46,385 bases of DNA from Paracoccaceae bacterium. GTDB lineage: Bacteria; Pseudomonadota; Alphaproteobacteria; Rhodobacterales; Rhodobacteraceae. Shown piece after piece: positions 1-46,385 of this stretch. A program made the translations under genes and the position numbers. Location of the stretch: contig SBGD01000095.1 in assembly GCA_006226775.1 (NCBI GenBank), forward strand, positions 1 to 46,385. Reading direction: 5' to 3'. How positions within the stretch are numbered: position 1 is the stretch's first letter; the number at the start of each line of letters is the position of its first letter. Below the pieces are notes generated by a model. That model made no database searches. It was given only the letters and a program-made list of their open reading frames with translations, and was not told where the DNA came from.

Positions 1-320
1 CCCGAGGGGTCAGGAAATAGACGCTGGTGCGGCCGTGGCGCTGGCTGTCGATCCAGCCGTCCTTGCGCAGGCGGTGAATGGCGACCCGCATCGCCGCGGG
101 CGTGATGCCGATCCGCTCGGTCAACAGACGCAGCAGCGGGCCGATGATGCGCGCGCTTTCGTCCTGCGCAAGGACTCCGAAGACCGAAATCAACAGCGAC
201 CAGACCCCGGGGGGTCTGGTCCTGTGTCAGATGGCTGACGATGGTGGCAAAAGGTGCAGGTGTGATACGCGGTGGTTGGTCCGCAACCGCCGTATTTCCA
301 AGCCTGGGCCGGGCGGGCAT
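1..320 (-). pseudogene. PaaX-family transcriptional regulator, N-terminal part, apparent frameshift
   Basis: The minus strand encodes the N-terminal winged-helix region of a PaaX-type GntR-like repressor. The readable stretch includes LLTERIGITPAAMRVAIHR and continues with RKDGWIDSQRHGRTSVYFL up to the window edge. That frame meets a TGA just upstream and has no ATG. The natural beginning (MPARPRLGN...VSHLTQDQTP, from the ATG at 320) lies in another frame. Removing one base from the six-G run at 209-214 joins the two into one plausible protein. The gene follows the thiolase by 51 bases on the same strand, so it is probably cotranscribed. PaaX proteins sense aryl-CoA thioesters such as phenylacetyl-CoA. 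Here it would be a regulator of the neighbouring CoA-dependent cassette. The frameshift may be real or a homopolymer sequencing error. The C-terminal part is outside the window. Confidence 0.7.
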
Positions 321-371
321 TCAGCGCCTGGACGCGCCGGCGTCCGTGGGGCCGGCCCGGGGTATCGCGGA

Positions 372-1571
372 TCACGCCACCTTGACGATCACCGCCATGG
401 CGGAATCGCCGGCGGCGCAGCCCTGGAACAGGCCTGTGCCGCCGCCCTTCATCTCGAGCTCCTCGATCAGCTCGATCAATCCGCGCAGCCCGGTCGGCCC
501 CTGCGGGTGCCCCCAGACCAGCGAACTGCCGAAGTTGTTCATGCGGCGCCAGTCGAGGTCGAAGGCGCGGGCGAAGGCGATGTCGTTCACCGCAAAGGGG
601 TTGTGCGACTTGAAGGCGTCGATCTGGCCGATCTCCAGCCCCGCGATGGCCAGTGCGCGCCTGGCGGCGTCGATGGGCGCTGCGGGCATATGCGCCTTCT
701 CGCCCCGCGCCTGGCCCGTGGCAAGGACCGAGACGGTCGGGCCGTCCGGCACGGGCGACAGCGCGCGGGCGCGGCCCTTGTCCGCCGCCATGACCAGACC
801 GGCGCTGCCATCCGCCGGGTGGGTCTGCCCGGCAAAGGTGACGCTGCCGCCCTCGCGCACCGGCTTCAGCGCCGCCATCTTCTCGGGGGCCGACGGATAG
901 ACGCCTTCGTCCCCCGTCAGCGTCTTGACCGTCTTGCGGTAGCGGCTGTCGGGCACCGCGAACTCGGCCGCCATGTAGCGTTTCTGGAACGCGCGGTCGT
1001 CGGCCAGCGCGTCCTGGTACTGATCGTTGCGGAACACCGCGACCTCGTGCTGTTCCTCGGTGGTGATCCCGAACTTGCGGGCCACGTTGTCGGCGGTATC
1101 GACCATGGCGCAGCGGGCAAAGGGGTCCTTGTTGAAGCTGTCCATCACGATTTCCTCGGACAGGCCGGTGCCGCCGGGCGCATCGGGCGCCGGGTAATAG
1201 GCGTGCGGCCCGTTCGAGGTGCGGTCGCCCGAGACCAGAAGTGCGACCTCCGAACTGCCCGTCGCGAACTCGCCGCAGGCGGTGGCGACAAGCCGCGCGC
1301 CGGTGGCGCAGGCCTGGTTGACGGTCGGCCCGGCCAGGTGCTCTGCGCCCATGAGCCCGGTGAACCAGGGCGTGCCGTAAAAGCTGCGGTATTGCGGCAC
1401 CGTCGAGCCGAAGGCGGCGAAATCGAACTCCGCGACGTCGATCTTCCGGTCGGCCAGCGCCTCTTTCGCCACATGGGCCGCGAATTCGATGGCGTGAAGA
1501 TGGGCGAAGGCCCCCTGCCACCGCGCGAAGGGCGTCGACCAATAGGCCCGGTATGGAATATATGCAGTCAT
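372..1571 (-). CDS. Thiolase-family acetyl-CoA acyltransferase
   Basis: A 399-residue thiolase-fold protein of normal family length. The nucleophile is Cys88 in NQACATGAR. HNPF at 323-326 sits where biosynthetic thiolases have NEAF and SCP2-type thiolases have HDCF. His355 lies in GHPQGPTG, and the second cysteine is Cys385 in GCAAGDSA. All catalytic positions are therefore occupied, but the motifs are divergent, as in the SCP2-like or degradative thiolase branch. It would cleave a 3-ketoacyl-CoA with CoA to release acetyl-CoA in the cytoplasm. It lies downstream of an SDR dehydrogenase on the same strand and opposite a TRAP/CoA-ligase/hydratase operon. Together these would complete a side-chain beta-oxidation. 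It is not a PcaF-type beta-ketoadipyl-CoA thiolase by motif, so I do not assign that role. Confidence 0.85.
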   Translation of the reverse strand: MTAYIPYRAYWSTPFARWQGAFAHLHAIEFAAHVAKEALADRKIDVAEFDFAAFGSTVPQYRSFYGTPWFTGLMGAEHLAGPTVNQACATGARLVATACGEFATGSSEVALLVSGDRTSNGPHAYYPAPDAPGGTGLSEEIVMDSFNKDPFARCAMVDTADNVARKFGITTEEQHEVAVFRNDQYQDALADDRAFQKRYMAAEFAVPDSRYRKTVKTLTGDEGVYPSAPEKMAALKPVREGGSVTFAGQTHPADGSAGLVMAADKGRARALSPVPDGPTVSVLATGQARGEKAHMPAAPIDAARRALAIAGLEIGQIDAFKSHNPFAVNDIAFARAFDLDWRRMNNFGSSLVWGHPQGPTGLRGLIELIEELEMKGGGTGLFQGCAAGDSAMAVIVKVA

Positions 1572-1702
1572 TGTAGCGCCTCCCTCGGGTGCTTTTCGCG
1601 GCTTTCCCCGATGTTACACCGGGCAAGCGGTAACCGAAACGACTCTGTCACGTCATTTCGGGGGATGGAAAGATGAAGTCCGCAGAATTTCCCCGGCACT
1701 CT

Positions 1703-2605
1703 TCATGTCAGGTTGGGAATGCCGACCGACTGGTTATGGGCCTTGAGCCCGTCCGCCCAGGCCTCGGCGATGGTCTCCGCGGTCCAGCCGCCCGGGCGCA
1801 GCGCGACGCCCGCCTCGGCCGGATGGGCCCAGACCGACAGCCGGTCGCCGCCGATGCCAAGGCACTGTCCGGTGATCGCGCGGCCCGCCTCGGAGGCCAG
1901 GAACACCAGCATCGGCGCGACATCCTCGGCGCGGCCAAGCCCCAGGTCCTGACGCAGCCGGTCGGGGATCGGCTCGCCGCGTTCGGCGGCGGCGACGTGT
2001 TCGTCAAGCCCCGGGATCGTGGCGACCATGCGCGTGAGCGCGGTGGGGACAATCGCGTTGACGGCAATGCCGTCGCGGGCAAGCTCCATCGACCAGGTGC
2101 GCGCCAGCGCCGCCACCGCCGCCTTGGCCGCCGAATAGGCGGTCTGGCCGAAGTTGCCGCGCTGACCGGCGACCGAGGACACCAGCACGATGGCGCCGCC
2201 TGCGCCTGCCGCTTTCATCTGGCGCGCCGCGGCCTGTCCGCAGGTGAAGGCGCCGCGCAGATGGGTGTCGATCACCAGGTCGAAATCCGCCACGGAGGTC
2301 TTCCACATCACCGAATCGCGCAAGACCCCGGCATTGGCGCAGAAGGTATCCAGTCGCCCGAAGGCCTCCAGAGCCGCGTCGACGACGGCGGCGGCGGCCT
2401 CGGGCGACCCGATGTGGCCGACCTGCGCCACCGCCTTGCCGCCCGCGTCACGGATGTCCTGCGCCGTGGCTTCTGCCACCTCGGCCTCGGCATCGTTGAC
2501 CAGCACCGCCGCCCCCGCCGCCGCACAGGCCAGCGCCGCGGCGCGCCCGATGCCGCGCCCGGCGCCGGTGATCGCCACGACCTGTCCTGTCAGATCCGTC
2601 TGCAT
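1703..2605 (-). CDS. SDR-family 3-hydroxyacyl-CoA dehydrogenase-like oxidoreductase
   Basis: A 300-residue classical short-chain dehydrogenase. The cofactor glycine motif TGAGRGIG is at 13-20, NAG at 91-93, catalytic Ser144, and YSAAK with Tyr157 and Lys161. The C-terminal extension after TGQCLGIGGDRLSVW resembles the SDR domain of HSD17B4/MFE-2-type (3R)-hydroxyacyl-CoA dehydrogenases. I chose the ATG at 2605 because an AAAGGGGACGGG ribosome-binding stretch precedes it. A longer frame to 2713 has no such signal and would run into the divergent promoter. It would oxidise a 3-hydroxyacyl-CoA to the 3-keto form for the thiolase downstream, 131 bases away. The exact substrate is unknown. Confidence 0.85.
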   Translation of the reverse strand: MQTDLTGQVVAITGAGRGIGRAAALACAAAGAAVLVNDAEAEVAEATAQDIRDAGGKAVAQVGHIGSPEAAAAVVDAALEAFGRLDTFCANAGVLRDSVMWKTSVADFDLVIDTHLRGAFTCGQAAARQMKAAGAGGAIVLVSSVAGQRGNFGQTAYSAAKAAVAALARTWSMELARDGIAVNAIVPTALTRMVATIPGLDEHVAAAERGEPIPDRLRQDLGLGRAEDVAPMLVFLASEAGRAITGQCLGIGGDRLSVWAHPAEAGVALRPGGWTAETIAEAWADGLKAHNQSVGIPNLT

Positions 2606-2650
2606 CCCGTCCCCTTTCGTCCAATGTTTCACTTGACCTGAAAGATTTGT

Positions 2651-2664
2651 TTGATATCCATCAA
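2651..2664. promoter_or_regulatory. FNR/CRP-type palindrome in divergent promoter
   Basis: TTGAT-ATCC-ATCAA is a perfect match to the FNR/Anr/FnrL consensus TTGAT-N4-ATCAA. It sits midway between the divergent SDR and TRAP genes (2605 and 2712). FnrL is the usual regulator of this type in Rhodobacterales. The site could equally serve another CRP-family protein. Assignment is by pattern only. Confidence 0.5.
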
Positions 2665-2672
2665 TGTCAGGA

Positions 2673-2697
2673 GATGGCCCTGCTGTAAATGGCCATC
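2673..2697 (+). other. Inverted repeat in the leader of the first TRAP operon
   Basis: GATGGCC at 2673-2679 and GGCCATC at 2691-2697 form a perfect 7-base inverted repeat with an 11-base loop. It lies just upstream of the GGAGGA ribosome-binding site of the first dctP-type gene. It could be a repressor operator (MarR or PaaX type) or a leader hairpin. No T tract follows, so I do not call it a terminator. Confidence 0.4.
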
Positions 2698-2711
2698 CAT
2701 GGGAGGATATC

Positions 2712-3731
2712 ATGAAGAAGCACTATCTCGCACTTGGCGCGCTTTTGGCCGTCGTGGCGCCTGTTTTCGCGCAGGCCCAGGAGGTGACCCTGCGCCTGTC
2801 GCATTGGGTTCCCGAAGGCATTGCCCCGGCCAGCAAGGGCATCGCGCCCTGGGCGAAGGACGTCGAGGAAGCCTCGGACGGGCGCATCGCCATCCAGATC
2901 TTTCCGGCCCAGCAGCTTGGCAAGGCCCCCGATCATTATGACATGGCACGCCAGGGCATCGTCGATCTGGCCTGGGTCAACCCGGGCTATACCGCCGGCA
3001 AGTTCCCGATCTACGCGCTGACCGAAGTGCCCTTCATGGTCAGCGATTCGGTCCGCGGCGCCAAGGCGATCCACGAATGGTATGCCGAAAACGGCGCGGC
3101 GCAGGAAATGGACGACGTGAAGGTCTGCTTCATCCATCCCCATGGCCCCGGCACGCTGCACTCCAAGGTCAAGATCACCAAGCCCGAAGAGATCAAGGGC
3201 AAGAACATCCGCCCGGCGCACGCCACCATGGCGCGTTTCGTGAGCCTTCTGGGCGGCGGCCCGGTGCAGATCCCGGCCCCCGAGGTGCGCGAGGCGCTGG
3301 CGCGCGGCACCGCCGAGGCGGTGACCTTCCCCTGGGGCTCGATGTATGACTTCAAGCTGACCGACGAGGTGCCGCAGCACCTGGACATGCCGTTCTACAT
3401 GTCGGCGCAGGTCATGGTCATGAACAAGGACAGCTATGACGGGCTGTCGGACGAGAACAAGGCGGTGATCGACGAGCATTGCACGCCGGAATGGTCGTCG
3501 AAGGTGGCGCAGGGCTGGCTCGACGATGACATGGCCGCGCGTGACAAGCTGATCGCGGCAGACGACCAGACGCTGAACGTCCCCACCGACGAGGAAATCG
3601 CGGCATGGCGCGAAGCCGCCGCCCCGCTGATGGACGAATGGCGCAAGAACGTCACCGACGCCGGTGGCGACGCCGATGCGATCCTCGACGCCTATACCAA
3701 GGCGCTGGACGCGAACGACACGCGCTACTGA
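2712..3731 (+). CDS. TRAP transporter substrate-binding protein (DctP family), cassette 1
   Basis: A 339-residue periplasmic solute-binding protein. An N-terminal signal peptide (MKKHYLALGALLAVV..., likely cut after AQA at about residue 22) is followed by the DctP fold. Arg167 in GKNIRPAH matches the conserved arginine that pairs with the substrate carboxylate. PWGSM, near residue 220, is a typical second-lobe motif. The ATG at 2712 is preceded by GGAGG at good spacing. It starts an operon with DctQ- and DctM-type membrane genes, a MarR regulator, an acyl-CoA synthetase and a crotonase. The ligand is therefore most likely a carboxylic acid activated to a CoA thioester after uptake. Which acid cannot be read from the sequence. 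Confidence 0.92.
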   Translation: MKKHYLALGALLAVVAPVFAQAQEVTLRLSHWVPEGIAPASKGIAPWAKDVEEASDGRIAIQIFPAQQLGKAPDHYDMARQGIVDLAWVNPGYTAGKFPIYALTEVPFMVSDSVRGAKAIHEWYAENGAAQEMDDVKVCFIHPHGPGTLHSKVKITKPEEIKGKNIRPAHATMARFVSLLGGGPVQIPAPEVREALARGTAEAVTFPWGSMYDFKLTDEVPQHLDMPFYMSAQVMVMNKDSYDGLSDENKAVIDEHCTPEWSSKVAQGWLDDDMAARDKLIAADDQTLNVPTDEEIAAWREAAAPLMDEWRKNVTDAGGDADAILDAYTKALDANDTRY

Positions 3732-3740
3732 CAGCGCGGC

Positions 3741-3765
3741 GGCGGGGGCGGTCAACGCCCCCGCC
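3741..3765 (+). other. Intercistronic hairpin between TRAP P and Q genes (cassette 1)
   Basis: GGCGGGGGC, a seven-base loop and GCCCCCGCC form a perfect 9-bp GC stem. It lies 9 bases after the dctP stop and about 45 bases before dctQ. There is no T tract. Such P-Q hairpins usually protect the abundant P message from 3' decay or attenuate readthrough to the membrane subunits. The same arrangement occurs in the other two TRAP operons here. Confidence 0.75.
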
Positions 3766-3810
3766 CGGACTTTCGGACGACCTGATCTCCCTGACTGAAG
3801 GTGACCCCCC

Positions 3811-4359
3811 ATGCCCACTCCCGCTGATCCGCGCGGCACCCCGAGCGGTGTCCTTGTCGCCATCGAGAGGATCGCCGGCATCCTGCTGGGGCTGGCCACG
3901 CTCTTGGTCGTGGCCTCGGCAATCGGGCGCTACGGTTTTGCCCGCCCGCTGCCCGATGCCTTCGATCTGTCGCGGCTCATCCTCGGGGTGGCGATTGCCT
4001 GGGGGCTTGCCAGCCTCGGCTATCACGGCACCCATATCAAGGTCGATCTGCTGGCCCATGCGCTGCCCGGGCTGCTGCGCCGGGCCTTGAATGCCTTCGC
4101 CTGGAGCGTGCTTTTGGCCTTTACCGCGCTACTGGCCTGGAAGATCGGCGAGCGCGTGCTTGATGCCTATGCGGGCGGCGACGTCACCATGGACCTGCGG
4201 CTGGCGCATTGGCCGTTCTTTGCGGTGATCTGGGTCGGCATCATCGCGGCGCTCTTCACCACGGCCTACCGGGTCTGGCTGATCGTGGCGCATGGCCACG
4301 ACCTTCAGGATTACGACGCCATCGACCCCAAGCTTCTTGAAGAAAGCAGACTGCAATGA
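3811..4359 (+). CDS. TRAP transporter small permease (DctQ family), cassette 1
   Basis: A 182-residue membrane protein with four predicted hydrophobic segments, the DctQ pattern. Segments begin near residues 20 (ILLGLATLLVVAS), 55, 92 and 130. The SRLILGVAIAWGLASLGYHGTHIKVDLL stretch carries the HIKVD-like motif common in this family. It forms the integral membrane complex with the DctM subunit, and its stop overlaps the next start in ATGA. The protein is typical in length. It follows the substrate-binding gene after a hairpin, consistent with lower expression of membrane subunits. Confidence 0.9.
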   Translation: MPTPADPRGTPSGVLVAIERIAGILLGLATLLVVASAIGRYGFARPLPDAFDLSRLILGVAIAWGLASLGYHGTHIKVDLLAHALPGLLRRALNAFAWSVLLAFTALLAWKIGERVLDAYAGGDVTMDLRLAHWPFFAVIWVGIIAALFTTAYRVWLIVAHGHDLQDYDAIDPKLLEESRLQ

Positions 4360-5648
4360 GCAACGAGCTGATCGCGGGTGGCGGTTTCGTCATCCTGTTC
4401 GTACTGATGATCCTGCGCGTGCCGATCGGTGTCGCGATGGGGCTGGTCGGGATCGGCGGATTCGGCGCCGTGGTCGGGCTGCAACCGGCGCTGAACCTGC
4501 TGTCGCAATCGCCGATCAGCACGATCACCGATTTCAACCTGACGCTGATCCCGTTCTTCGTGCTGATGGGCGTGCTGGCCACCAACTCGGGCATGTCGTC
4601 CGAGTTGTTCGGCGCGGGAAGGTCCTGGCTGGGCGGGTTCAAGGGCGGGCTCGGCCTTGCCTCTGTCGGGGCCTGCGCGGGCTTTGCCGCGATCTGCGGG
4701 TCCTCCGTGGCGACCGCCGCCACCATGACCAAGATCGCCTATCCCGAGATGCGCAAGGCGGGCTATCCCGACGATGCCGCCACCGGCATCATCGCGGCGG
4801 GTGGCACGCTGGGCATCCTGATCCCGCCGTCCGTGGTGCTGGCGATCTATGGCATCATCACCGAGCAGGACATCGGCGTGCTGTTCATCGCCGGGGTCGT
4901 TCCCGGCATCCTCGCGGTCATCATGTACATGGCGACGGTGCGCGTCTGGTACGGCAACAAGCTGCCCACCGGCGACCGGTTCCTTCTGTCCGAGGCGCTG
5001 GCCTCGCTCAAGGGCATCTGGGCCGTGGCGCTGCTCTTCATCGCGGTGATCGTGTCGATCTACTTCGGCATCGTCACCGCCACCGAAGCGGCCGCCGCCG
5101 GGGCCTTCCTGACCGCCATCATCGGGCTGGTGCGGCGCAAGCTGTCGCTGACCACCTTGCTGGATTCGCTGGTGGAATCGCTGCGCACTTCCGTGGCGAT
5201 CTATGTCATCCTGATCGGGGCCACGCTCTTCGGCTATTTCCTGGCCATCACCCAGGTGCCGCAGGAGCTGACGCAATACCTGCTGGATCTGGGGGCAGGC
5301 CAATACGGCACGCTGCTGCTGATCATGCTGATGTTCGTGATCCTGGGGTGTTTCCTGGACGCGATGGCGATGATCATCCTGATGGTGCCGATCGTCTATC
5401 CGGTGATCATCGAGCTGGGCTTCGATCCGATCTGGTTCGGGGTGATCGTGGTGATGACGGTCGAGCTTGGCCTGATCACGCCGCCGGTGGGGATGAACGT
5501 CTTCGTCATCAACTCGATCGCCAGCAACGTCAGCCTGCCGACGATCTTCAAGGGGGTGCTGCCCTTCGTGATCGTGGACGTGCTGCGGCTGATCCTGCTG
5601 ATCGCCTTTCCGGCGCTGGTGCTGTTTCTTCCGGCGAGCATGAACTGA
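4356..5648 (+). CDS. TRAP transporter large permease (DctM family), cassette 1
   Basis: A 430-residue polytopic membrane protein of standard DctM length with about 12 hydrophobic segments. Family hallmarks are visible: GACAGFAAICGSSVATAATM near 105-125, AAGGTLGILIPPS near 148-160, and LITPPVGMNVFVINS near 372-386. It carries the sodium-coupled transport pathway of the TRAP complex. It overlaps dctQ by four bases and is followed four bases later by a MarR gene. The permease is intact, in contrast to the third TRAP permease in this window. Confidence 0.93.
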   Translation: MSNELIAGGGFVILFVLMILRVPIGVAMGLVGIGGFGAVVGLQPALNLLSQSPISTITDFNLTLIPFFVLMGVLATNSGMSSELFGAGRSWLGGFKGGLGLASVGACAGFAAICGSSVATAATMTKIAYPEMRKAGYPDDAATGIIAAGGTLGILIPPSVVLAIYGIITEQDIGVLFIAGVVPGILAVIMYMATVRVWYGNKLPTGDRFLLSEALASLKGIWAVALLFIAVIVSIYFGIVTATEAAAAGAFLTAIIGLVRRKLSLTTLLDSLVESLRTSVAIYVILIGATLFGYFLAITQVPQELTQYLLDLGAGQYGTLLLIMLMFVILGCFLDAMAMIILMVPIVYPVIIELGFDPIWFGVIVVMTVELGLITPPVGMNVFVINSIASNVSLPTIFKGVLPFVIVDVLRLILLIAFPALVLFLPASMN

Positions 5649-5652
5649 ACCG

Positions 5653-6153
5653 ATGTCCGAGGTCATTCGCCATATCGACGACGTGGCGCTGCCGGACCTG
5701 CTGCGGGGGCGCGTGTCCTACCGGATCCGGCTGTTGCAGATCGCCGCCTACAAGAGCTTCGAGAAGGTGGTCACCGGCTTTGGCACCGCGCCGCGTTATT
5801 TCGGGATGCTCAAGATCATCGAGGCCAATCCCGGCATCCCGCAAACCCGGCTGGCCGAGGCGATCTACCTCGACCGCTCGAGCCTGGTGCCGATCCTCAC
5901 GGCCCTCACCCGCGAGGGATGGATCGAGCGCAGACCGGCCCGGGGCGACCGGCGTGTGCGCCGGGTGTTCCTGACACCGCAGGGCGCAGAGCGTCTGGTC
6001 CAGCTCGACGCACAGGTGGCCGAACACGAGGCGATGATGACCCGTGGCCTGTCGGAGCCTGAGCGCGAGACGCTGCTGGGGTTGCTGGACCGGGTGAACG
6101 AGAACCTGCGCGCCAGCCTGGCGCACTCGAAGGATGAGGAACCCACGCCATGA
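5653..6153 (+). CDS. MarR-family transcriptional regulator (cassette 1)
   Basis: A 166-residue winged-helix regulator. The recognition region QTRLAEAIYLDRSSLVPILTAL (about 60-81) and the wing ERRPARGDRRVRRVFLTPQG (about 87-106) are typical MarR. It sits inside the operon between the importer and the acyl-CoA synthetase, overlapping the latter by four bases. The probable effector is the CoA thioester made by the adjacent ligase, as for CouR- or FerR-type regulators. The likely target is the divergent promoter at 2606-2711. Effector and target are inferred from context. Confidence 0.85.
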   Translation: MSEVIRHIDDVALPDLLRGRVSYRIRLLQIAAYKSFEKVVTGFGTAPRYFGMLKIIEANPGIPQTRLAEAIYLDRSSLVPILTALTREGWIERRPARGDRRVRRVFLTPQGAERLVQLDAQVAEHEAMMTRGLSEPERETLLGLLDRVNENLRASLAHSKDEEPTP

Positions 6154-7991
6154 AGCTGCGCACGCAGGCCGATATCGAGGCCCTGGAGCAACAGGGCTTC
6201 GATGCCGCCTATCCCGATCAGAGCCCCTGGGCGATCCTCCAGCGCGGCGCGCGCGACTATCCCGACGCCGTGGCCATCCGCTACCTGCACGATGCGACGG
6301 ACCCGGCCCGCGACGAGGTGATCAGCTATCGCGACCTCGCCGCACGGGTCATGGCGGCGGGTCGGTTGTTCCGGTCGCTGGGCGTGGTGCCCGGACGCGC
6401 GGTGATCCTGCTGTCGCAGCATACCGCATCGGCGCAGGCGGCCCTGTGGGGCGGGCAACTGGCCGGTTCCTGCTGCCCGATCAACCCGATGCTGACCGCC
6501 GCCCATATCGCCGCGCTGATCGAGGCCGCGAACGGCGCGGTCGTGGTGGTGACCGGCCCCAATGCCGAGATCGACTATTGGTCCACCCTGGTCCCGGCCC
6601 TGCGCGCCGAAGGCGTCACGCTGCCGATACTGGCCTGCGATGCCGATGCGGATGCCGATTGCTCTGCCGGCGACGGCATTTTCGAGGAGATGCTGCGCGA
6701 CCATGCCACCGGCGAGGACATCCAACCCGACGGCGGCCCCGACGCACTCGCCGCGCTTTATCACACCGGCGGCACCACCGGCGCGCCGAAGCTGGTGCAG
6801 CATTCGCGCCTGAACGAGGCGCATGTGGCGCGGTCCTGCGCGCTGATGCACGATCTCGGGCCGGACGACGTGGTCATCAACGGCTTTCCCCTGTTCCACG
6901 TCGCGGGCGCCTTCGTCTACGGGTTGTCGACCCTGTCGGCGGGCGGCACGCTGCTGGTGCCTGGTCGCCTCGGCATGCGCAATTTGACCTTCATGCGCAG
7001 CATCTGGCACCAGGTCGAACGGCACCGCGTCACGGTGATCGGCGTGGTCCCGACCATCCTCGCCACCCTGAACGGCACCCCCGTGGATGCCGATATCTCG
7101 TCGCTGCGCTGGCTGCTGACCGGCGGATCGCCGCTGCCGCCGGAACTGGCGGATATGGCCGAGCGCAACACCGGCAGGGGCGTGCGCAACATCCTCGGGA
7201 TGACGGAATGCGCCGGCACCATCGCGGTCGAGCCGGTGCATGCGCCGCGCGTGCCGCTGTCCTGCGGGTTGCGGCTGCCGTTTTCCGAAGTGGCCATTCT
7301 GGGCGAAACCGAGGGCGAGGCCGATCCCGACAAGACCTTGCCGCAGGGCGAGGTGGGCATCATCGCGCTGCGCGGGCCGAACGTCTCGGCAGGCTATACC
7401 GAGCCTGCACGCAATGCCGGCACCTTCCTGCCCGGCGGCTGGCTGATCAGCGGAGACCTGGGGCGGCTGGATGCCGAGGGCCGGTTGTTCATCACCGGGC
7501 GCAAGAAGGACGTGATCATTCGCGGCGCGCATAACATCGACCCGCAGATGATCGAGGACGCGCTGCTGGCGCATGCGCAGGTCGAGACCGCCGCCGCCGT
7601 GGGCATGCCGGATTCCTACGCGGGCGAATTGCCGGTGGCCTTCGTCTCGCTGCGCGAGGGCGCGACGGTCGACGCCGAGGCGCTGATCGCCTTCCTGCGC
7701 GCGCGTCTGGAAGACCCGGTGGCGCTGCCCAAGCGCATCGGTTTGATGGACACCATGCCGGTGACGCCGGTGGGCAAGATCTTCAAACCCGACCTGCGCC
7801 GGATCACCATCGACTGGGCCATCACCGAGGCAGTCCAGGCGCAGGGCGTGGCGCCGGAGGACGTGACGATCAAGATCGCCGACACGATGGACACCCATGT
7901 CACGGTGCCGCCCGAACATTTGGACGGCGTCAAGGCGGCGCTGGCGGGCATGCCCCTGACGCTGACCGTCGTCGCGGGCACAGGGACATGA
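6150..7991 (+). CDS. AMP-forming acyl/aryl-CoA synthetase
   Basis: A 613-residue ANL-superfamily adenylating enzyme. The phosphate loop HTGGTTGAPKLV lies near residues 208-219. MTECAG near 351 replaces the usual MTETxG. The hinge GDLGRLDAEGRLFITGRKKDVIIRG is near 432-456, and the A10 lysine is in PVTPVGKIFK near 539. About 60 residues follow A10, a slightly long C-terminus for this family. It would activate the acid imported by the upstream TRAP system using ATP and CoA. It is cotranscribed with MarR upstream and a crotonase downstream, with four-base overlaps at both ends. The acid is unknown; a medium-chain, aryl-alkanoic or alicyclic acid would fit. Confidence 0.88.
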   Translation: MKLRTQADIEALEQQGFDAAYPDQSPWAILQRGARDYPDAVAIRYLHDATDPARDEVISYRDLAARVMAAGRLFRSLGVVPGRAVILLSQHTASAQAALWGGQLAGSCCPINPMLTAAHIAALIEAANGAVVVVTGPNAEIDYWSTLVPALRAEGVTLPILACDADADADCSAGDGIFEEMLRDHATGEDIQPDGGPDALAALYHTGGTTGAPKLVQHSRLNEAHVARSCALMHDLGPDDVVINGFPLFHVAGAFVYGLSTLSAGGTLLVPGRLGMRNLTFMRSIWHQVERHRVTVIGVVPTILATLNGTPVDADISSLRWLLTGGSPLPPELADMAERNTGRGVRNILGMTECAGTIAVEPVHAPRVPLSCGLRLPFSEVAILGETEGEADPDKTLPQGEVGIIALRGPNVSAGYTEPARNAGTFLPGGWLISGDLGRLDAEGRLFITGRKKDVIIRGAHNIDPQMIEDALLAHAQVETAAAVGMPDSYAGELPVAFVSLREGATVDAEALIAFLRARLEDPVALPKRIGLMDTMPVTPVGKIFKPDLRRITIDWAITEAVQAQGVAPEDVTIKIADTMDTHVTVPPEHLDGVKAALAGMPLTLTVVAGTGT

Positions 7992-8797
7992 CCGGCCCGC
8001 TGCTCTATGAGATCCGCGACGCCATCGCGCTGATCACGTTGAACCGCCCCGAGCGGCACAATGCGCTGACACCCGAGATGATCTGCCGCCTGGCCGAGGC
8101 CTTCGACAGGTTCGAGGCCGATCCGGCGCTGCGCGTGGCCGTCGTCACCGGGGCAGGGCAGAAGAGCTTTTGCTCCGGCGGCGACCTGGAACGGACCTTG
8201 CCGCTTCTGTCAGGCGCGCGCGCCCCTGAGGATGCCTGGGACCAGCGGCTGGTGGACAGTCACGACGCCCTCTTCCGCTCAAACTTCAAGGGCCCCCCCG
8301 CGCGCAAACCGCTGATCGCGGCGCTCAACGGGCATTGCCTGGCCGGCGGGTTCGAGCTGATGCTGGCCACGGACATCCGCGTCGCCTCGGAGAGCGCGCG
8401 GTTCGGCCTGCCCGAGGTGCAGCACGCCCTGATCCCCTTTGCCGGCGCCCTGGTGCGCCTGCCGCAGCAATTGCCGCAGGCGCTGGCGATGGAGATGCTG
8501 CTGACCGGCGACCCGGTGACGGCAGAGCGGATGGCGGCCCTGGGCCTGATCAACCACGTGGTCGAGGCGGATGCCGTGCTGGACAAGGCGCTGGCCATCG
8601 CCGACCGCATCGCGCGCAATGGCCCGCTGGCCATTGCCGAGATCAAGCGCGTGACCGACTTTGCCAGGGGCCGACCGCAGGTCGAAGGGTTCGCCGCGGA
8701 AACCGAGGCCATGGCGCGGGTCATGGCGTCACAGGACGCGCGCGAAGGGCCGGCGGCATTCATGCAGAAACGTCCACCGCGGTATCGCGGCCTCTAG
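7988..8797 (+). CDS. Enoyl-CoA hydratase/isomerase (crotonase) family protein
   Basis: A 269-residue crotonase-fold enzyme of usual size. The first oxyanion-hole segment is SFCSGGDLE near 59-67 and the second is GHCLAGGFELMLA near 116-128. The catalytic region FGLPEVQHALIPFAG follows near 139. The first Glu position of classic hydratases is not obviously filled, so isomerase or other crotonase chemistry is possible. The start overlaps the acyl-CoA synthetase stop by four bases. It would act on the CoA thioester made by that ligase, with the divergent SDR and thiolase completing side-chain removal. It is the last gene of this transcription unit unless pcaB is read through. Confidence 0.85.
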   Translation: MTGPLLYEIRDAIALITLNRPERHNALTPEMICRLAEAFDRFEADPALRVAVVTGAGQKSFCSGGDLERTLPLLSGARAPEDAWDQRLVDSHDALFRSNFKGPPARKPLIAALNGHCLAGGFELMLATDIRVASESARFGLPEVQHALIPFAGALVRLPQQLPQALAMEMLLTGDPVTAERMAALGLINHVVEADAVLDKALAIADRIARNGPLAIAEIKRVTDFARGRPQVEGFAAETEAMARVMASQDAREGPAAFMQKRPPRYRGL

Positions 8798-8888
8798 GCG
8801 ATGCGTCCGTCACGGGATGTGCCGGGAAAGCCGCCCGGGGGGGTCGGCTGTGCTTGTAAGACGGCGGCGACCATAGCAGGATGCGGTC

Positions 8889-9962
8889 ATGACAAATGCT
8901 TTCACGTCATCCGGGCTCTTCGGCACCTTGCTCAGCGATCCCGCCATTGCCGCCGAATTCGAGGCCACCGCCTTTGTGGGTCGTATGCTCCGGTTCGAGG
9001 CGGCCTGGACCGACGCGCTGGCGACATGCCATGTCGTGACGGCCGAAGACGCCGCCCATGCGCTTGCAGCGATCAAGCGGTTTTCCGGCGCCGACCTGGC
9101 GACCGGAAGCGACCGTGACGGCCTGCCCGTGCCCGCGCTGGTGGCGGCGTTGAAACGGGAACTGCCGGAGGCGGCCCGTCGTGCCGTCCATACCGGCGCT
9201 ACCAGCCAGGATGTCATCGACACGGCGATGGTGCTGACCTGCCTGACGGTGCTGGACCGGCTGACCGAGCGGCTGGACCGGGTCATCGCGGCTGTCGAGG
9301 CGCTGGCCGACCGGTTCGGCGACCGCCCGCTCACGGCGCGAACCCGGATGCAGGCGGCCTTGCCCGCCACGGTTGCCCTGCGCCTCGATGCCTGGCGTCG
9401 TCCGCTTGTGGCGCATCTTGCACGGGCGGCATTGCTTCGTGAAGAGCTTGCGGCGGTGCAGATCGGCGGGCCGATCGGGGCCCGCGACCGCCCGGCCGCG
9501 CATGTCGCGACCTGTGCCGGGCACGTGGCCGAGGCGCTCGGACTGCCGCTCGGGCCGGTCTGGCATAGCGACCGCAGCCGGATGATGGCCCTTGGCCACT
9601 GGCTGACGCTCGTCACCGGATCACTTGGCAAGATCGGCCAGGACGTGGCGCTGATGGCGCAGCAGGGTGTCGCCGAGATCACCCTGTCGGGCGGCGGGGG
9701 ATCCTCGGCCATGGCGCACAAGCAGAACCCGGTCGCGGCCGAAGCGATGGTGACGCTGGCGCGCTATGTCGCCGGGCAGCAGGGGATCCTGGCGCAGGCG
9801 ATGATCCACGAACAGGAACGCTCGGGCGCGGCCTGGGCGCTGGAATGGCTGACCTTGCCCGCGATGGCCGAAGCGACCGGCGCCGCGTTGCGCCACGCCG
9901 AAGCCGTATTGTCCTCGGTCGCGCGGATCGGCACGCCGGACGGGACCGACGCGCCAGGCTGA
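8889..9962 (+). CDS. pcaB: 3-carboxy-cis,cis-muconate cycloisomerase
   Basis: A 357-residue fumarase/aspartase-superfamily protein. HTGATSQD is at 101-108 and the signature GGGGSSAMAHKQNP at 268-281. The AMAHKQNP form and the short length are typical of alphaproteobacterial PcaB. It converts 3-carboxy-cis,cis-muconate from protocatechuate 3,4-dioxygenase to gamma-carboxymuconolactone, the PcaC substrate. It lies apart from the other pca genes: on the plus strand, 91 bases after the crotonase and convergent (4-base gap) with the BKACE gene. The intervening bases show no strong promoter, so it may be read from the upstream operon. A single extra purine-rich stretch (AGCAGGATGCGG) precedes the ATG. 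Confidence 0.9.
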   Translation: MTNAFTSSGLFGTLLSDPAIAAEFEATAFVGRMLRFEAAWTDALATCHVVTAEDAAHALAAIKRFSGADLATGSDRDGLPVPALVAALKRELPEAARRAVHTGATSQDVIDTAMVLTCLTVLDRLTERLDRVIAAVEALADRFGDRPLTARTRMQAALPATVALRLDAWRRPLVAHLARAALLREELAAVQIGGPIGARDRPAAHVATCAGHVAEALGLPLGPVWHSDRSRMMALGHWLTLVTGSLGKIGQDVALMAQQGVAEITLSGGGGSSAMAHKQNPVAAEAMVTLARYVAGQQGILAQAMIHEQERSGAAWALEWLTLPAMAEATGAALRHAEAVLSSVARIGTPDGTDAPG

Positions 9963-9966
9963 CGGT

Positions 9967-10803
9967 CTATGCGGCCACCGACCGCAGCCCGAGGATCTCG
10001 CGGGCTTGCTGCCATGTCGCCACGGGCCGCTCGTATTTCTCGCAAAGCGCCACGGCGCGCGTCACAAGGGCGGCGTTGGAGGGTGCCAGCGTATCGCGGT
10101 CGAGCCGCACGTTGTCTTCGAGGCCCGTGCGCGTATGCCCGCCCTTGGAGATCGACCATTCGTTGATCGTGAGCTGCGCCGGGCCGATCCCGGCGGCGCA
10201 CCATTCGGCGTCGGGGGCGAGGCGGTTCAGCGTCTCGATGTAGAAGTCGAAGATCGGCTCGTCCGCGGGCATCGCGTTCTTCACGCCCATCACGAACTGC
10301 ACGTAGAGCGGCGCTTTCAGGCGTCCGTCCTGTGCCATGCGGGTCGCCTGCACGATATGGCCCAGATCGAAAGCCTCGATCTCGGGCTTGATGTCATGGG
10401 CCAGCATTTCAGAGGCGAGCCAATCCACCAGCTCGGGGCTGTTCTCGTACACCCGCGTCGGGAAGTTGTTCGACCCCACCGAGAGCGACGCCATGTCGGG
10501 CGCAAGCGGCAGCATCCCGCCGCGGTCGCGGCCCGAACCGGAGCGCCCGCCGGTCGACAGTTGCACGATCATGCCGGGGCAATGCGTCTCGATGCCCTCC
10601 TTCAGCCGCGCGAAGCGCTCAGGATCCGAGGTCGGCTTGCCCGCGTCGTCGCGCACATGGCAATGGGCAATGGTCGCCCCGGCCTCGAAAGCCTCCTGCG
10701 TGCTTTCGACCTGTTCCGCGATGGAGATCGGAACCGCCGGGTTGTTGTCCTTGGTGGGCAGCGACCCGGTGATGGCGACGCAGATGATGCAGGGTTTGGA
10801 CAT
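9967..10803 (-). CDS. BKACE (DUF849) beta-keto acid cleavage enzyme
   Basis: A 278-residue TIM-barrel protein of the beta-keto acid cleavage family, formerly DUF849 and often named 3-keto-5-aminohexanoate cleavage enzyme. Visible family motifs are GATIAHCHVRDDAGKPTSD near 43-61 (the HxH zinc ligands), STGGRSG near 83-89, and EAFDLGHI near 142-149. BKACE enzymes convert a beta-keto acid plus acetyl-CoA into acetoacetate and a new CoA thioester. It is the last gene of the pobA-pcaDCHG operon, nine bases after pcaG, and no pcaIJ or pcaF is present. The natural inference is that it takes beta-ketoadipate to succinyl-CoA and acetoacetate. The family call is strong; the substrate is inferred from position. 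Confidence 0.85.
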   Translation of the reverse strand: MSKPCIICVAITGSLPTKDNNPAVPISIAEQVESTQEAFEAGATIAHCHVRDDAGKPTSDPERFARLKEGIETHCPGMIVQLSTGGRSGSGRDRGGMLPLAPDMASLSVGSNNFPTRVYENSPELVDWLASEMLAHDIKPEIEAFDLGHIVQATRMAQDGRLKAPLYVQFVMGVKNAMPADEPIFDFYIETLNRLAPDAEWCAAGIGPAQLTINEWSISKGGHTRTGLEDNVRLDRDTLAPSNAALVTRAVALCEKYERPVATWQQAREILGLRSVAA

Positions 10804-10812
10804 GGGCGCGCC

Positions 10813-11424
10813 TCAGATATCGAAGAACACGGTTTCATTCGGCCCTTGCAGGTGAATGTCGAAACGATAGACGCCGTCGGCTTCCTTTCTTGCCAAGAGC
10901 GTGGGCACCCGGTTCTGATGCTCCAGCCGCGTCAGGATGGGGTCGGTGGCATTCGCCGCCTCCTCGTCCGCGAAATAGATGCGGGTGTGCAAGCCGATGT
11001 TGATGCCGCGCGCCACGATCCAGGCGGTGATATGCGGCGCCTGCATGCGGCCGTCGGGGTAGGGGACGGCGCCGGGCTTGACCGTCTCGAAGGTGAACTC
11101 GCCGGTCACCATGTCACCGGGCGAGCGGCCCCAGCCGGTGAAGTTGGGATCGGCCGTGCCGCGGGTCTCGTTGGCCGAAGGGAAGAGCCCCGCCGCATCC
11201 GGCTGCCAGATCTCGATCATGGCATCCCGAAGCGGCGTGCCGGTGCCGTCAAAGACCGTGCCCCGGATGGTGATTTCCTCGCCCTGCACCGGGCCGGTTT
11301 TCATGGACGTACCGAGGTCGCCCCCGAAGATCTCGATGCCGGTGAAGTTGGGCGTGCAGCCGATGTGGACGTATGGCCCCGCCGTCTGGCTCGGGCTTTC
11401 GCGCAGGTAATCAAGACGTTGCAT
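10813..11424 (-). CDS. pcaG: Protocatechuate 3,4-dioxygenase alpha subunit
   Basis: A 203-residue intradiol dioxygenase-fold protein. It begins MQRLDYLRESPSQTAGPYVHIG, the usual PcaG opening. It has IEIWQPDAAG near 70-79 and APHITAWIVARGINIGLHTRIYF near 129-151. As expected for the alpha subunit, it lacks the Tyr/His iron ligands of PcaH. With PcaH it cleaves protocatechuate with O2 to 3-carboxy-cis,cis-muconate. The ATG at 11424 was chosen over an upstream in-frame ATG at 11472 because PcaG proteins start at this conserved MQRLDYL. It follows pcaH after 63 bases. Confidence 0.93.
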   Translation of the reverse strand: MQRLDYLRESPSQTAGPYVHIGCTPNFTGIEIFGGDLGTSMKTGPVQGEEITIRGTVFDGTGTPLRDAMIEIWQPDAAGLFPSANETRGTADPNFTGWGRSPGDMVTGEFTFETVKPGAVPYPDGRMQAPHITAWIVARGINIGLHTRIYFADEEAANATDPILTRLEHQNRVPTLLARKEADGVYRFDIHLQGPNETVFFDI

Positions 11425-11487
11425 ATCAGTTTCCTCGCTGTCGGCGGATCGGACCGCAAAACCGGTTCCCACTTTTGCTGATCATCC

Positions 11488-12234
11488 TCACAACCCCTCC
11501 GTGCGGTTCTCGAAATAGGTCTGGCGCCGTCCGCGCAGCACCATGTCGAACTTGAAGGCGCGGCTGTCCATCGGCACCGTGCGGTTCATGTCGAGCAGGG
11601 CGGTCAGCGCGTCGATCGCCTCTTGCGATTTGACGGTGCTCAGGATCGGGCAGAGCGGGATATGCGGATCGCCCTCGAAATACATCTGGGTGATCAGCCG
11701 CTGCGCAAAGCCGTGGCCGAAAAGCGAGAAGTGGATATGCGCCGGGCGCCAGTCGTTCATGCCGTTGGGCCAGGGGTAGGGGCCGGGATAGATGGTGCGG
11801 AACTCGTAAGAGCCATCTTCGCCGGTGATCGTGCGCCCGCAGCCGCCGAAGTTGGGGTCGAGCGCGGCCTGGTAGCTTTCCTTCTTGTGGCGATAGCGCC
11901 CGCCTGCATTGGCCTGCCAGAACTCGACCAGCGCACCCGGCACGCCGCGGCCGTTTTCGTCCAGCACCCGGCCATGCACGATGATCCGCGGGCCGATGGC
12001 GCTTTCGCCGGGCTTGGCGTAGTTCAGGATCAGGTCGTTGTCCAACTCGCCCAGCATGGCATGGCCGAAGACCGGCGAGGTCTCTTCGCTGAGCGTCGAG
12101 GGGAAGGACAGAAGCGCCGACTGCGGGCTGCGCCGGACGCTGGTCTTGTATTGCGGCGTCAGCGCATCGGGTTGCCAGCTTCGGTCGCGCGGAATGAAAC
12201 CGCCGGTCCTGGGCGGCGTGTTGACGAGGCTCAT
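11488..12234 (-). CDS. pcaH: Protocatechuate 3,4-dioxygenase beta subunit
   Basis: A 248-residue intradiol dioxygenase catalytic subunit. The non-heme Fe(III) ligands are all present by motif: Tyr114 in GGRYRHK, Tyr153 in PGPYPW, and His166 and His168 in RPAHIHF. It opens the protocatechuate ring between the two hydroxyl-bearing carbons. Its start overlaps the pcaC stop by four bases, and pcaG follows. It serves as the common entry for 4-hydroxybenzoate (PobA) and probably for 3-hydroxybenzoate via the FAD monooxygenase at 39.6 kb. Confidence 0.95.
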
Positions 12235-12611
12235 AGGGTGACTCCCATCTCTGCGAAGGTCTGTTTGGCGAGCTTGATCGCATGGTTGGCGCGCGGCACA
12301 CCGGCATAGACGGCCACATGCATGAAGGATTGCAGCACGTCCTGCGGGCTGGCGCCAGTGTTGGCGGTGGCGCGGACATGCATCGGGATCTCCTCGAAAT
12401 TGCCGGTGGCGGCCAGAAGCGACAGCGTCAGCATCGAGCGTTCGCGGCGGCTGATCGTGTCATCGGCCCAGAGCGTGCCCCAGGCGCCTTCGGTGATCAT
12501 CGACTGGAAAGGCGCGTCGAACTGGGTCTTGCCCGCCTCGGCGCGGTCGACATGCGCGTCGCCCAGCACGGCGCGGCGCGTTTCCATGCCTTTTGCGAAA
12601 CGGTCAGACAT
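12231..12611 (-). CDS. pcaC: 4-carboxymuconolactone decarboxylase
   Basis: A 126-residue carboxymuconolactone-decarboxylase/AhpD-family protein of normal PcaC length. It has the family core [24 protein letters not shown] near 75-98 and the tail [23 protein letters not shown]. It converts gamma-carboxymuconolactone to beta-ketoadipate enol-lactone. It overlaps pcaD upstream by eight bases and pcaH downstream by four, so translation is probably coupled. It is a stand-alone PcaC, not the PcaCD (PcaL) fusion known from some bacteria. Confidence 0.94.
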
Positions 12612-13392
12612 GGGCGTGCTCCTTCAGAAACGGGGTCAGGACGGCAGCATAACCCGCCGGGTCTTCGACACAGGGCAGGTGGCCCGCGCCGTCGATCACA
12701 TGGCAGGTCGCGCCGGGGATCAGGTCGGCGGTGGCCGCCACGAGGGCGGGCGGGCTGGAGCCGTCGTGGCTGCCCGCGATGGCCATGGCAGGCAGGCGCA
12801 GGGCGCGGGTGGTTTCGGTCAGGTCGGCGCCGGCGATGGCGGCACAACAGCCGATGTATCCGGCCTCGGGCGTCCGGCTCAGCATGGCGCCCCAGAGGCG
12901 CGCTTCGGGACGGTTGCGAAAGCCGGGGCCGAACCAACGGTCGAGGATACCGCTTTCCAGCGAGGCCAGACCATCGGCCCGGATCGCGGCGATCCGGTCT
13001 TGCCACATGGCGGCTTCGCCCATCCTGGCCGCCGAGTTCGACAGGACCAGCGCCCGCACCAGGTCGGGACGGCGCGCGGCAAGGCTCTGGCCGATCATGC
13101 CGCCGATGGAGAGGCCGACGAAGGTGACCGGGCCGCAGCCCAGCGCCTCGATCAGCGCCTCCGCATCGCGGGTCAGATCGTCCATGGAATAGGTCGCCTC
13201 CGGGCACTCCGACAGGCCGTGACCGCGCTTGTCATAGCGGATCACGCGCAGGCCCTCGGGCAGCCGCGGCAGAATCGCGTCCCAGATCCGCAGATCGGAG
13301 CCCAGCGAATTGGCAAAGACCACCGGCGCGCCCTTCGGGTCGCCGTCTTCGCGGACGTGCAGCATCACGCCATTCGCTTTCACGGCCCGCAT
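12604..13392 (-). CDS. pcaD: 3-oxoadipate enol-lactonase
   Basis: A 262-residue alpha/beta-hydrolase. The nucleophile is Ser95 in VGLSIGG, the acid is probably Asp210 in AGSHDG, and the base His238 in GAGHLP. YDKRGHGLS near 53-61 is typical of PcaD. It hydrolyses beta-ketoadipate enol-lactone to beta-ketoadipate. The ATG at 13392 overlaps the pobA stop by one base (TGATG). A longer in-frame extension to 13533 would lie inside pobA and is not needed. It is the second gene of the pobA-pcaDCHG-BKACE operon. Confidence 0.93.
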   Translation of the reverse strand: MRAVKANGVMLHVREDGDPKGAPVVFANSLGSDLRIWDAILPRLPEGLRVIRYDKRGHGLSECPEATYSMDDLTRDAEALIEALGCGPVTFVGLSIGGMIGQSLAARRPDLVRALVLSNSAARMGEAAMWQDRIAAIRADGLASLESGILDRWFGPGFRNRPEARLWGAMLSRTPEAGYIGCCAAIAGADLTETTRALRLPAMAIAGSHDGSSPPALVAATADLIPGATCHVIDGAGHLPCVEDPAGYAAVLTPFLKEHAHV

Positions 13393-14561
13393 CAGTAGGG
13401 CAGCCCGACATAGTTTTCCGCCATCGCCTGTTGCGCGGCGCTGTTGGAGCGCAGGAACTCGATCTCGGCCACCTGCATCTTCAGATCGAACTCGGATTGA
13501 TGGGGATATGTGTGCATCAGCGACGAGAACCACCAGCTGAACCGCTCGGCCTTCCAGACCCGGGCCAGCGCCTTTTCAGAATAGCTGTCGATGCCCGCGC
13601 TGCTGCCGTTCTCATAGAAGTCGCGCAGCCCGTTGTAGAGGTAATGCACATCCGACGCGGCGGTGTTCAGCCCCTTGGCCCCGGTCGGCGGCACGATATG
13701 CGCCGCGTCGCCGCAAAGGAACAACCGGCCCCAACGCATCGGCTCGGTCACGAAGGACCGGAGCGGCGCGATGGATTTCTCGATGCTCGGCCCGGTGACC
13801 AGCTTCTCGGCCTGTTCGGCGGGAATGCGGCGCTTGAGTTCCTGCCAGAAGGCTTCGTCGGTCCAGTCCTCGGGCTTGTCGCTCAGCGAGCACTGGATGT
13901 AATAGCGGCTGAGGTTCTGGTTGCGCATGGAGCAAAGCGCGAAGCCGCGGGGCGAATTGGCATAGATCAACTCGTGGTTCACGGGTGGCGTTTCCGACAG
14001 GATGCCGAGCCAGCCGAAGGGATAGAGTTTTTCGTATTCGCGGCGCACGTCCAGCGGGATGGTCTGGCGGCTGACCCCGTGAAACCCGTCGCAGCCGGCG
14101 ACGAAGTCGCAGTTCAGGCGATGCGCCTGGCCGTCGACGGTATAATAGACATGCGGCGTGTCCGTGTCGGCGCCGTCGATCACCACGTCCTGGACGTTGA
14201 AGATGATCTTGCCGTCGGATTTTTCGCGGGCTTCATAGAGGTCGCGCGTCACCTCGGTCTGGCCATAGACCATGACCGGCGTGCCGGTGTGTTCCTTGAA
14301 GTCGATGCGGAAGATTTCGTCGCCGTAGGACACCAGCGTGCCGTCATGCGGGATGCCTTCGGCGTGCAGACGCTCGGCGCATCCCGCCTCTTCCATCAGG
14401 CTCACCAGCCCCTGTTCCAGGACGCCTGCGCGGATGCGGCCCAGGACATAGTCCTTGGTCTTGCGTTCCAGCACGACGCTGTCGATCCCGCGGGTGTGCA
14501 AGAGCTGCGACAGCAAGAGCCCGGAGGGTCCGCCGCCAATGATCGCGACCTGGGTTTTCAT
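13392..14561 (-). CDS. pobA: 4-hydroxybenzoate 3-monooxygenase
   Basis: A 389-residue class A FAD monooxygenase. It shows GGGPSG at 9-14, the RAGVLEQ segment at 44-50, CDGFHG near 157-162 and GDAAHIVPPTGAKGLN at 284-299. Residues matching the substrate and proton-network positions of the Pseudomonas enzyme are kept with a one-residue offset: Tyr200, Ser211, Arg213, Tyr221 and Tyr384. It hydroxylates 4-hydroxybenzoate to protocatechuate with NAD(P)H and O2. It is first in the pca operon and divergent from pcaQ. A GGAGGATCAC ribosome-binding stretch precedes the ATG. Confidence 0.96.
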   Translation of the reverse strand: MKTQVAIIGGGPSGLLLSQLLHTRGIDSVVLERKTKDYVLGRIRAGVLEQGLVSLMEEAGCAERLHAEGIPHDGTLVSYGDEIFRIDFKEHTGTPVMVYGQTEVTRDLYEAREKSDGKIIFNVQDVVIDGADTDTPHVYYTVDGQAHRLNCDFVAGCDGFHGVSRQTIPLDVRREYEKLYPFGWLGILSETPPVNHELIYANSPRGFALCSMRNQNLSRYYIQCSLSDKPEDWTDEAFWQELKRRIPAEQAEKLVTGPSIEKSIAPLRSFVTEPMRWGRLFLCGDAAHIVPPTGAKGLNTAASDVHYLYNGLRDFYENGSSAGIDSYSEKALARVWKAERFSWWFSSLMHTYPHQSEFDLKMQVAEIEFLRSNSAAQQAMAENYVGLPY

Positions 14562-14619
14562 GTGATCCTCCTGGTGGTGTTGACCCTGTTTGACATGTTT
14601 GTACCGATATTCAAATTGA

Positions 14620-14635
14620 CAAATTCGGAAATTTG
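14620..14635. promoter_or_regulatory. LysR-type operator candidate for PcaQ
   Basis: CAAATT-CGGA-AATTTG is a perfect 6-base inverted repeat with a four-base spacer and a T-N11-A core. It sits in the 89-base gap between pobA and pcaQ. Its AT-rich make-up stands out against the high-GC flanks. It ends 15 bases before the pcaQ start, where autoregulating LysR proteins usually bind. It differs from the ATAACC-type box reported for rhizobial PcaQ, so assignment rests on position and symmetry. Confidence 0.6.
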
Positions 14636-14650
14636 GTTTCCAGAAACGAT

Positions 14651-15610
14651 ATGAATGTGGACCGCCGTATCAAGTTCCGCCACCTCGATGCCTTCAGCGC
14701 CATCGCCCGCGCGCGCAGTTTCAAGCTGGCCGCCGAGCAGTTGAACCTGACGCAACCGGCGATTTCCAAGACGCTCAAGGAATTGGAGGACATCCTCGGG
14801 GTCGTGGTGATGGAGCGCAGCCGGTCCGGGGTGGCGCTGACCCCGCAAGGCGAGGTCTTCCTGCAATTTGCCGAGCAGAGCACCGCCGCGCTGCGCCACG
14901 GGCTGCGCAGCATCCGCGCCACCTCCAGCACCGCTGGTCAGTTGAAGCTCGGGGCGCTGCCCAGCGTGGCCTCGTCGCTCCTGCCCGGCGCGGTGCAGGC
15001 CTTTGCCGCGAAAAGCCCCGACACGCGGGTCGAAGTCCACGAAGGCCCGCACCATGACCTGACCGCGCGATTGCGCAGCGGCGGGCTCGATCTGGTGGTC
15101 GGGCGGCTTGGCAAGCCGGACACCATGGTGGGCCTGAGTTTCCAGCAGCTTTATTCCGAGGACGTGGTGGTCGTCGCCCGCCCCGACAGCCCGGCCTTGC
15201 GGCTGCGCGACATGGCGGGGCTCGAGGCGTTGCGCGTGCTCTATCCGCCCGCGGATTCCGCGATCCGCCCGCTGGTTGCCCGCCTCCTGATCGCCCAGGG
15301 CGTGCCGCTGTTTCCCGACCGGATCGAGACGACCTCGCCCGCCTTCGGACGCGCCGTCACGCTGGCAGACCCCGGCACGGTCTGGATCATCAGCCGCGGG
15401 GTGGTGGCGGATGACATCGCGCAGGGCCGCTTGGTGGCGCTCGACATCGACCTTGCGGCGACGCGCGGCGCGGTCGGCATCATGAGCCGCGCCGAAGAGA
15501 TCCCGTCGGTCGCCACGCGCACCTTTGCAAGGCTGCTGACCGGGCTCTGCGAGGGCGGAGGGCTGCACGATGCTTCCCCCGGCCATGCCGGTGACAGGCG
15601 CGACGGGTAG
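14651..15610 (+). CDS. pcaQ: LysR-family regulator of protocatechuate genes
   Basis: A 319-residue LysR regulator. The N-terminal helix-turn-helix region RIKFRHLDAFSAIARARS...LNLTQPAISKTLKELEDILG spans about 6-52. A periplasmic-binding-fold effector domain follows, with LKLGALPSVASSLLPGAV near 97-114. RIKFRHL at the start is typical of PcaQ and the related GbpR branch. It is divergent from pobA-pcaDCHG and should activate that operon in response to a pathway intermediate such as beta-carboxymuconate. The ATG at 14651 is preferred to an in-frame TTG at 14633, which lies in the operator. It is convergent with paaG, with a two-base gap. Confidence 0.9.
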   Translation: MNVDRRIKFRHLDAFSAIARARSFKLAAEQLNLTQPAISKTLKELEDILGVVVMERSRSGVALTPQGEVFLQFAEQSTAALRHGLRSIRATSSTAGQLKLGALPSVASSLLPGAVQAFAAKSPDTRVEVHEGPHHDLTARLRSGGLDLVVGRLGKPDTMVGLSFQQLYSEDVVVVARPDSPALRLRDMAGLEALRVLYPPADSAIRPLVARLLIAQGVPLFPDRIETTSPAFGRAVTLADPGTVWIISRGVVADDIAQGRLVALDIDLAATRGAVGIMSRAEEIPSVATRTFARLLTGLCEGGGLHDASPGHAGDRRDG

Positions 15611-15612
15611 AC

Positions 15613-16401
15613 CTATCGCTCGCCGGTGAACTTCGGCGCGCGTTTGTCGAGGAAGGACGCGACGCCCTCGGCATAATCGGGATGTTCGCCGCAGCGCTTC
15701 ATCAGGTCGGCTTCCAGATCGAGATGCGCATCGAGCGGGTTGGTGGCCGCCGCCGCAATGGCCTCCTTGGTGCGCGCATAGCCGAAGGTCGGGCCGTCGG
15801 CCAGCTTTGCCGCCAGCTTGCGCGCCTCGTCCATCAGGGTGTCGTCGGGCAATGCCTTCCAGATCAGGCCCCAGTCCGCGGCCTTGGTGGCGGGCAGGGG
15901 CTCTGCGGTCAGGGCCAGCCCCATGGCGCGCGCGGGACCCAGGATATTGGTCAGGTGCCAGCTGCCGCCGGTGTCGGGGATCAGGCCGACCTTGGAGAAC
16001 GACTGGATGAACTTCGCGTTCTCCCCCGCCAGGACAATGTCGCAGGCCAGCGCCAGGCTCGATCCCGCACCGGCCGCCACGCCGTTGACCGCGCAGATCA
16101 CCGGCATCTCGAGCGCCTTGATCTGGCGCACCAGCGGCGCCCAGTAGGTGCGGACCGTCTCGCCCAGGTCGGGCGGGCCTTCCATCTTGCGCGGGTCGCG
16201 GTCACCGAGGTCCTGCCCGGCGCAGAACCCGCGCCCGGCCCCGGTCAGCAGCACCGCGCGGCGCGAGGTCTCGGCGGCCATCTCGAGGGCCGCGCGCAGG
16301 GCAAGGTGCATCTCGGCGGTGAAGCTGTTCAGCCGATCCGGACGGTTGAGGGATACCTCGATCCAGTTGCCATGATCGCTCACAAGGATGGGGTCTGACA
16401 T
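15613..16401 (-). CDS. paaG: PaaG-like crotonase (1,2-epoxyphenylacetyl-CoA isomerase type)
   Basis: A 262-residue crotonase whose motifs closely match PaaG. These are NRPDRLNSFTAEMH near 20-33, LLTGAGRGFCAGQDLGDRD near 54-72, PVICAVNGVAAGAGSSLALACD near 100-121 and SKVGLIPDTGGSW near 132-144. It ends with the family-typical KRAPKFTGE. In phenylacetate catabolism PaaG isomerises the ring-epoxide CoA ester to the oxepin. None of paaABCDE, paaK or paaZ is in this window, so the function may be phenylacetate-related but remote, or the enzyme may be used on another aryl-CoA. It is downstream of a MarR gene (88-base gap) with an operator-like motif between them. The ATG at 16401 gives exactly the normal PaaG length. 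Confidence 0.82.
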   Translation of the reverse strand: MSDPILVSDHGNWIEVSLNRPDRLNSFTAEMHLALRAALEMAAETSRRAVLLTGAGRGFCAGQDLGDRDPRKMEGPPDLGETVRTYWAPLVRQIKALEMPVICAVNGVAAGAGSSLALACDIVLAGENAKFIQSFSKVGLIPDTGGSWHLTNILGPARAMGLALTAEPLPATKAADWGLIWKALPDDTLMDEARKLAAKLADGPTFGYARTKEAIAAAATNPLDAHLDLEADLMKRCGEHPDYAEGVASFLDKRAPKFTGER

Positions 16402-16417
16402 GGGGGCCTCGATATGA

Positions 16418-16429
16418 TGGGTGTGCTTA
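16418..16429. promoter_or_regulatory. Degenerate TAAG-N4-CTTA operator upstream of paaG
   Basis: TGGG-TGTG-CTTA shares the TGTG-CTTA half with the site at 17109-17120. It lies just upstream of the paaG start on the minus strand. One half-site is degenerate, so the call is weak alone. It gains weight as one of seven related sites in the window. Confidence 0.35.
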
Positions 16430-16489
16430 TCAGGGGTACGAAGAGGTCGGCGGATCGGCATTTGTCGGCAGGGGCGTAGGGGAGGATGG

Positions 16490-16972
16490 TCAGGCGCTGC
16501 GCGCCTCGCTGGGTCGGACCTCATGCAGCGGCGCGCGGGATTGCTCGTTCTCGGAGGTGGCGATCTTGGTGGCAAGGCGGATGAATTCGCGCGTTTCCGC
16601 CGCGGTCAGGCTGGACAGGATGGCGTCCTGGCAGTCGGCCACGATGGGGCGCAGGCGCGTCAACATGGCCTCGCCGTCCTCGGTCAGGATCAGGACGCGC
16701 GCGCGGCGGTCTTTCGGATTGGTCGTGCGCGCCACCAACCCCTTGCTGACCAGCCGGTCGACCACGCCTCCGATGGTTGCGCGATCAAAGGCAATCGCCC
16801 CGGCAAGCGTCGCCTGGTCGATTCGCGGATGGTCGTGAATCATCGCCAGGGCAGCGAACTGGGGCGAGGTGAGATCCGTGCCGTGGCTTTTCATCTGTTG
16901 CGCAAAGATCGACGACGCGATCTGCTGAAGGCGCCGGATAAGGTGGCCTGGCATGGAATATATCTCTGACAT
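16490..16972 (-). CDS. MarR-family transcriptional regulator, divergent from second TRAP operon
   Basis: A 160-residue MarR protein. The recognition helix region DQATLAGAIAFDRATIGGVVDRLVSKG is near 52-78 and the wing TTNPKDRRARVLILTEDG near 83-100. It is divergent from the second TRAP operon and lies upstream of paaG. Its promoter fits TTGCCA (17001-17006) - 16 bases - TATTAT (16979-16984), read on the minus strand. The predicted transcription start coincides with the A of the ATG, so the message may be leaderless. An operator-like repeat sits inside the promoter spacer, implying autorepression. The effector is probably an aryl-CoA such as p-coumaroyl- or cinnamoyl-CoA (inference). Confidence 0.87.
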   Translation of the reverse strand: MSEIYSMPGHLIRRLQQIASSIFAQQMKSHGTDLTSPQFAALAMIHDHPRIDQATLAGAIAFDRATIGGVVDRLVSKGLVARTTNPKDRRARVLILTEDGEAMLTRLRPIVADCQDAILSSLTAAETREFIRLATKIATSENEQSRAPLHEVRPSEARSA

Positions 16973-16978
16973 ACCAAG

Positions 16979-17006
16979 ATAATATGCACACTTAGGGATT
17001 TGGCAA
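16979..17006 (-). promoter_or_regulatory. Promoter of marR with operator in the spacer, probable leaderless start
   Basis: On the minus strand, TTGCCA at 17006-17001 and TATTAT at 16984-16979 are separated by 16 bases, a near-consensus sigma-70 promoter. The -10 ends six bases before the ATG at 16972, so transcription would begin at or next to the start codon. Confidence 0.6.
16983..16994. promoter_or_regulatory. TAAG-N4-CTTA-type operator at marR promoter
   Basis: Read on the minus strand this is TAAG-TGTG-CATA, one mismatch from TAAG-N4-CTTA. The ten bases GCACACTTAG (16986-16995) recur exactly as the reverse complement at 17108-17117. The site overlaps the marR promoter, as expected for autorepression. 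Confidence 0.6.
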
Positions 17007-17108
17007 GCCGATTGACACCGGCGGGTGCCAGGTGGGCCGTCGATTATGGCATCGCGCCCGAAGAAAAATGGTGACCTGCCAAGTTTGTTATGCCATACAC
17101 CTATTTGC

Positions 17109-17120
17109 TAAGTGTGCTTA
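17109..17120. promoter_or_regulatory. TAAG-N4-CTTA operator upstream of second TRAP operon
   Basis: TAAG-TGTG-CTTA is a perfect half-site palindrome about 90 bases before the dctP-type start. It is the best copy of the motif near the divergent marR. No clear -35/-10 pair could be assigned beside it. The remaining intergenic sequence from 16973 to 17208 holds no gene that I can see. Confidence 0.6.
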
Positions 17121-17208
17121 CCTTAAAGGCGAGCGCGGGCTTCGGCCGTCTCAGGCTGCACGCAAAGGGCGCAGGGACGTCCATCACGGTTCTAAGGGAG
17201 GAACTTAA

Positions 17209-18255
17209 ATGACAACGACAAAATTTATCAAGGGTTTGTTGGGAACAGCCGCTGCCACGGCCATGCTGGCCACCGGCGCGATGGCACAGGACGTGACGCT
17301 GAAACTGCACCAGTTCCTGCCCGCGCAGGCCAATGTTCCGAAACTGGTTCTTGATGTCTGGGCCGACAAGGTCGAGGCCGATTCGGAGGGCCGCATCAAG
17401 GTCGACCGCTTCCCCTCGATGCAGCTGGGCGGCACCCCGCCGGAACTGCTTGACCAGGTGATCGACGGCGTGGCCGACGTGGTCTGGACCGTGGTCGGCT
17501 ATACGCCGGGCCGGTTCCCGTCGACGGAGGTGTTCGAGCTGCCCTTCATGGTCGAAGACGCGCGCGCGGCCTCCTGCGCCTATTGGAAGATGTTCGAAGA
17601 GCACATGGAAGAGCAGGAATTCGGCGGCGTGAAGATCCTCGCCACCTGGGTTCATGGCCCCGGCATGTTCCACACCGCCGATCCGGTCGAGACGCCCGCT
17701 GATCTTCAGGGCATGAAAATCCGCGGCGGGTCGCGCCTGGTGAACGAACTGCTGACGCTTGCCGGTGCCACGCCGGTCGGCATGCCGGTGCCCTCCGTGC
17801 CCGAGGGCCTGTCCAAGGGCGTCATCGACGGCACCACCATTCCGTGGGAAGTGACCGCCGCGCTGAAAGTGCCGGAACTGGTTGAGAACCACACCGAATT
17901 CGAAGGCCCGGCGCTCTATAACCTGACCTTCGTGCTGGCGATGAACGAAGAGGTCTACAACGGCATGCCCGAGGACCTTCAGGCGGTCATCGACGACAAC
18001 TCCGGCCTCAACCTGTCGGTCTTTGCCGGCGGCGTCCAGTCCGATGCCGATGGCCCGGCGCGCGAGGTCGCGGTCGAGATGGGCAACAACATCATCACCG
18101 TGACCGAGACCGAAGAGTGGCAGGAACTGGTCAGCCCGATCTATGAGTCCTGGGTTGCCGACATGGATAGCAAGGGCAAGGACGGCCAGGCGCTGATCGA
18201 CGAGGCCCGCGGCCTGATGTCGGGCGAGTGCAAGGGCGCCACCGGTCAACTCTGA
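17209..18255 (+). CDS. TRAP transporter substrate-binding protein (DctP family), phenylpropanoid operon
   Basis: A 348-residue periplasmic binding protein. Its signal peptide ends near AMA at residue 26, and mature DctP motifs follow. Arg172 in GMKIRGGSR is the conserved carboxylate-binding arginine, and TTIPWEV near 205 is in the second lobe. A GGGAGGAACTTAA ribosome-binding stretch precedes the ATG. It heads an operon with feruloyl-CoA-synthase-type ligase, crotonase, SDR, amidohydrolase and acyl-CoA dehydrogenase genes. The ligand is therefore most likely a hydroxycinnamate or phenylpropanoate. This ligand assignment is by context only. Confidence 0.92.
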   Translation: MTTTKFIKGLLGTAAATAMLATGAMAQDVTLKLHQFLPAQANVPKLVLDVWADKVEADSEGRIKVDRFPSMQLGGTPPELLDQVIDGVADVVWTVVGYTPGRFPSTEVFELPFMVEDARAASCAYWKMFEEHMEEQEFGGVKILATWVHGPGMFHTADPVETPADLQGMKIRGGSRLVNELLTLAGATPVGMPVPSVPEGLSKGVIDGTTIPWEVTAALKVPELVENHTEFEGPALYNLTFVLAMNEEVYNGMPEDLQAVIDDNSGLNLSVFAGGVQSDADGPAREVAVEMGNNIITVTETEEWQELVSPIYESWVADMDSKGKDGQALIDEARGLMSGECKGATGQL

Positions 18256-18264
18256 TCACGACCC

Positions 18265-18289
18265 GCCGCAGCCGGTCCTCGGCTGCGGC
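18265..18289 (+). other. Intercistronic hairpin between TRAP P and Q genes (phenylpropanoid operon)
   Basis: GCCGCAGCCG, a five-base loop (GTCCT) and CGGCTGCGGC form a perfect 10-bp stem. It lies 9 bases after the dctP stop, and there is no T tract. Position and shape match the hairpins of the other two TRAP operons. Confidence 0.75.
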
Positions 18290-18317
18290 ACACATCTGCC
18301 TGATGGGGAGGACGGCG

Positions 18318-18902
18318 ATGTACGGCTTCATGGATAGGTTCGCGCGGTTTTTCGCGGTTCTGGGGGGGATCGTCCTGTCGGTCCTGATCGTGCAGACCTG
18401 TCTGTCGATCGCGGGACGCTCGATCAACACCATCCTGCACAGTGAGTTCATGGAAACGACGATGCCCGGGCTGGCCTCGGCGTTGTTGTCGACCGGCGTG
18501 GGGTCGATCAACGGATCCTTCGAGATGGTCGAGGCGGGCATGGCCTTTGTCATCTTCGCCTTCCTGCCGCTGTGCCAGTTGAACGGGGCGCATGCCTCGG
18601 TCGATATCTTCACCTCGAGACTGCCACGGCGCGCCAACCTCGTGCTGCGCGGCGTGATCGAGATCTTCTTTGCCATCGCCATCCTCATCATCACCTGGGA
18701 GCTTTACCAAGGCATGCTGAGCAAGGCCCGGTCGGGCCAGACAACGCTCATCCTGCAATTCCCGGTGTGGTGGCCCTATGCGGTCAGCCTCGTGGCCGCG
18801 GTCGCGTCGGCGATTGTCGCGGTCTACGTGGCCGCGATGCGCACCCTGGAAATGACTACGGGCCACAGAATCCTGCCCGAAGACATGGAGGCGGACCATT
18901 GA
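18318..18902 (+). CDS. TRAP transporter small permease (DctQ family), phenylpropanoid operon
   Basis: A 194-residue membrane protein with four hydrophobic segments. These are near 12-33 (FFAVLGGIVLSVLIVQTC), 75-92 (MAFVIFAFLPL), 115-135 (GVIEIFFAIAILIITW) and 150-172. NGAHASVDIF near 93-102 is the usual motif after the second segment. It contains an unusually long first loop (about residues 38-70). GGGGAGGACGGCG precedes the ATG. The stop overlaps a TTG start of the next gene. It forms the membrane unit with the DctM protein. Confidence 0.88.
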   Translation: MYGFMDRFARFFAVLGGIVLSVLIVQTCLSIAGRSINTILHSEFMETTMPGLASALLSTGVGSINGSFEMVEAGMAFVIFAFLPLCQLNGAHASVDIFTSRLPRRANLVLRGVIEIFFAIAILIITWELYQGMLSKARSGQTTLILQFPVWWPYAVSLVAAVASAIVAVYVAAMRTLEMTTGHRILPEDMEADH

Positions 18903-20395
18903 GTGATATCGCAATCGGGGTCCTGTCCTTTCCGGCGCTCCTTCTCCTTATCTTCCTGCGCGTGCCCATCGGGCTGGCGATGTTTCTGGCGGGGCTGGTC
19001 GGGCTGACCGTGGTGTCGGGCGACATCTCGCTGCCACTGGCGCGCCTGAAGTCCGAGACCTTCACCACCTTTTCCAACTATTCGCTGTCGATCATCCCGA
19101 TGTTCCTGCTGATGGGCCATTTCGCCACGCTGGGCGGCATGAGCCAGGCGCTGTTCAAGGCCGCCGAGAGCTTTCTGGGGCACCGCAGGGGCGGGGTCGC
19201 GATGGCGGCGGTGGGGGCCTGTGCCGGGTTCGGCGCGATCTGCGGATCGTCGCTGGCCACCGCGGCCACCATGAGCCGGGTCGCCCTGCCGGAACTGCGC
19301 CGTTACGGCTACTCGGGCGGGTTTTCCACCGCGACGCTGGCCGCGGGCGGCACGCTCGGCATCCTGATCCCGCCCTCCATCGTGCTGGTGATCTATGCGA
19401 TCCTGACCGAGCAGAACATTGCCAAGCTGTTCCTTGCGGCCTTCATTCCCGGTGTCCTTGCGGCCATCGGTTACATGATTACCATCTCGATCTACGTCCG
19501 CATCAACCCCGGATCCGCCGGCACGCGCCCCCGCGTGCCCTTTGCCGAGCGTTTCAAGGCGCTGTTCGACGTCTGGCCGGTCCTGCTGGTGTTCATCGCC
19601 GTCGTCGGCGGCATCTACCTGGGCTGGTTCACCCCGACCGAAGGGGCTGCCGTGGGGGCGTTCGGCACCGGATTGATCGCCTTTCTCGCCGGGGGCCTGA
19701 CCCTCGCGACCCTGTCCCAGAGCTTCTATGTCACCGCGCGGGCCACGGCGATGATCTTCTTCATCGTGCTGGGGGCGGCCTTCTACAATGGCTTTCTCGC
19801 CCTGACCCAACTGCCGCAGCAAAGTGCCGCCTGGGTCGCGGCCAGCGGGCTGAGCCCCTGGGTCGTGCTGACAATCATCCTGGTGTTCTACCTGCTGCTC
19901 GGCTGCCTGATGGACAGCCTGTCGATGATCCTTCTGACCATCCCGATCTTCTGGCCGGTGGTGCAGGAGCTTGATTTCGGCCTCGTCAGCATGGTCGATC
20001 TGCACGCCTCGCGCCTTGCCGCCATGGTGGCCGAAGGCAAGGAAATCCCCGCCGCGCTTCTGGCAGAGGCGCAGGGGCTTCTGGCCAGCGGACAGGAACT
20101 CAGCCGCGACATGGCGCGCGAGATCGGGCTGCGCGGTGTCAACGAAGGCGCGCTCAACCGGGTCAATATCGAGCGGACGGCGATCTGGTTCGGCATCCTG
20201 GTGCTGATCGTGGTCGAGGTCGGTCTGATCACCCCGCCGGTGGGCATGAACCTCTTCGTGATCAACGCGATGGACCGGGCCACGCCGATGGTCGAGACCT
20301 ACAAGGCCGTCATGTACTTCGTGGCCTCGGATCTGATCCGGGTGGTGATCCTCGTGGTCTTCCCGATCATCACGCTGATCCTGCTGCCGATCTGA
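18899..20395 (+). CDS. TRAP transporter large permease (DctM family) with a 62-residue insert
   Basis: A 498-residue DctM permease, about 65 residues longer than usual. Core motifs are intact: GACAGFGAICGSSLATAATM, AAGGTLGILIPPS and LITPPVGMNLFVINA. Between FWPVVQELDFGL and ERTAIWFGI (about residues 363-424) there is a hydrophilic, helix-like insert that the first permease lacks. It includes DLHASRLAAMVAEGKE and LLAEAQGLLASGQELSRD. The reading frame begins at TTG (18899), overlapping the dctQ stop as TTGA. No ATG is available before the first membrane segment. The insert should face one side of the membrane between two transmembrane helices. Confidence 0.87.
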   Translation: MSDIAIGVLSFPALLLLIFLRVPIGLAMFLAGLVGLTVVSGDISLPLARLKSETFTTFSNYSLSIIPMFLLMGHFATLGGMSQALFKAAESFLGHRRGGVAMAAVGACAGFGAICGSSLATAATMSRVALPELRRYGYSGGFSTATLAAGGTLGILIPPSIVLVIYAILTEQNIAKLFLAAFIPGVLAAIGYMITISIYVRINPGSAGTRPRVPFAERFKALFDVWPVLLVFIAVVGGIYLGWFTPTEGAAVGAFGTGLIAFLAGGLTLATLSQSFYVTARATAMIFFIVLGAAFYNGFLALTQLPQQSAAWVAASGLSPWVVLTIILVFYLLLGCLMDSLSMILLTIPIFWPVVQELDFGLVSMVDLHASRLAAMVAEGKEIPAALLAEAQGLLASGQELSRDMAREIGLRGVNEGALNRVNIERTAIWFGILVLIVVEVGLITPPVGMNLFVINAMDRATPMVETYKAVMYFVASDLIRVVILVVFPIITLILLPI

Positions 20396-20423
20396 ACAGG
20401 AACCATTACAGGAGCCATACCAA

Positions 20424-21188
20424 ATGGATATCGAAGGACACGTCGCACTGGTGTCGGGTGGCGCCAGCGGGCTGGGCGAGGCAACGGCCCGCCACCTGGC
20501 CGCCCTTGGCGCCGACGTCGCCATCCTGGACCGCGACGGGGACCGCGCAAAGCAGGTCGCGGCCGAGATCGGCGGCTATTCGCAGCAATGCGACATCACC
20601 GACGAAGACGCCGTGGCCGCCGGCGTGACCTCCGCAATGGCCCGCTTCGGCCAGGCGCCGCGCATCGTCGTCAACTGCGCCGGGATCGGCCCGGCGGCGC
20701 GCATCGTGGGCCGCGAGGGCAAGGTCTCGACCCCGCTCTTTCGCCAGGTCATGGAGGTCAACCTCTTCGGCACCTACAACGTGATGACCTATGCCGCACA
20801 GGCGATGATGGATCTGCCGATGCTCGAGGGCGGCGAACGCGGGGTAATCATCAACACCGCCTCGGCGGCCTATGAGGACGGCCAGATCGGCCAGACCGCC
20901 TATGCCGCGTCCAAGGGCGCGATCGCCTCGATGTGCCTGCCTGCGGCGCGGGAATTTGCCAAGATGGGCATTCGCGTCATGGCCATCGCGCCGGGGCTGT
21001 TCAACACCCCGATGATGGAGAGCCTGCCGGCCGAGACGGTCGAGGCGATTGTCGAGAACATCCCGCATCCGCACCGGCTGGGCCAACCGCAAGAATTCGC
21101 GGCCCTCGCCGGCGATATCGCCAGAAACCCCTATCTCAACGGAACAGTGATCCGCATCGATGGTGCGGTTCGACTGCCGCCCAGGTGA
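20424..21188 (+). CDS. SDR-family 3-hydroxyacyl-CoA dehydrogenase (PhdB-like)
   Basis: A 254-residue classical SDR resembling type-II (HSD17B10-like) 3-hydroxyacyl-CoA dehydrogenases. Visible are SGGASGLG at 11-18, NCAGIGPA near 84-91, IINTASAAYEDGQIGQTAYAASKGAI with the catalytic Tyr-x3-Lys near 154-158, and APGLFNTPM near 191-199. It would oxidise the 3-hydroxy-3-arylpropionyl-CoA made by the crotonase to the 3-keto ester. Its place in the operon corresponds to phdB of the C. glutamicum phenylpropanoid operon. An AGGAGCC ribosome-binding site lies before the ATG. Confidence 0.87.
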   Translation: MDIEGHVALVSGGASGLGEATARHLAALGADVAILDRDGDRAKQVAAEIGGYSQQCDITDEDAVAAGVTSAMARFGQAPRIVVNCAGIGPAARIVGREGKVSTPLFRQVMEVNLFGTYNVMTYAAQAMMDLPMLEGGERGVIINTASAAYEDGQIGQTAYAASKGAIASMCLPAAREFAKMGIRVMAIAPGLFNTPMMESLPAETVEAIVENIPHPHRLGQPQEFAALAGDIARNPYLNGTVIRIDGAVRLPPR

Positions 21189-21192
21189 CACC

Positions 21193-21954
21193 ATGGCATT
21201 GATCGAACGTGACATCGACGGGGCGATTGCCACCGTCACCATGAACCGCCCCGACAAGCGCAACGCCATGTCGGACGCCTTCATCGCCGAGCTCGAGACC
21301 GCCTTCGCCACCCTGCCCGACGCGGTGCGGGTGGTGATCCTGACCGGGACGGCGGGGCATTACTGCTCGGGTCTGGACCTCGAGGAACACAAGGAACGCA
21401 GCGCCGAGGAGGGGATCTATCATTCGCGCAACTGGCACCGCATCCTCGACCTGATCCAGTTCGGCGGGCGGCCCGTGGTCAGCGCCATGTACGGCGCGGT
21501 GATCGGCGGCGGGCTTGAGATCGCCTCGTCCACGCATGTGCGGATTGCCGAGCCCTCCACGATCTTCCAGCTTCCCGAAGGCCGCCGCGGCATCTTTGTC
21601 GGCGGTGGCGCAACGGTGCGGGTCGGACGCATCCTCGGCGCGGACCGCATGACAGAGATGATGCTGACGGGGCGCAAGTACGACGCCGACGAGGGCCTGC
21701 GCCTTGGCCTTGCGCATTATTCGGTGGGCGAGGGCGAAGCGCTTGACCTGGCGCGCGAACTGGCCGGAAAGATCGCCCGCAACGCGCCGCTGTCGAACTA
21801 CTTCATGGTCCAGGCGCTGGCCCGGATCGAGGACATGTCGAAGGCCGATGGCCTGTTTACCGAAAGCCTGTGCGCGGCGCTCAGCCAGACGACACCGGAT
21901 GCACAAGAGGGTCTGCGGGCGTTCCTGGAAAAGCGCGCGCCGACGTTCCGATAA
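21193..21954 (+). CDS. Enoyl-CoA hydratase/crotonase (PhdE-like)
   Basis: A 253-residue crotonase. It shows MNRPDKRNAMSDAF near 17-30, GHYCSGLDLEEHKE near 55-68, AMYGAVIGGGLEIASSTHVR near 97-116 and QLPEGRRGIFVGGGA near 127-141. The Glu in LPEGRRG sits at a usual catalytic position. It would hydrate cinnamoyl-type CoA esters to 3-hydroxy-3-arylpropionyl-CoA. It starts four bases after the SDR stop and overlaps the MarR start (TAATG). The ATG at 21193, after CAGGTGACACC, was chosen over an in-frame ATG at 21160 inside the SDR. Hydratase-lyase (aldehyde-forming, Ech-type) activity is possible but less likely with an SDR and hydrolase present. Confidence 0.85.
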   Translation: MALIERDIDGAIATVTMNRPDKRNAMSDAFIAELETAFATLPDAVRVVILTGTAGHYCSGLDLEEHKERSAEEGIYHSRNWHRILDLIQFGGRPVVSAMYGAVIGGGLEIASSTHVRIAEPSTIFQLPEGRRGIFVGGGATVRVGRILGADRMTEMMLTGRKYDADEGLRLGLAHYSVGEGEALDLARELAGKIARNAPLSNYFMVQALARIEDMSKADGLFTESLCAALSQTTPDAQEGLRAFLEKRAPTFR

Positions 21955-22403
21955 TGCGGACGCCGGACCAGGGCCTTCGGAGGTATACCGGCTACCGCCT
22001 GCGGCGCACCACCAGCGCCGCCATGTCGCGGATCTCTGCCACGCTGGCCCCCTTCGGCTTGCGCCGGACGACGTTTTCGACGCTGGCGCTGGTCGTGGAA
22101 CATCCCGGCCTGCGGCAAAGCCAGGTGGCCGAGGCGCTGGCCATCGAACGACCGAATTTCGTCCAGATCGTGGGCGAGCTGGAAAAGGCGGGGCTGCTGG
22201 AGCGCAAGCTCGCCCGGAACGACAGGCGCGCCTATGCGCTGCACGTGACCGAGGCGGGCCGCGCGCTTTACGAAAAGGCAAGAGCGCAGGTTCGGGCCTG
22301 CGACAGCCAGTTGATCGAGGGCCTGACCCCCGAGCAAATCGAGGCGCTGCACGAGTCACTTCGGATCATGGAATACAACGCGACACATTTCGGAGACACC
22401 TGA
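21954..22403 (+). CDS. MarR-family regulator inside the phenylpropanoid operon
   Basis: A 149-residue MarR protein. GLRQSQVAEALAIERPNFVQIVGELEKAG near 50-78 is the recognition region, and ARNDRRAYALHVTEAG near 84-99 is the wing. The arrangement between hydratase and ligase genes, overlapping both by one or three bases, recalls PhdR/CouR/HcaR. These respond to hydroxycinnamoyl-CoA. With the divergent MarR at 16490 this operon has two MarR candidates, so either could own the TAAG-N4-CTTA sites. The ATG at 21954 overlaps the TAA of the previous gene; the longer frame from 21870 is an overlap artefact. Confidence 0.85.
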   Translation: MRTPDQGLRRYTGYRLRRTTSAAMSRISATLAPFGLRRTTFSTLALVVEHPGLRQSQVAEALAIERPNFVQIVGELEKAGLLERKLARNDRRAYALHVTEAGRALYEKARAQVRACDSQLIEGLTPEQIEALHESLRIMEYNATHFGDT

Positions 22404-24205
22404 TGACCGATAAATACCGCGCACATGGCGTCATTCGCGAGGACAGACCGGACGGGTCGATCCTGTTGCGATCCAAGGGCGAACTTGGCCCGATTTCCGA
22501 CCGGGTCACCGATTGGCTCGACCATTGGGCCGAAAAGACGCCCGAGGCGGTCTTCCTTGCCGAACGGTCCGGGCCCGGGTGGCGCGAGGTCACGTTTTCC
22601 CAGGCCCGCGACCTGGCGCGCGGCATCGCCGCCGGTCTGCTGGATCTGGGTCTCGGCCCCGACGCGCCGATCCTGATCATTTCCGGCAACAGCGTGAACC
22701 ACGGCCTGCTGGCGCTGGGTGCGCAATATATCGGTGCGCCGATCGTGCCGGTGGCCGAGCAATACGCGCTGATCCCCGCCGCCCGTGGCCAGATCGACTT
22801 TGTCGCCGGCGTCGTGCATCCCGGCGCGGTCTATGCCGAGGATGGCGAAGCCCTGGCCGAGGTGCTGGCGCGCGACGTGTTCGAGGGTGTGCACAAGCTG
22901 GTGGGGCAGGGCGCCGCACCGGGCACCCGCACGCTGGCCGACCTGGCAAAGACCGGCGGCGACATCACCTCTGCCGCGGCGAAGGTCGGCCCCGATACGG
23001 TGGCCAAGATCCTGATGACCAGCGGCTCCACCTCCTCGCCCAAGGGCGTGCCGACGACCCATCGGATGATGTGCGTCAACCAGGCGCAGATCGCCTATAG
23101 CATGCCCTTCCTGACCGCGCGCCCGCCGGTCATCGTGGATTGGCTGCCGTGGAACCACGTCTTCGGCGGGTCGCACAACTTCAACATGATGCTCGCCAAT
23201 GGCGGCGCGCTCTACATCGACGGCGGCAAGCCGACGCCTGCCCTGGTGGGCAAGACGCTGGAAAACCTGCGGCTGAAGACCGGCACCATGACCTTCAACG
23301 TGCCTCTGGGCTTTGCGATGATCCGCGACGAGCTGAAACGCGACGCCGAGTTGCGCGGCCGCTATTTCGCCGAGCTGGACATGCTGTTCTATGCCGGCGC
23401 CAGCCTGGCGCAGGATGTCTGGACCGACCTGGAGAACATGGCCCGCGAGGTGCGGGGGGACATGCCGCTGTTCACGTCCTCCTGGGGGTTGACCGAAACC
23501 GCGCCGTCGCATCTGTTGCAGCACCAGCCGACCGACCGTTCCGGCGTGATCGGCGTGCCGATGCCCGGCAGCGAGGTCAAGCTGATTCCCGATGCCGACA
23601 TGCGCTGCGAGGTGCGGGTGCGGGGGCCGAATGTCTTTACCGGCTATCTCGACAGCCCCGAACAGACGGCAGAGGCCTTCGACGAAGAGGGGTTCTTCAA
23701 GACCGGCGACGCGATGTTCTTTGTCGACCCCGCCAATCCCGACCTGGGCATGAAGTTCGACGGGCGGATCTCCGAGGAATTCAAGCTGGTCTCGGGCACC
23801 TGGGTGCGCGCCGCGACGCTGCGGCTGGACATGCTGGCCTCGCTCGGAGAGGTGGTGTCGGACGTGATCGTCACCGGCGCCGACCGGGCCGACATCGGCC
23901 TGTTCATCATCGCGTCGGCCGCGATGGCATCGGCGGAGGATGCCACCGACATGGATGGCGGGCTGCGCATCCCGTCGATGGAAGGCGATATCCGGCGCAA
24001 GCTTGCGGCCATCGGCGGATCGACCTCGACGCGGATCGCCCGCGCCATGATCCTGTCCGAGCCGCTGTCCATGGCCGATGGCGAGGTCACCGCCAAGGGC
24101 AGCATCAACTTCAAGAAGGTGCTGAAGCGGCGCGCGGATCTGCTGGACCGGCTCTATGACGACAACGACCCCGCCACCATCCTGATCGGAAAGCCAGCGT
24201 CATGA
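22403..24205 (+). CDS. Feruloyl-CoA synthase-type aryl-CoA ligase (PhdA-like)
   Basis: A 600-residue ANL enzyme of the feruloyl-CoA synthase type. It has the adenylate loop MTSGSTSSPKGV at 205-216, WLPWNHVFGGSHNFN near 240-254, SSWGLTETAP near 358-367, GFFKTGDAMFF near 430-440, and the A10 lysine near 565 in TAKGSIN. The WNHVFGG and GSTSSPKG forms are characteristic of Fcs. It would activate ferulate, p-coumarate, cinnamate or their dihydro forms with ATP and CoA. The start overlaps the MarR stop. Neighbouring SDR, hydratase, hydrolase and dehydrogenase genes point to beta-oxidative side-chain shortening rather than vanillin formation. Confidence 0.88.
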   Translation: MTDKYRAHGVIREDRPDGSILLRSKGELGPISDRVTDWLDHWAEKTPEAVFLAERSGPGWREVTFSQARDLARGIAAGLLDLGLGPDAPILIISGNSVNHGLLALGAQYIGAPIVPVAEQYALIPAARGQIDFVAGVVHPGAVYAEDGEALAEVLARDVFEGVHKLVGQGAAPGTRTLADLAKTGGDITSAAAKVGPDTVAKILMTSGSTSSPKGVPTTHRMMCVNQAQIAYSMPFLTARPPVIVDWLPWNHVFGGSHNFNMMLANGGALYIDGGKPTPALVGKTLENLRLKTGTMTFNVPLGFAMIRDELKRDAELRGRYFAELDMLFYAGASLAQDVWTDLENMAREVRGDMPLFTSSWGLTETAPSHLLQHQPTDRSGVIGVPMPGSEVKLIPDADMRCEVRVRGPNVFTGYLDSPEQTAEAFDEEGFFKTGDAMFFVDPANPDLGMKFDGRISEEFKLVSGTWVRAATLRLDMLASLGEVVSDVIVTGADRADIGLFIIASAAMASAEDATDMDGGLRIPSMEGDIRRKLAAIGGSTSTRIARAMILSEPLSMADGEVTAKGSINFKKVLKRRADLLDRLYDDNDPATILIGKPAS

Positions 24206-25077
24206 TCGATATCGACAAGATCCGCGCCATCGACATCCACACCCATGCCGAGGAACCCTGCGGATGCCACCCCGACGACGGCTATGACGATCTGCAATCG
24301 ACCATGGCGAAATACTTCCGCGCGCCCTGGGAGCATCCGCCGACCATCCCCGAAACCGCCGCGCATTATCGCAAGCAGAACATCGCCGCGGTGATCTTTC
24401 CGGTCGATGCCGAGCGCGAGACCGGCTATCGGCGCTATTCCAACGACGAGGCGATCGAGCTGGTCCGCCAGAACGACGATGTGCTGATCCCCTTTGCCTC
24501 GATCGACCCCTGGAAGGGCAAGATGGGCGTGCGCGAGGCGAAACGCCTGATCGCGGACTACGGCATCAAGGGGTTCAAGTTCCATCCCACGATGCAGGGC
24601 TTCTTTGCCAACGACCGCATGGCCTATCCGCTCTATGAGGTGCTTGAGGAAAACGGCTGTATCGCGCTGTTTCATACCGGCCAGACCGGCGTCGGCTCGG
24701 GCATGCCGGGCGGCAACGGGATGCGGCTGAAATACTCCAACCCGATGTACATGGACGACGTGGCGGTGGATTTCCCCGACCTCAGGATCATCCTGGCGCA
24801 CCCTTCCTTCCCCTGGCAGGAGGAGTCGCTGGCCGTGGCGCAGCACAAGCCCAACGTCTATATCGACCTCTCCGGCTGGTCGCCCAAGTATTTCCCCGAC
24901 ATCCTCGTGCGCTATTGCAATACCATGCTGCGTAAGAAGATGCTGTTCGGTTCGGACTGGCCGATGATCACGCCCGAGGGCTGGCTGGACGCCTTCGACA
25001 AGATCGCGATCAAGGACGAGGTGCGCCCCGACATCATCAAGAACAACGCCGCCCGCCTGCTGGGCCTGATGGAGTAG
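24202..25077 (+). CDS. TIM-barrel amidohydrolase (PhdC-like), candidate 3-ketoacyl-CoA side-chain hydrolase
   Basis: A 291-residue amidohydrolase-2 family protein. Candidate metal ligands are His13 and His15 in DIHTHAEE, the His in KFHPTMQ near 126, LFHTGQ near 155, LAHPSFPW near 198 and the Asp in FGSDWP near 249. In the C. glutamicum phd operon a metal-dependent TIM-barrel hydrolase sits between the SDR and the acyl-CoA dehydrogenase. It is proposed to hydrolyse the aryl 3-ketopropionyl-CoA to an aromatic acid plus acetyl-CoA. The same gene neighbourhood here supports that role by analogy. Decarboxylase or hydratase activity, also found in this superfamily, cannot be excluded. It overlaps the ligase by four bases. 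Confidence 0.8.
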   Translation: MIDIDKIRAIDIHTHAEEPCGCHPDDGYDDLQSTMAKYFRAPWEHPPTIPETAAHYRKQNIAAVIFPVDAERETGYRRYSNDEAIELVRQNDDVLIPFASIDPWKGKMGVREAKRLIADYGIKGFKFHPTMQGFFANDRMAYPLYEVLEENGCIALFHTGQTGVGSGMPGGNGMRLKYSNPMYMDDVAVDFPDLRIILAHPSFPWQEESLAVAQHKPNVYIDLSGWSPKYFPDILVRYCNTMLRKKMLFGSDWPMITPEGWLDAFDKIAIKDEVRPDIIKNNAARLLGLME

Positions 25078-25082
25078 ATCGC

Positions 25083-26651
25083 ATGATCCCGTTCAAGGCA
25101 CCCGTCGAAGACATCCTCTTTTCGCTTACCCATGTGGCGGGCGCGGGCGACATCGACGGCTTCGATGCCGAGTTGCACCGCGAGATTGCCGCGCACTTTG
25201 CAGCCTTTGCCGAAGGCGAACTGGCGCCGCTCAACGCGGTCGGCGACCGGGTCGGCGCGCGGCTGGAAAACGGTCGGGTGCGCCTGCCCGAGGGGTTCAA
25301 GGCGGCCTTCGACAGCTATTGCGAACAGGGCTGGCCGGGGCTGAACGTGCCCGAGGAATTCGGCGGCCAGGGCATGGGCGCGGTGGCGCTTGGCATCACC
25401 TCCGAGATCTTTTCCGGCGCCAACCAGGCGTTCGAGATGACCACCGGGCTGGCCGCGGGGGCGGTACGCACGCTGCTGGCATTCGGCACCGACGCGCAGA
25501 AGGCCGCCAATATCCCGCCGCTGGCCTCGGGCGAATGGCTGTCGTCCATGGCGCTGACCGAGCCGGGGGCCGGATCGGACCTCGCGCGCATCAAGTGCCG
25601 TGCGGCGCAGACCGAGACCGGCTGGCGCATCGACGGCGAGAAGATCTTCATCTCCGGCGCCGATCACGATCTGACCGAGGAGGTCCTGCACCTTGTCCTG
25701 GCGCGCACCGGCGCTCATGGCCTGGGCGGTCTGTCGCTGTTTCTCTGCCGCTCCAGCCGCGGCGACGGCACGCGCAACGGCGTGACCGTCACCCGGATCG
25801 AGGAAAAGCTGGGCATCCACGCCTCGCCCACCTGCCAGCTTCGGTTCGACAATGCCGAGGCCGAATTGCTGGGCGCCGAGGGGCAGGGCCTGGCCGCAAT
25901 GTTCGTGATGATGAACCACGCGCGGCTGTCGGTGGCCTTGCAAGGGGCCGCGCATTGCGCCCACGCGACCGCGATTGCCCGCGCCTATGCCGAGGAACGC
26001 ATACAGGGCAAGGACACGCCCATCGCGCAGCACGCGGACGTGGCCCGGATGCTGGACGAGATGGACATTCTCGGCCTTGGCGCGCGGGGCATCGCGCATC
26101 TGGCGCTGGTCAAGCTGGAGATCGGCGACACCCCCGAACTGGTCGAGATCCTGACGCCGATTGCCAAGTATTTCTGCACCGAAGCCGGCTCGGAAGCCGC
26201 CGATATCGGCATCCAGGTGCTGGGCGGATACGGCTTCCTCGAGGAATACGGCATGGCCCAGATCCTGCGCGACGCCCGGATCACCCGGATCTACGAGGGC
26301 ACCAACGGCATTCACGCGCTGTCGCTGGCCACGCGGCTGGTGCGGATGGACAAACCCCTTGCCGCCTTCGATGCCCTTGCGGCAGACTGTGCCCAGGTGG
26401 CCGAGGCGCGCGCGATGTGGCAGGCGGCCTGGGCTGACATGCGCGAGATCGCGGATCCGCGCCCCCTGGCGGATGTCTTCATGCGGCTGACCGCGGAGCT
26501 TCTGCACCAGATCGTCTGGGTGAGGATCGCCGAGAACGCCGACCGGCACCCCGATCCGCAGCGGTTCGACGGGCTGGTGCGGCGCGCGCAGTCGCGGTTC
26601 GCGGTCGCGCATGCGCACTATAATGCCGAGAAGGGAATTCTTTCCGCCTGA
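25083..26651 (+). CDS. Acyl-CoA dehydrogenase (PhdD-like)
   Basis: A 522-residue FAD acyl-CoA dehydrogenase. MALTEPGAGSDL near 155-166 is the flavin-contact motif. GGYGFLEEYGMAQILRDARITRIYEGTNGIHA places the catalytic glutamate at about Glu405. It is longer than short-chain enzymes (about 380) but shorter than the roughly 590-residue aryl/long-chain branch it resembles. It would desaturate 3-arylpropionyl-CoA to cinnamoyl-CoA, letting the operon also use saturated phenylpropanoids. This matches phdD in the C. glutamicum operon. It is the last gene of the run; an intergenic region with a new operator follows. Confidence 0.87.
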   Translation: MIPFKAPVEDILFSLTHVAGAGDIDGFDAELHREIAAHFAAFAEGELAPLNAVGDRVGARLENGRVRLPEGFKAAFDSYCEQGWPGLNVPEEFGGQGMGAVALGITSEIFSGANQAFEMTTGLAAGAVRTLLAFGTDAQKAANIPPLASGEWLSSMALTEPGAGSDLARIKCRAAQTETGWRIDGEKIFISGADHDLTEEVLHLVLARTGAHGLGGLSLFLCRSSRGDGTRNGVTVTRIEEKLGIHASPTCQLRFDNAEAELLGAEGQGLAAMFVMMNHARLSVALQGAAHCAHATAIARAYAEERIQGKDTPIAQHADVARMLDEMDILGLGARGIAHLALVKLEIGDTPELVEILTPIAKYFCTEAGSEAADIGIQVLGGYGFLEEYGMAQILRDARITRIYEGTNGIHALSLATRLVRMDKPLAAFDALAADCAQVAEARAMWQAAWADMREIADPRPLADVFMRLTAELLHQIVWVRIAENADRHPDPQRFDGLVRRAQSRFAVAHAHYNAEKGILSA

Positions 26652-26684
26652 GAATGCACAAAATCGCCCCTCGGGCGTAGATGA

Positions 26685-26696
26685 TCTGTATACTTA
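26685..26696. promoter_or_regulatory. TAAG-N4-CTTA-type operator/promoter upstream of the benzoate-CoA ligase operon
   Basis: TCTG-TATA-CTTA has one well-kept half. The longer string GTATACTTACTAAAAT (26688-26703) is repeated with one change, in reverse orientation, upstream of the FAD monooxygenase (39595-39610). TATACT at 26689-26694 could be the -10 element, so a bound protein would block it. The -35 region is weak. Confidence 0.55.
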
Positions 26697-26732
26697 CTAA
26701 AATGAGTCGCGAGACAGCAAGGAGGACCGATC

Positions 26733-27200
26733 ATGTCGCTTCAGGAGTTCAACACCCTCGTGTCAGGCATCGCCAAAAGCCTGGAAGGGCGCAGCGTCGA
26801 TGCCCGGTTGGGCGGTTTTCTCAACGAGACCTATCCGAAGGACGGCGAGACGTTCCAGAGGCTCGCCGCGCTCTGCGCCGAGGGCGAGCGTGACGGCTGG
26901 CTGATGCAGCGCGAGGGCGGCGGCATCAAGTATGGCCGCGCGATCAAGCCCGGCGCCGAGGCCGGTGCCTTCAGCGTCGACGTCGTGCGCATGAAGGACG
27001 TCAAGGGCCCGCACCACATCCACACCACCGGGGAAATCGGGGCGATTATGCCGATCGACGGCACGCCGCAATTCGACGGGATCGACCCCGGCTGGTACGC
27101 CTATCCGCCCGGCTCGGACCATCATCCGACGGTCAGCGACGGCGATTCATATGTGCTCTATTTCCTGCCGGACGGCGCGATCGAGTTCACGGGCAAGTAA
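26733..27200 (+). CDS. DUF4863 (PnbB-like) small cupin-like protein
   Basis: A 155-residue protein resembling DUF4863, the family containing 4-hydroxylaminobenzoate lyase (PnbB). The histidine-rich segment KGPHHIHTTGEIGAIMP near 90-106 and YPPGSDHHPTVSDGDSYVLYFLPDG near 124-148 look like a cupin-type metal site. It is the first gene of the benzoate-CoA ligase operon, with GCAAGGAGGACC before the ATG. No nitroreductase is nearby, so nitrobenzoate catabolism is not supported. A supporting role in benzoate metabolism is inferred from its position only. The family call is from memory of motifs. Confidence 0.65.
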   Translation: MSLQEFNTLVSGIAKSLEGRSVDARLGGFLNETYPKDGETFQRLAALCAEGERDGWLMQREGGGIKYGRAIKPGAEAGAFSVDVVRMKDVKGPHHIHTTGEIGAIMPIDGTPQFDGIDPGWYAYPPGSDHHPTVSDGDSYVLYFLPDGAIEFTGK

Positions 27201-27226
27201 GCCACGATCTTTGGGAGGGATTGTAG

Positions 27227-28789
27227 ATGTCTGAGACGATGCAAGTCGAGGTCGCAAACGGAAATGCCGCGGACTGGTTCGTGGACCGCCACATTCGCGA
27301 AGGGCGCGCGGCCAAGCCCGCCTTCGTCGAGGCCTGGGAGGGCGGGCGCACGCTGACCTATGGCGGGTTGGCCGAAGGCACGGCCCGCTGTGCCGCGGCC
27401 CTGAAACGCGCAGGCATCCGGCGCGAGGAACGCGCCGCGATGTTCGTCCTCGACCAGATCGAATTCCCCGAGATCTTCTGGGGCGCCTTGAAGGCCTGCG
27501 TCCAGCCCGTCGCGCTGAACACGCTGCTGGCCTCGGATGTCTACCGCGTCATCCTCGAGGACAGCCGCGCCGCGATTGCCTTTGTCTCGCACGAGCTTCT
27601 GGACGTGGTGCTGCCCGCGGCACAAGCCTCGCCGCATCTGCGCCAGATCGTGGTGATCGGCGGCGAAGCGCCCGATGGCACGCTGTCCTACGACGCCTTC
27701 ATGGCCGGCACGGCGCCCGAGACGACCACGACCTGTTCCTGTGACGAGGTGGCGTTCTGGCTCTATTCCTCCGGCTCGACCGGCGCGCCCAAGGGCGTGC
27801 GCCATGTGCATGACGCGCTGAAAGTGACCTGCGATACCTATGGAAACCAGGTGCTTGGCATCCGGGAGGATGATCGGATCTTCTCGGTCGCAAAGCTGTT
27901 CTTTGCCTATGGCATGGGCAACGGCATGTCGTTTCCCTTGGCGGCGGGCGCCACGGCCTGTCTGTTCAACGGGCGGCCCACGCCGGATTCGATCTCGGCC
28001 CTTTTGGAGACCTACAAGCCGACGATCTTCTGCGGCGTGCCCACGCTCTACGCGGCGATGATCCACAAGTGGGAAGACGAAGGCGCCCATCCCGACGCGC
28101 CGCTGCGCACCTGCATTTCCGCCGGTGAGGCCTTGCCCGCCGAGATCGGTCGCAAGTGGAAGGGCATCTGGGGTGTCGACATCATGGACGGCGTCGGCTC
28201 GACCGAGATGCTGCATATCTTTCTGTCCAACAAGCCCGGCGATATCGAATACGGCACCTCCGGCACCGCGGTTCCGGGCTACGAGGTCCGGCTGGTCAAT
28301 GAGGACGGCGCCGATGTCGGGCCGGGCGGCATCGGAGAGTTGCTGGTGCGCGGCAAATCCTCGGCGATGGACTATTGGAACCAGCGCGACAAATCCCGCG
28401 CCACCTTCGAGGGGCAATGGACCCGCACCGGCGACAAGTACCAGCTGACCGAGTCAGGCCGGTTCGTCTATTGCGGGCGCACCGACGACATGTTCAAGGT
28501 CTCCGGCATCTGGGTCAGCCCGTTCGAGATCGAGCAGGCTTTGGTGGAATATCCGGCCATCCTCGAGGCGGCGGTGATTGCGCATCGCGACGAGGAAGGG
28601 CTGGAAAAACCCAAGGCCTTCATCGTGTTGAAGGACGGCAAGACGGAAAGCGACCTTGCCGGGCTCAAGGACTTCATCAAGGACAAGATCGGCAAATGGA
28701 AATACCCCCGCTGGGTGGAAATCCTTGACGATCTGCCCAAGACGGCGACCGGCAAGATCCAGCGCTTCAAGCTGAGAGAGCCGTCATGA
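27227..28789 (+). CDS. bclA: Benzoate-CoA ligase
   Basis: A 520-residue ANL ligase typical of the benzoate-CoA ligase branch. The phosphate loop LYSSGSTGAPKGV is at 179-191, KLFFAYGMGNGMSFPLAAGAT near 223-243, GVGSTEMLHIFLSN near 323-336, YWNQRDKSRATFEGQWTRTGD near 384-404, and the catalytic A10 lysine Lys510 in TGKIQRFK. It makes benzoyl-CoA from benzoate, ATP and CoA, the substrate of BoxAB encoded 3 kb downstream. GGGAGGG precedes the ATG. It overlaps the next gene in ATGA. Substrates other than benzoate, such as 4-hydroxybenzoate, are possible. Confidence 0.93.
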   Translation: MSETMQVEVANGNAADWFVDRHIREGRAAKPAFVEAWEGGRTLTYGGLAEGTARCAAALKRAGIRREERAAMFVLDQIEFPEIFWGALKACVQPVALNTLLASDVYRVILEDSRAAIAFVSHELLDVVLPAAQASPHLRQIVVIGGEAPDGTLSYDAFMAGTAPETTTTCSCDEVAFWLYSSGSTGAPKGVRHVHDALKVTCDTYGNQVLGIREDDRIFSVAKLFFAYGMGNGMSFPLAAGATACLFNGRPTPDSISALLETYKPTIFCGVPTLYAAMIHKWEDEGAHPDAPLRTCISAGEALPAEIGRKWKGIWGVDIMDGVGSTEMLHIFLSNKPGDIEYGTSGTAVPGYEVRLVNEDGADVGPGGIGELLVRGKSSAMDYWNQRDKSRATFEGQWTRTGDKYQLTESGRFVYCGRTDDMFKVSGIWVSPFEIEQALVEYPAILEAAVIAHRDEEGLEKPKAFIVLKDGKTESDLAGLKDFIKDKIGKWKYPRWVEILDDLPKTATGKIQRFKLREPS

Positions 28790-29604
28790 GCGCCCCATGG
28801 GTCGCGCAGGGCACGCTGGTCGCGGGCGGCAAGACGCTGGAATATGCCTGTTTCGGGCCTGCGCCGTCCGAGGCGCCGACGCTGGTGCTCTTGCACGAAG
28901 GGCTGGGCTGCATCGCGCTGTGGCGGGGGTTTCCGCAGGCGCTGGCCGAGGCGACGGGCATGGGTGTCTTCGTCTACTCCCGCGCCGGATATGGCCGGTC
29001 CGACCCCGCCGACCTGCCGCGCCGGCTGGATTACATGCCGATTGAGGCGACCGAAGTGTTGCCCGAGGTGCTGGACGCCGCGGGCATTCAACGCTGCGTG
29101 CTGGTCGGCCACAGCGACGGCGCGACGATTGCCGCGATCTATGCGGGCAGCGTGGCGGATTACCGGGTGCGGGCCATCGTGCTGATGGCGCCGCACTTCT
29201 TTACCGAAGAGATGGGGCTGGCCGAGATTGCCAACGCCAAGGTGGCTTTCGAGACAGGCGATCTGCGTGAGCGGCTCGGGAAATACCATGCCGATCCCGA
29301 CAATACCTTCCGCGGCTGGAATGACAGTTGGCTGCACCCCGGTTTCAAGGCCTGGAACGTGGCCGACGTGATCGACCACTGGCGCATCCCGGCGCTGGCG
29401 ATCCAGGGGCGGCAGGATCAATACGGCACGCTCGCCCAGATCGAAGAGATCGAGACGCGGGCCTATTCGCCGGTCGAGACGCTGGTCCTGGATGATTGCC
29501 GCCACGCGCCGTTTCTGGATCAACCCGAGGCGGTGACGAACGGGATCCGGGACTTCTGTGCCCGGTTGATGAAGATCGAGGCCGCCGGACCGGTCGGAGC
29601 CTGA
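28786..29604 (+). CDS. Alpha/beta-hydrolase in benzoate-CoA ligase operon
   Basis: A 272-residue alpha/beta-hydrolase. LLHEGLGCIALW near 35-46 forms the oxyanion region, YSRAGYGRS near 64-72 follows, the nucleophile is the Ser in VGHSDGA near 106, and the base is the His in DCRHAPFLD near 246. Hydrolases of this kind commonly accompany box clusters; the substrate is unknown. One possibility is hydrolysis of dead-end CoA thioesters or esters of benzoate, which would feed or protect the ligase. It overlaps the ligase by four bases and is followed two bases later by the DUF309 gene. Confidence 0.8.
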   Translation: MSAPWVAQGTLVAGGKTLEYACFGPAPSEAPTLVLLHEGLGCIALWRGFPQALAEATGMGVFVYSRAGYGRSDPADLPRRLDYMPIEATEVLPEVLDAAGIQRCVLVGHSDGATIAAIYAGSVADYRVRAIVLMAPHFFTEEMGLAEIANAKVAFETGDLRERLGKYHADPDNTFRGWNDSWLHPGFKAWNVADVIDHWRIPALAIQGRQDQYGTLAQIEEIETRAYSPVETLVLDDCRHAPFLDQPEAVTNGIRDFCARLMKIEAAGPVGA

Positions 29605-29606
29605 GG

Positions 29607-30080
29607 ATGGGCCAGGACATATGGCCCACCCGCCCTTATGTGCCCGGCAAGACGGCCCGCCACCCGGACGGCGCCTTTGACGCGGTGCGACAGACGGCCA
29701 AGGCCGGGCTGTCGCCCGCAGAACTGTCGACATGCCAGGCGTTCCGGCTGGGGCGGCGCTATATCGAGACGGGTTATTACTGGGAAGCGCATGAGCTGCT
29801 GGAGCCGGTCTGGATGGCCCTGCCGGACCCGAGCGCCGAGCGTCGCTTCGTGCAGGCGCTGATCCAGATCGCCAACGGGTTTCTGAAACTGAAGATGGAC
29901 CGGCCCCGCGCCGCGCGGCGGCTTGAGGCGATTTCGCGAAAGTTGCTTGCCGGAACCTGTGGGGCGTCCATCATGGGCGTGGACAGCGACGAGATTCGCG
30001 GGCTGCTGGCCCGTCTGGGGCACAAAATTGATATGCAGGATAATGCATCATTTGACACTATTTCTGAAGATGCACCGTAA
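29607..30080 (+). CDS. DUF309 domain protein
   Basis: A 157-residue protein with the DUF309 signature FRLGRRYIETGYYWEAHELLEPVWMAL near 46-72, including the YWEAHExLEPVW core. RRFVQALIQIANGFLKL near 80-96 follows. The structure of this family is an alpha-helical bundle and its function is not established. It starts two bases after the hydrolase stop and closes the benzoate-CoA ligase operon. The ATG at 29607 was selected because the upstream extension overlaps the hydrolase frame. Its link to benzoate metabolism is context only. Confidence 0.8.
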   Translation: MGQDIWPTRPYVPGKTARHPDGAFDAVRQTAKAGLSPAELSTCQAFRLGRRYIETGYYWEAHELLEPVWMALPDPSAERRFVQALIQIANGFLKLKMDRPRAARRLEAISRKLLAGTCGASIMGVDSDEIRGLLARLGHKIDMQDNASFDTISEDAP

Positions 30081-30125
30081 ATGACTGTTTTTATTGGCCT
30101 TGGTTTGTGCTCTATTATGCATTAA

Positions 30126-30137
30126 TAAGTTTACTTA
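30126..30137. promoter_or_regulatory. TAAG-N4-CTTA operator upstream of boxC
   Basis: TAAG-TTTA-CTTA is a perfect half-site palindrome 50 bases before boxC. A TATTAT (30113-30118) just upstream is a -10 candidate, so the site would overlap the transcription start. BoxR, encoded in the same operon, is a natural candidate to bind here. The other bases from 30081 to 30187 are AT-rich promoter sequence without a gene. Confidence 0.6.
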
Positions 30138-30187
30138 CTGGTTGACCGGCTCTAAACTCTGCCAAACACCACCTCCAGGAGGGCAAT

Positions 30188-31846
30188 ATGTCCAAGATGA
30201 TCGACTTTCAGACCAACCCGTCCAAGTACCGCCACTGGAAAGTGGAGTATGAGGGCCCGGTGGCGAACCTCATCATGGATGTGGATGAAAACGGCGGGTT
30301 GTTCGAGGGCTATGAGCTGAAGCTCAACTCGTATGACCTGGGCGTCGACATCGAACTGAGCGATATCGTGCAGCGCATGCGCTTCGAGCACCCGGAAGTG
30401 AAGGTCGTGGTGATGAAATCCGGCAAGGACAAGGTGTTCTGCGCCGGCGCCAATATCCGCATGCTGGGCGGTGCCGCGCATAGCCACAAGGTCAACTTCT
30501 GCAAGTTCACCAACGAGACGCGCAATGCCTTCGAGGCGGCGGCGGAAGACTCGGGCCAGAACTATATCGCCGCGGTGCGCGGTGCCTGTGCGGGGGGCGG
30601 ATACGAGCTGGCGCTGGCCTGCAACCACATCATGCTGACCGACGATTCCACCTCGGCCGTGGGCCTTCCCGAAGTGCCGCTTCTGGCGGTTCTGCCCGGC
30701 ACCGGCGGTCTGACCCGCGTGACCGACAAGCGCAAGGTGCGCCGCGACCGCGCCGATATCTTCTGCTCGATCGAAGAGGGCGTGAAGGGCAAGCGGGCGC
30801 AGGAATGGGGCCTCGTCGACGAGGTGATCCCGAATTCGAAGTTCGACGACACCGTGGTCGAACGCGCCAGGGAAATGGCCGCGAAATCGTCGAAGCCGGA
30901 TGTTGCCAAGGGCATTACCCTCGGCCCGCTCAACCGCGAGATTACCGACAACGCCGTCACCTATGACCTGATCGAGGTCGAGCTTGACCGCGAGGCGCGC
31001 ACCGCGACCATCACCATCAAGGGCCCCTCGGAAGAGGCCCCCGCCGATATGGCCGCCTTCGAGGCGCAGGGCGATCAGGCCTATATGCTGAAGCTGGTGC
31101 GCGAGCTGGAAGACACCATCCTGCACCTGCGCACCAACGAGAACGAGCTTGGCCTGTGGATTTTCAAGTCCCAGGGCGACCCCGAGACCCTGTTGACGCA
31201 TGAAAAGCTGCTGATGGACAACGCCGAGCATTGGCTGGCCAACGAGACGCTGCAATACTGGAAGCGGACGCTCAAGCGGATCGACGTCACCTCGCGCTCG
31301 CTGGCTGCCTTTGTCGAGCACGGGTCCTGCTTTGTCGGCATCCTCGCCGAGATCCTCTTTGCCGTGGATCGCAGCTACATGATGGAAGACGAGTTCGACG
31401 GCGACAATCGCCCGATGGCCGCGATCCGCCTGACCGATGCCAACTTCGGACGCTTCCCGATGGGCAACGACATCACCCGCCTGCAAACCCGCTTCCTGGC
31501 CGATCCCGAGCATGTGGAAAGCCTCAAGTCGCAGATCGGCAATGCGCTGGAGGCCGAAGAGGCCGACGCGCAGGGTCTTGTGACCGTGATCCTCGACGAC
31601 ATCGACTGGGAAGACGAGGTGCGTATCTTTGTCGAGGAACGTGTCGCCTTCTCGCCCGACGCTCTGACCGGCATGGAAGCCAACCTGCGCTTTGCCGGGC
31701 CGGAAACCATGGAGACCCGGATCTTCGGGCGTCTCACCGCGTGGCAGAACTGGATCTTCAACCGCCCCAACGCCGTCGGCAAGGACGGCGCGCTTCAGCG
31801 CTACGGCACCGGCGTGCGCGGCGACTACAACATGGAACGCGTCTGA
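30188..31846 (+). CDS. boxC: 2,3-epoxybenzoyl-CoA dihydrolase
   Basis: A 552-residue crotonase-superfamily protein, far longer than ordinary crotonases and typical of BoxC. The first half has FCAGANIRMLGG at 84-95 and GACAGGGYELALACNH near 132-147. The second half, with LHLRTNENELGLWIF and SCFVGILAEILFAVDRSYMM, matches BoxC. It opens the ring epoxide of benzoyl-CoA hydrolytically, giving 3,4-dehydroadipyl-CoA semialdehyde plus formate. GGAGGGCAAT precedes the ATG. It is the first gene of the second box operon, and boxB follows after 31 bases. Confidence 0.95.
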   Translation: MSKMIDFQTNPSKYRHWKVEYEGPVANLIMDVDENGGLFEGYELKLNSYDLGVDIELSDIVQRMRFEHPEVKVVVMKSGKDKVFCAGANIRMLGGAAHSHKVNFCKFTNETRNAFEAAAEDSGQNYIAAVRGACAGGGYELALACNHIMLTDDSTSAVGLPEVPLLAVLPGTGGLTRVTDKRKVRRDRADIFCSIEEGVKGKRAQEWGLVDEVIPNSKFDDTVVERAREMAAKSSKPDVAKGITLGPLNREITDNAVTYDLIEVELDREARTATITIKGPSEEAPADMAAFEAQGDQAYMLKLVRELEDTILHLRTNENELGLWIFKSQGDPETLLTHEKLLMDNAEHWLANETLQYWKRTLKRIDVTSRSLAAFVEHGSCFVGILAEILFAVDRSYMMEDEFDGDNRPMAAIRLTDANFGRFPMGNDITRLQTRFLADPEHVESLKSQIGNALEAEEADAQGLVTVILDDIDWEDEVRIFVEERVAFSPDALTGMEANLRFAGPETMETRIFGRLTAWQNWIFNRPNAVGKDGALQRYGTGVRGDYNMERV

Positions 31847-31877
31847 AACGCCCACCCTTTCTACTCAGGAGACCAAG

Positions 31878-33329
31878 ATGTCAGCGACACTCGATGTAAG
31901 TTACGACACCAAGATTCCCAACAACGTGGGCCTCAGCTCGGACCGCAAGGTTCTCAAGGCGCTGGAAAAATGGCACCCCGGCTATATCGGCTGGTGGAAC
32001 AAGCTGATCCCGCAGAACTTCCAGGACTCGATGGTCTACCTGCGCACCGCCGTGTCGGTCGATCCCAAGGGCTGGGCCAAGTTCGACTATGTGAAGATGC
32101 CTGACTATCGCTGGGGCGTGCTTCTGGCACCCGAAGTCGAGGGCCGGACGATCCCGATGGGCGAGCACAAGGGCCAGCCCGCGTGGCAGGAAGTGCCGGG
32201 CGAATACCGCAACATGCTCAAGCGCCTGATCGTGATCCAGGGCGATACCGAGCCGGGATCGGTCGAGCAGCAGCGTTTCCTCGGGTTGACCGCGCCGTCG
32301 CTCTACGACATGCGCAACCTCTTTCAGGTCAACGTGGAGGAGGGCCGTCACCTCTGGGCGATGGTCTACCTGCTGCAGAAGTATTTCGGCAAGGATGGCC
32401 GCGAGGAAGCCGATGACCTGCTGATCCGTCAGTCCGGCTCGGAAGAGGCGCCGCGGATGCTGGGCGCGTTCAACGAAGAGACGCCCGACTGGCTGTCGTT
32501 CTTCATGTTCACCTATTTCACCGACCGCGACGGCAAGATGCAGCTGGAAAGCCTGGCGCAGTCGGGCTTCGATCCGCTGAGCCGCACCTGCCGCTTCATG
32601 CTGACCGAAGAGGCGCATCACATGTTCGTCGGCGAAACCGGCGTGGGCCGCACGATCCAGGCCACGGTCGAGGCGATGAACAAGGCGGGGATCACCGATC
32701 CCTATGACATCGGCAAGGTCCGCGATCTGGGTGTCATCGACCTGCCGACGATCCAGAAGAAGCTCAACCTGCACTACTCCCTGTCGCTCGACCTCTTTGG
32801 CCAGGAGGTCTCCACCAACGCCGCCAATGCCTTCAACCACGGCATCAAGGGGCGCTACATGGAGAACCGGATCGACGACGATCACCAGTTGCAGAACGAC
32901 ACCTACATCGTGCGCAGCGTGGTCGACGGCAAGATCGTGGCGCAGGAAGTGCCGGCGCTGACGGCGATCAACATGCGCCTGCGCGACGACTACATCCGTG
33001 ACGCATCGGGGGGCATCGGGCGCTGGAACAAGATCATCTCCAAGGCCGGGGTCGAGTTCGAGCTGTTCCTGCCGCACGAGGCGTTCCACCGCCAGATCGG
33101 CGTGTTTGCCGCGATCAAGACCGATCCCGAGGGCAACATCCTGTCGGATGCAGAGTGGGAAAAGCGCCACGGCAACTGGCTGCCGACGCAGTCGGACGGG
33201 GATTTCATCCAGTCCCTCATGGTACCGTGCTACGAGGCCGGCAAATACGCCTCGTGGATCGCCCCGCCCAAGGTCGGCATCGACAACAAGCCCGGCGATT
33301 TCGAGTACGTCAAACTCCACATGGCCTAG
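31878..33329 (+). CDS. boxB: Benzoyl-CoA 2,3-epoxidase, di-iron oxygenase subunit
   Basis: A 483-residue di-iron oxygenase. Candidate ligands Glu125 (QGDTEPGS), Glu155 and His158 (EEGRH), Asp216, and Glu245 and His248 (EEAHH) have the spacing I know for BoxB. It epoxidises benzoyl-CoA at the 2,3 position using O2 and electrons from BoxA. The ATG at 31878 follows AGGAGACCAAG. A strong hairpin and a 54-residue Cys-rich ORF lie between this gene and boxA, whereas these are often adjacent in other organisms. Confidence 0.96.
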   Translation: MSATLDVSYDTKIPNNVGLSSDRKVLKALEKWHPGYIGWWNKLIPQNFQDSMVYLRTAVSVDPKGWAKFDYVKMPDYRWGVLLAPEVEGRTIPMGEHKGQPAWQEVPGEYRNMLKRLIVIQGDTEPGSVEQQRFLGLTAPSLYDMRNLFQVNVEEGRHLWAMVYLLQKYFGKDGREEADDLLIRQSGSEEAPRMLGAFNEETPDWLSFFMFTYFTDRDGKMQLESLAQSGFDPLSRTCRFMLTEEAHHMFVGETGVGRTIQATVEAMNKAGITDPYDIGKVRDLGVIDLPTIQKKLNLHYSLSLDLFGQEVSTNAANAFNHGIKGRYMENRIDDDHQLQNDTYIVRSVVDGKIVAQEVPALTAINMRLRDDYIRDASGGIGRWNKIISKAGVEFELFLPHEAFHRQIGVFAAIKTDPEGNILSDAEWEKRHGNWLPTQSDGDFIQSLMVPCYEAGKYASWIAPPKVGIDNKPGDFEYVKLHMA

Positions 33330-33339
33330 GATGACACTT

Positions 33340-33364
33340 GCGGAAGGGACGCCGTCCCTTCCGC
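33340..33364 (+). other. Intercistronic hairpin after boxB
   Basis: GCGGAAGGGAC, a three-base loop (GCC) and GTCCCTTCCGC form a perfect 11-bp stem starting 10 bases after the boxB stop. No T tract follows. It may stabilise the boxCB message or partly terminate before the small ORF and boxA. Confidence 0.75.
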
Positions 33365-33384
33365 CACACGACAGGGAGAGGCTC

Positions 33385-33549
33385 ATGCTGATCGAACGGA
33401 CCGCATTCTATACCGACAACGTCCTATCTCTCGCGACCCTGCGGGCCAGGTGCCTGGGGTGCAAGGATTGTTGCGGACCTTGCCACACGCTGATGCAGAT
33501 GCGCGAACTGCCCGAGATCGTGCTGGCATCCGGGAGGGCGCGCCCGTGA
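33385..33549 (+). CDS. Small Cys-rich protein between boxB and boxA
   Basis: A 54-residue ORF with Cys23, Cys26, Cys29, Cys30 and Cys33, a C-x2-C-x2-CC-x2-C pattern in CLGCKDCCGPC. It begins MLIERTAFYTDNVLSLATLR, preceded by ACAGGGAGAGG. Its TGA overlaps the GTG start of boxA (GTGA), so translation is probably coupled. Start signal, operon position and overlap support a real gene. I do not recognise a named family. The cysteine cluster could bind a metal or Fe-S cluster, perhaps as an assembly or electron-transfer partner of BoxA; this is speculation. Confidence 0.7.
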   Translation: MLIERTAFYTDNVLSLATLRARCLGCKDCCGPCHTLMQMRELPEIVLASGRARP

Positions 33550-34754
33550 CCGCACCGTTCAAGCAGCACCTGATCGATCCCGAAATCTGCATCCGCTGTT
33601 ACACCTGCGAAATGACCTGCCCGGTGCAGGCCATCGAGCACGACGACAACAACGTCGTGATCGACGCCTCCAAGTGCGAATTCTGCATGGATTGCATTCC
33701 CGTCTGTCCCACCGGCTCCATCGACGAATGGCGCGTCGTGGGCAGCAAGGACGAGGCCTATACGCTCGAACAGCAATACAGCTGGACCGAACTGCCCGAG
33801 CAGGGCGAAGTCACCGCCTCCGAGACCGGCATCAAGGGCGGCGAGTCCTCGGACGAGATCGACCCCGTCGCGGCCCTGCTGGCCGAGGCGCACAAGGGTG
33901 CGGGCGGCAAGGCCAAGGCCCCGGCCTCCGCCTCCAAGCCCACGATCAACCTCTACAACCTCGGCAATCCCGTGGAAGCGGCGGTGCAGGGCAACTACCG
34001 GATCACCTCCGAAACCTCCGACGCCGACACCCGCCACATCATCCTCGAGTTCCAGGGCAAGCCCTTCCCGGTGCTCGAAGGCCAGTCCGTCGGCATCATC
34101 GCCCCCGGCACCGATGCCGAGGGCAAGCCGCATCTACCGCGGCTCTACTCCGTCTCCAGCCCGCGCGACGGCGAACGGCCCGGTTATCACAACGTCTCCC
34201 TGACCGTGAAGCGCGAAGAGGGCGGCGTCTGTTCCAACTATGTCTGCGACCTGAAGAAGGGCGACAAGGTCAAGGTGACCGGCCCCTTCGGGGCCACCTT
34301 CCTGCTGCCCGCCGATCCCGATGCGCGGCTGTTGATGATCTGCACCGGCACCGGCTCTGCGCCGATGAGGTCGTTCACCATGGCGCGCCAGCGCACCGTG
34401 GGCAAGAAATCCGGCGGCATGATGTTGTTCTTCGGCGCCCGCACGCCCGACACCCTGCCGTACTTCGGCCCGCTCAACAAGGTGCCCTCCAGCCTGTTGC
34501 AAAAGCACCTGGTGTTCAGCCGGATGCCGGGGCAGGAGAAGGAATATGTCCAGGACCGGATGCGCGTCGAAGAGGACCTGGTGGCCGAAATGCTGATGGA
34601 TCCCAATACCCATATCTACATCTGCGGCATGAAGGAAATGGAGGACGGCGTCGAGAAGGCCTTTACCAACATCGCGGAATCCGTGGGCCAGCAGTGGCGG
34701 GCCCTGCGCGACAGCATGCGCGAAGAGGGCCGCTATCACGTGGAGACCTACTGA
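33546..34754 (+). CDS. boxA: Benzoyl-CoA 2,3-epoxidase, reductase subunit
   Basis: A 402-residue iron-sulfur flavoprotein. Two [4Fe-4S] motifs are complete: Cys15, 18, 21, 25 in CIRCYTCEMTC and Cys44, 47, 50, 54 in CEFCMDCIPVC. A linker rich in Ala and Lys follows near 110-132. Next come a ferredoxin-NADP reductase-like FAD site (RLYSVSSPRDGE near 197) and the nucleotide motif CTGTGSAPMRS near 266-276. It passes electrons from NADPH to BoxB. The GTG at 33546 overlaps the small Cys-rich ORF and gives a normal N-terminus just ahead of the first ferredoxin motif. Confidence 0.95.
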   Translation: MTAPFKQHLIDPEICIRCYTCEMTCPVQAIEHDDNNVVIDASKCEFCMDCIPVCPTGSIDEWRVVGSKDEAYTLEQQYSWTELPEQGEVTASETGIKGGESSDEIDPVAALLAEAHKGAGGKAKAPASASKPTINLYNLGNPVEAAVQGNYRITSETSDADTRHIILEFQGKPFPVLEGQSVGIIAPGTDAEGKPHLPRLYSVSSPRDGERPGYHNVSLTVKREEGGVCSNYVCDLKKGDKVKVTGPFGATFLLPADPDARLLMICTGTGSAPMRSFTMARQRTVGKKSGGMMLFFGARTPDTLPYFGPLNKVPSSLLQKHLVFSRMPGQEKEYVQDRMRVEEDLVAEMLMDPNTHIYICGMKEMEDGVEKAFTNIAESVGQQWRALRDSMREEGRYHVETY

Positions 34755-34755
34755 C

Positions 34756-35205
34756 GTGGAACAGCGCCCCGACACCGCCCATCAGCACACCATCCGTGTC
34801 ACTTGGGGCGATTGCGACCCCGCGCGCATCGCCTATACCGGGCGGCTGCCGTGGTTTGCGCTCGACGCCATCAACGGGTGGTGGGAGGACAAGCTGGGCG
34901 GTGACGGCTGGTTCCAGATGGAGGTCGACCGCAACGTCGGCACGCCCTTCGTCCGGCTCGAGATGGACTTCTCGCATCCGGTGACACCGCGGCACCCGCT
35001 GGTGTGTCACGTCTGGCCGGTGCGGCTGGGCGAGACCTCCATCGCCTTTCGGGTGGACGGGGAGCAGGACGGCAAGCTCTGTTTCGCCACGCGGACGGTC
35101 AGCGTCTTCATCGTCGCCGACCAGTTCCGCAAACAGGCCCCGCCTGCCGAGATCCGGCAGCTCATCGAACGCCATCTTCCCGCCTCCGAGCCCGTCGAAT
35201 GCTGA
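34756..35205 (+). CDS. Hotdog-fold acyl-CoA thioesterase (4HBT family)
   Basis: A 149-residue hotdog protein. RVTWGDCDPARIAYTGR near 14-30 is the 4-hydroxybenzoyl-CoA thioesterase signature, with the catalytic Asp near residue 19. It starts with GTG one base after the boxA stop and overlaps boxR by seven bases. Thioesterases are regular members of box clusters. A role in recycling CoA from benzoyl-CoA or dead-end aryl-CoA is likely, but the substrate is not determined by sequence. Confidence 0.88.
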   Translation: MEQRPDTAHQHTIRVTWGDCDPARIAYTGRLPWFALDAINGWWEDKLGGDGWFQMEVDRNVGTPFVRLEMDFSHPVTPRHPLVCHVWPVRLGETSIAFRVDGEQDGKLCFATRTVSVFIVADQFRKQAPPAEIRQLIERHLPASEPVEC

Positions 35206-36107
35206 AAGACGCGATTGCCCCGCCCGCCGACCGCGCCCAGGACCAGGCCAAGGCCCTGATCCGGCTGGTCGGCGCGCAGGTGCGCGCGGTGCGCAAGGGC
35301 GCGGGCTTTTCCCGGCGGGAATTGTCGGAGCGCTCCGGCGTTTCGGTGCGCTACCTGGCGCAGCTCGAAGCCGGTGACGGCAATATCTCGATCGGCCTGC
35401 TGCAACAGATCGCCACCGCGCTTGACGTGCCGATCGAAGAGTTGATCTGCGAGACCACGGCGCAAAGCGCGGAACTGGCGCATGTGGCATCGCTCTATGA
35501 CCGCGCCGATGCGGCCACCCGGGCGCGCGCGCTTCAGGTGCTCGACCCGTCGCTCGAACGCAAGTCCAAGGCCCAGCGCATCTGCCTGCTCGGGCTGCGC
35601 GGGGCCGGGAAGTCGACGCTGGGCGCGCTGCTGGCGTCCGACCTGGGCATGGCGTTCATCGAGTTGAACAAGCGGATCGAGACGCGCATCGGCGTGCCGG
35701 TGGGCGAGATCATCGCGCTTTACGGCGAGGACGGCTATCGCCAGATCGAGGCCGACACCCTGGGTGAGATCGTCGCCGAACACGACCGGATCGTGCTGGC
35801 CGTGGCCGGCGGGATCGTATCCTCGCCTGACAGCTTTGCGCGCGTCCTGCGCGATTTCCACACCGTCTGGGTCAAGGCCCAGCCGGCCGAGCACATGGAC
35901 CGCGTGCGCGCCCAGGGCGACCTGCGGCCGATGGCGGGGAACCCTCAGGCGATGGAGCAGTTGCGCCAGATCCTCAAGGCGCGCGAGACGCATTATGCCC
36001 GCGCGACCTATCACTTGGACACCAGCGGGCAGACCATCCAGACCTCGCGGGCAGAGCTTAACGAGTTGCTGCGCGCGCATGACTTTGCCACACCATCTGC
36101 GAACTGA
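35199..36107 (+). CDS. boxR: BoxR-type regulator: XRE DNA-binding plus shikimate-kinase-like domain
   Basis: A 302-residue two-domain regulator. An XRE helix-turn-helix spans about 20-83 (RRELSERSGVSVRYLAQLEAG and NISIGLLQQIATALDVPIEEL). A shikimate-kinase-like domain follows, with the P-loop GLRGAGKST at 132-140 and VLAVAGGIVSS near 199-208. This fusion is the BzdR/BoxR architecture, where the kinase-like domain senses benzoyl-CoA and the DNA-binding domain represses box genes. It is not a biosynthetic shikimate kinase. It lies inside the boxCBA operon, so it is probably autoregulated. The TAAG-N4-CTTA sites are candidate targets. Confidence 0.93.
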   Translation: MLKDAIAPPADRAQDQAKALIRLVGAQVRAVRKGAGFSRRELSERSGVSVRYLAQLEAGDGNISIGLLQQIATALDVPIEELICETTAQSAELAHVASLYDRADAATRARALQVLDPSLERKSKAQRICLLGLRGAGKSTLGALLASDLGMAFIELNKRIETRIGVPVGEIIALYGEDGYRQIEADTLGEIVAEHDRIVLAVAGGIVSSPDSFARVLRDFHTVWVKAQPAEHMDRVRAQGDLRPMAGNPQAMEQLRQILKARETHYARATYHLDTSGQTIQTSRAELNELLRAHDFATPSAN

Positions 36108-36136
36108 AATTCACCAAACAGAACGGGAAACGGGCC

Positions 36137-38203
36137 ATGAGCGTCACAACACGCAGCGAAGCCGATGTGGGCTATGTCGAGATTGACAATCCGCCGGTCA
36201 ATGCCATCGGGCAATCGGTGCGCCAGGGGCTTCTGGACGCCGTGCGCTGGGCCGAGAAAGAGAAGCTGACCCGGGTGATCCTGTCCGGCAAGGGCCGCGC
36301 CTTTGCCGCCGGCGCCGACGCGCGCGAATTCGACCTGCCGCCGCAGGAACCGCATCTGCCCGACGTGATGAACGCCATCGACGAAAGCTTCGTGCCCTGG
36401 ATCGCGGCGATTGACGGCGTGGCCCTGGGCGGCGGGGCCGAGATTGCCATGGCCTGTCGCATGCGGATCATGTCGCCGCGGTCGCAGATCGGCATGCCAG
36501 AGGTCACGCTCGGGGTCATTCCCGGGGCAGGAGGCACGCAGCGGCTGCCGCGCCTTGTCGGTCTTGAAAAGGCGCTGGAGATGATCAGCCTGGGCAAGCC
36601 CCTGGGCGCCAAGGCGGCGCTGGCCGCGAAACTGGTCCATGCGGTCGAGGAGGACCCGCTCGAAGAGGCCTACATGGTCAATACCGAGGAGCTGGGCTGC
36701 ATCGTGCCGACTTGGGAATTGCCCGCGCCACAGCCGGATGCCGCGGTGATCGACACCGCGCGCAAGACCGCCGCCAGGAAGACCCCCAACCAGATCGCCC
36801 CCCAGCGCGCCATCGACGTGGTCGAGGCGGGCCTTTCGGTGCCGTTCCACGAGGCGCTGAAGGCCGAACGCGCCACGTTCCTGGAGCTTCGCAAAGGCGA
36901 CCAGGCCCGCGCGCTGCGCCACATCTTCTTTGCCGAGCGCGGCGCCAAGGCGCCCGAGAGCATCACCGCCGAGCCGGTGGCGCTGGATCATGTCGCCGTC
37001 GTCGGCGGCGGGACGATGGGCGCGGGCATCGCCTATGCGTTGCTCAACGCCGGGATGCGGGTGACACTTCTGGAGACTGACGAGGACGGCGTGGCCCGCG
37101 CGACGGCCAACGTTGAAAAGGTCATCGCGGCCAGCCTGAAACGCAAGTTGATCGACGAAGCGGGGGCCGAAGACCGCCGCGAACGCCTCGCCGCCGCCAC
37201 GGATTACGCGCAGGCCAGCGATGCCATGCTGGCCATCGAGGCGGCCTTCGAGAGCATGGAGGTCAAGAAGGACGTCTTCACCAAGCTCGACGCGGCCTTG
37301 CCAAAGGGCGCAATCCTCGCCACCAACACCTCCTATCTCGACATCAACGAAATCGCCGCGACAGTGCCCGACCCGTCCCGCGTCGTCGGCCTGCACTTCT
37401 TTGCGCCCGCGCATATCATGAAGCTCTTGGAGATCGTGCGCGGCGACAGGACCGGCGATGTGGCACTGGCCACGGGCTTCGCGCTGGCGAAGAAGCTGCG
37501 CAAGGTGCCGGTGCTGGCCAGGGTCTGCGATGGCTTCATCGGCAACCGCATCCTCGCACGCTATCGCGAGGCGGCGGATACGGTCTTCATGGACGGCTCG
37601 ACCCCCTGGGAGGTCGACGCCGCGATGGAGGAGTTCGGCTACGCCATGGGCCCCTACGAGGCGCAGGACTTGTCCGGGCTGGACATTGCCCACGCCAATC
37701 GCCGTCGCCAGGATGCCACCCGCGACCCCAATCGCCGCTACATCCCGATTGCCGACCGCATGGTCGAACTGGGCAAGCTGGGCAAGAAGACAGGCGCCGG
37801 GTGGTATCGCTACCCGGGAGGCGGCGGCAAGGTCGAGGATCCGATTGTCGCGGACCTCGCCATCGAGGAATCGCATTTGGCCAAGCGCGACCGCACCGAT
37901 TACAGCGCCGAGGAAATCCGCGAGCGGCTGGTGCTGGCGATGATCAACGAGGCGGCGGATATTCTCGATGAGGGGATTGCGCAGACCGCGCGCGACATCG
38001 ACCTGGTGACGGTCTTCGGCTACGGCTTCCCGCGCTGGCGGGGCGGGCTGATGCACCACGCCGATACCATCGGTGCCAAGGCCATCGTCGCGCGGCTTGA
38101 GGAGCTGCGCAAGGAAGACCCGGTCGCCTGGAAGATCTCGCCGCTGCTGGAACGCTGCGCGGCCAGCGGTCAGCCGATTGCCGAGGCAGGGCCGGCGACA
38201 TGA
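36137..38203 (+). CDS. Fused enoyl-CoA hydratase/3-hydroxyacyl-CoA dehydrogenase
   Basis: A 688-residue FadB/FadJ-type fusion. The N-terminal crotonase domain has FAAGADAREFD near 56-66, AIDGVALGGGAEIAMAC near 93-109 and MPEVTLGVIPGAGGTQRLPR near 122-141. The C-terminal dehydrogenase domain has the NAD motif VVGGGTMGAGIA near 292-303, ATNTSYLDIN near 396 and GLHFFAPAHIMKLLEI near 418-433. In the box pathway it would hydrate and oxidise dehydroadipyl-CoA towards 3-ketoadipyl-CoA. No dedicated thiolase or BoxD aldehyde dehydrogenase lies beside it. It follows boxR after 29 bases and overlaps the aldo/keto reductase by four. Confidence 0.9.
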   Translation: MSVTTRSEADVGYVEIDNPPVNAIGQSVRQGLLDAVRWAEKEKLTRVILSGKGRAFAAGADAREFDLPPQEPHLPDVMNAIDESFVPWIAAIDGVALGGGAEIAMACRMRIMSPRSQIGMPEVTLGVIPGAGGTQRLPRLVGLEKALEMISLGKPLGAKAALAAKLVHAVEEDPLEEAYMVNTEELGCIVPTWELPAPQPDAAVIDTARKTAARKTPNQIAPQRAIDVVEAGLSVPFHEALKAERATFLELRKGDQARALRHIFFAERGAKAPESITAEPVALDHVAVVGGGTMGAGIAYALLNAGMRVTLLETDEDGVARATANVEKVIAASLKRKLIDEAGAEDRRERLAAATDYAQASDAMLAIEAAFESMEVKKDVFTKLDAALPKGAILATNTSYLDINEIAATVPDPSRVVGLHFFAPAHIMKLLEIVRGDRTGDVALATGFALAKKLRKVPVLARVCDGFIGNRILARYREAADTVFMDGSTPWEVDAAMEEFGYAMGPYEAQDLSGLDIAHANRRRQDATRDPNRRYIPIADRMVELGKLGKKTGAGWYRYPGGGGKVEDPIVADLAIEESHLAKRDRTDYSAEEIRERLVLAMINEAADILDEGIAQTARDIDLVTVFGYGFPRWRGGLMHHADTIGAKAIVARLEELRKEDPVAWKISPLLERCAASGQPIAEAGPAT

Positions 38204-39213
38204 GATACAAGCTGCTGGGCCATTCCGGGTTGCGGGTCTCCGAGCTTGCGCTCGGGACGATGAACTTCGGCGATGACAAGCCTTGGGCGGTGGCCGACGC
38301 CGACACCCAGGACATCCTGGCCAGCTTTGCCGATCACGGCGGGACGATGATCGACACCGCGCCAAATTATGCCGGCGGGCGGGCCGAGAGCCTTGTGGGT
38401 GAATACACGCAAAAGGCGCGGGATCGGTTTGTCCTGTCGACGAAATACACGGCGTCGACGGAGGGGCATGTCATGGCCGGGGGCAACTCGGCCCGTACGA
38501 TGATCCGTTCGGTCGAGGACAGCCTGACCCGGCTGAAGACCGACTATATCGACCTGTTCTGGCTGCATTTCTGGGACGGCACCACGCCGATGGACGAGAT
38601 CATGCGCGCGTTCGACACCCTCGTGGCCTCCGGCAAGGTGCGCTACGTCGGCCTGTCGGATGTCCCCGCCTGGCTGGTCAGCCGTGCGGTGACGCTCACC
38701 GAGATGCGCGGCTGGGCGCGGCCGGTTGCGGTGCAGGTGGAATATTCGCTGGCCGCGCGCGAGGCGGAGCGGGAGTTCCTGCCGATGGCGCGCGCGCTGG
38801 ACCTCGGGGTGGTCGGCTGGGGGGCGCTTGCCGCAGGCGCGCTGAGCGGCGGCGCCGATCCCAGACGCCGCCCGAAGGACAAGATCCCCGGCCATGTGCA
38901 AAAGGCGGTCGAGGCGGCGCAGGCCGTGGCGGATGACGCGGGCCTGTCCTTGCGCGACGTGGCGCTGCGCTGGCTCTTGCGCGGCGAGGAGGCCGCCAAT
39001 GTCGTGCCGCTGATCGGCGCGCGCACGGCGGCGCAGTTGGGCGAGACCCTTGCCGCGGCGGACGGGGCGTTGGAGCGTGACGTGACCGACGCGCTGTCCA
39101 AGGCCACGGCACCCCGGCTGGGGTTCCCGCATGACCTCATCGCGTCAAGCTATCTGCGCCGGTTCGCCTTCGGCAAGGACAACGAGTTGCTGCCCTTCCC
39201 GCCGCGCGCCTAG
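38200..39213 (+). CDS. Aldo/keto reductase
   Basis: A 337-residue AKR-superfamily protein. It opens MRYKLLGHSGLRVSELALGTMNFG and carries the tetrad: Asp in MIDTAPNYAGG near 50, Tyr in the same segment near 55, Lys in LSTKYT near 81, and His in FWLHFWDG near 125. VPLIGARTAAQLGE near 268-281 is the cofactor-binding end. It would reduce an aldehyde or ketone with NADPH. As the last gene of the box operon it could act on reactive aldehydes from the pathway, such as the semialdehyde from BoxC; the true substrate is unknown. Confidence 0.83.
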   Translation: MRYKLLGHSGLRVSELALGTMNFGDDKPWAVADADTQDILASFADHGGTMIDTAPNYAGGRAESLVGEYTQKARDRFVLSTKYTASTEGHVMAGGNSARTMIRSVEDSLTRLKTDYIDLFWLHFWDGTTPMDEIMRAFDTLVASGKVRYVGLSDVPAWLVSRAVTLTEMRGWARPVAVQVEYSLAAREAEREFLPMARALDLGVVGWGALAAGALSGGADPRRRPKDKIPGHVQKAVEAAQAVADDAGLSLRDVALRWLLRGEEAANVVPLIGARTAAQLGETLAAADGALERDVTDALSKATAPRLGFPHDLIASSYLRRFAFGKDNELLPFPPRA

Positions 39214-39225
39214 CCCCCGGACGGC

Positions 39226-39453
39226 CTACCAGTTCTGGCAGTACGCCGGTGCCTTGTCGAGCCTGTCATGGCTGGCCTGCAACTCCTTGCAGGCGCTCTG
39301 CTCCTTGCAGGACATGCAGCGCAGGACGGCGGACCGATAGGCCACGGCCTCGAACTCGGGGTTGGCGTAAATCGCTTCCGCGATATCGCCGCCCAGACGC
39401 TTCGCCATGCCCTCGGTCAGGGTGCAGCTGTCGTTGATTCTCTGGAAAAACAT
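39226..39453 (-). CDS. DUF6455-like small cysteine protein
   Basis: A 75-residue protein with an RCMSCKEQSACKELQ segment near 45-59 and a PAYCQNW end. It resembles the DUF6455 family common in Rhodobacterales: two CxxC-like cysteines, a third, and a terminal Cys. AGAGGAGC lies before the ATG. It is convergent with the aldo/keto reductase and divergent from the FAD monooxygenase. An FNR-type palindrome lies 55 bases upstream. Function unknown; the cysteines may bind an iron-sulfur cluster or metal. It is probably unrelated to aromatic catabolism. Confidence 0.72.
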   Translation of the reverse strand: MFFQRINDSCTLTEGMAKRLGGDIAEAIYANPEFEAVAYRSAVLRCMSCKEQSACKELQASHDRLDKAPAYCQNW

Positions 39454-39508
39454 GTCACGGCTCCTCTGATGCCTGACGTTCAGAGTAGGCCGGAAATGAT
39501 AAGTGGAC

Positions 39509-39524
39509 TTTGATATGAGTCAAA
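39509..39524. promoter_or_regulatory. FNR-type palindrome upstream of DUF6455 gene
   Basis: TTTGAT-ATGA-GTCAAA differs from the FNR/FnrL consensus TTGAT-N4-ATCAA by one base. It sits upstream of the DUF6455 gene and about 120 bases before the FAD monooxygenase. It may put the small Cys protein under oxygen control. Pattern match only. Confidence 0.4.
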
Positions 39525-39553
39525 TAGCCCGAAATCAGCCCGCCCCATAATAG

Positions 39554-39565
39554 GAAGTATACTTA
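39554..39565. promoter_or_regulatory. TAAG-N4-CTTA-type operator, upstream copy at FAD monooxygenase promoter
   Basis: GAAG-TATA-CTTA is one mismatch from the consensus and contains the perfect palindrome AAGTATACTT. It ends six bases before the TTGACA -35 element. Confidence 0.6.
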
Positions 39566-39570
39566 CCATA

Positions 39571-39599
39571 TTGACAGGGCGGCGCGCCTGCCGTATTTT
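39571..39599 (+). promoter_or_regulatory. Sigma-70 promoter of the FAD monooxygenase gene
   Basis: TTGACA at 39571-39576, a 17-base spacer and TATTTT at 39594-39599 make one of the clearest promoters in the window. It is bracketed by two operator-like sites, one upstream of the -35 and one from the -10 end into the transcribed region. The layout suggests tight repression. Confidence 0.7.
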
Positions 39600-39601
39600 A
39601 G

Positions 39602-39613
39602 TAAGCATACATA
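39602..39613. promoter_or_regulatory. TAAG-N4-CTTA-type operator, downstream copy at FAD monooxygenase promoter
   Basis: On the plus strand TAAG-CATA-CATA; on the minus strand TATG-TATG-CTTA. The longer minus-strand string GTATGCTTACTAAAAT (39610-39595) matches the benzoate-CoA ligase operon site in 15 of 16 bases. It covers the expected transcription start. Confidence 0.6.
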
Positions 39614-39631
39614 TCAAAAGGGCGGCGCGAC

Positions 39632-41494
39632 ATGCAGTACCATCTCAACGGGTTTCGGACCGGGGATCCGTCGGTCTCGGACGCCATCGAGCACGCGGGC
39701 ACCAGCCCGGAGGCGTTGGATGTGCTGATCGTCGGATGCGGGCCTGCGGGCCTGACCCTCGCGGCGCAACTGTCGGCCTTTCCCGACGTCACGACCATGA
39801 TCGTCGACCGCAAGCCGGGGCCGCTGGAGGTCGGGCAGGCGGACGGCATCGCCTGCCGCTCGATCGAGATGTTCCAGGCCTTCGGGTTTGCCGAGAAGGT
39901 GCTGAAGGAAGGCTATTGGGTGAACGAGGTCGCCTTCTGGCGGCGGGGCCAGGATGGCGCTGACCTGGAGCGCGTGGACCGCATCCGGGATGTCGAGGAC
40001 GGCCTGTCGGAAATGCCGCATGTCATTCTCAACCAGGCGCGGGTGCATGACTTCTACCTTGAAATCATGCGCAATTCGCCGCGGCGCCTGGTGCCGGAAT
40101 ACGACCATGACCTCACGAGTCTGGTCACCACCGATGACGCCGACTATCCGGTGACGGCGACCTTCCGGTGCAGCGGGACAGTCACCCCCCGGACCATCCG
40201 CGCCCGGTACGTCGTCGGCTGCGACGGGGCGCGCAGCGCGGTGCGGCGGTCGATGGGGCATGCGCTGAAGGGTGAGGCCGCGCGGCAGCTTTGGGGCGTG
40301 ATGGACGTGCTTGCGGTCACGGATTTTCCCGACATCCGGCTGAAGACGGCGGTCCAGTCGGCGGCGGACGGCAGCATGCTGATCATCCCGCGCGAAGGCG
40401 GCTACATGGTGCGGCTCTATATCGAGCTGGACGAGTTGCATGGCGACGAGCGCGCCTCGGACCGCAACCTGACCGCGGACCTGCTGATCGACAAGGCCCG
40501 CCGGATCCTTACGCCGCATGTGCTGGAGGTCAAGGAGGTCGCCTGGTGGTCGGCCTACGAGATCGGGCAGCGCGTCTGCGATGCCTTTGACGATGTGCCG
40601 CCCGAGGCGCGGGGCAGCCGGGTCCCGCGAATCTTCATTGCCGGGGATGCCTGTCACACCCATAGCCCGAAGGCCGGGCAGGGGATGAACGTGTCGATGG
40701 CCGATACCTTCAATCTGGGCTGGAAACTGGCGGCGGTGCTGCGCGGGCAGGCCCAGCCGCGCCTGCTTGATACCTATTCCGAGGAACGGCAGGCCAAGGC
40801 CAGGGAGTTGATCGACTTCGACCGTGACATGGCGCGGCTGTTCAGCGCCAAGCCCAGGGACGCAGCCGAGGCGGCGCAGTTTCAGAGCTATTTCAAGCGG
40901 CACCTGCGCTATACGGCCGGGGTCGAGACGCGCTATGCGCCGGGGATGCTGACCGGGGCGGATACGCATGCCGATCTGGCAAAGGGCTTCACGACCGGGA
41001 TGCGGTTTCACTCGGCGCCGGTGATCCGGCTGTGCGACGCCAGACCTTTGCAGCTTGGTCACGCAATCAAGGCGGACGGACGCTGGCGGCTGATGGCCTT
41101 CGCCGCAGAAGGCGACGTGGGCCAGCCCGGCGGCGGGATTGCCGGTCTGTGCGCCTTCGTGACTGAGCGGTTGGTGGCGCGTTACACGCCCGAGGGCGCC
41201 GATTGCGACGCCGTGTTCGACCTGCGTGCCGTGTTCCAGACCTCGCACCGCGACATGGACATCGGAGGCCTTCCCGACGCCCTGCTGCCGCGGAAGGGCA
41301 TTCACGGGCTGATCGACTATGAGAAGGCCTTCTGCCCTGACCTGCGTTACGGGCCCGATATCTTCGACCTTCGCGGAATTGACCGCCATCACGGCGCGCT
41401 GGTGGTCCTGCGCCCCGATCAATATGTGGCGCAGGTGCTGCCTCTGGACGGCTTCGCGGAGGTCGAGGCGTTCTTTGCCGGGTTCATGACCTGA
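39632..41494 (+). CDS. FAD-dependent aromatic hydroxylase, 3-hydroxybenzoate 4-monooxygenase type
   Basis: A 620-residue class A flavoprotein of the phenol 2-monooxygenase/MobA branch. It has GCGPAG at 35-40, GIACRSIEMFQAFG near 71-84, VVGCDGARSAVRRSMG near 194-209 and IAGDACHTHSPKAGQGMNVSMAD near 337-359. A C-terminal thioredoxin-like domain follows from about 430. Length and domain order match 3-hydroxybenzoate 4-hydroxylase. It would yield protocatechuate from 3-hydroxybenzoate for PcaHG. Phenol hydroxylase or another substrate is possible. It stands alone under a strong promoter with operators shared with the box genes, and is convergent with the third TRAP operon. Confidence 0.8.
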   Translation: MQYHLNGFRTGDPSVSDAIEHAGTSPEALDVLIVGCGPAGLTLAAQLSAFPDVTTMIVDRKPGPLEVGQADGIACRSIEMFQAFGFAEKVLKEGYWVNEVAFWRRGQDGADLERVDRIRDVEDGLSEMPHVILNQARVHDFYLEIMRNSPRRLVPEYDHDLTSLVTTDDADYPVTATFRCSGTVTPRTIRARYVVGCDGARSAVRRSMGHALKGEAARQLWGVMDVLAVTDFPDIRLKTAVQSAADGSMLIIPREGGYMVRLYIELDELHGDERASDRNLTADLLIDKARRILTPHVLEVKEVAWWSAYEIGQRVCDAFDDVPPEARGSRVPRIFIAGDACHTHSPKAGQGMNVSMADTFNLGWKLAAVLRGQAQPRLLDTYSEERQAKARELIDFDRDMARLFSAKPRDAAEAAQFQSYFKRHLRYTAGVETRYAPGMLTGADTHADLAKGFTTGMRFHSAPVIRLCDARPLQLGHAIKADGRWRLMAFAAEGDVGQPGGGIAGLCAFVTERLVARYTPEGADCDAVFDLRAVFQTSHRDMDIGGLPDALLPRKGIHGLIDYEKAFCPDLRYGPDIFDLRGIDRHHGALVVLRPDQYVAQVLPLDGFAEVEAFFAGFMT

Positions 41495-41506
41495 CCGGGC
41501 CGATCC

Positions 41507-42799
41507 CTACCCGACGGTACTGCCCAGCCAGAGCGTGATCGCCGGGAAGGCCACCAGAAGCGCCAGCCGCACCACGTCGACCGCGATGAAGGGCACCAGC
41601 CCGCGGAAGATGCGCACCACCGGCACGTCGGGCAGCACGGCTTTCAGCACGAAGACGTTCATCCCCACCGGCGGCGTGATCAGCGCGATTTCGGTGACGA
41701 CGATGACGATCACGCCGAACCAGACCAGGTCAAATCCCTGCGCCACCACGATCGGCGCAAAGAGCGGCACGAAGATCAGGATGATCGCCATGGAATCCAT
41801 CACACAGCCCAGCACGAGGAAGACCAGCATGATCACCATGATCAGCGCAATACCCTCGAGCCCGGTCGATTGCACCAGCCCCAGCACCCCGGCGGCAAGG
41901 CCCGACAGGGTCAGCAGCTTGGACAGCATCAGCGCGCCGAAGAGCACGGTGTAAAGCGAGATCGAGGTATAGGCGGTGTCGACGATGATCGTGCGCAGCA
42001 CGGCAAGGCTCAACCGGCCGTGCAGGGTGGCGATGATGATGGCCAGGCCCGCGCCCATCCCCGCGGCCTCGGTGGGGGTGAAGAGCTTGGCATAAAGCCC
42101 GCCGATGATCAGCCCAAAGAGCAGGAAGAAGGGTCAGACGCCCGAAAGTGCGGCGAGTTTCTCGGACCAGGGGGTGTATTCGCCCTTGGGGGCATGGCTG
42201 GGGTCACGGCCCGCGACAAAGCGGATGGCCAGCATGTACATCACCAGACCCAGCAGGCCGGGCACGACCCCGGCGATGAACAGGTCGCCGATATTGGTCT
42301 GGGTCAGGATGCCGTAGATCACCATGATGATCGACGGCGGGATCAGGATGCCCAGCGTGCCGCCTGCGGCGATGGTGCCGGAGGCCAGCTCGTCCGAGTA
42401 CTTGTACTTCTTCATGCTGGGATAGGCGACCTTGGCCATGGTCGCGGCGGTGGCATAGCTCGATCCGCAGACGGCGGAAAAGCCGGAGCAGGCCATCATC
42501 GTCGACAGCGCCAGCCCGCCGCGCACGTTGCCGACAAAGGCATAGGCCGCGCGGAACAGGTCATGCGCGATGCCGGTCTTGGAGATAACATTGCCCATCA
42601 GGATGAACATCGGCACCACGGCCAGGTCATAGGACAGCACCGCGTCCGAGATCGTCAGCGGCAAGAGCCGGAAGGCGATGTTCCAGTTGATCGCAAACCC
42701 GATGCCCACGACCGAAACGGCCAGCAGCGAAAAGGCCAGCGGCACGCGCAGGAAGGCCAGCAGGATCGCGGCCACCATGGAGATTGATCCGACGATCAT
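41507..42799 (-). pseudogene. TRAP transporter large permease (DctM family) broken by in-frame TGA, third TRAP operon
   Basis: Translation from the ATG at 42799 gives a normal DctM start (MIVGSISMVAAILLAFLRVPLAF), with MACSGFSAVCGSSYATAATM and AAGGTLGILIPPS. At 42136-42134 the frame meets TGA after LAALSGV. The frame then continues without shift as PFFLLFGLIIGGLYAKLFTPTEAAG, and on through LITPPVGMNVFVLKA to the stop at 41507. With Trp in place of the stop the protein would be 429 residues, the usual DctM length. Many DctM proteins have GVW here, so a TGG to TGA change is the simplest explanation. Either the importer is recently inactivated or the base is a sequence error. The start overlaps dctQ by four bases. 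Confidence 0.88.
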
Positions 42800-43296
42800 A
42801 GGGCTTCCTCTTCGTGGGTATCGGTCGGGTCGACCATCGGACCGGTGATGCCGATGGCAAGGGCTGCCAGCGCCGAGAGGGCGCAACTGAAGGACATGTA
42901 GAAATAGAGCGGCCCGCGCGGCACGCCGAGCGCCTGGCTGACCTCGGAGATCCGGCTGGCGTTGAGCGCATGGTTGAAAAAGAGCCAGGCAATGACCGCC
43001 AGGACGACGGTGACCAGCAGGGTGATCAGCGCGCGCCACCAGGCCATGAAGGGTTGGTCGATCAGCCGGTCCAGCAGGTCGATCGTCAGATGCGCGCCCG
43101 CCGCGGTGACCAGCGGCAAGCCGGCAAAGACCACCAGCGCCATCAGGTGCTCGGTGATGTCATTCGATCCGTAGATCGGCGTCCCCAGCACGCGACGCCC
43201 GATGACATCGGCAAAAGTCAGCGCCACCATCGACAGCAGGAACACCGCCATCAGCGTCTCGACCGCCCATCTGATTTTCCAGACCAAGGCCCGCAT
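42796..43296 (-). CDS. TRAP transporter small permease (DctQ family), third TRAP operon
   Basis: A 166-residue DctQ-type protein. Four hydrophobic segments lie near 13-32 (ETLMAVFLLSMVALTFADV), 50-68 (LMALVVFAGLPLVTAAG), 88-108 and 132-150. GAHLTIDLLDRL near 67-78 is the family motif. An AGGATTC stretch lies before the ATG, and the stop overlaps the broken dctM gene. It appears intact. Without the large permease the complex would not transport. Confidence 0.88.
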   Translation of the reverse strand: MRALVWKIRWAVETLMAVFLLSMVALTFADVIGRRVLGTPIYGSNDITEHLMALVVFAGLPLVTAAGAHLTIDLLDRLIDQPFMAWWRALITLLVTVVLAVIAWLFFNHALNASRISEVSQALGVPRGPLYFYMSFSCALSALAALAIGITGPMVDPTDTHEEEAL

Positions 43297-43319
43297 TGAA
43301 TCCTCCCCCGTTCAAGCAA

Positions 43320-43344
43320 CACGGGGCGGACAGGCCGCCCCGTG
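43320..43344 (-). other. Intercistronic hairpin between TRAP P and Q genes (third operon)
   Basis: CACGGGGCGG, a five-base loop and CCGCCCCGTG form a perfect 10-bp stem 22 bases after the dctP stop. The arrangement mirrors the other two TRAP operons, though the sequences differ. Confidence 0.75.
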
Positions 43345-43366
43345 CGTTGGATTTTGTGCCGCAGGC

Positions 43367-44383
43367 CTATTCGCCGGCAAGCGATTTGTAGGTCTCGTTG
43401 TAGAAGGCCAGCATCGCTGCGGGATCCTCGACACCGGCGGCTTTCGCGGCTTCGGTCCATTCGGCCACCATCGTGTCGTAGATGCCGTCGACAACGGCCA
43501 CCAGCTCGGGCGAGGCTTCGGCGAAATCGTGACCCTCTGCGGTCATCTTCTCGACCGCGGCCGGGCTCTGGATGTCGAAGTTGGCCCCCCACGCGGCGGA
43601 CAGGGTTTCACCGATGATCCCGTCGATGGCGGCCTTGTCGGCATCGCTCAGACCGTTCCAGCGCCCTTCGTTCATGATGACGAAGAACGAGGCGTCATAG
43701 AACCCGTTGGGGAACACCGTGTGGTGCGTCAGGCTTTCGTCGAGCCGGAAGTTGACCACCGATTCCATCGGATGCAGCGAGCCGTCGACGACGCCGCTCT
43801 CCAGCATTTCATAGGCTTTCGGGCCGGGGGCGGCCACCGGGATGGCGCCCATCGCGGTCAGAAGCTGCTCCTGGATCGGGCCGCCCATGCGGAACTTCTG
43901 GTTCTTCATGTCGTCGGGCGTGGTGATCGTCTTGCTGCCGTGGTGCAGCTGACCGCCGCCGAACAGACCCACCGCCAGCATCTTGACGCCGTCGAAGGCC
44001 GCGTTGTCGGCAAGGTACTTGTCATAGGTCTGCCAGAGCGCGCGGCTTTGCGCCTCGGCCTTGGTGCCCGCGTTGGGAAATTCCGAGAACCACATCGAGA
44101 CAAACCGATCCGGCTCATAGGTGAAGTTGCCCCAGGTGATGTCGGCCACGCCGGTGCGCGCCAGTTCCCAGTGCTGCGGCGGGCTTGCCAGCGGGGCGGG
44201 CAGGATGGTGATGGTCACGCGGCCTTCGGTCACTTCGGCCACCTTCTCGGTGAAGGGCACGAGGAAATCGGTGTGCACGAAATGCGTGGGCGGCACCCAG
44301 GACGACATGGTCAGCATTTCGGCGCTGGCGATCTGGGTGGTGGCCGCGAAAAAGGCCGAGGCCGCAACCGCGCCTTTGAGCAT
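43367..44383 (-). CDS. TRAP transporter substrate-binding protein (DctP family), third operon
   Basis: A 338-residue DctP-type protein. The signal peptide MLKGAVAASAFFAATTQIASA is probably cut after residue 21. Arg165 in NQKFRMGG is in the place of the conserved carboxylate-binding arginine. The ATG at 44383 has no strong ribosome-binding site. AGGGAACC lies about 25 bases upstream, so an alternative start (for example a CTG at LNFSSKM) cannot be excluded. It is downstream of an M20 amidohydrolase, 64 bases away on the same strand, suggesting uptake of a carboxylate processed by that enzyme. Confidence 0.9.
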   Translation of the reverse strand: MLKGAVAASAFFAATTQIASAEMLTMSSWVPPTHFVHTDFLVPFTEKVAEVTEGRVTITILPAPLASPPQHWELARTGVADITWGNFTYEPDRFVSMWFSEFPNAGTKAEAQSRALWQTYDKYLADNAAFDGVKMLAVGLFGGGQLHHGSKTITTPDDMKNQKFRMGGPIQEQLLTAMGAIPVAAPGPKAYEMLESGVVDGSLHPMESVVNFRLDESLTHHTVFPNGFYDASFFVIMNEGRWNGLSDADKAAIDGIIGETLSAAWGANFDIQSPAAVEKMTAEGHDFAEASPELVAVVDGIYDTMVAEWTEAAKAAGVEDPAAMLAFYNETYKSLAGE

Positions 44384-44447
44384 CTTGGACGAGAAATTCA
44401 GCGTGTTTCGGGGGTTCCCTGTTGGTGATGGTTTCTTGATTGACAGG

Positions 44448-45629
44448 CTAGTGAGAGTTGAGCGTCTTGCTGGTGCGCGTCCTGGCCAGATCGGCAAAGA
44501 TCGCGGCCCCGACGGGAATGATATTCGGATCAAAGACAAACTCCGGGTGGTGCGGCATGTGGCCGTCCTGCCCGACAAAGAAGAAGGTGCCCGGCACGCG
44601 CGCCGACATTTCCGAGAAATCCTCCGACGCCATGATGCCGCGGGCGTTTTCGATCACCCTCTCGGCGCCCAGCACGCGGGTGGCCGAGGCGACCACCGCC
44701 GAGACGGTCGTGGCGTGGTTCAGGGTGACGGGGGCGACCTTGACCACGTCGATCTCGATCTCGACGCCGAACATCAGTTCCGTGGCGCGGGCGGCATCCA
44801 CCAGCAATTGCGCCAGCCGGTCGCGCACGCCTTCGGCGCTGGTGCGCATGGTGCCTTCGATGCGGGCCTCGTCGGACAGGACGTTGCGGACGGTGCCGCC
44901 CGAAAACAGCCCGAAGGAGATCACGCCCGCATCGCGGGCATCGGCCAGGCGGGTCGCGGCATGCTGGACCGAGGTGATGAAATTGGCCCCGGCGGCAATG
45001 GCATCGGTGCCGGTGTGCGGCATCGACCCGTGGGCGCCGACAGCCCGAATCGTGATGTCGATATTGTCGGCCGAGGCAAGGGCCGCGGTCGCGGGGATGC
45101 CGACGTGACCGACCGGCAGGCCCGGCACGTTGTGCAGGGCATAGACCTCGTCGCAGGGGAAACGGTCGAACAGGCCATCGGCGATCATCGCACGCGCGCC
45201 GGTCAGCAGTTCCTCGGCGGTCTGGAAGATGAAGCGCACGGTGCCGTCAAAGTCGCGGTGCTGGGCCAGGTAGGCGGCAGCGGTCAGCGCGGTCGTGGTG
45301 TGCCCATCGTGGCCGCAGCCGTGGAATTTGCCGGGAACTTCCGAGGCATAGTCCACATCGGCCTTCTCGGTCATCGGCAGCGCGTCAAGCTCGGCGCGAA
45401 AGGCGATGCAGCGCCCGGGGTTGGCCGCGCTGGCCTCGGCCCCGTGCAGGGTGCCGACGACGCCGGTGCCGCCGATGCCGGTTTCGACCTCATAGCCGAA
45501 TTCGGTCAACAGGCGGGCCACCATGGCAGAGGTCCGGACCTCTTCGTAGCCGACCTCGGGGTGCCGATGGATCTGACGAAGCCACCCGAGGGATGTCTCC
45601 TGCTGGCCGGCGTACCATTGATCGAACAT
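44448..45629 (-). CDS. M20-family amidohydrolase, hippurate hydrolase type
   Basis: A 393-residue M20D metallohydrolase. HGCGHDGH at 103-110 provides metal ligands including Cys105, FQTAEELLTGARAM near 134-147 carries the Glu pair, and FSGGTVRNVLSDEARIEGTMRTS near 233-255 is the dimer/catalytic region. MASEDFSEM near 345 provides a further ligand zone. This subfamily hydrolyses N-acyl amino acids such as hippurate (benzoylglycine) or indole-3-acetyl amino acids. In this neighbourhood, release of benzoate for the Bcl/Box pathway is attractive but unproven. The ATG at 45629 follows GGGAGAAACCG. It is first in the operon with the third TRAP importer. Confidence 0.87.
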   Translation of the reverse strand: MFDQWYAGQQETSLGWLRQIHRHPEVGYEEVRTSAMVARLLTEFGYEVETGIGGTGVVGTLHGAEASAANPGRCIAFRAELDALPMTEKADVDYASEVPGKFHGCGHDGHTTTALTAAAYLAQHRDFDGTVRFIFQTAEELLTGARAMIADGLFDRFPCDEVYALHNVPGLPVGHVGIPATAALASADNIDITIRAVGAHGSMPHTGTDAIAAGANFITSVQHAATRLADARDAGVISFGLFSGGTVRNVLSDEARIEGTMRTSAEGVRDRLAQLLVDAARATELMFGVEIEIDVVKVAPVTLNHATTVSAVVASATRVLGAERVIENARGIMASEDFSEMSARVPGTFFFVGQDGHMPHHPEFVFDPNIIPVGAAIFADLARTRTSKTLNSH

Positions 45630-45645
45630 CGGTTTCTCCCGCAAT

Positions 45646-45664
45646 TAGTCTCGCCGCGAGACTA
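45646..45664. promoter_or_regulatory. Inverted-repeat operator between M20 gene and MarR
   Basis: TAGTCTCG-CCG-CGAGACTA is a perfect 8-base inverted repeat with a three-base spacer, located 17 bases upstream of the M20 start. Its right half continues into GAGACTATCTCA (45658-45669), which is repeated downstream. A MarR operator is the likely reading. Confidence 0.7.
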
Positions 45665-45702
45665 TCTCACAAAAAAACATGTTGCACAAGATAGTTTCAT
45701 GG

Positions 45703-45715
45703 TGAGACTATCTCA
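45703..45715. promoter_or_regulatory. Second copy of the MarR operator
   Basis: TGAGA-CTA-TCTCA is a perfect palindrome and repeats the 12 bases GAGACTATCTCA of the first site. A degenerate third copy (TGAAACTATCTT on the minus strand, 45688-45699) lies between. The rest of 45630-45770 is AT-rich promoter sequence. Confidence 0.7.
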
Positions 45716-45770
45716 TGAATTCAGAGTCGTCGGCGGGTGAGGGCGACGCATTCAACGAGGTCAACACGAG

Positions 45771-46241
45771 ATGTCGCATGACAGTACCTTCAAGAACCGG
45801 CGCTTGACCTATCGGCTCAATATCGTGGCGCAGGAGGCGATTGACGCCAATGACGAGATCTTCGTGCGCGAAACCGGTTTGCGCATCCGCGACCTGAGGG
45901 TGCTGAGGCTGATCGACGACAATCCCGACACCACCTTCGCCGAAATTTCCCAGACCACCGGGCTGGAGCGCAGCCTGACGTCGCGAATCATCCAGGGCTT
46001 GCTGAAGGCGGGCCTGATCAAGCGCCGGAACTCCGACCGGGATGCGCGGGTCTTCATGCTGCGGACCACGAAGAAGGGGCAGGCGGTGCGCCAGAAGGGG
46101 CGCGAGGTGTCGGATCGGCTGGAGATCCTGCTGACCAAGCCGCTGTCACGCGAAGAATTGACGGCCCTCGACGACAGCCTTGCGCGGCTCGGCGATTGGC
46201 TTCGGTCGGACGATTACCGCGACGCCCTGCGAAAGAGCTGA
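45771..46241 (+). CDS. MarR-family regulator divergent from M20/TRAP operon
   Basis: A 156-residue MarR protein. TFAEISQTTGLERSLTSRIIQGLLKAGLIKRRNSDRDARVFMLRTTKKG spans the recognition helix and wing near 55-103. It is divergent from the M20/TRAP operon, with repeated GAGACTATCTCA palindromes between them. It is therefore probably the repressor of both directions. The effector is unknown, perhaps the N-acyl amino acid or its product. No good ribosome-binding site is visible immediately before the ATG. Confidence 0.85.
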   Translation: MSHDSTFKNRRLTYRLNIVAQEAIDANDEIFVRETGLRIRDLRVLRLIDDNPDTTFAEISQTTGLERSLTSRIIQGLLKAGLIKRRNSDRDARVFMLRTTKKGQAVRQKGREVSDRLEILLTKPLSREELTALDDSLARLGDWLRSDDYRDALRKS

Positions 46242-46248
46242 TCCGATG

Positions 46249-46385
46249 TCATTTGCCGGGCTCGCCGCCGATCGCCGCTTCCAGATCCTCCAGCCGCGGG
46301 CGGGGGTAGCGGTCCAGGAGGTCGGAGACGAGGTCGCGGCAGCGCGGTCCCTGCCAGGCCGGGGGAAAGACGTGATCGGGCAGGA
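46249..46385 (-). CDS. C-terminal fragment of an unidentified protein
   Basis: The minus strand is open from the window end to a TGA at 46251-46249. It encodes about 45 residues rich in Arg, Pro and Leu, ending LEDLEAAIGGEPGK. It is convergent with the MarR gene, 7 bases apart. Codon use looks like the neighbours. The start and most of the gene are outside the window, and I do not recognise the family. Confidence 0.45.
   Translation of the reverse strand, partial: LPDHVFPPAWQGPRCRDLVSDLLDRYPRPRLEDLEAAIGGEPGK

Follow-up and report, generated by a model that had tools for sequence, protein, structure and literature searches.

MobR belongs to the MarR family, and the CouR/HcaR-type regulators of hydroxycinnamate use are likewise MarR repressors, of phenylpropanoid operons. 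MobR of Comamonas testosteroni KH122-3s is described as a repressor responsive to 3-hydroxybenzoate (PMC6191541), PcaV of Streptomyces coelicolor as a regulator of the protocatechuate (pca) genes (PMC5487221), and the box of Rhodococcus CouR as cATTGA-N5-TCAATg (PMC4737184). BoxR/BzdR regulation in Azoarcus and other Betaproteobacteria is described as working through operators made of TGCA-N6-TGCA repeats (PMC6449761, PMC6678401). We compared these systems with the window, the whole stretch of 46,385 nucleotides from a Paracoccaceae bacterium that was analysed here.

The closest likeness is to MobR and mobA. Orthologues of the window's MarR-family regulator MarR1 are divergent neighbours of mobA in other genomes, one palindrome is common to both genes, and the mobA of the window has a match in 2dkh, a structure of the C. 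testosteroni-type enzyme. The window differs in that its marR1 is not divergent to mobA and lies 22.6 kb from it, beside a TRAP operon, and in that extra sites are found at bcl and boxC. We put at roughly three in four the probability that MarR1, which is related to regulators encoded divergently from mobA in many proteobacteria, uses TAWGYRTRCWTA as its operator and probably represses five transcription units.

A preliminary description of this DNA listed seven related sites, and all seven 12-mers were found where it had placed them: TGGGTGTGCTTA at 16418, TATGCACACTTA at 16983, TAAGTGTGCTTA at 17109, TCTGTATACTTA at 26685, TAAGTTTACTTA at 30126, GAAGTATACTTA at 39554, and TAAGCATACATA at 39602. 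Its two perfect sites, at 17109 and 30126, are indeed the sole exact TAAG-N4-CTTA sequences in the window, and 26688-26703 agrees with the reverse of 39595-39610 at 15 of 16 bases, as it had stated. The exact form occurs at three places in the 4.58-Mb genome, two of them on the window contig, which makes up 1.0% of that genome. With up to two mismatches allowed, TAAG-N4-CTTA shows no enrichment in the window (20 matches vs 30.2 expected), and this loose form was dropped as the definition of the motif. Allowing one mismatch, TAAGTRTRCTTA occurs at five places genome-wide, every one on the window contig, and TAWGYRTRCWTA at nine distinct places, seven of which are on the window contig. These seven are six of the listed sites and a match at 13507, which falls within a coding sequence (13392-14561). 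Among relatives, G751 has two further exact-consensus places (C91) and G148 has one (C4).

A matrix was built from the promoters of MarR1 orthologues in other genomes. In the window, six of the listed sites were its top six matches (15.7-19.0), followed by a next-best score of 9.0; exactly six sites reached at least 15.5, and the number at a threshold of 12 was also six, a result to be read with a partial circularity, as the first-round training sites had been chosen with a matrix made from the previously listed sites. When the window was shuffled 200 times as a control, the mean was 0.01 sites, and 1000 shufflings of 930 intergenic bases gave a mean of 0.012. The seventh site, at 16418, scored only 5.5. 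It falls within the 85 bp from where marR ends to where paaG starts (both genes are on the minus strand), and nothing resembling it was seen in the same marR-paaG gap of G762, a genome from another genus; it was rejected as an operator. The idea of a shared operator thus stands for the marR/TRAP, pnbB-bcl, boxC, and mobA promoters with their six sites, and not for the site before paaG.

MarR1 (16490-16972, minus strand, 160 aa) has the winged-helix domain of the MarR family (PF01047, 1.5e-15; PF12802, 1e-11). Its nearest solved relative by sequence is PcaV (4fht, E 1.3e-17), with which it has PGHLxRRLQQ in common, and the two arginines of this stretch are invariant in 93/93 MarR1 homologues. 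In PcaV-type sensors, the ligand-binding arginine is near the N terminus. The predicted operator TATGCACACTTA (16983-16994, score 15.7) in the marR1 promoter, which would serve autoregulation, sits within a promoter-like TTGCCA-16-TATTAT on the minus strand (17006-16979). The motif was found upstream of the regulator's own gene at 18 of 29 MarR1 orthologue loci, and the other 11 had no site above 10 upstream. G751 has a homologous TATGCATACTTA matching the marR1-promoter operator, and the marR promoter of G148, which is of the same MarR1 clade, is without a good site (6.4). The window's own genus offers three other genomes, all of which lack boxC and one of which gives a MarR1 match at E ≤ 1e-30; conservation was therefore read in the wider family. 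The MarR that the preliminary description had suggested as regulator of the set is, judged by sequence, the best candidate binder, as the motif follows MarR1 at mobA and the matrix from foreign MarR1 promoters recovers the six sites. MarR1, as a dimer, would repress from predicted sites at or in the promoters of marR1 itself, the TRAP/hydroxycinnamate operon, pnbB-bcl, boxC, and mobA, and would be released by an aromatic acid, with 3-hydroxybenzoate or a relative of benzoate as the likeliest candidates.

The FAD monooxygenase gene at 39632-41494 (plus strand) very probably encodes a mobA-like 3-hydroxybenzoate hydroxylase, as had been supposed, its best solved match being 2dkh_A (E 7.1e-245, residues 1-619), which we take to be the enzyme of Comamonas testosteroni. 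The upstream operator GAAGTATACTTA (39554-39565, score 16.5) and the downstream operator TAAGCATACATA (39602-39613, score 19.0, the best in the window) enclose a promoter-like TTGACA-17-TATTTT (39571-39599, plus strand). The order operator-TTGACA-operator is kept in relatives, and with these predicted operators the mobA promoter would qualify as a target of a MobR-type regulator. The tree link between the clade of the window's MarR1 and the mobA-adjacent MarRs is weak (81). In a phylum-wide sample of 29 mobA loci, all outside matrix training and with MarR2-like neighbours excluded, the motif was present at 17/17 mobA genes with a divergent MarR1 versus 3/12 without. Among 80 named mobA loci, it was present at 30/32 with MarR1 versus 14/48 without, leaving two beside MarR1 that lack it. 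An unseeded word count in 41 mobA promoters beside MarR1 returned AAGTATAC in 13 and TAAGTATA in 11, and each of the two words was present in 3/55 mobA promoters without MarR1 (shuffle maximum 7). In the 2.72 Mb scanned, 64 sites scored at least 14, 63 of them upstream of either MarR1 or mobA. The refuting check set out in the preliminary description had a mixed outcome: the specific motif clusters at promoters, and its conservation is wide among orthologues of marR and mobA but narrow at boxC.

In the TRAP/hydroxycinnamate operon, the predicted operator TAAGTGTGCTTA (17109-17120, score 16.8) is located 89 bp upstream of the first gene, dctP (17209-18255, plus strand, Pfam DctP 3e-40), and G751 has an identical 12-mer in the same place before dctP. 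This operon also contains a second MarR-family gene, MarR2 (21954-22403, plus strand), picked up at 21987-22340 by its homology to MarR1 and not named in the preliminary description. As a member of the family inside an operon that has a site, MarR2 could be thought to bind the motif, a reading to which we give scarcely any credence: the ECH2 and dctP promoters near MarR2 relatives are mostly without the motif (one exception, L123, scores 15.8), several of them show TAACTAT-type sequences by eye instead, and at mobA the motif tracks MarR1 with MarR2-like neighbours excluded. By position, MarR2 fits a CouR/HcaR-type role better than MarR1, and the Rhodococcus CouR box differs from the palindrome of the window.

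The pnbB-like gene and the benzoate-CoA ligase gene bcl (26733-28789, plus strand; Pfam PnbB 2.2e-42; TIGR02262, 704.7 bits) are preceded by the predicted operator TCTGTATACTTA (26685-26696, score 16.7), and boxC, boxB, and boxA (30188-34754, plus strand), assigned by their domains and in a cluster order conserved in relatives, by TAAGTTTACTTA (30126-30137, score 16.4). A promoter scan found nothing at boxC or bcl. It is possible, although we consider it unlikely, that control by MarR1 is confined to the TRAP operon, mobA, and the regulator's own gene, and that the boxC and bcl sites are promoter elements or chance. TTTAC is common at the same position in boxC promoters (-80 to -40 in 51/86), and the central part of the boxC site may thus serve as a promoter element. 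The boxC and bcl promoters of other clusters also lack a MarR1 site, including those of the close relatives G751, the closest cluster, where the best boxC-promoter site scores only 10.0 at -126 and bcl has no such site, and G148, whose bcl has no good site (8.6). However, the TAAG and TTA that flank TTTAC are invariant as well: all 12 columns of the boxC site are conserved across seven aligned boxC promoters, versus 41/168 other columns. Scores as high as those of the two sites turn up 0.01 times per shuffle of the window, and in the genus of G762, MarR1 is divergent to bcl, with a related GGTGTAYGCTTAYCAAA before bcl in 6/6 species by eye. We retain boxC and pnbB-bcl among the probable MarR1 targets, and the conservation expected at orthologous promoters is, for boxC, limited to one other genus (6/6 species), the TAAG site being missing from 79/86 boxC promoters.

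The box cluster has its own regulator, BoxR (35199-36107, plus strand; PRK08154 subfamily, 360.4 bits against a cut-off of 204), with the HTH_3 and shikimate-kinase (SKI) domains of a BoxR-regulon regulator. The boxC promoter carries the TGCA-N6-TGCA of this regulon in a distal BoxR-type operator, the exact TGCAGGATAATGCA (30034-30047), and a proximal one, TGCTCTATTATGCA, with one mismatch (30108-30121); the proximal site has 12 of 14 columns invariant across the seven aligned boxC promoters. BoxR had been put forward as a binder of the TAAG motif, and its gene lies in the same cluster, with two of the six sites at box-pathway promoters. Binding of the motif by BoxR, alone or jointly with a MarR, is nevertheless very improbable, since the described BoxR/BzdR operators are TGCA repeats, BoxR-type sites are present at 83/86 boxC promoters versus the TAAG site at 7/86, and the motif is also found next to MarR1 in genomes of the family that have no BoxR orthologue (e.g., G024, G039, and G043). 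The TAAG palindrome was accordingly rejected as the BoxR operator, which is separate at the same promoter.

What is new is that 4 bp separate the boxC palindrome from the proximal BoxR-type site and that this composite is conserved in another genus. Compared with BoxR/BzdR regulation, which the window resembles in its BoxR orthologue and its TGCA-N6-TGCA at boxC, the window and all six species found of G762's genus add an unrelated operator, and the TAAG site is identical and in place in all of them. In the titles and abstract openings covered on MarR regulators of box genes, BoxR, CouR, MobR, BzdR, and PcaV, such a dual element is not described; we do not claim its absence from print. Since the BoxR site adjoins the MarR1 site, the two sensors probably control the operon together. 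Full opening of boxC would probably occur only once MarR1, sensing the free acid, and BoxR, sensing benzoyl-CoA, have both let go.

We lean slightly towards an evolutionary reading in which, in one MobR-like clade, the regulator gene moved away from mobA into the benzoyl-CoA/hydroxycinnamate cluster and acquired operators at bcl and boxC. Its boxC site and the proximal BoxR site would have become one conserved two-signal element, for free aromatic acid and benzoyl-CoA, and recruitment of the neighbouring pathway's repressor would have placed the box pathway under a two-input gate. The MarR regulators beside mobA are now given a candidate binder and a defined motif, and a second level of box-pathway control is told apart from the BoxR operators. 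If the reading is true, the locus would offer a comparable case of regulon capture, with relatives that have the boxC site (the genus of G762) and relatives that do not (G751 and G148).

The preliminary description proposed a shared operator, TAAG-N4-CTTA, and all seven of its 12-mers are present in the window: before paaG (16418), marR1 (16983), dctP (17109), pnbB-bcl (26685) and boxC (30126), and twice before mobA (39554 and 39602). A loose form of the pattern (two mismatches) is not enriched in the window (20 observed, 30.2 expected). The window is one complete contig, C95, of a 4.58 Mb genome (104 contigs). In this genome, exact TAAG-N4-CTTA occurs at three places, two of them on C95; with at most one mismatch, TAAGTRTRCTTA occurs at five places, all on C95, and TAWGYRTRCWTA at nine, seven of them on C95. 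A second matrix was trained on 21 foreign sites upstream of homologues of MarR1 (16490‒16972, minus strand), with no window sequence included. Its top six places in the window are six of the seven sites (15.7‒19.0; next best 9.0), and a score of 15.5 was reached 0.01 times on average in shuffled windows. The shared operator stands for these six sites and falls away for 16418, which scores 5.5 with this matrix. A weak copy, TAAGTGGACTTT at 39500‒39511 (8.5), overlaps a promoter-like element of a small ORF (39200‒39523, minus strand; ~75 aa, cysteine-containing) between the aldo/keto reductase gene and mobA.

Since a matrix from foreign MarR1 promoters ranks these six sites on top, the interpretation of a MarR protein as the predicted binder of the motif is borne out at the sequence level. 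A search of 149 genomes of the family gave 29 MarR1-homologue loci besides the window's; 18 carry a site above 10 within 500 bp upstream, often paired, and 11 have none in that interval. The first upstream scan was partly circular because its matrix came from the sites of the preliminary description. A seed-free word count in 41 non-redundant mobA promoters with a MarR1 neighbour yielded AAGTATAC (13) and TAAGTATA (11), with 3 each in 55 mobA promoters lacking that neighbour and a shuffle maximum of 7; the commonest 8-mer of the 41, CGGATCAG (18), probably marks where the adjacent marR coding sequence begins. Across 153 loci (2.72 Mb), some overlapping and all picked for having MarR1, BoxR or mobA, 64 sites score at least 14: one precedes ECH2 (locus L123), and the other 63 lie upstream of a MarR1 or mobA orthologue at a distance of up to 300 bp.

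In a tree of 93 rows, built by a quick method and with 50 of its 90 inner branches open, MarR1 of the window and of genomes G751, G762 and G148 form one clade (support 99), which is weakly joined to the MarRs that adjoin mobA (81, branch open). The MarR of L221, a record titled Frankia sp. RB7, falls within Bradyrhizobium, and this genome is probably mislabelled. The nearest solved relative of MarR1 is PcaV, and the PGHLxRRLQQ stretch common to both, with two arginines invariant in 93/93 MarR1 homologues, suggests a possible benzoate-type ligand for MarR1.

The FAD monooxygenase encoded by mobA (39632‒41494, plus strand) matches the solved 3-hydroxybenzoate hydroxylase 2dkh (E 7.1e-245, residues 1‒619). 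A phylum-wide sample of 398 genomes gave matches at E ≤ 1e-150 in 31, with 30 mobA loci and two further matches without a locus; setting the window's aside left 29, none of which served in matrix training. The motif (at least 9) is present at mobA in 17/17 loci with a divergent MarR1 relative versus 3/12 without (p 2e-5). A second set gave 30/32 versus 14/48 (p 4e-9), and its 80 loci are not independent cases because they are the best 80 of 592 and many are closely related (Bradyrhizobium). Among 117 distinct mobA promoters, counting that of the window, 49 carry two sites of at least 8.5, spaced by 15 bp in 24, mostly of the Bradyrhizobium type, by 45‒51 bp in 13 and by 30‒35 bp in 12. The window's pair (48 bp) belongs to the 45‒51 bp group and flanks a promoter-like TTGACA-17-TATTTT on both sides; TTGACA (at most one mismatch) lies between the paired sites in 23 mobA promoters. 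At Bradyrhizobium loci (e.g. L201, L206, L220), the operator has diverged to the form CAAGTATACTGA-N3-TCAGCATACTGA, arranged as a 15-bp tandem rather than a promoter-enclosing pair. A second TRAP transporter DctM gene (41507‒43039, minus strand) is split by an in-frame stop into two ORFs matching model parts 2‒194 and 241‒413, and is either a pseudogene or a sequencing error.

Two published reports describe BoxR/BzdR operators as TGCA repeats, chiefly TGCA-N6-TGCA (PMC6449761, PMC6678401). With at most one mismatch, this pattern is found in 33/33 first-round boxC promoters versus 1/32 coding controls. The window's boxC promoter has two such sites (30034 and 30108), at about −155 and −80, a layout recurring in a number of relatives. 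The suggestion that BoxR shares the TAAG motif is not upheld, since separate BoxR-type sites occur at 83/86 distinct boxC promoters of a wider set and a MarR1 site (at least 14) in 7/86. An exact TGCA-N6-TGCA (TGCAACTCCTTGCA) at 39278‒39291, ~350 bp upstream of mobA and within the small ORF, could be chance.

No site of at least 14 was found at box or bcl promoters in the 153-locus set (2.72 Mb), which counts against the proposed box-operon link; hence the boxC search was widened. BoxC is present in 81 of 394 family genomes, and the 86 promoters include five further species of G762's genus and one MAG (L154); that of G019, which runs into a contig end, was left out. Of the seven promoters with a MarR1 site, one is the window's and the other six come from the six species of G762's genus that the search found. 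In all six species, TAAGTTTACTTAC is identical, in the same position and adjoining TGTGCTYTATTRTGCA, and a second, overlapping MarR1-like site (9.4‒17.9) lies ahead of it. Across the seven promoters, 12/12 columns of the MarR1 site and 12/14 of the BoxR element are invariant, versus 41/168 others. The sole exact TAWGYRTRCWTA in G762 is at boxC, and its boxR is on another contig. The sequences support the box-operon link well, but in the genomes covered by the search it is limited to the window and a single further genus. Since TTTAC occurs at −80 to −40 in 51/86 boxC promoters, the central part of the boxC site may serve as a −35 element; by our own reading, the candidate promoter TTTACT-17-TAAACT has only 8/12 consensus matches. 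A promoter scan detected none at boxC or bcl.

MarR1 of these six species (62‒64% identical) is divergent to bcl, with paaG further out. By eye, the gap holds a CAAG-type site near marR1 and, in 6/6, GGTGTAYGCTTAYCAAA before bcl, which resembles the window's CTGTATACTTACTAAA before pnbB-bcl. In L372, L374 and L375 (3/6 species) this gap is ~820 bp and seems, by eye, to hold a MarR2-like gene. The window's PnbB-like gene (26733‒27200; Pfam 4-hydroxylaminobenzoate lyase, 2.2e-42) is the first gene ahead of bcl; one also adjoins bcl in L085, L090, L094, L302 and L304. Two genomes speak against the box-operon link. The nearest cluster, that of G751 (88% for BoxC, with the order from marR1 to mobA unchanged), retains TAAGTGTGCTTA before dctP as well as sites ahead of both marR1 and mobA; it has no site at bcl, just 10.0 at boxC (position −126), and no BoxR-type site in the stretch of boxC promoter searched. 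G148, whose MarR1 belongs to this clade too, lacks a good site at the marR1 promoter (6.4), boxC (1.7) and bcl (8.6). TAACTAT-type sequences were seen by eye before operons with MarR2-like genes, upstream of ECH2/dctP (L116, L120, L123, L124, L138), in L116 as the palindrome ATAGTTAT-N5-ATAACTAT; they may be a MarR2 operator. ATAACTA does not occur in the window.

The site of marR1 overlaps its own promoter-like element. This overlap, the bracketing at mobA and the possible −35 overlap at boxC are placements of predicted sites typical of a repressor. Published work gives 3-hydroxybenzoate as the ligand of MobR (PMC6191541) and benzoyl-CoA as that of BoxR (PMC4424350). We consider that the free acid would release MarR1 from the uptake, side-chain, ligase, box and mobA genes, and that benzoyl-CoA would release BoxR from the box genes.
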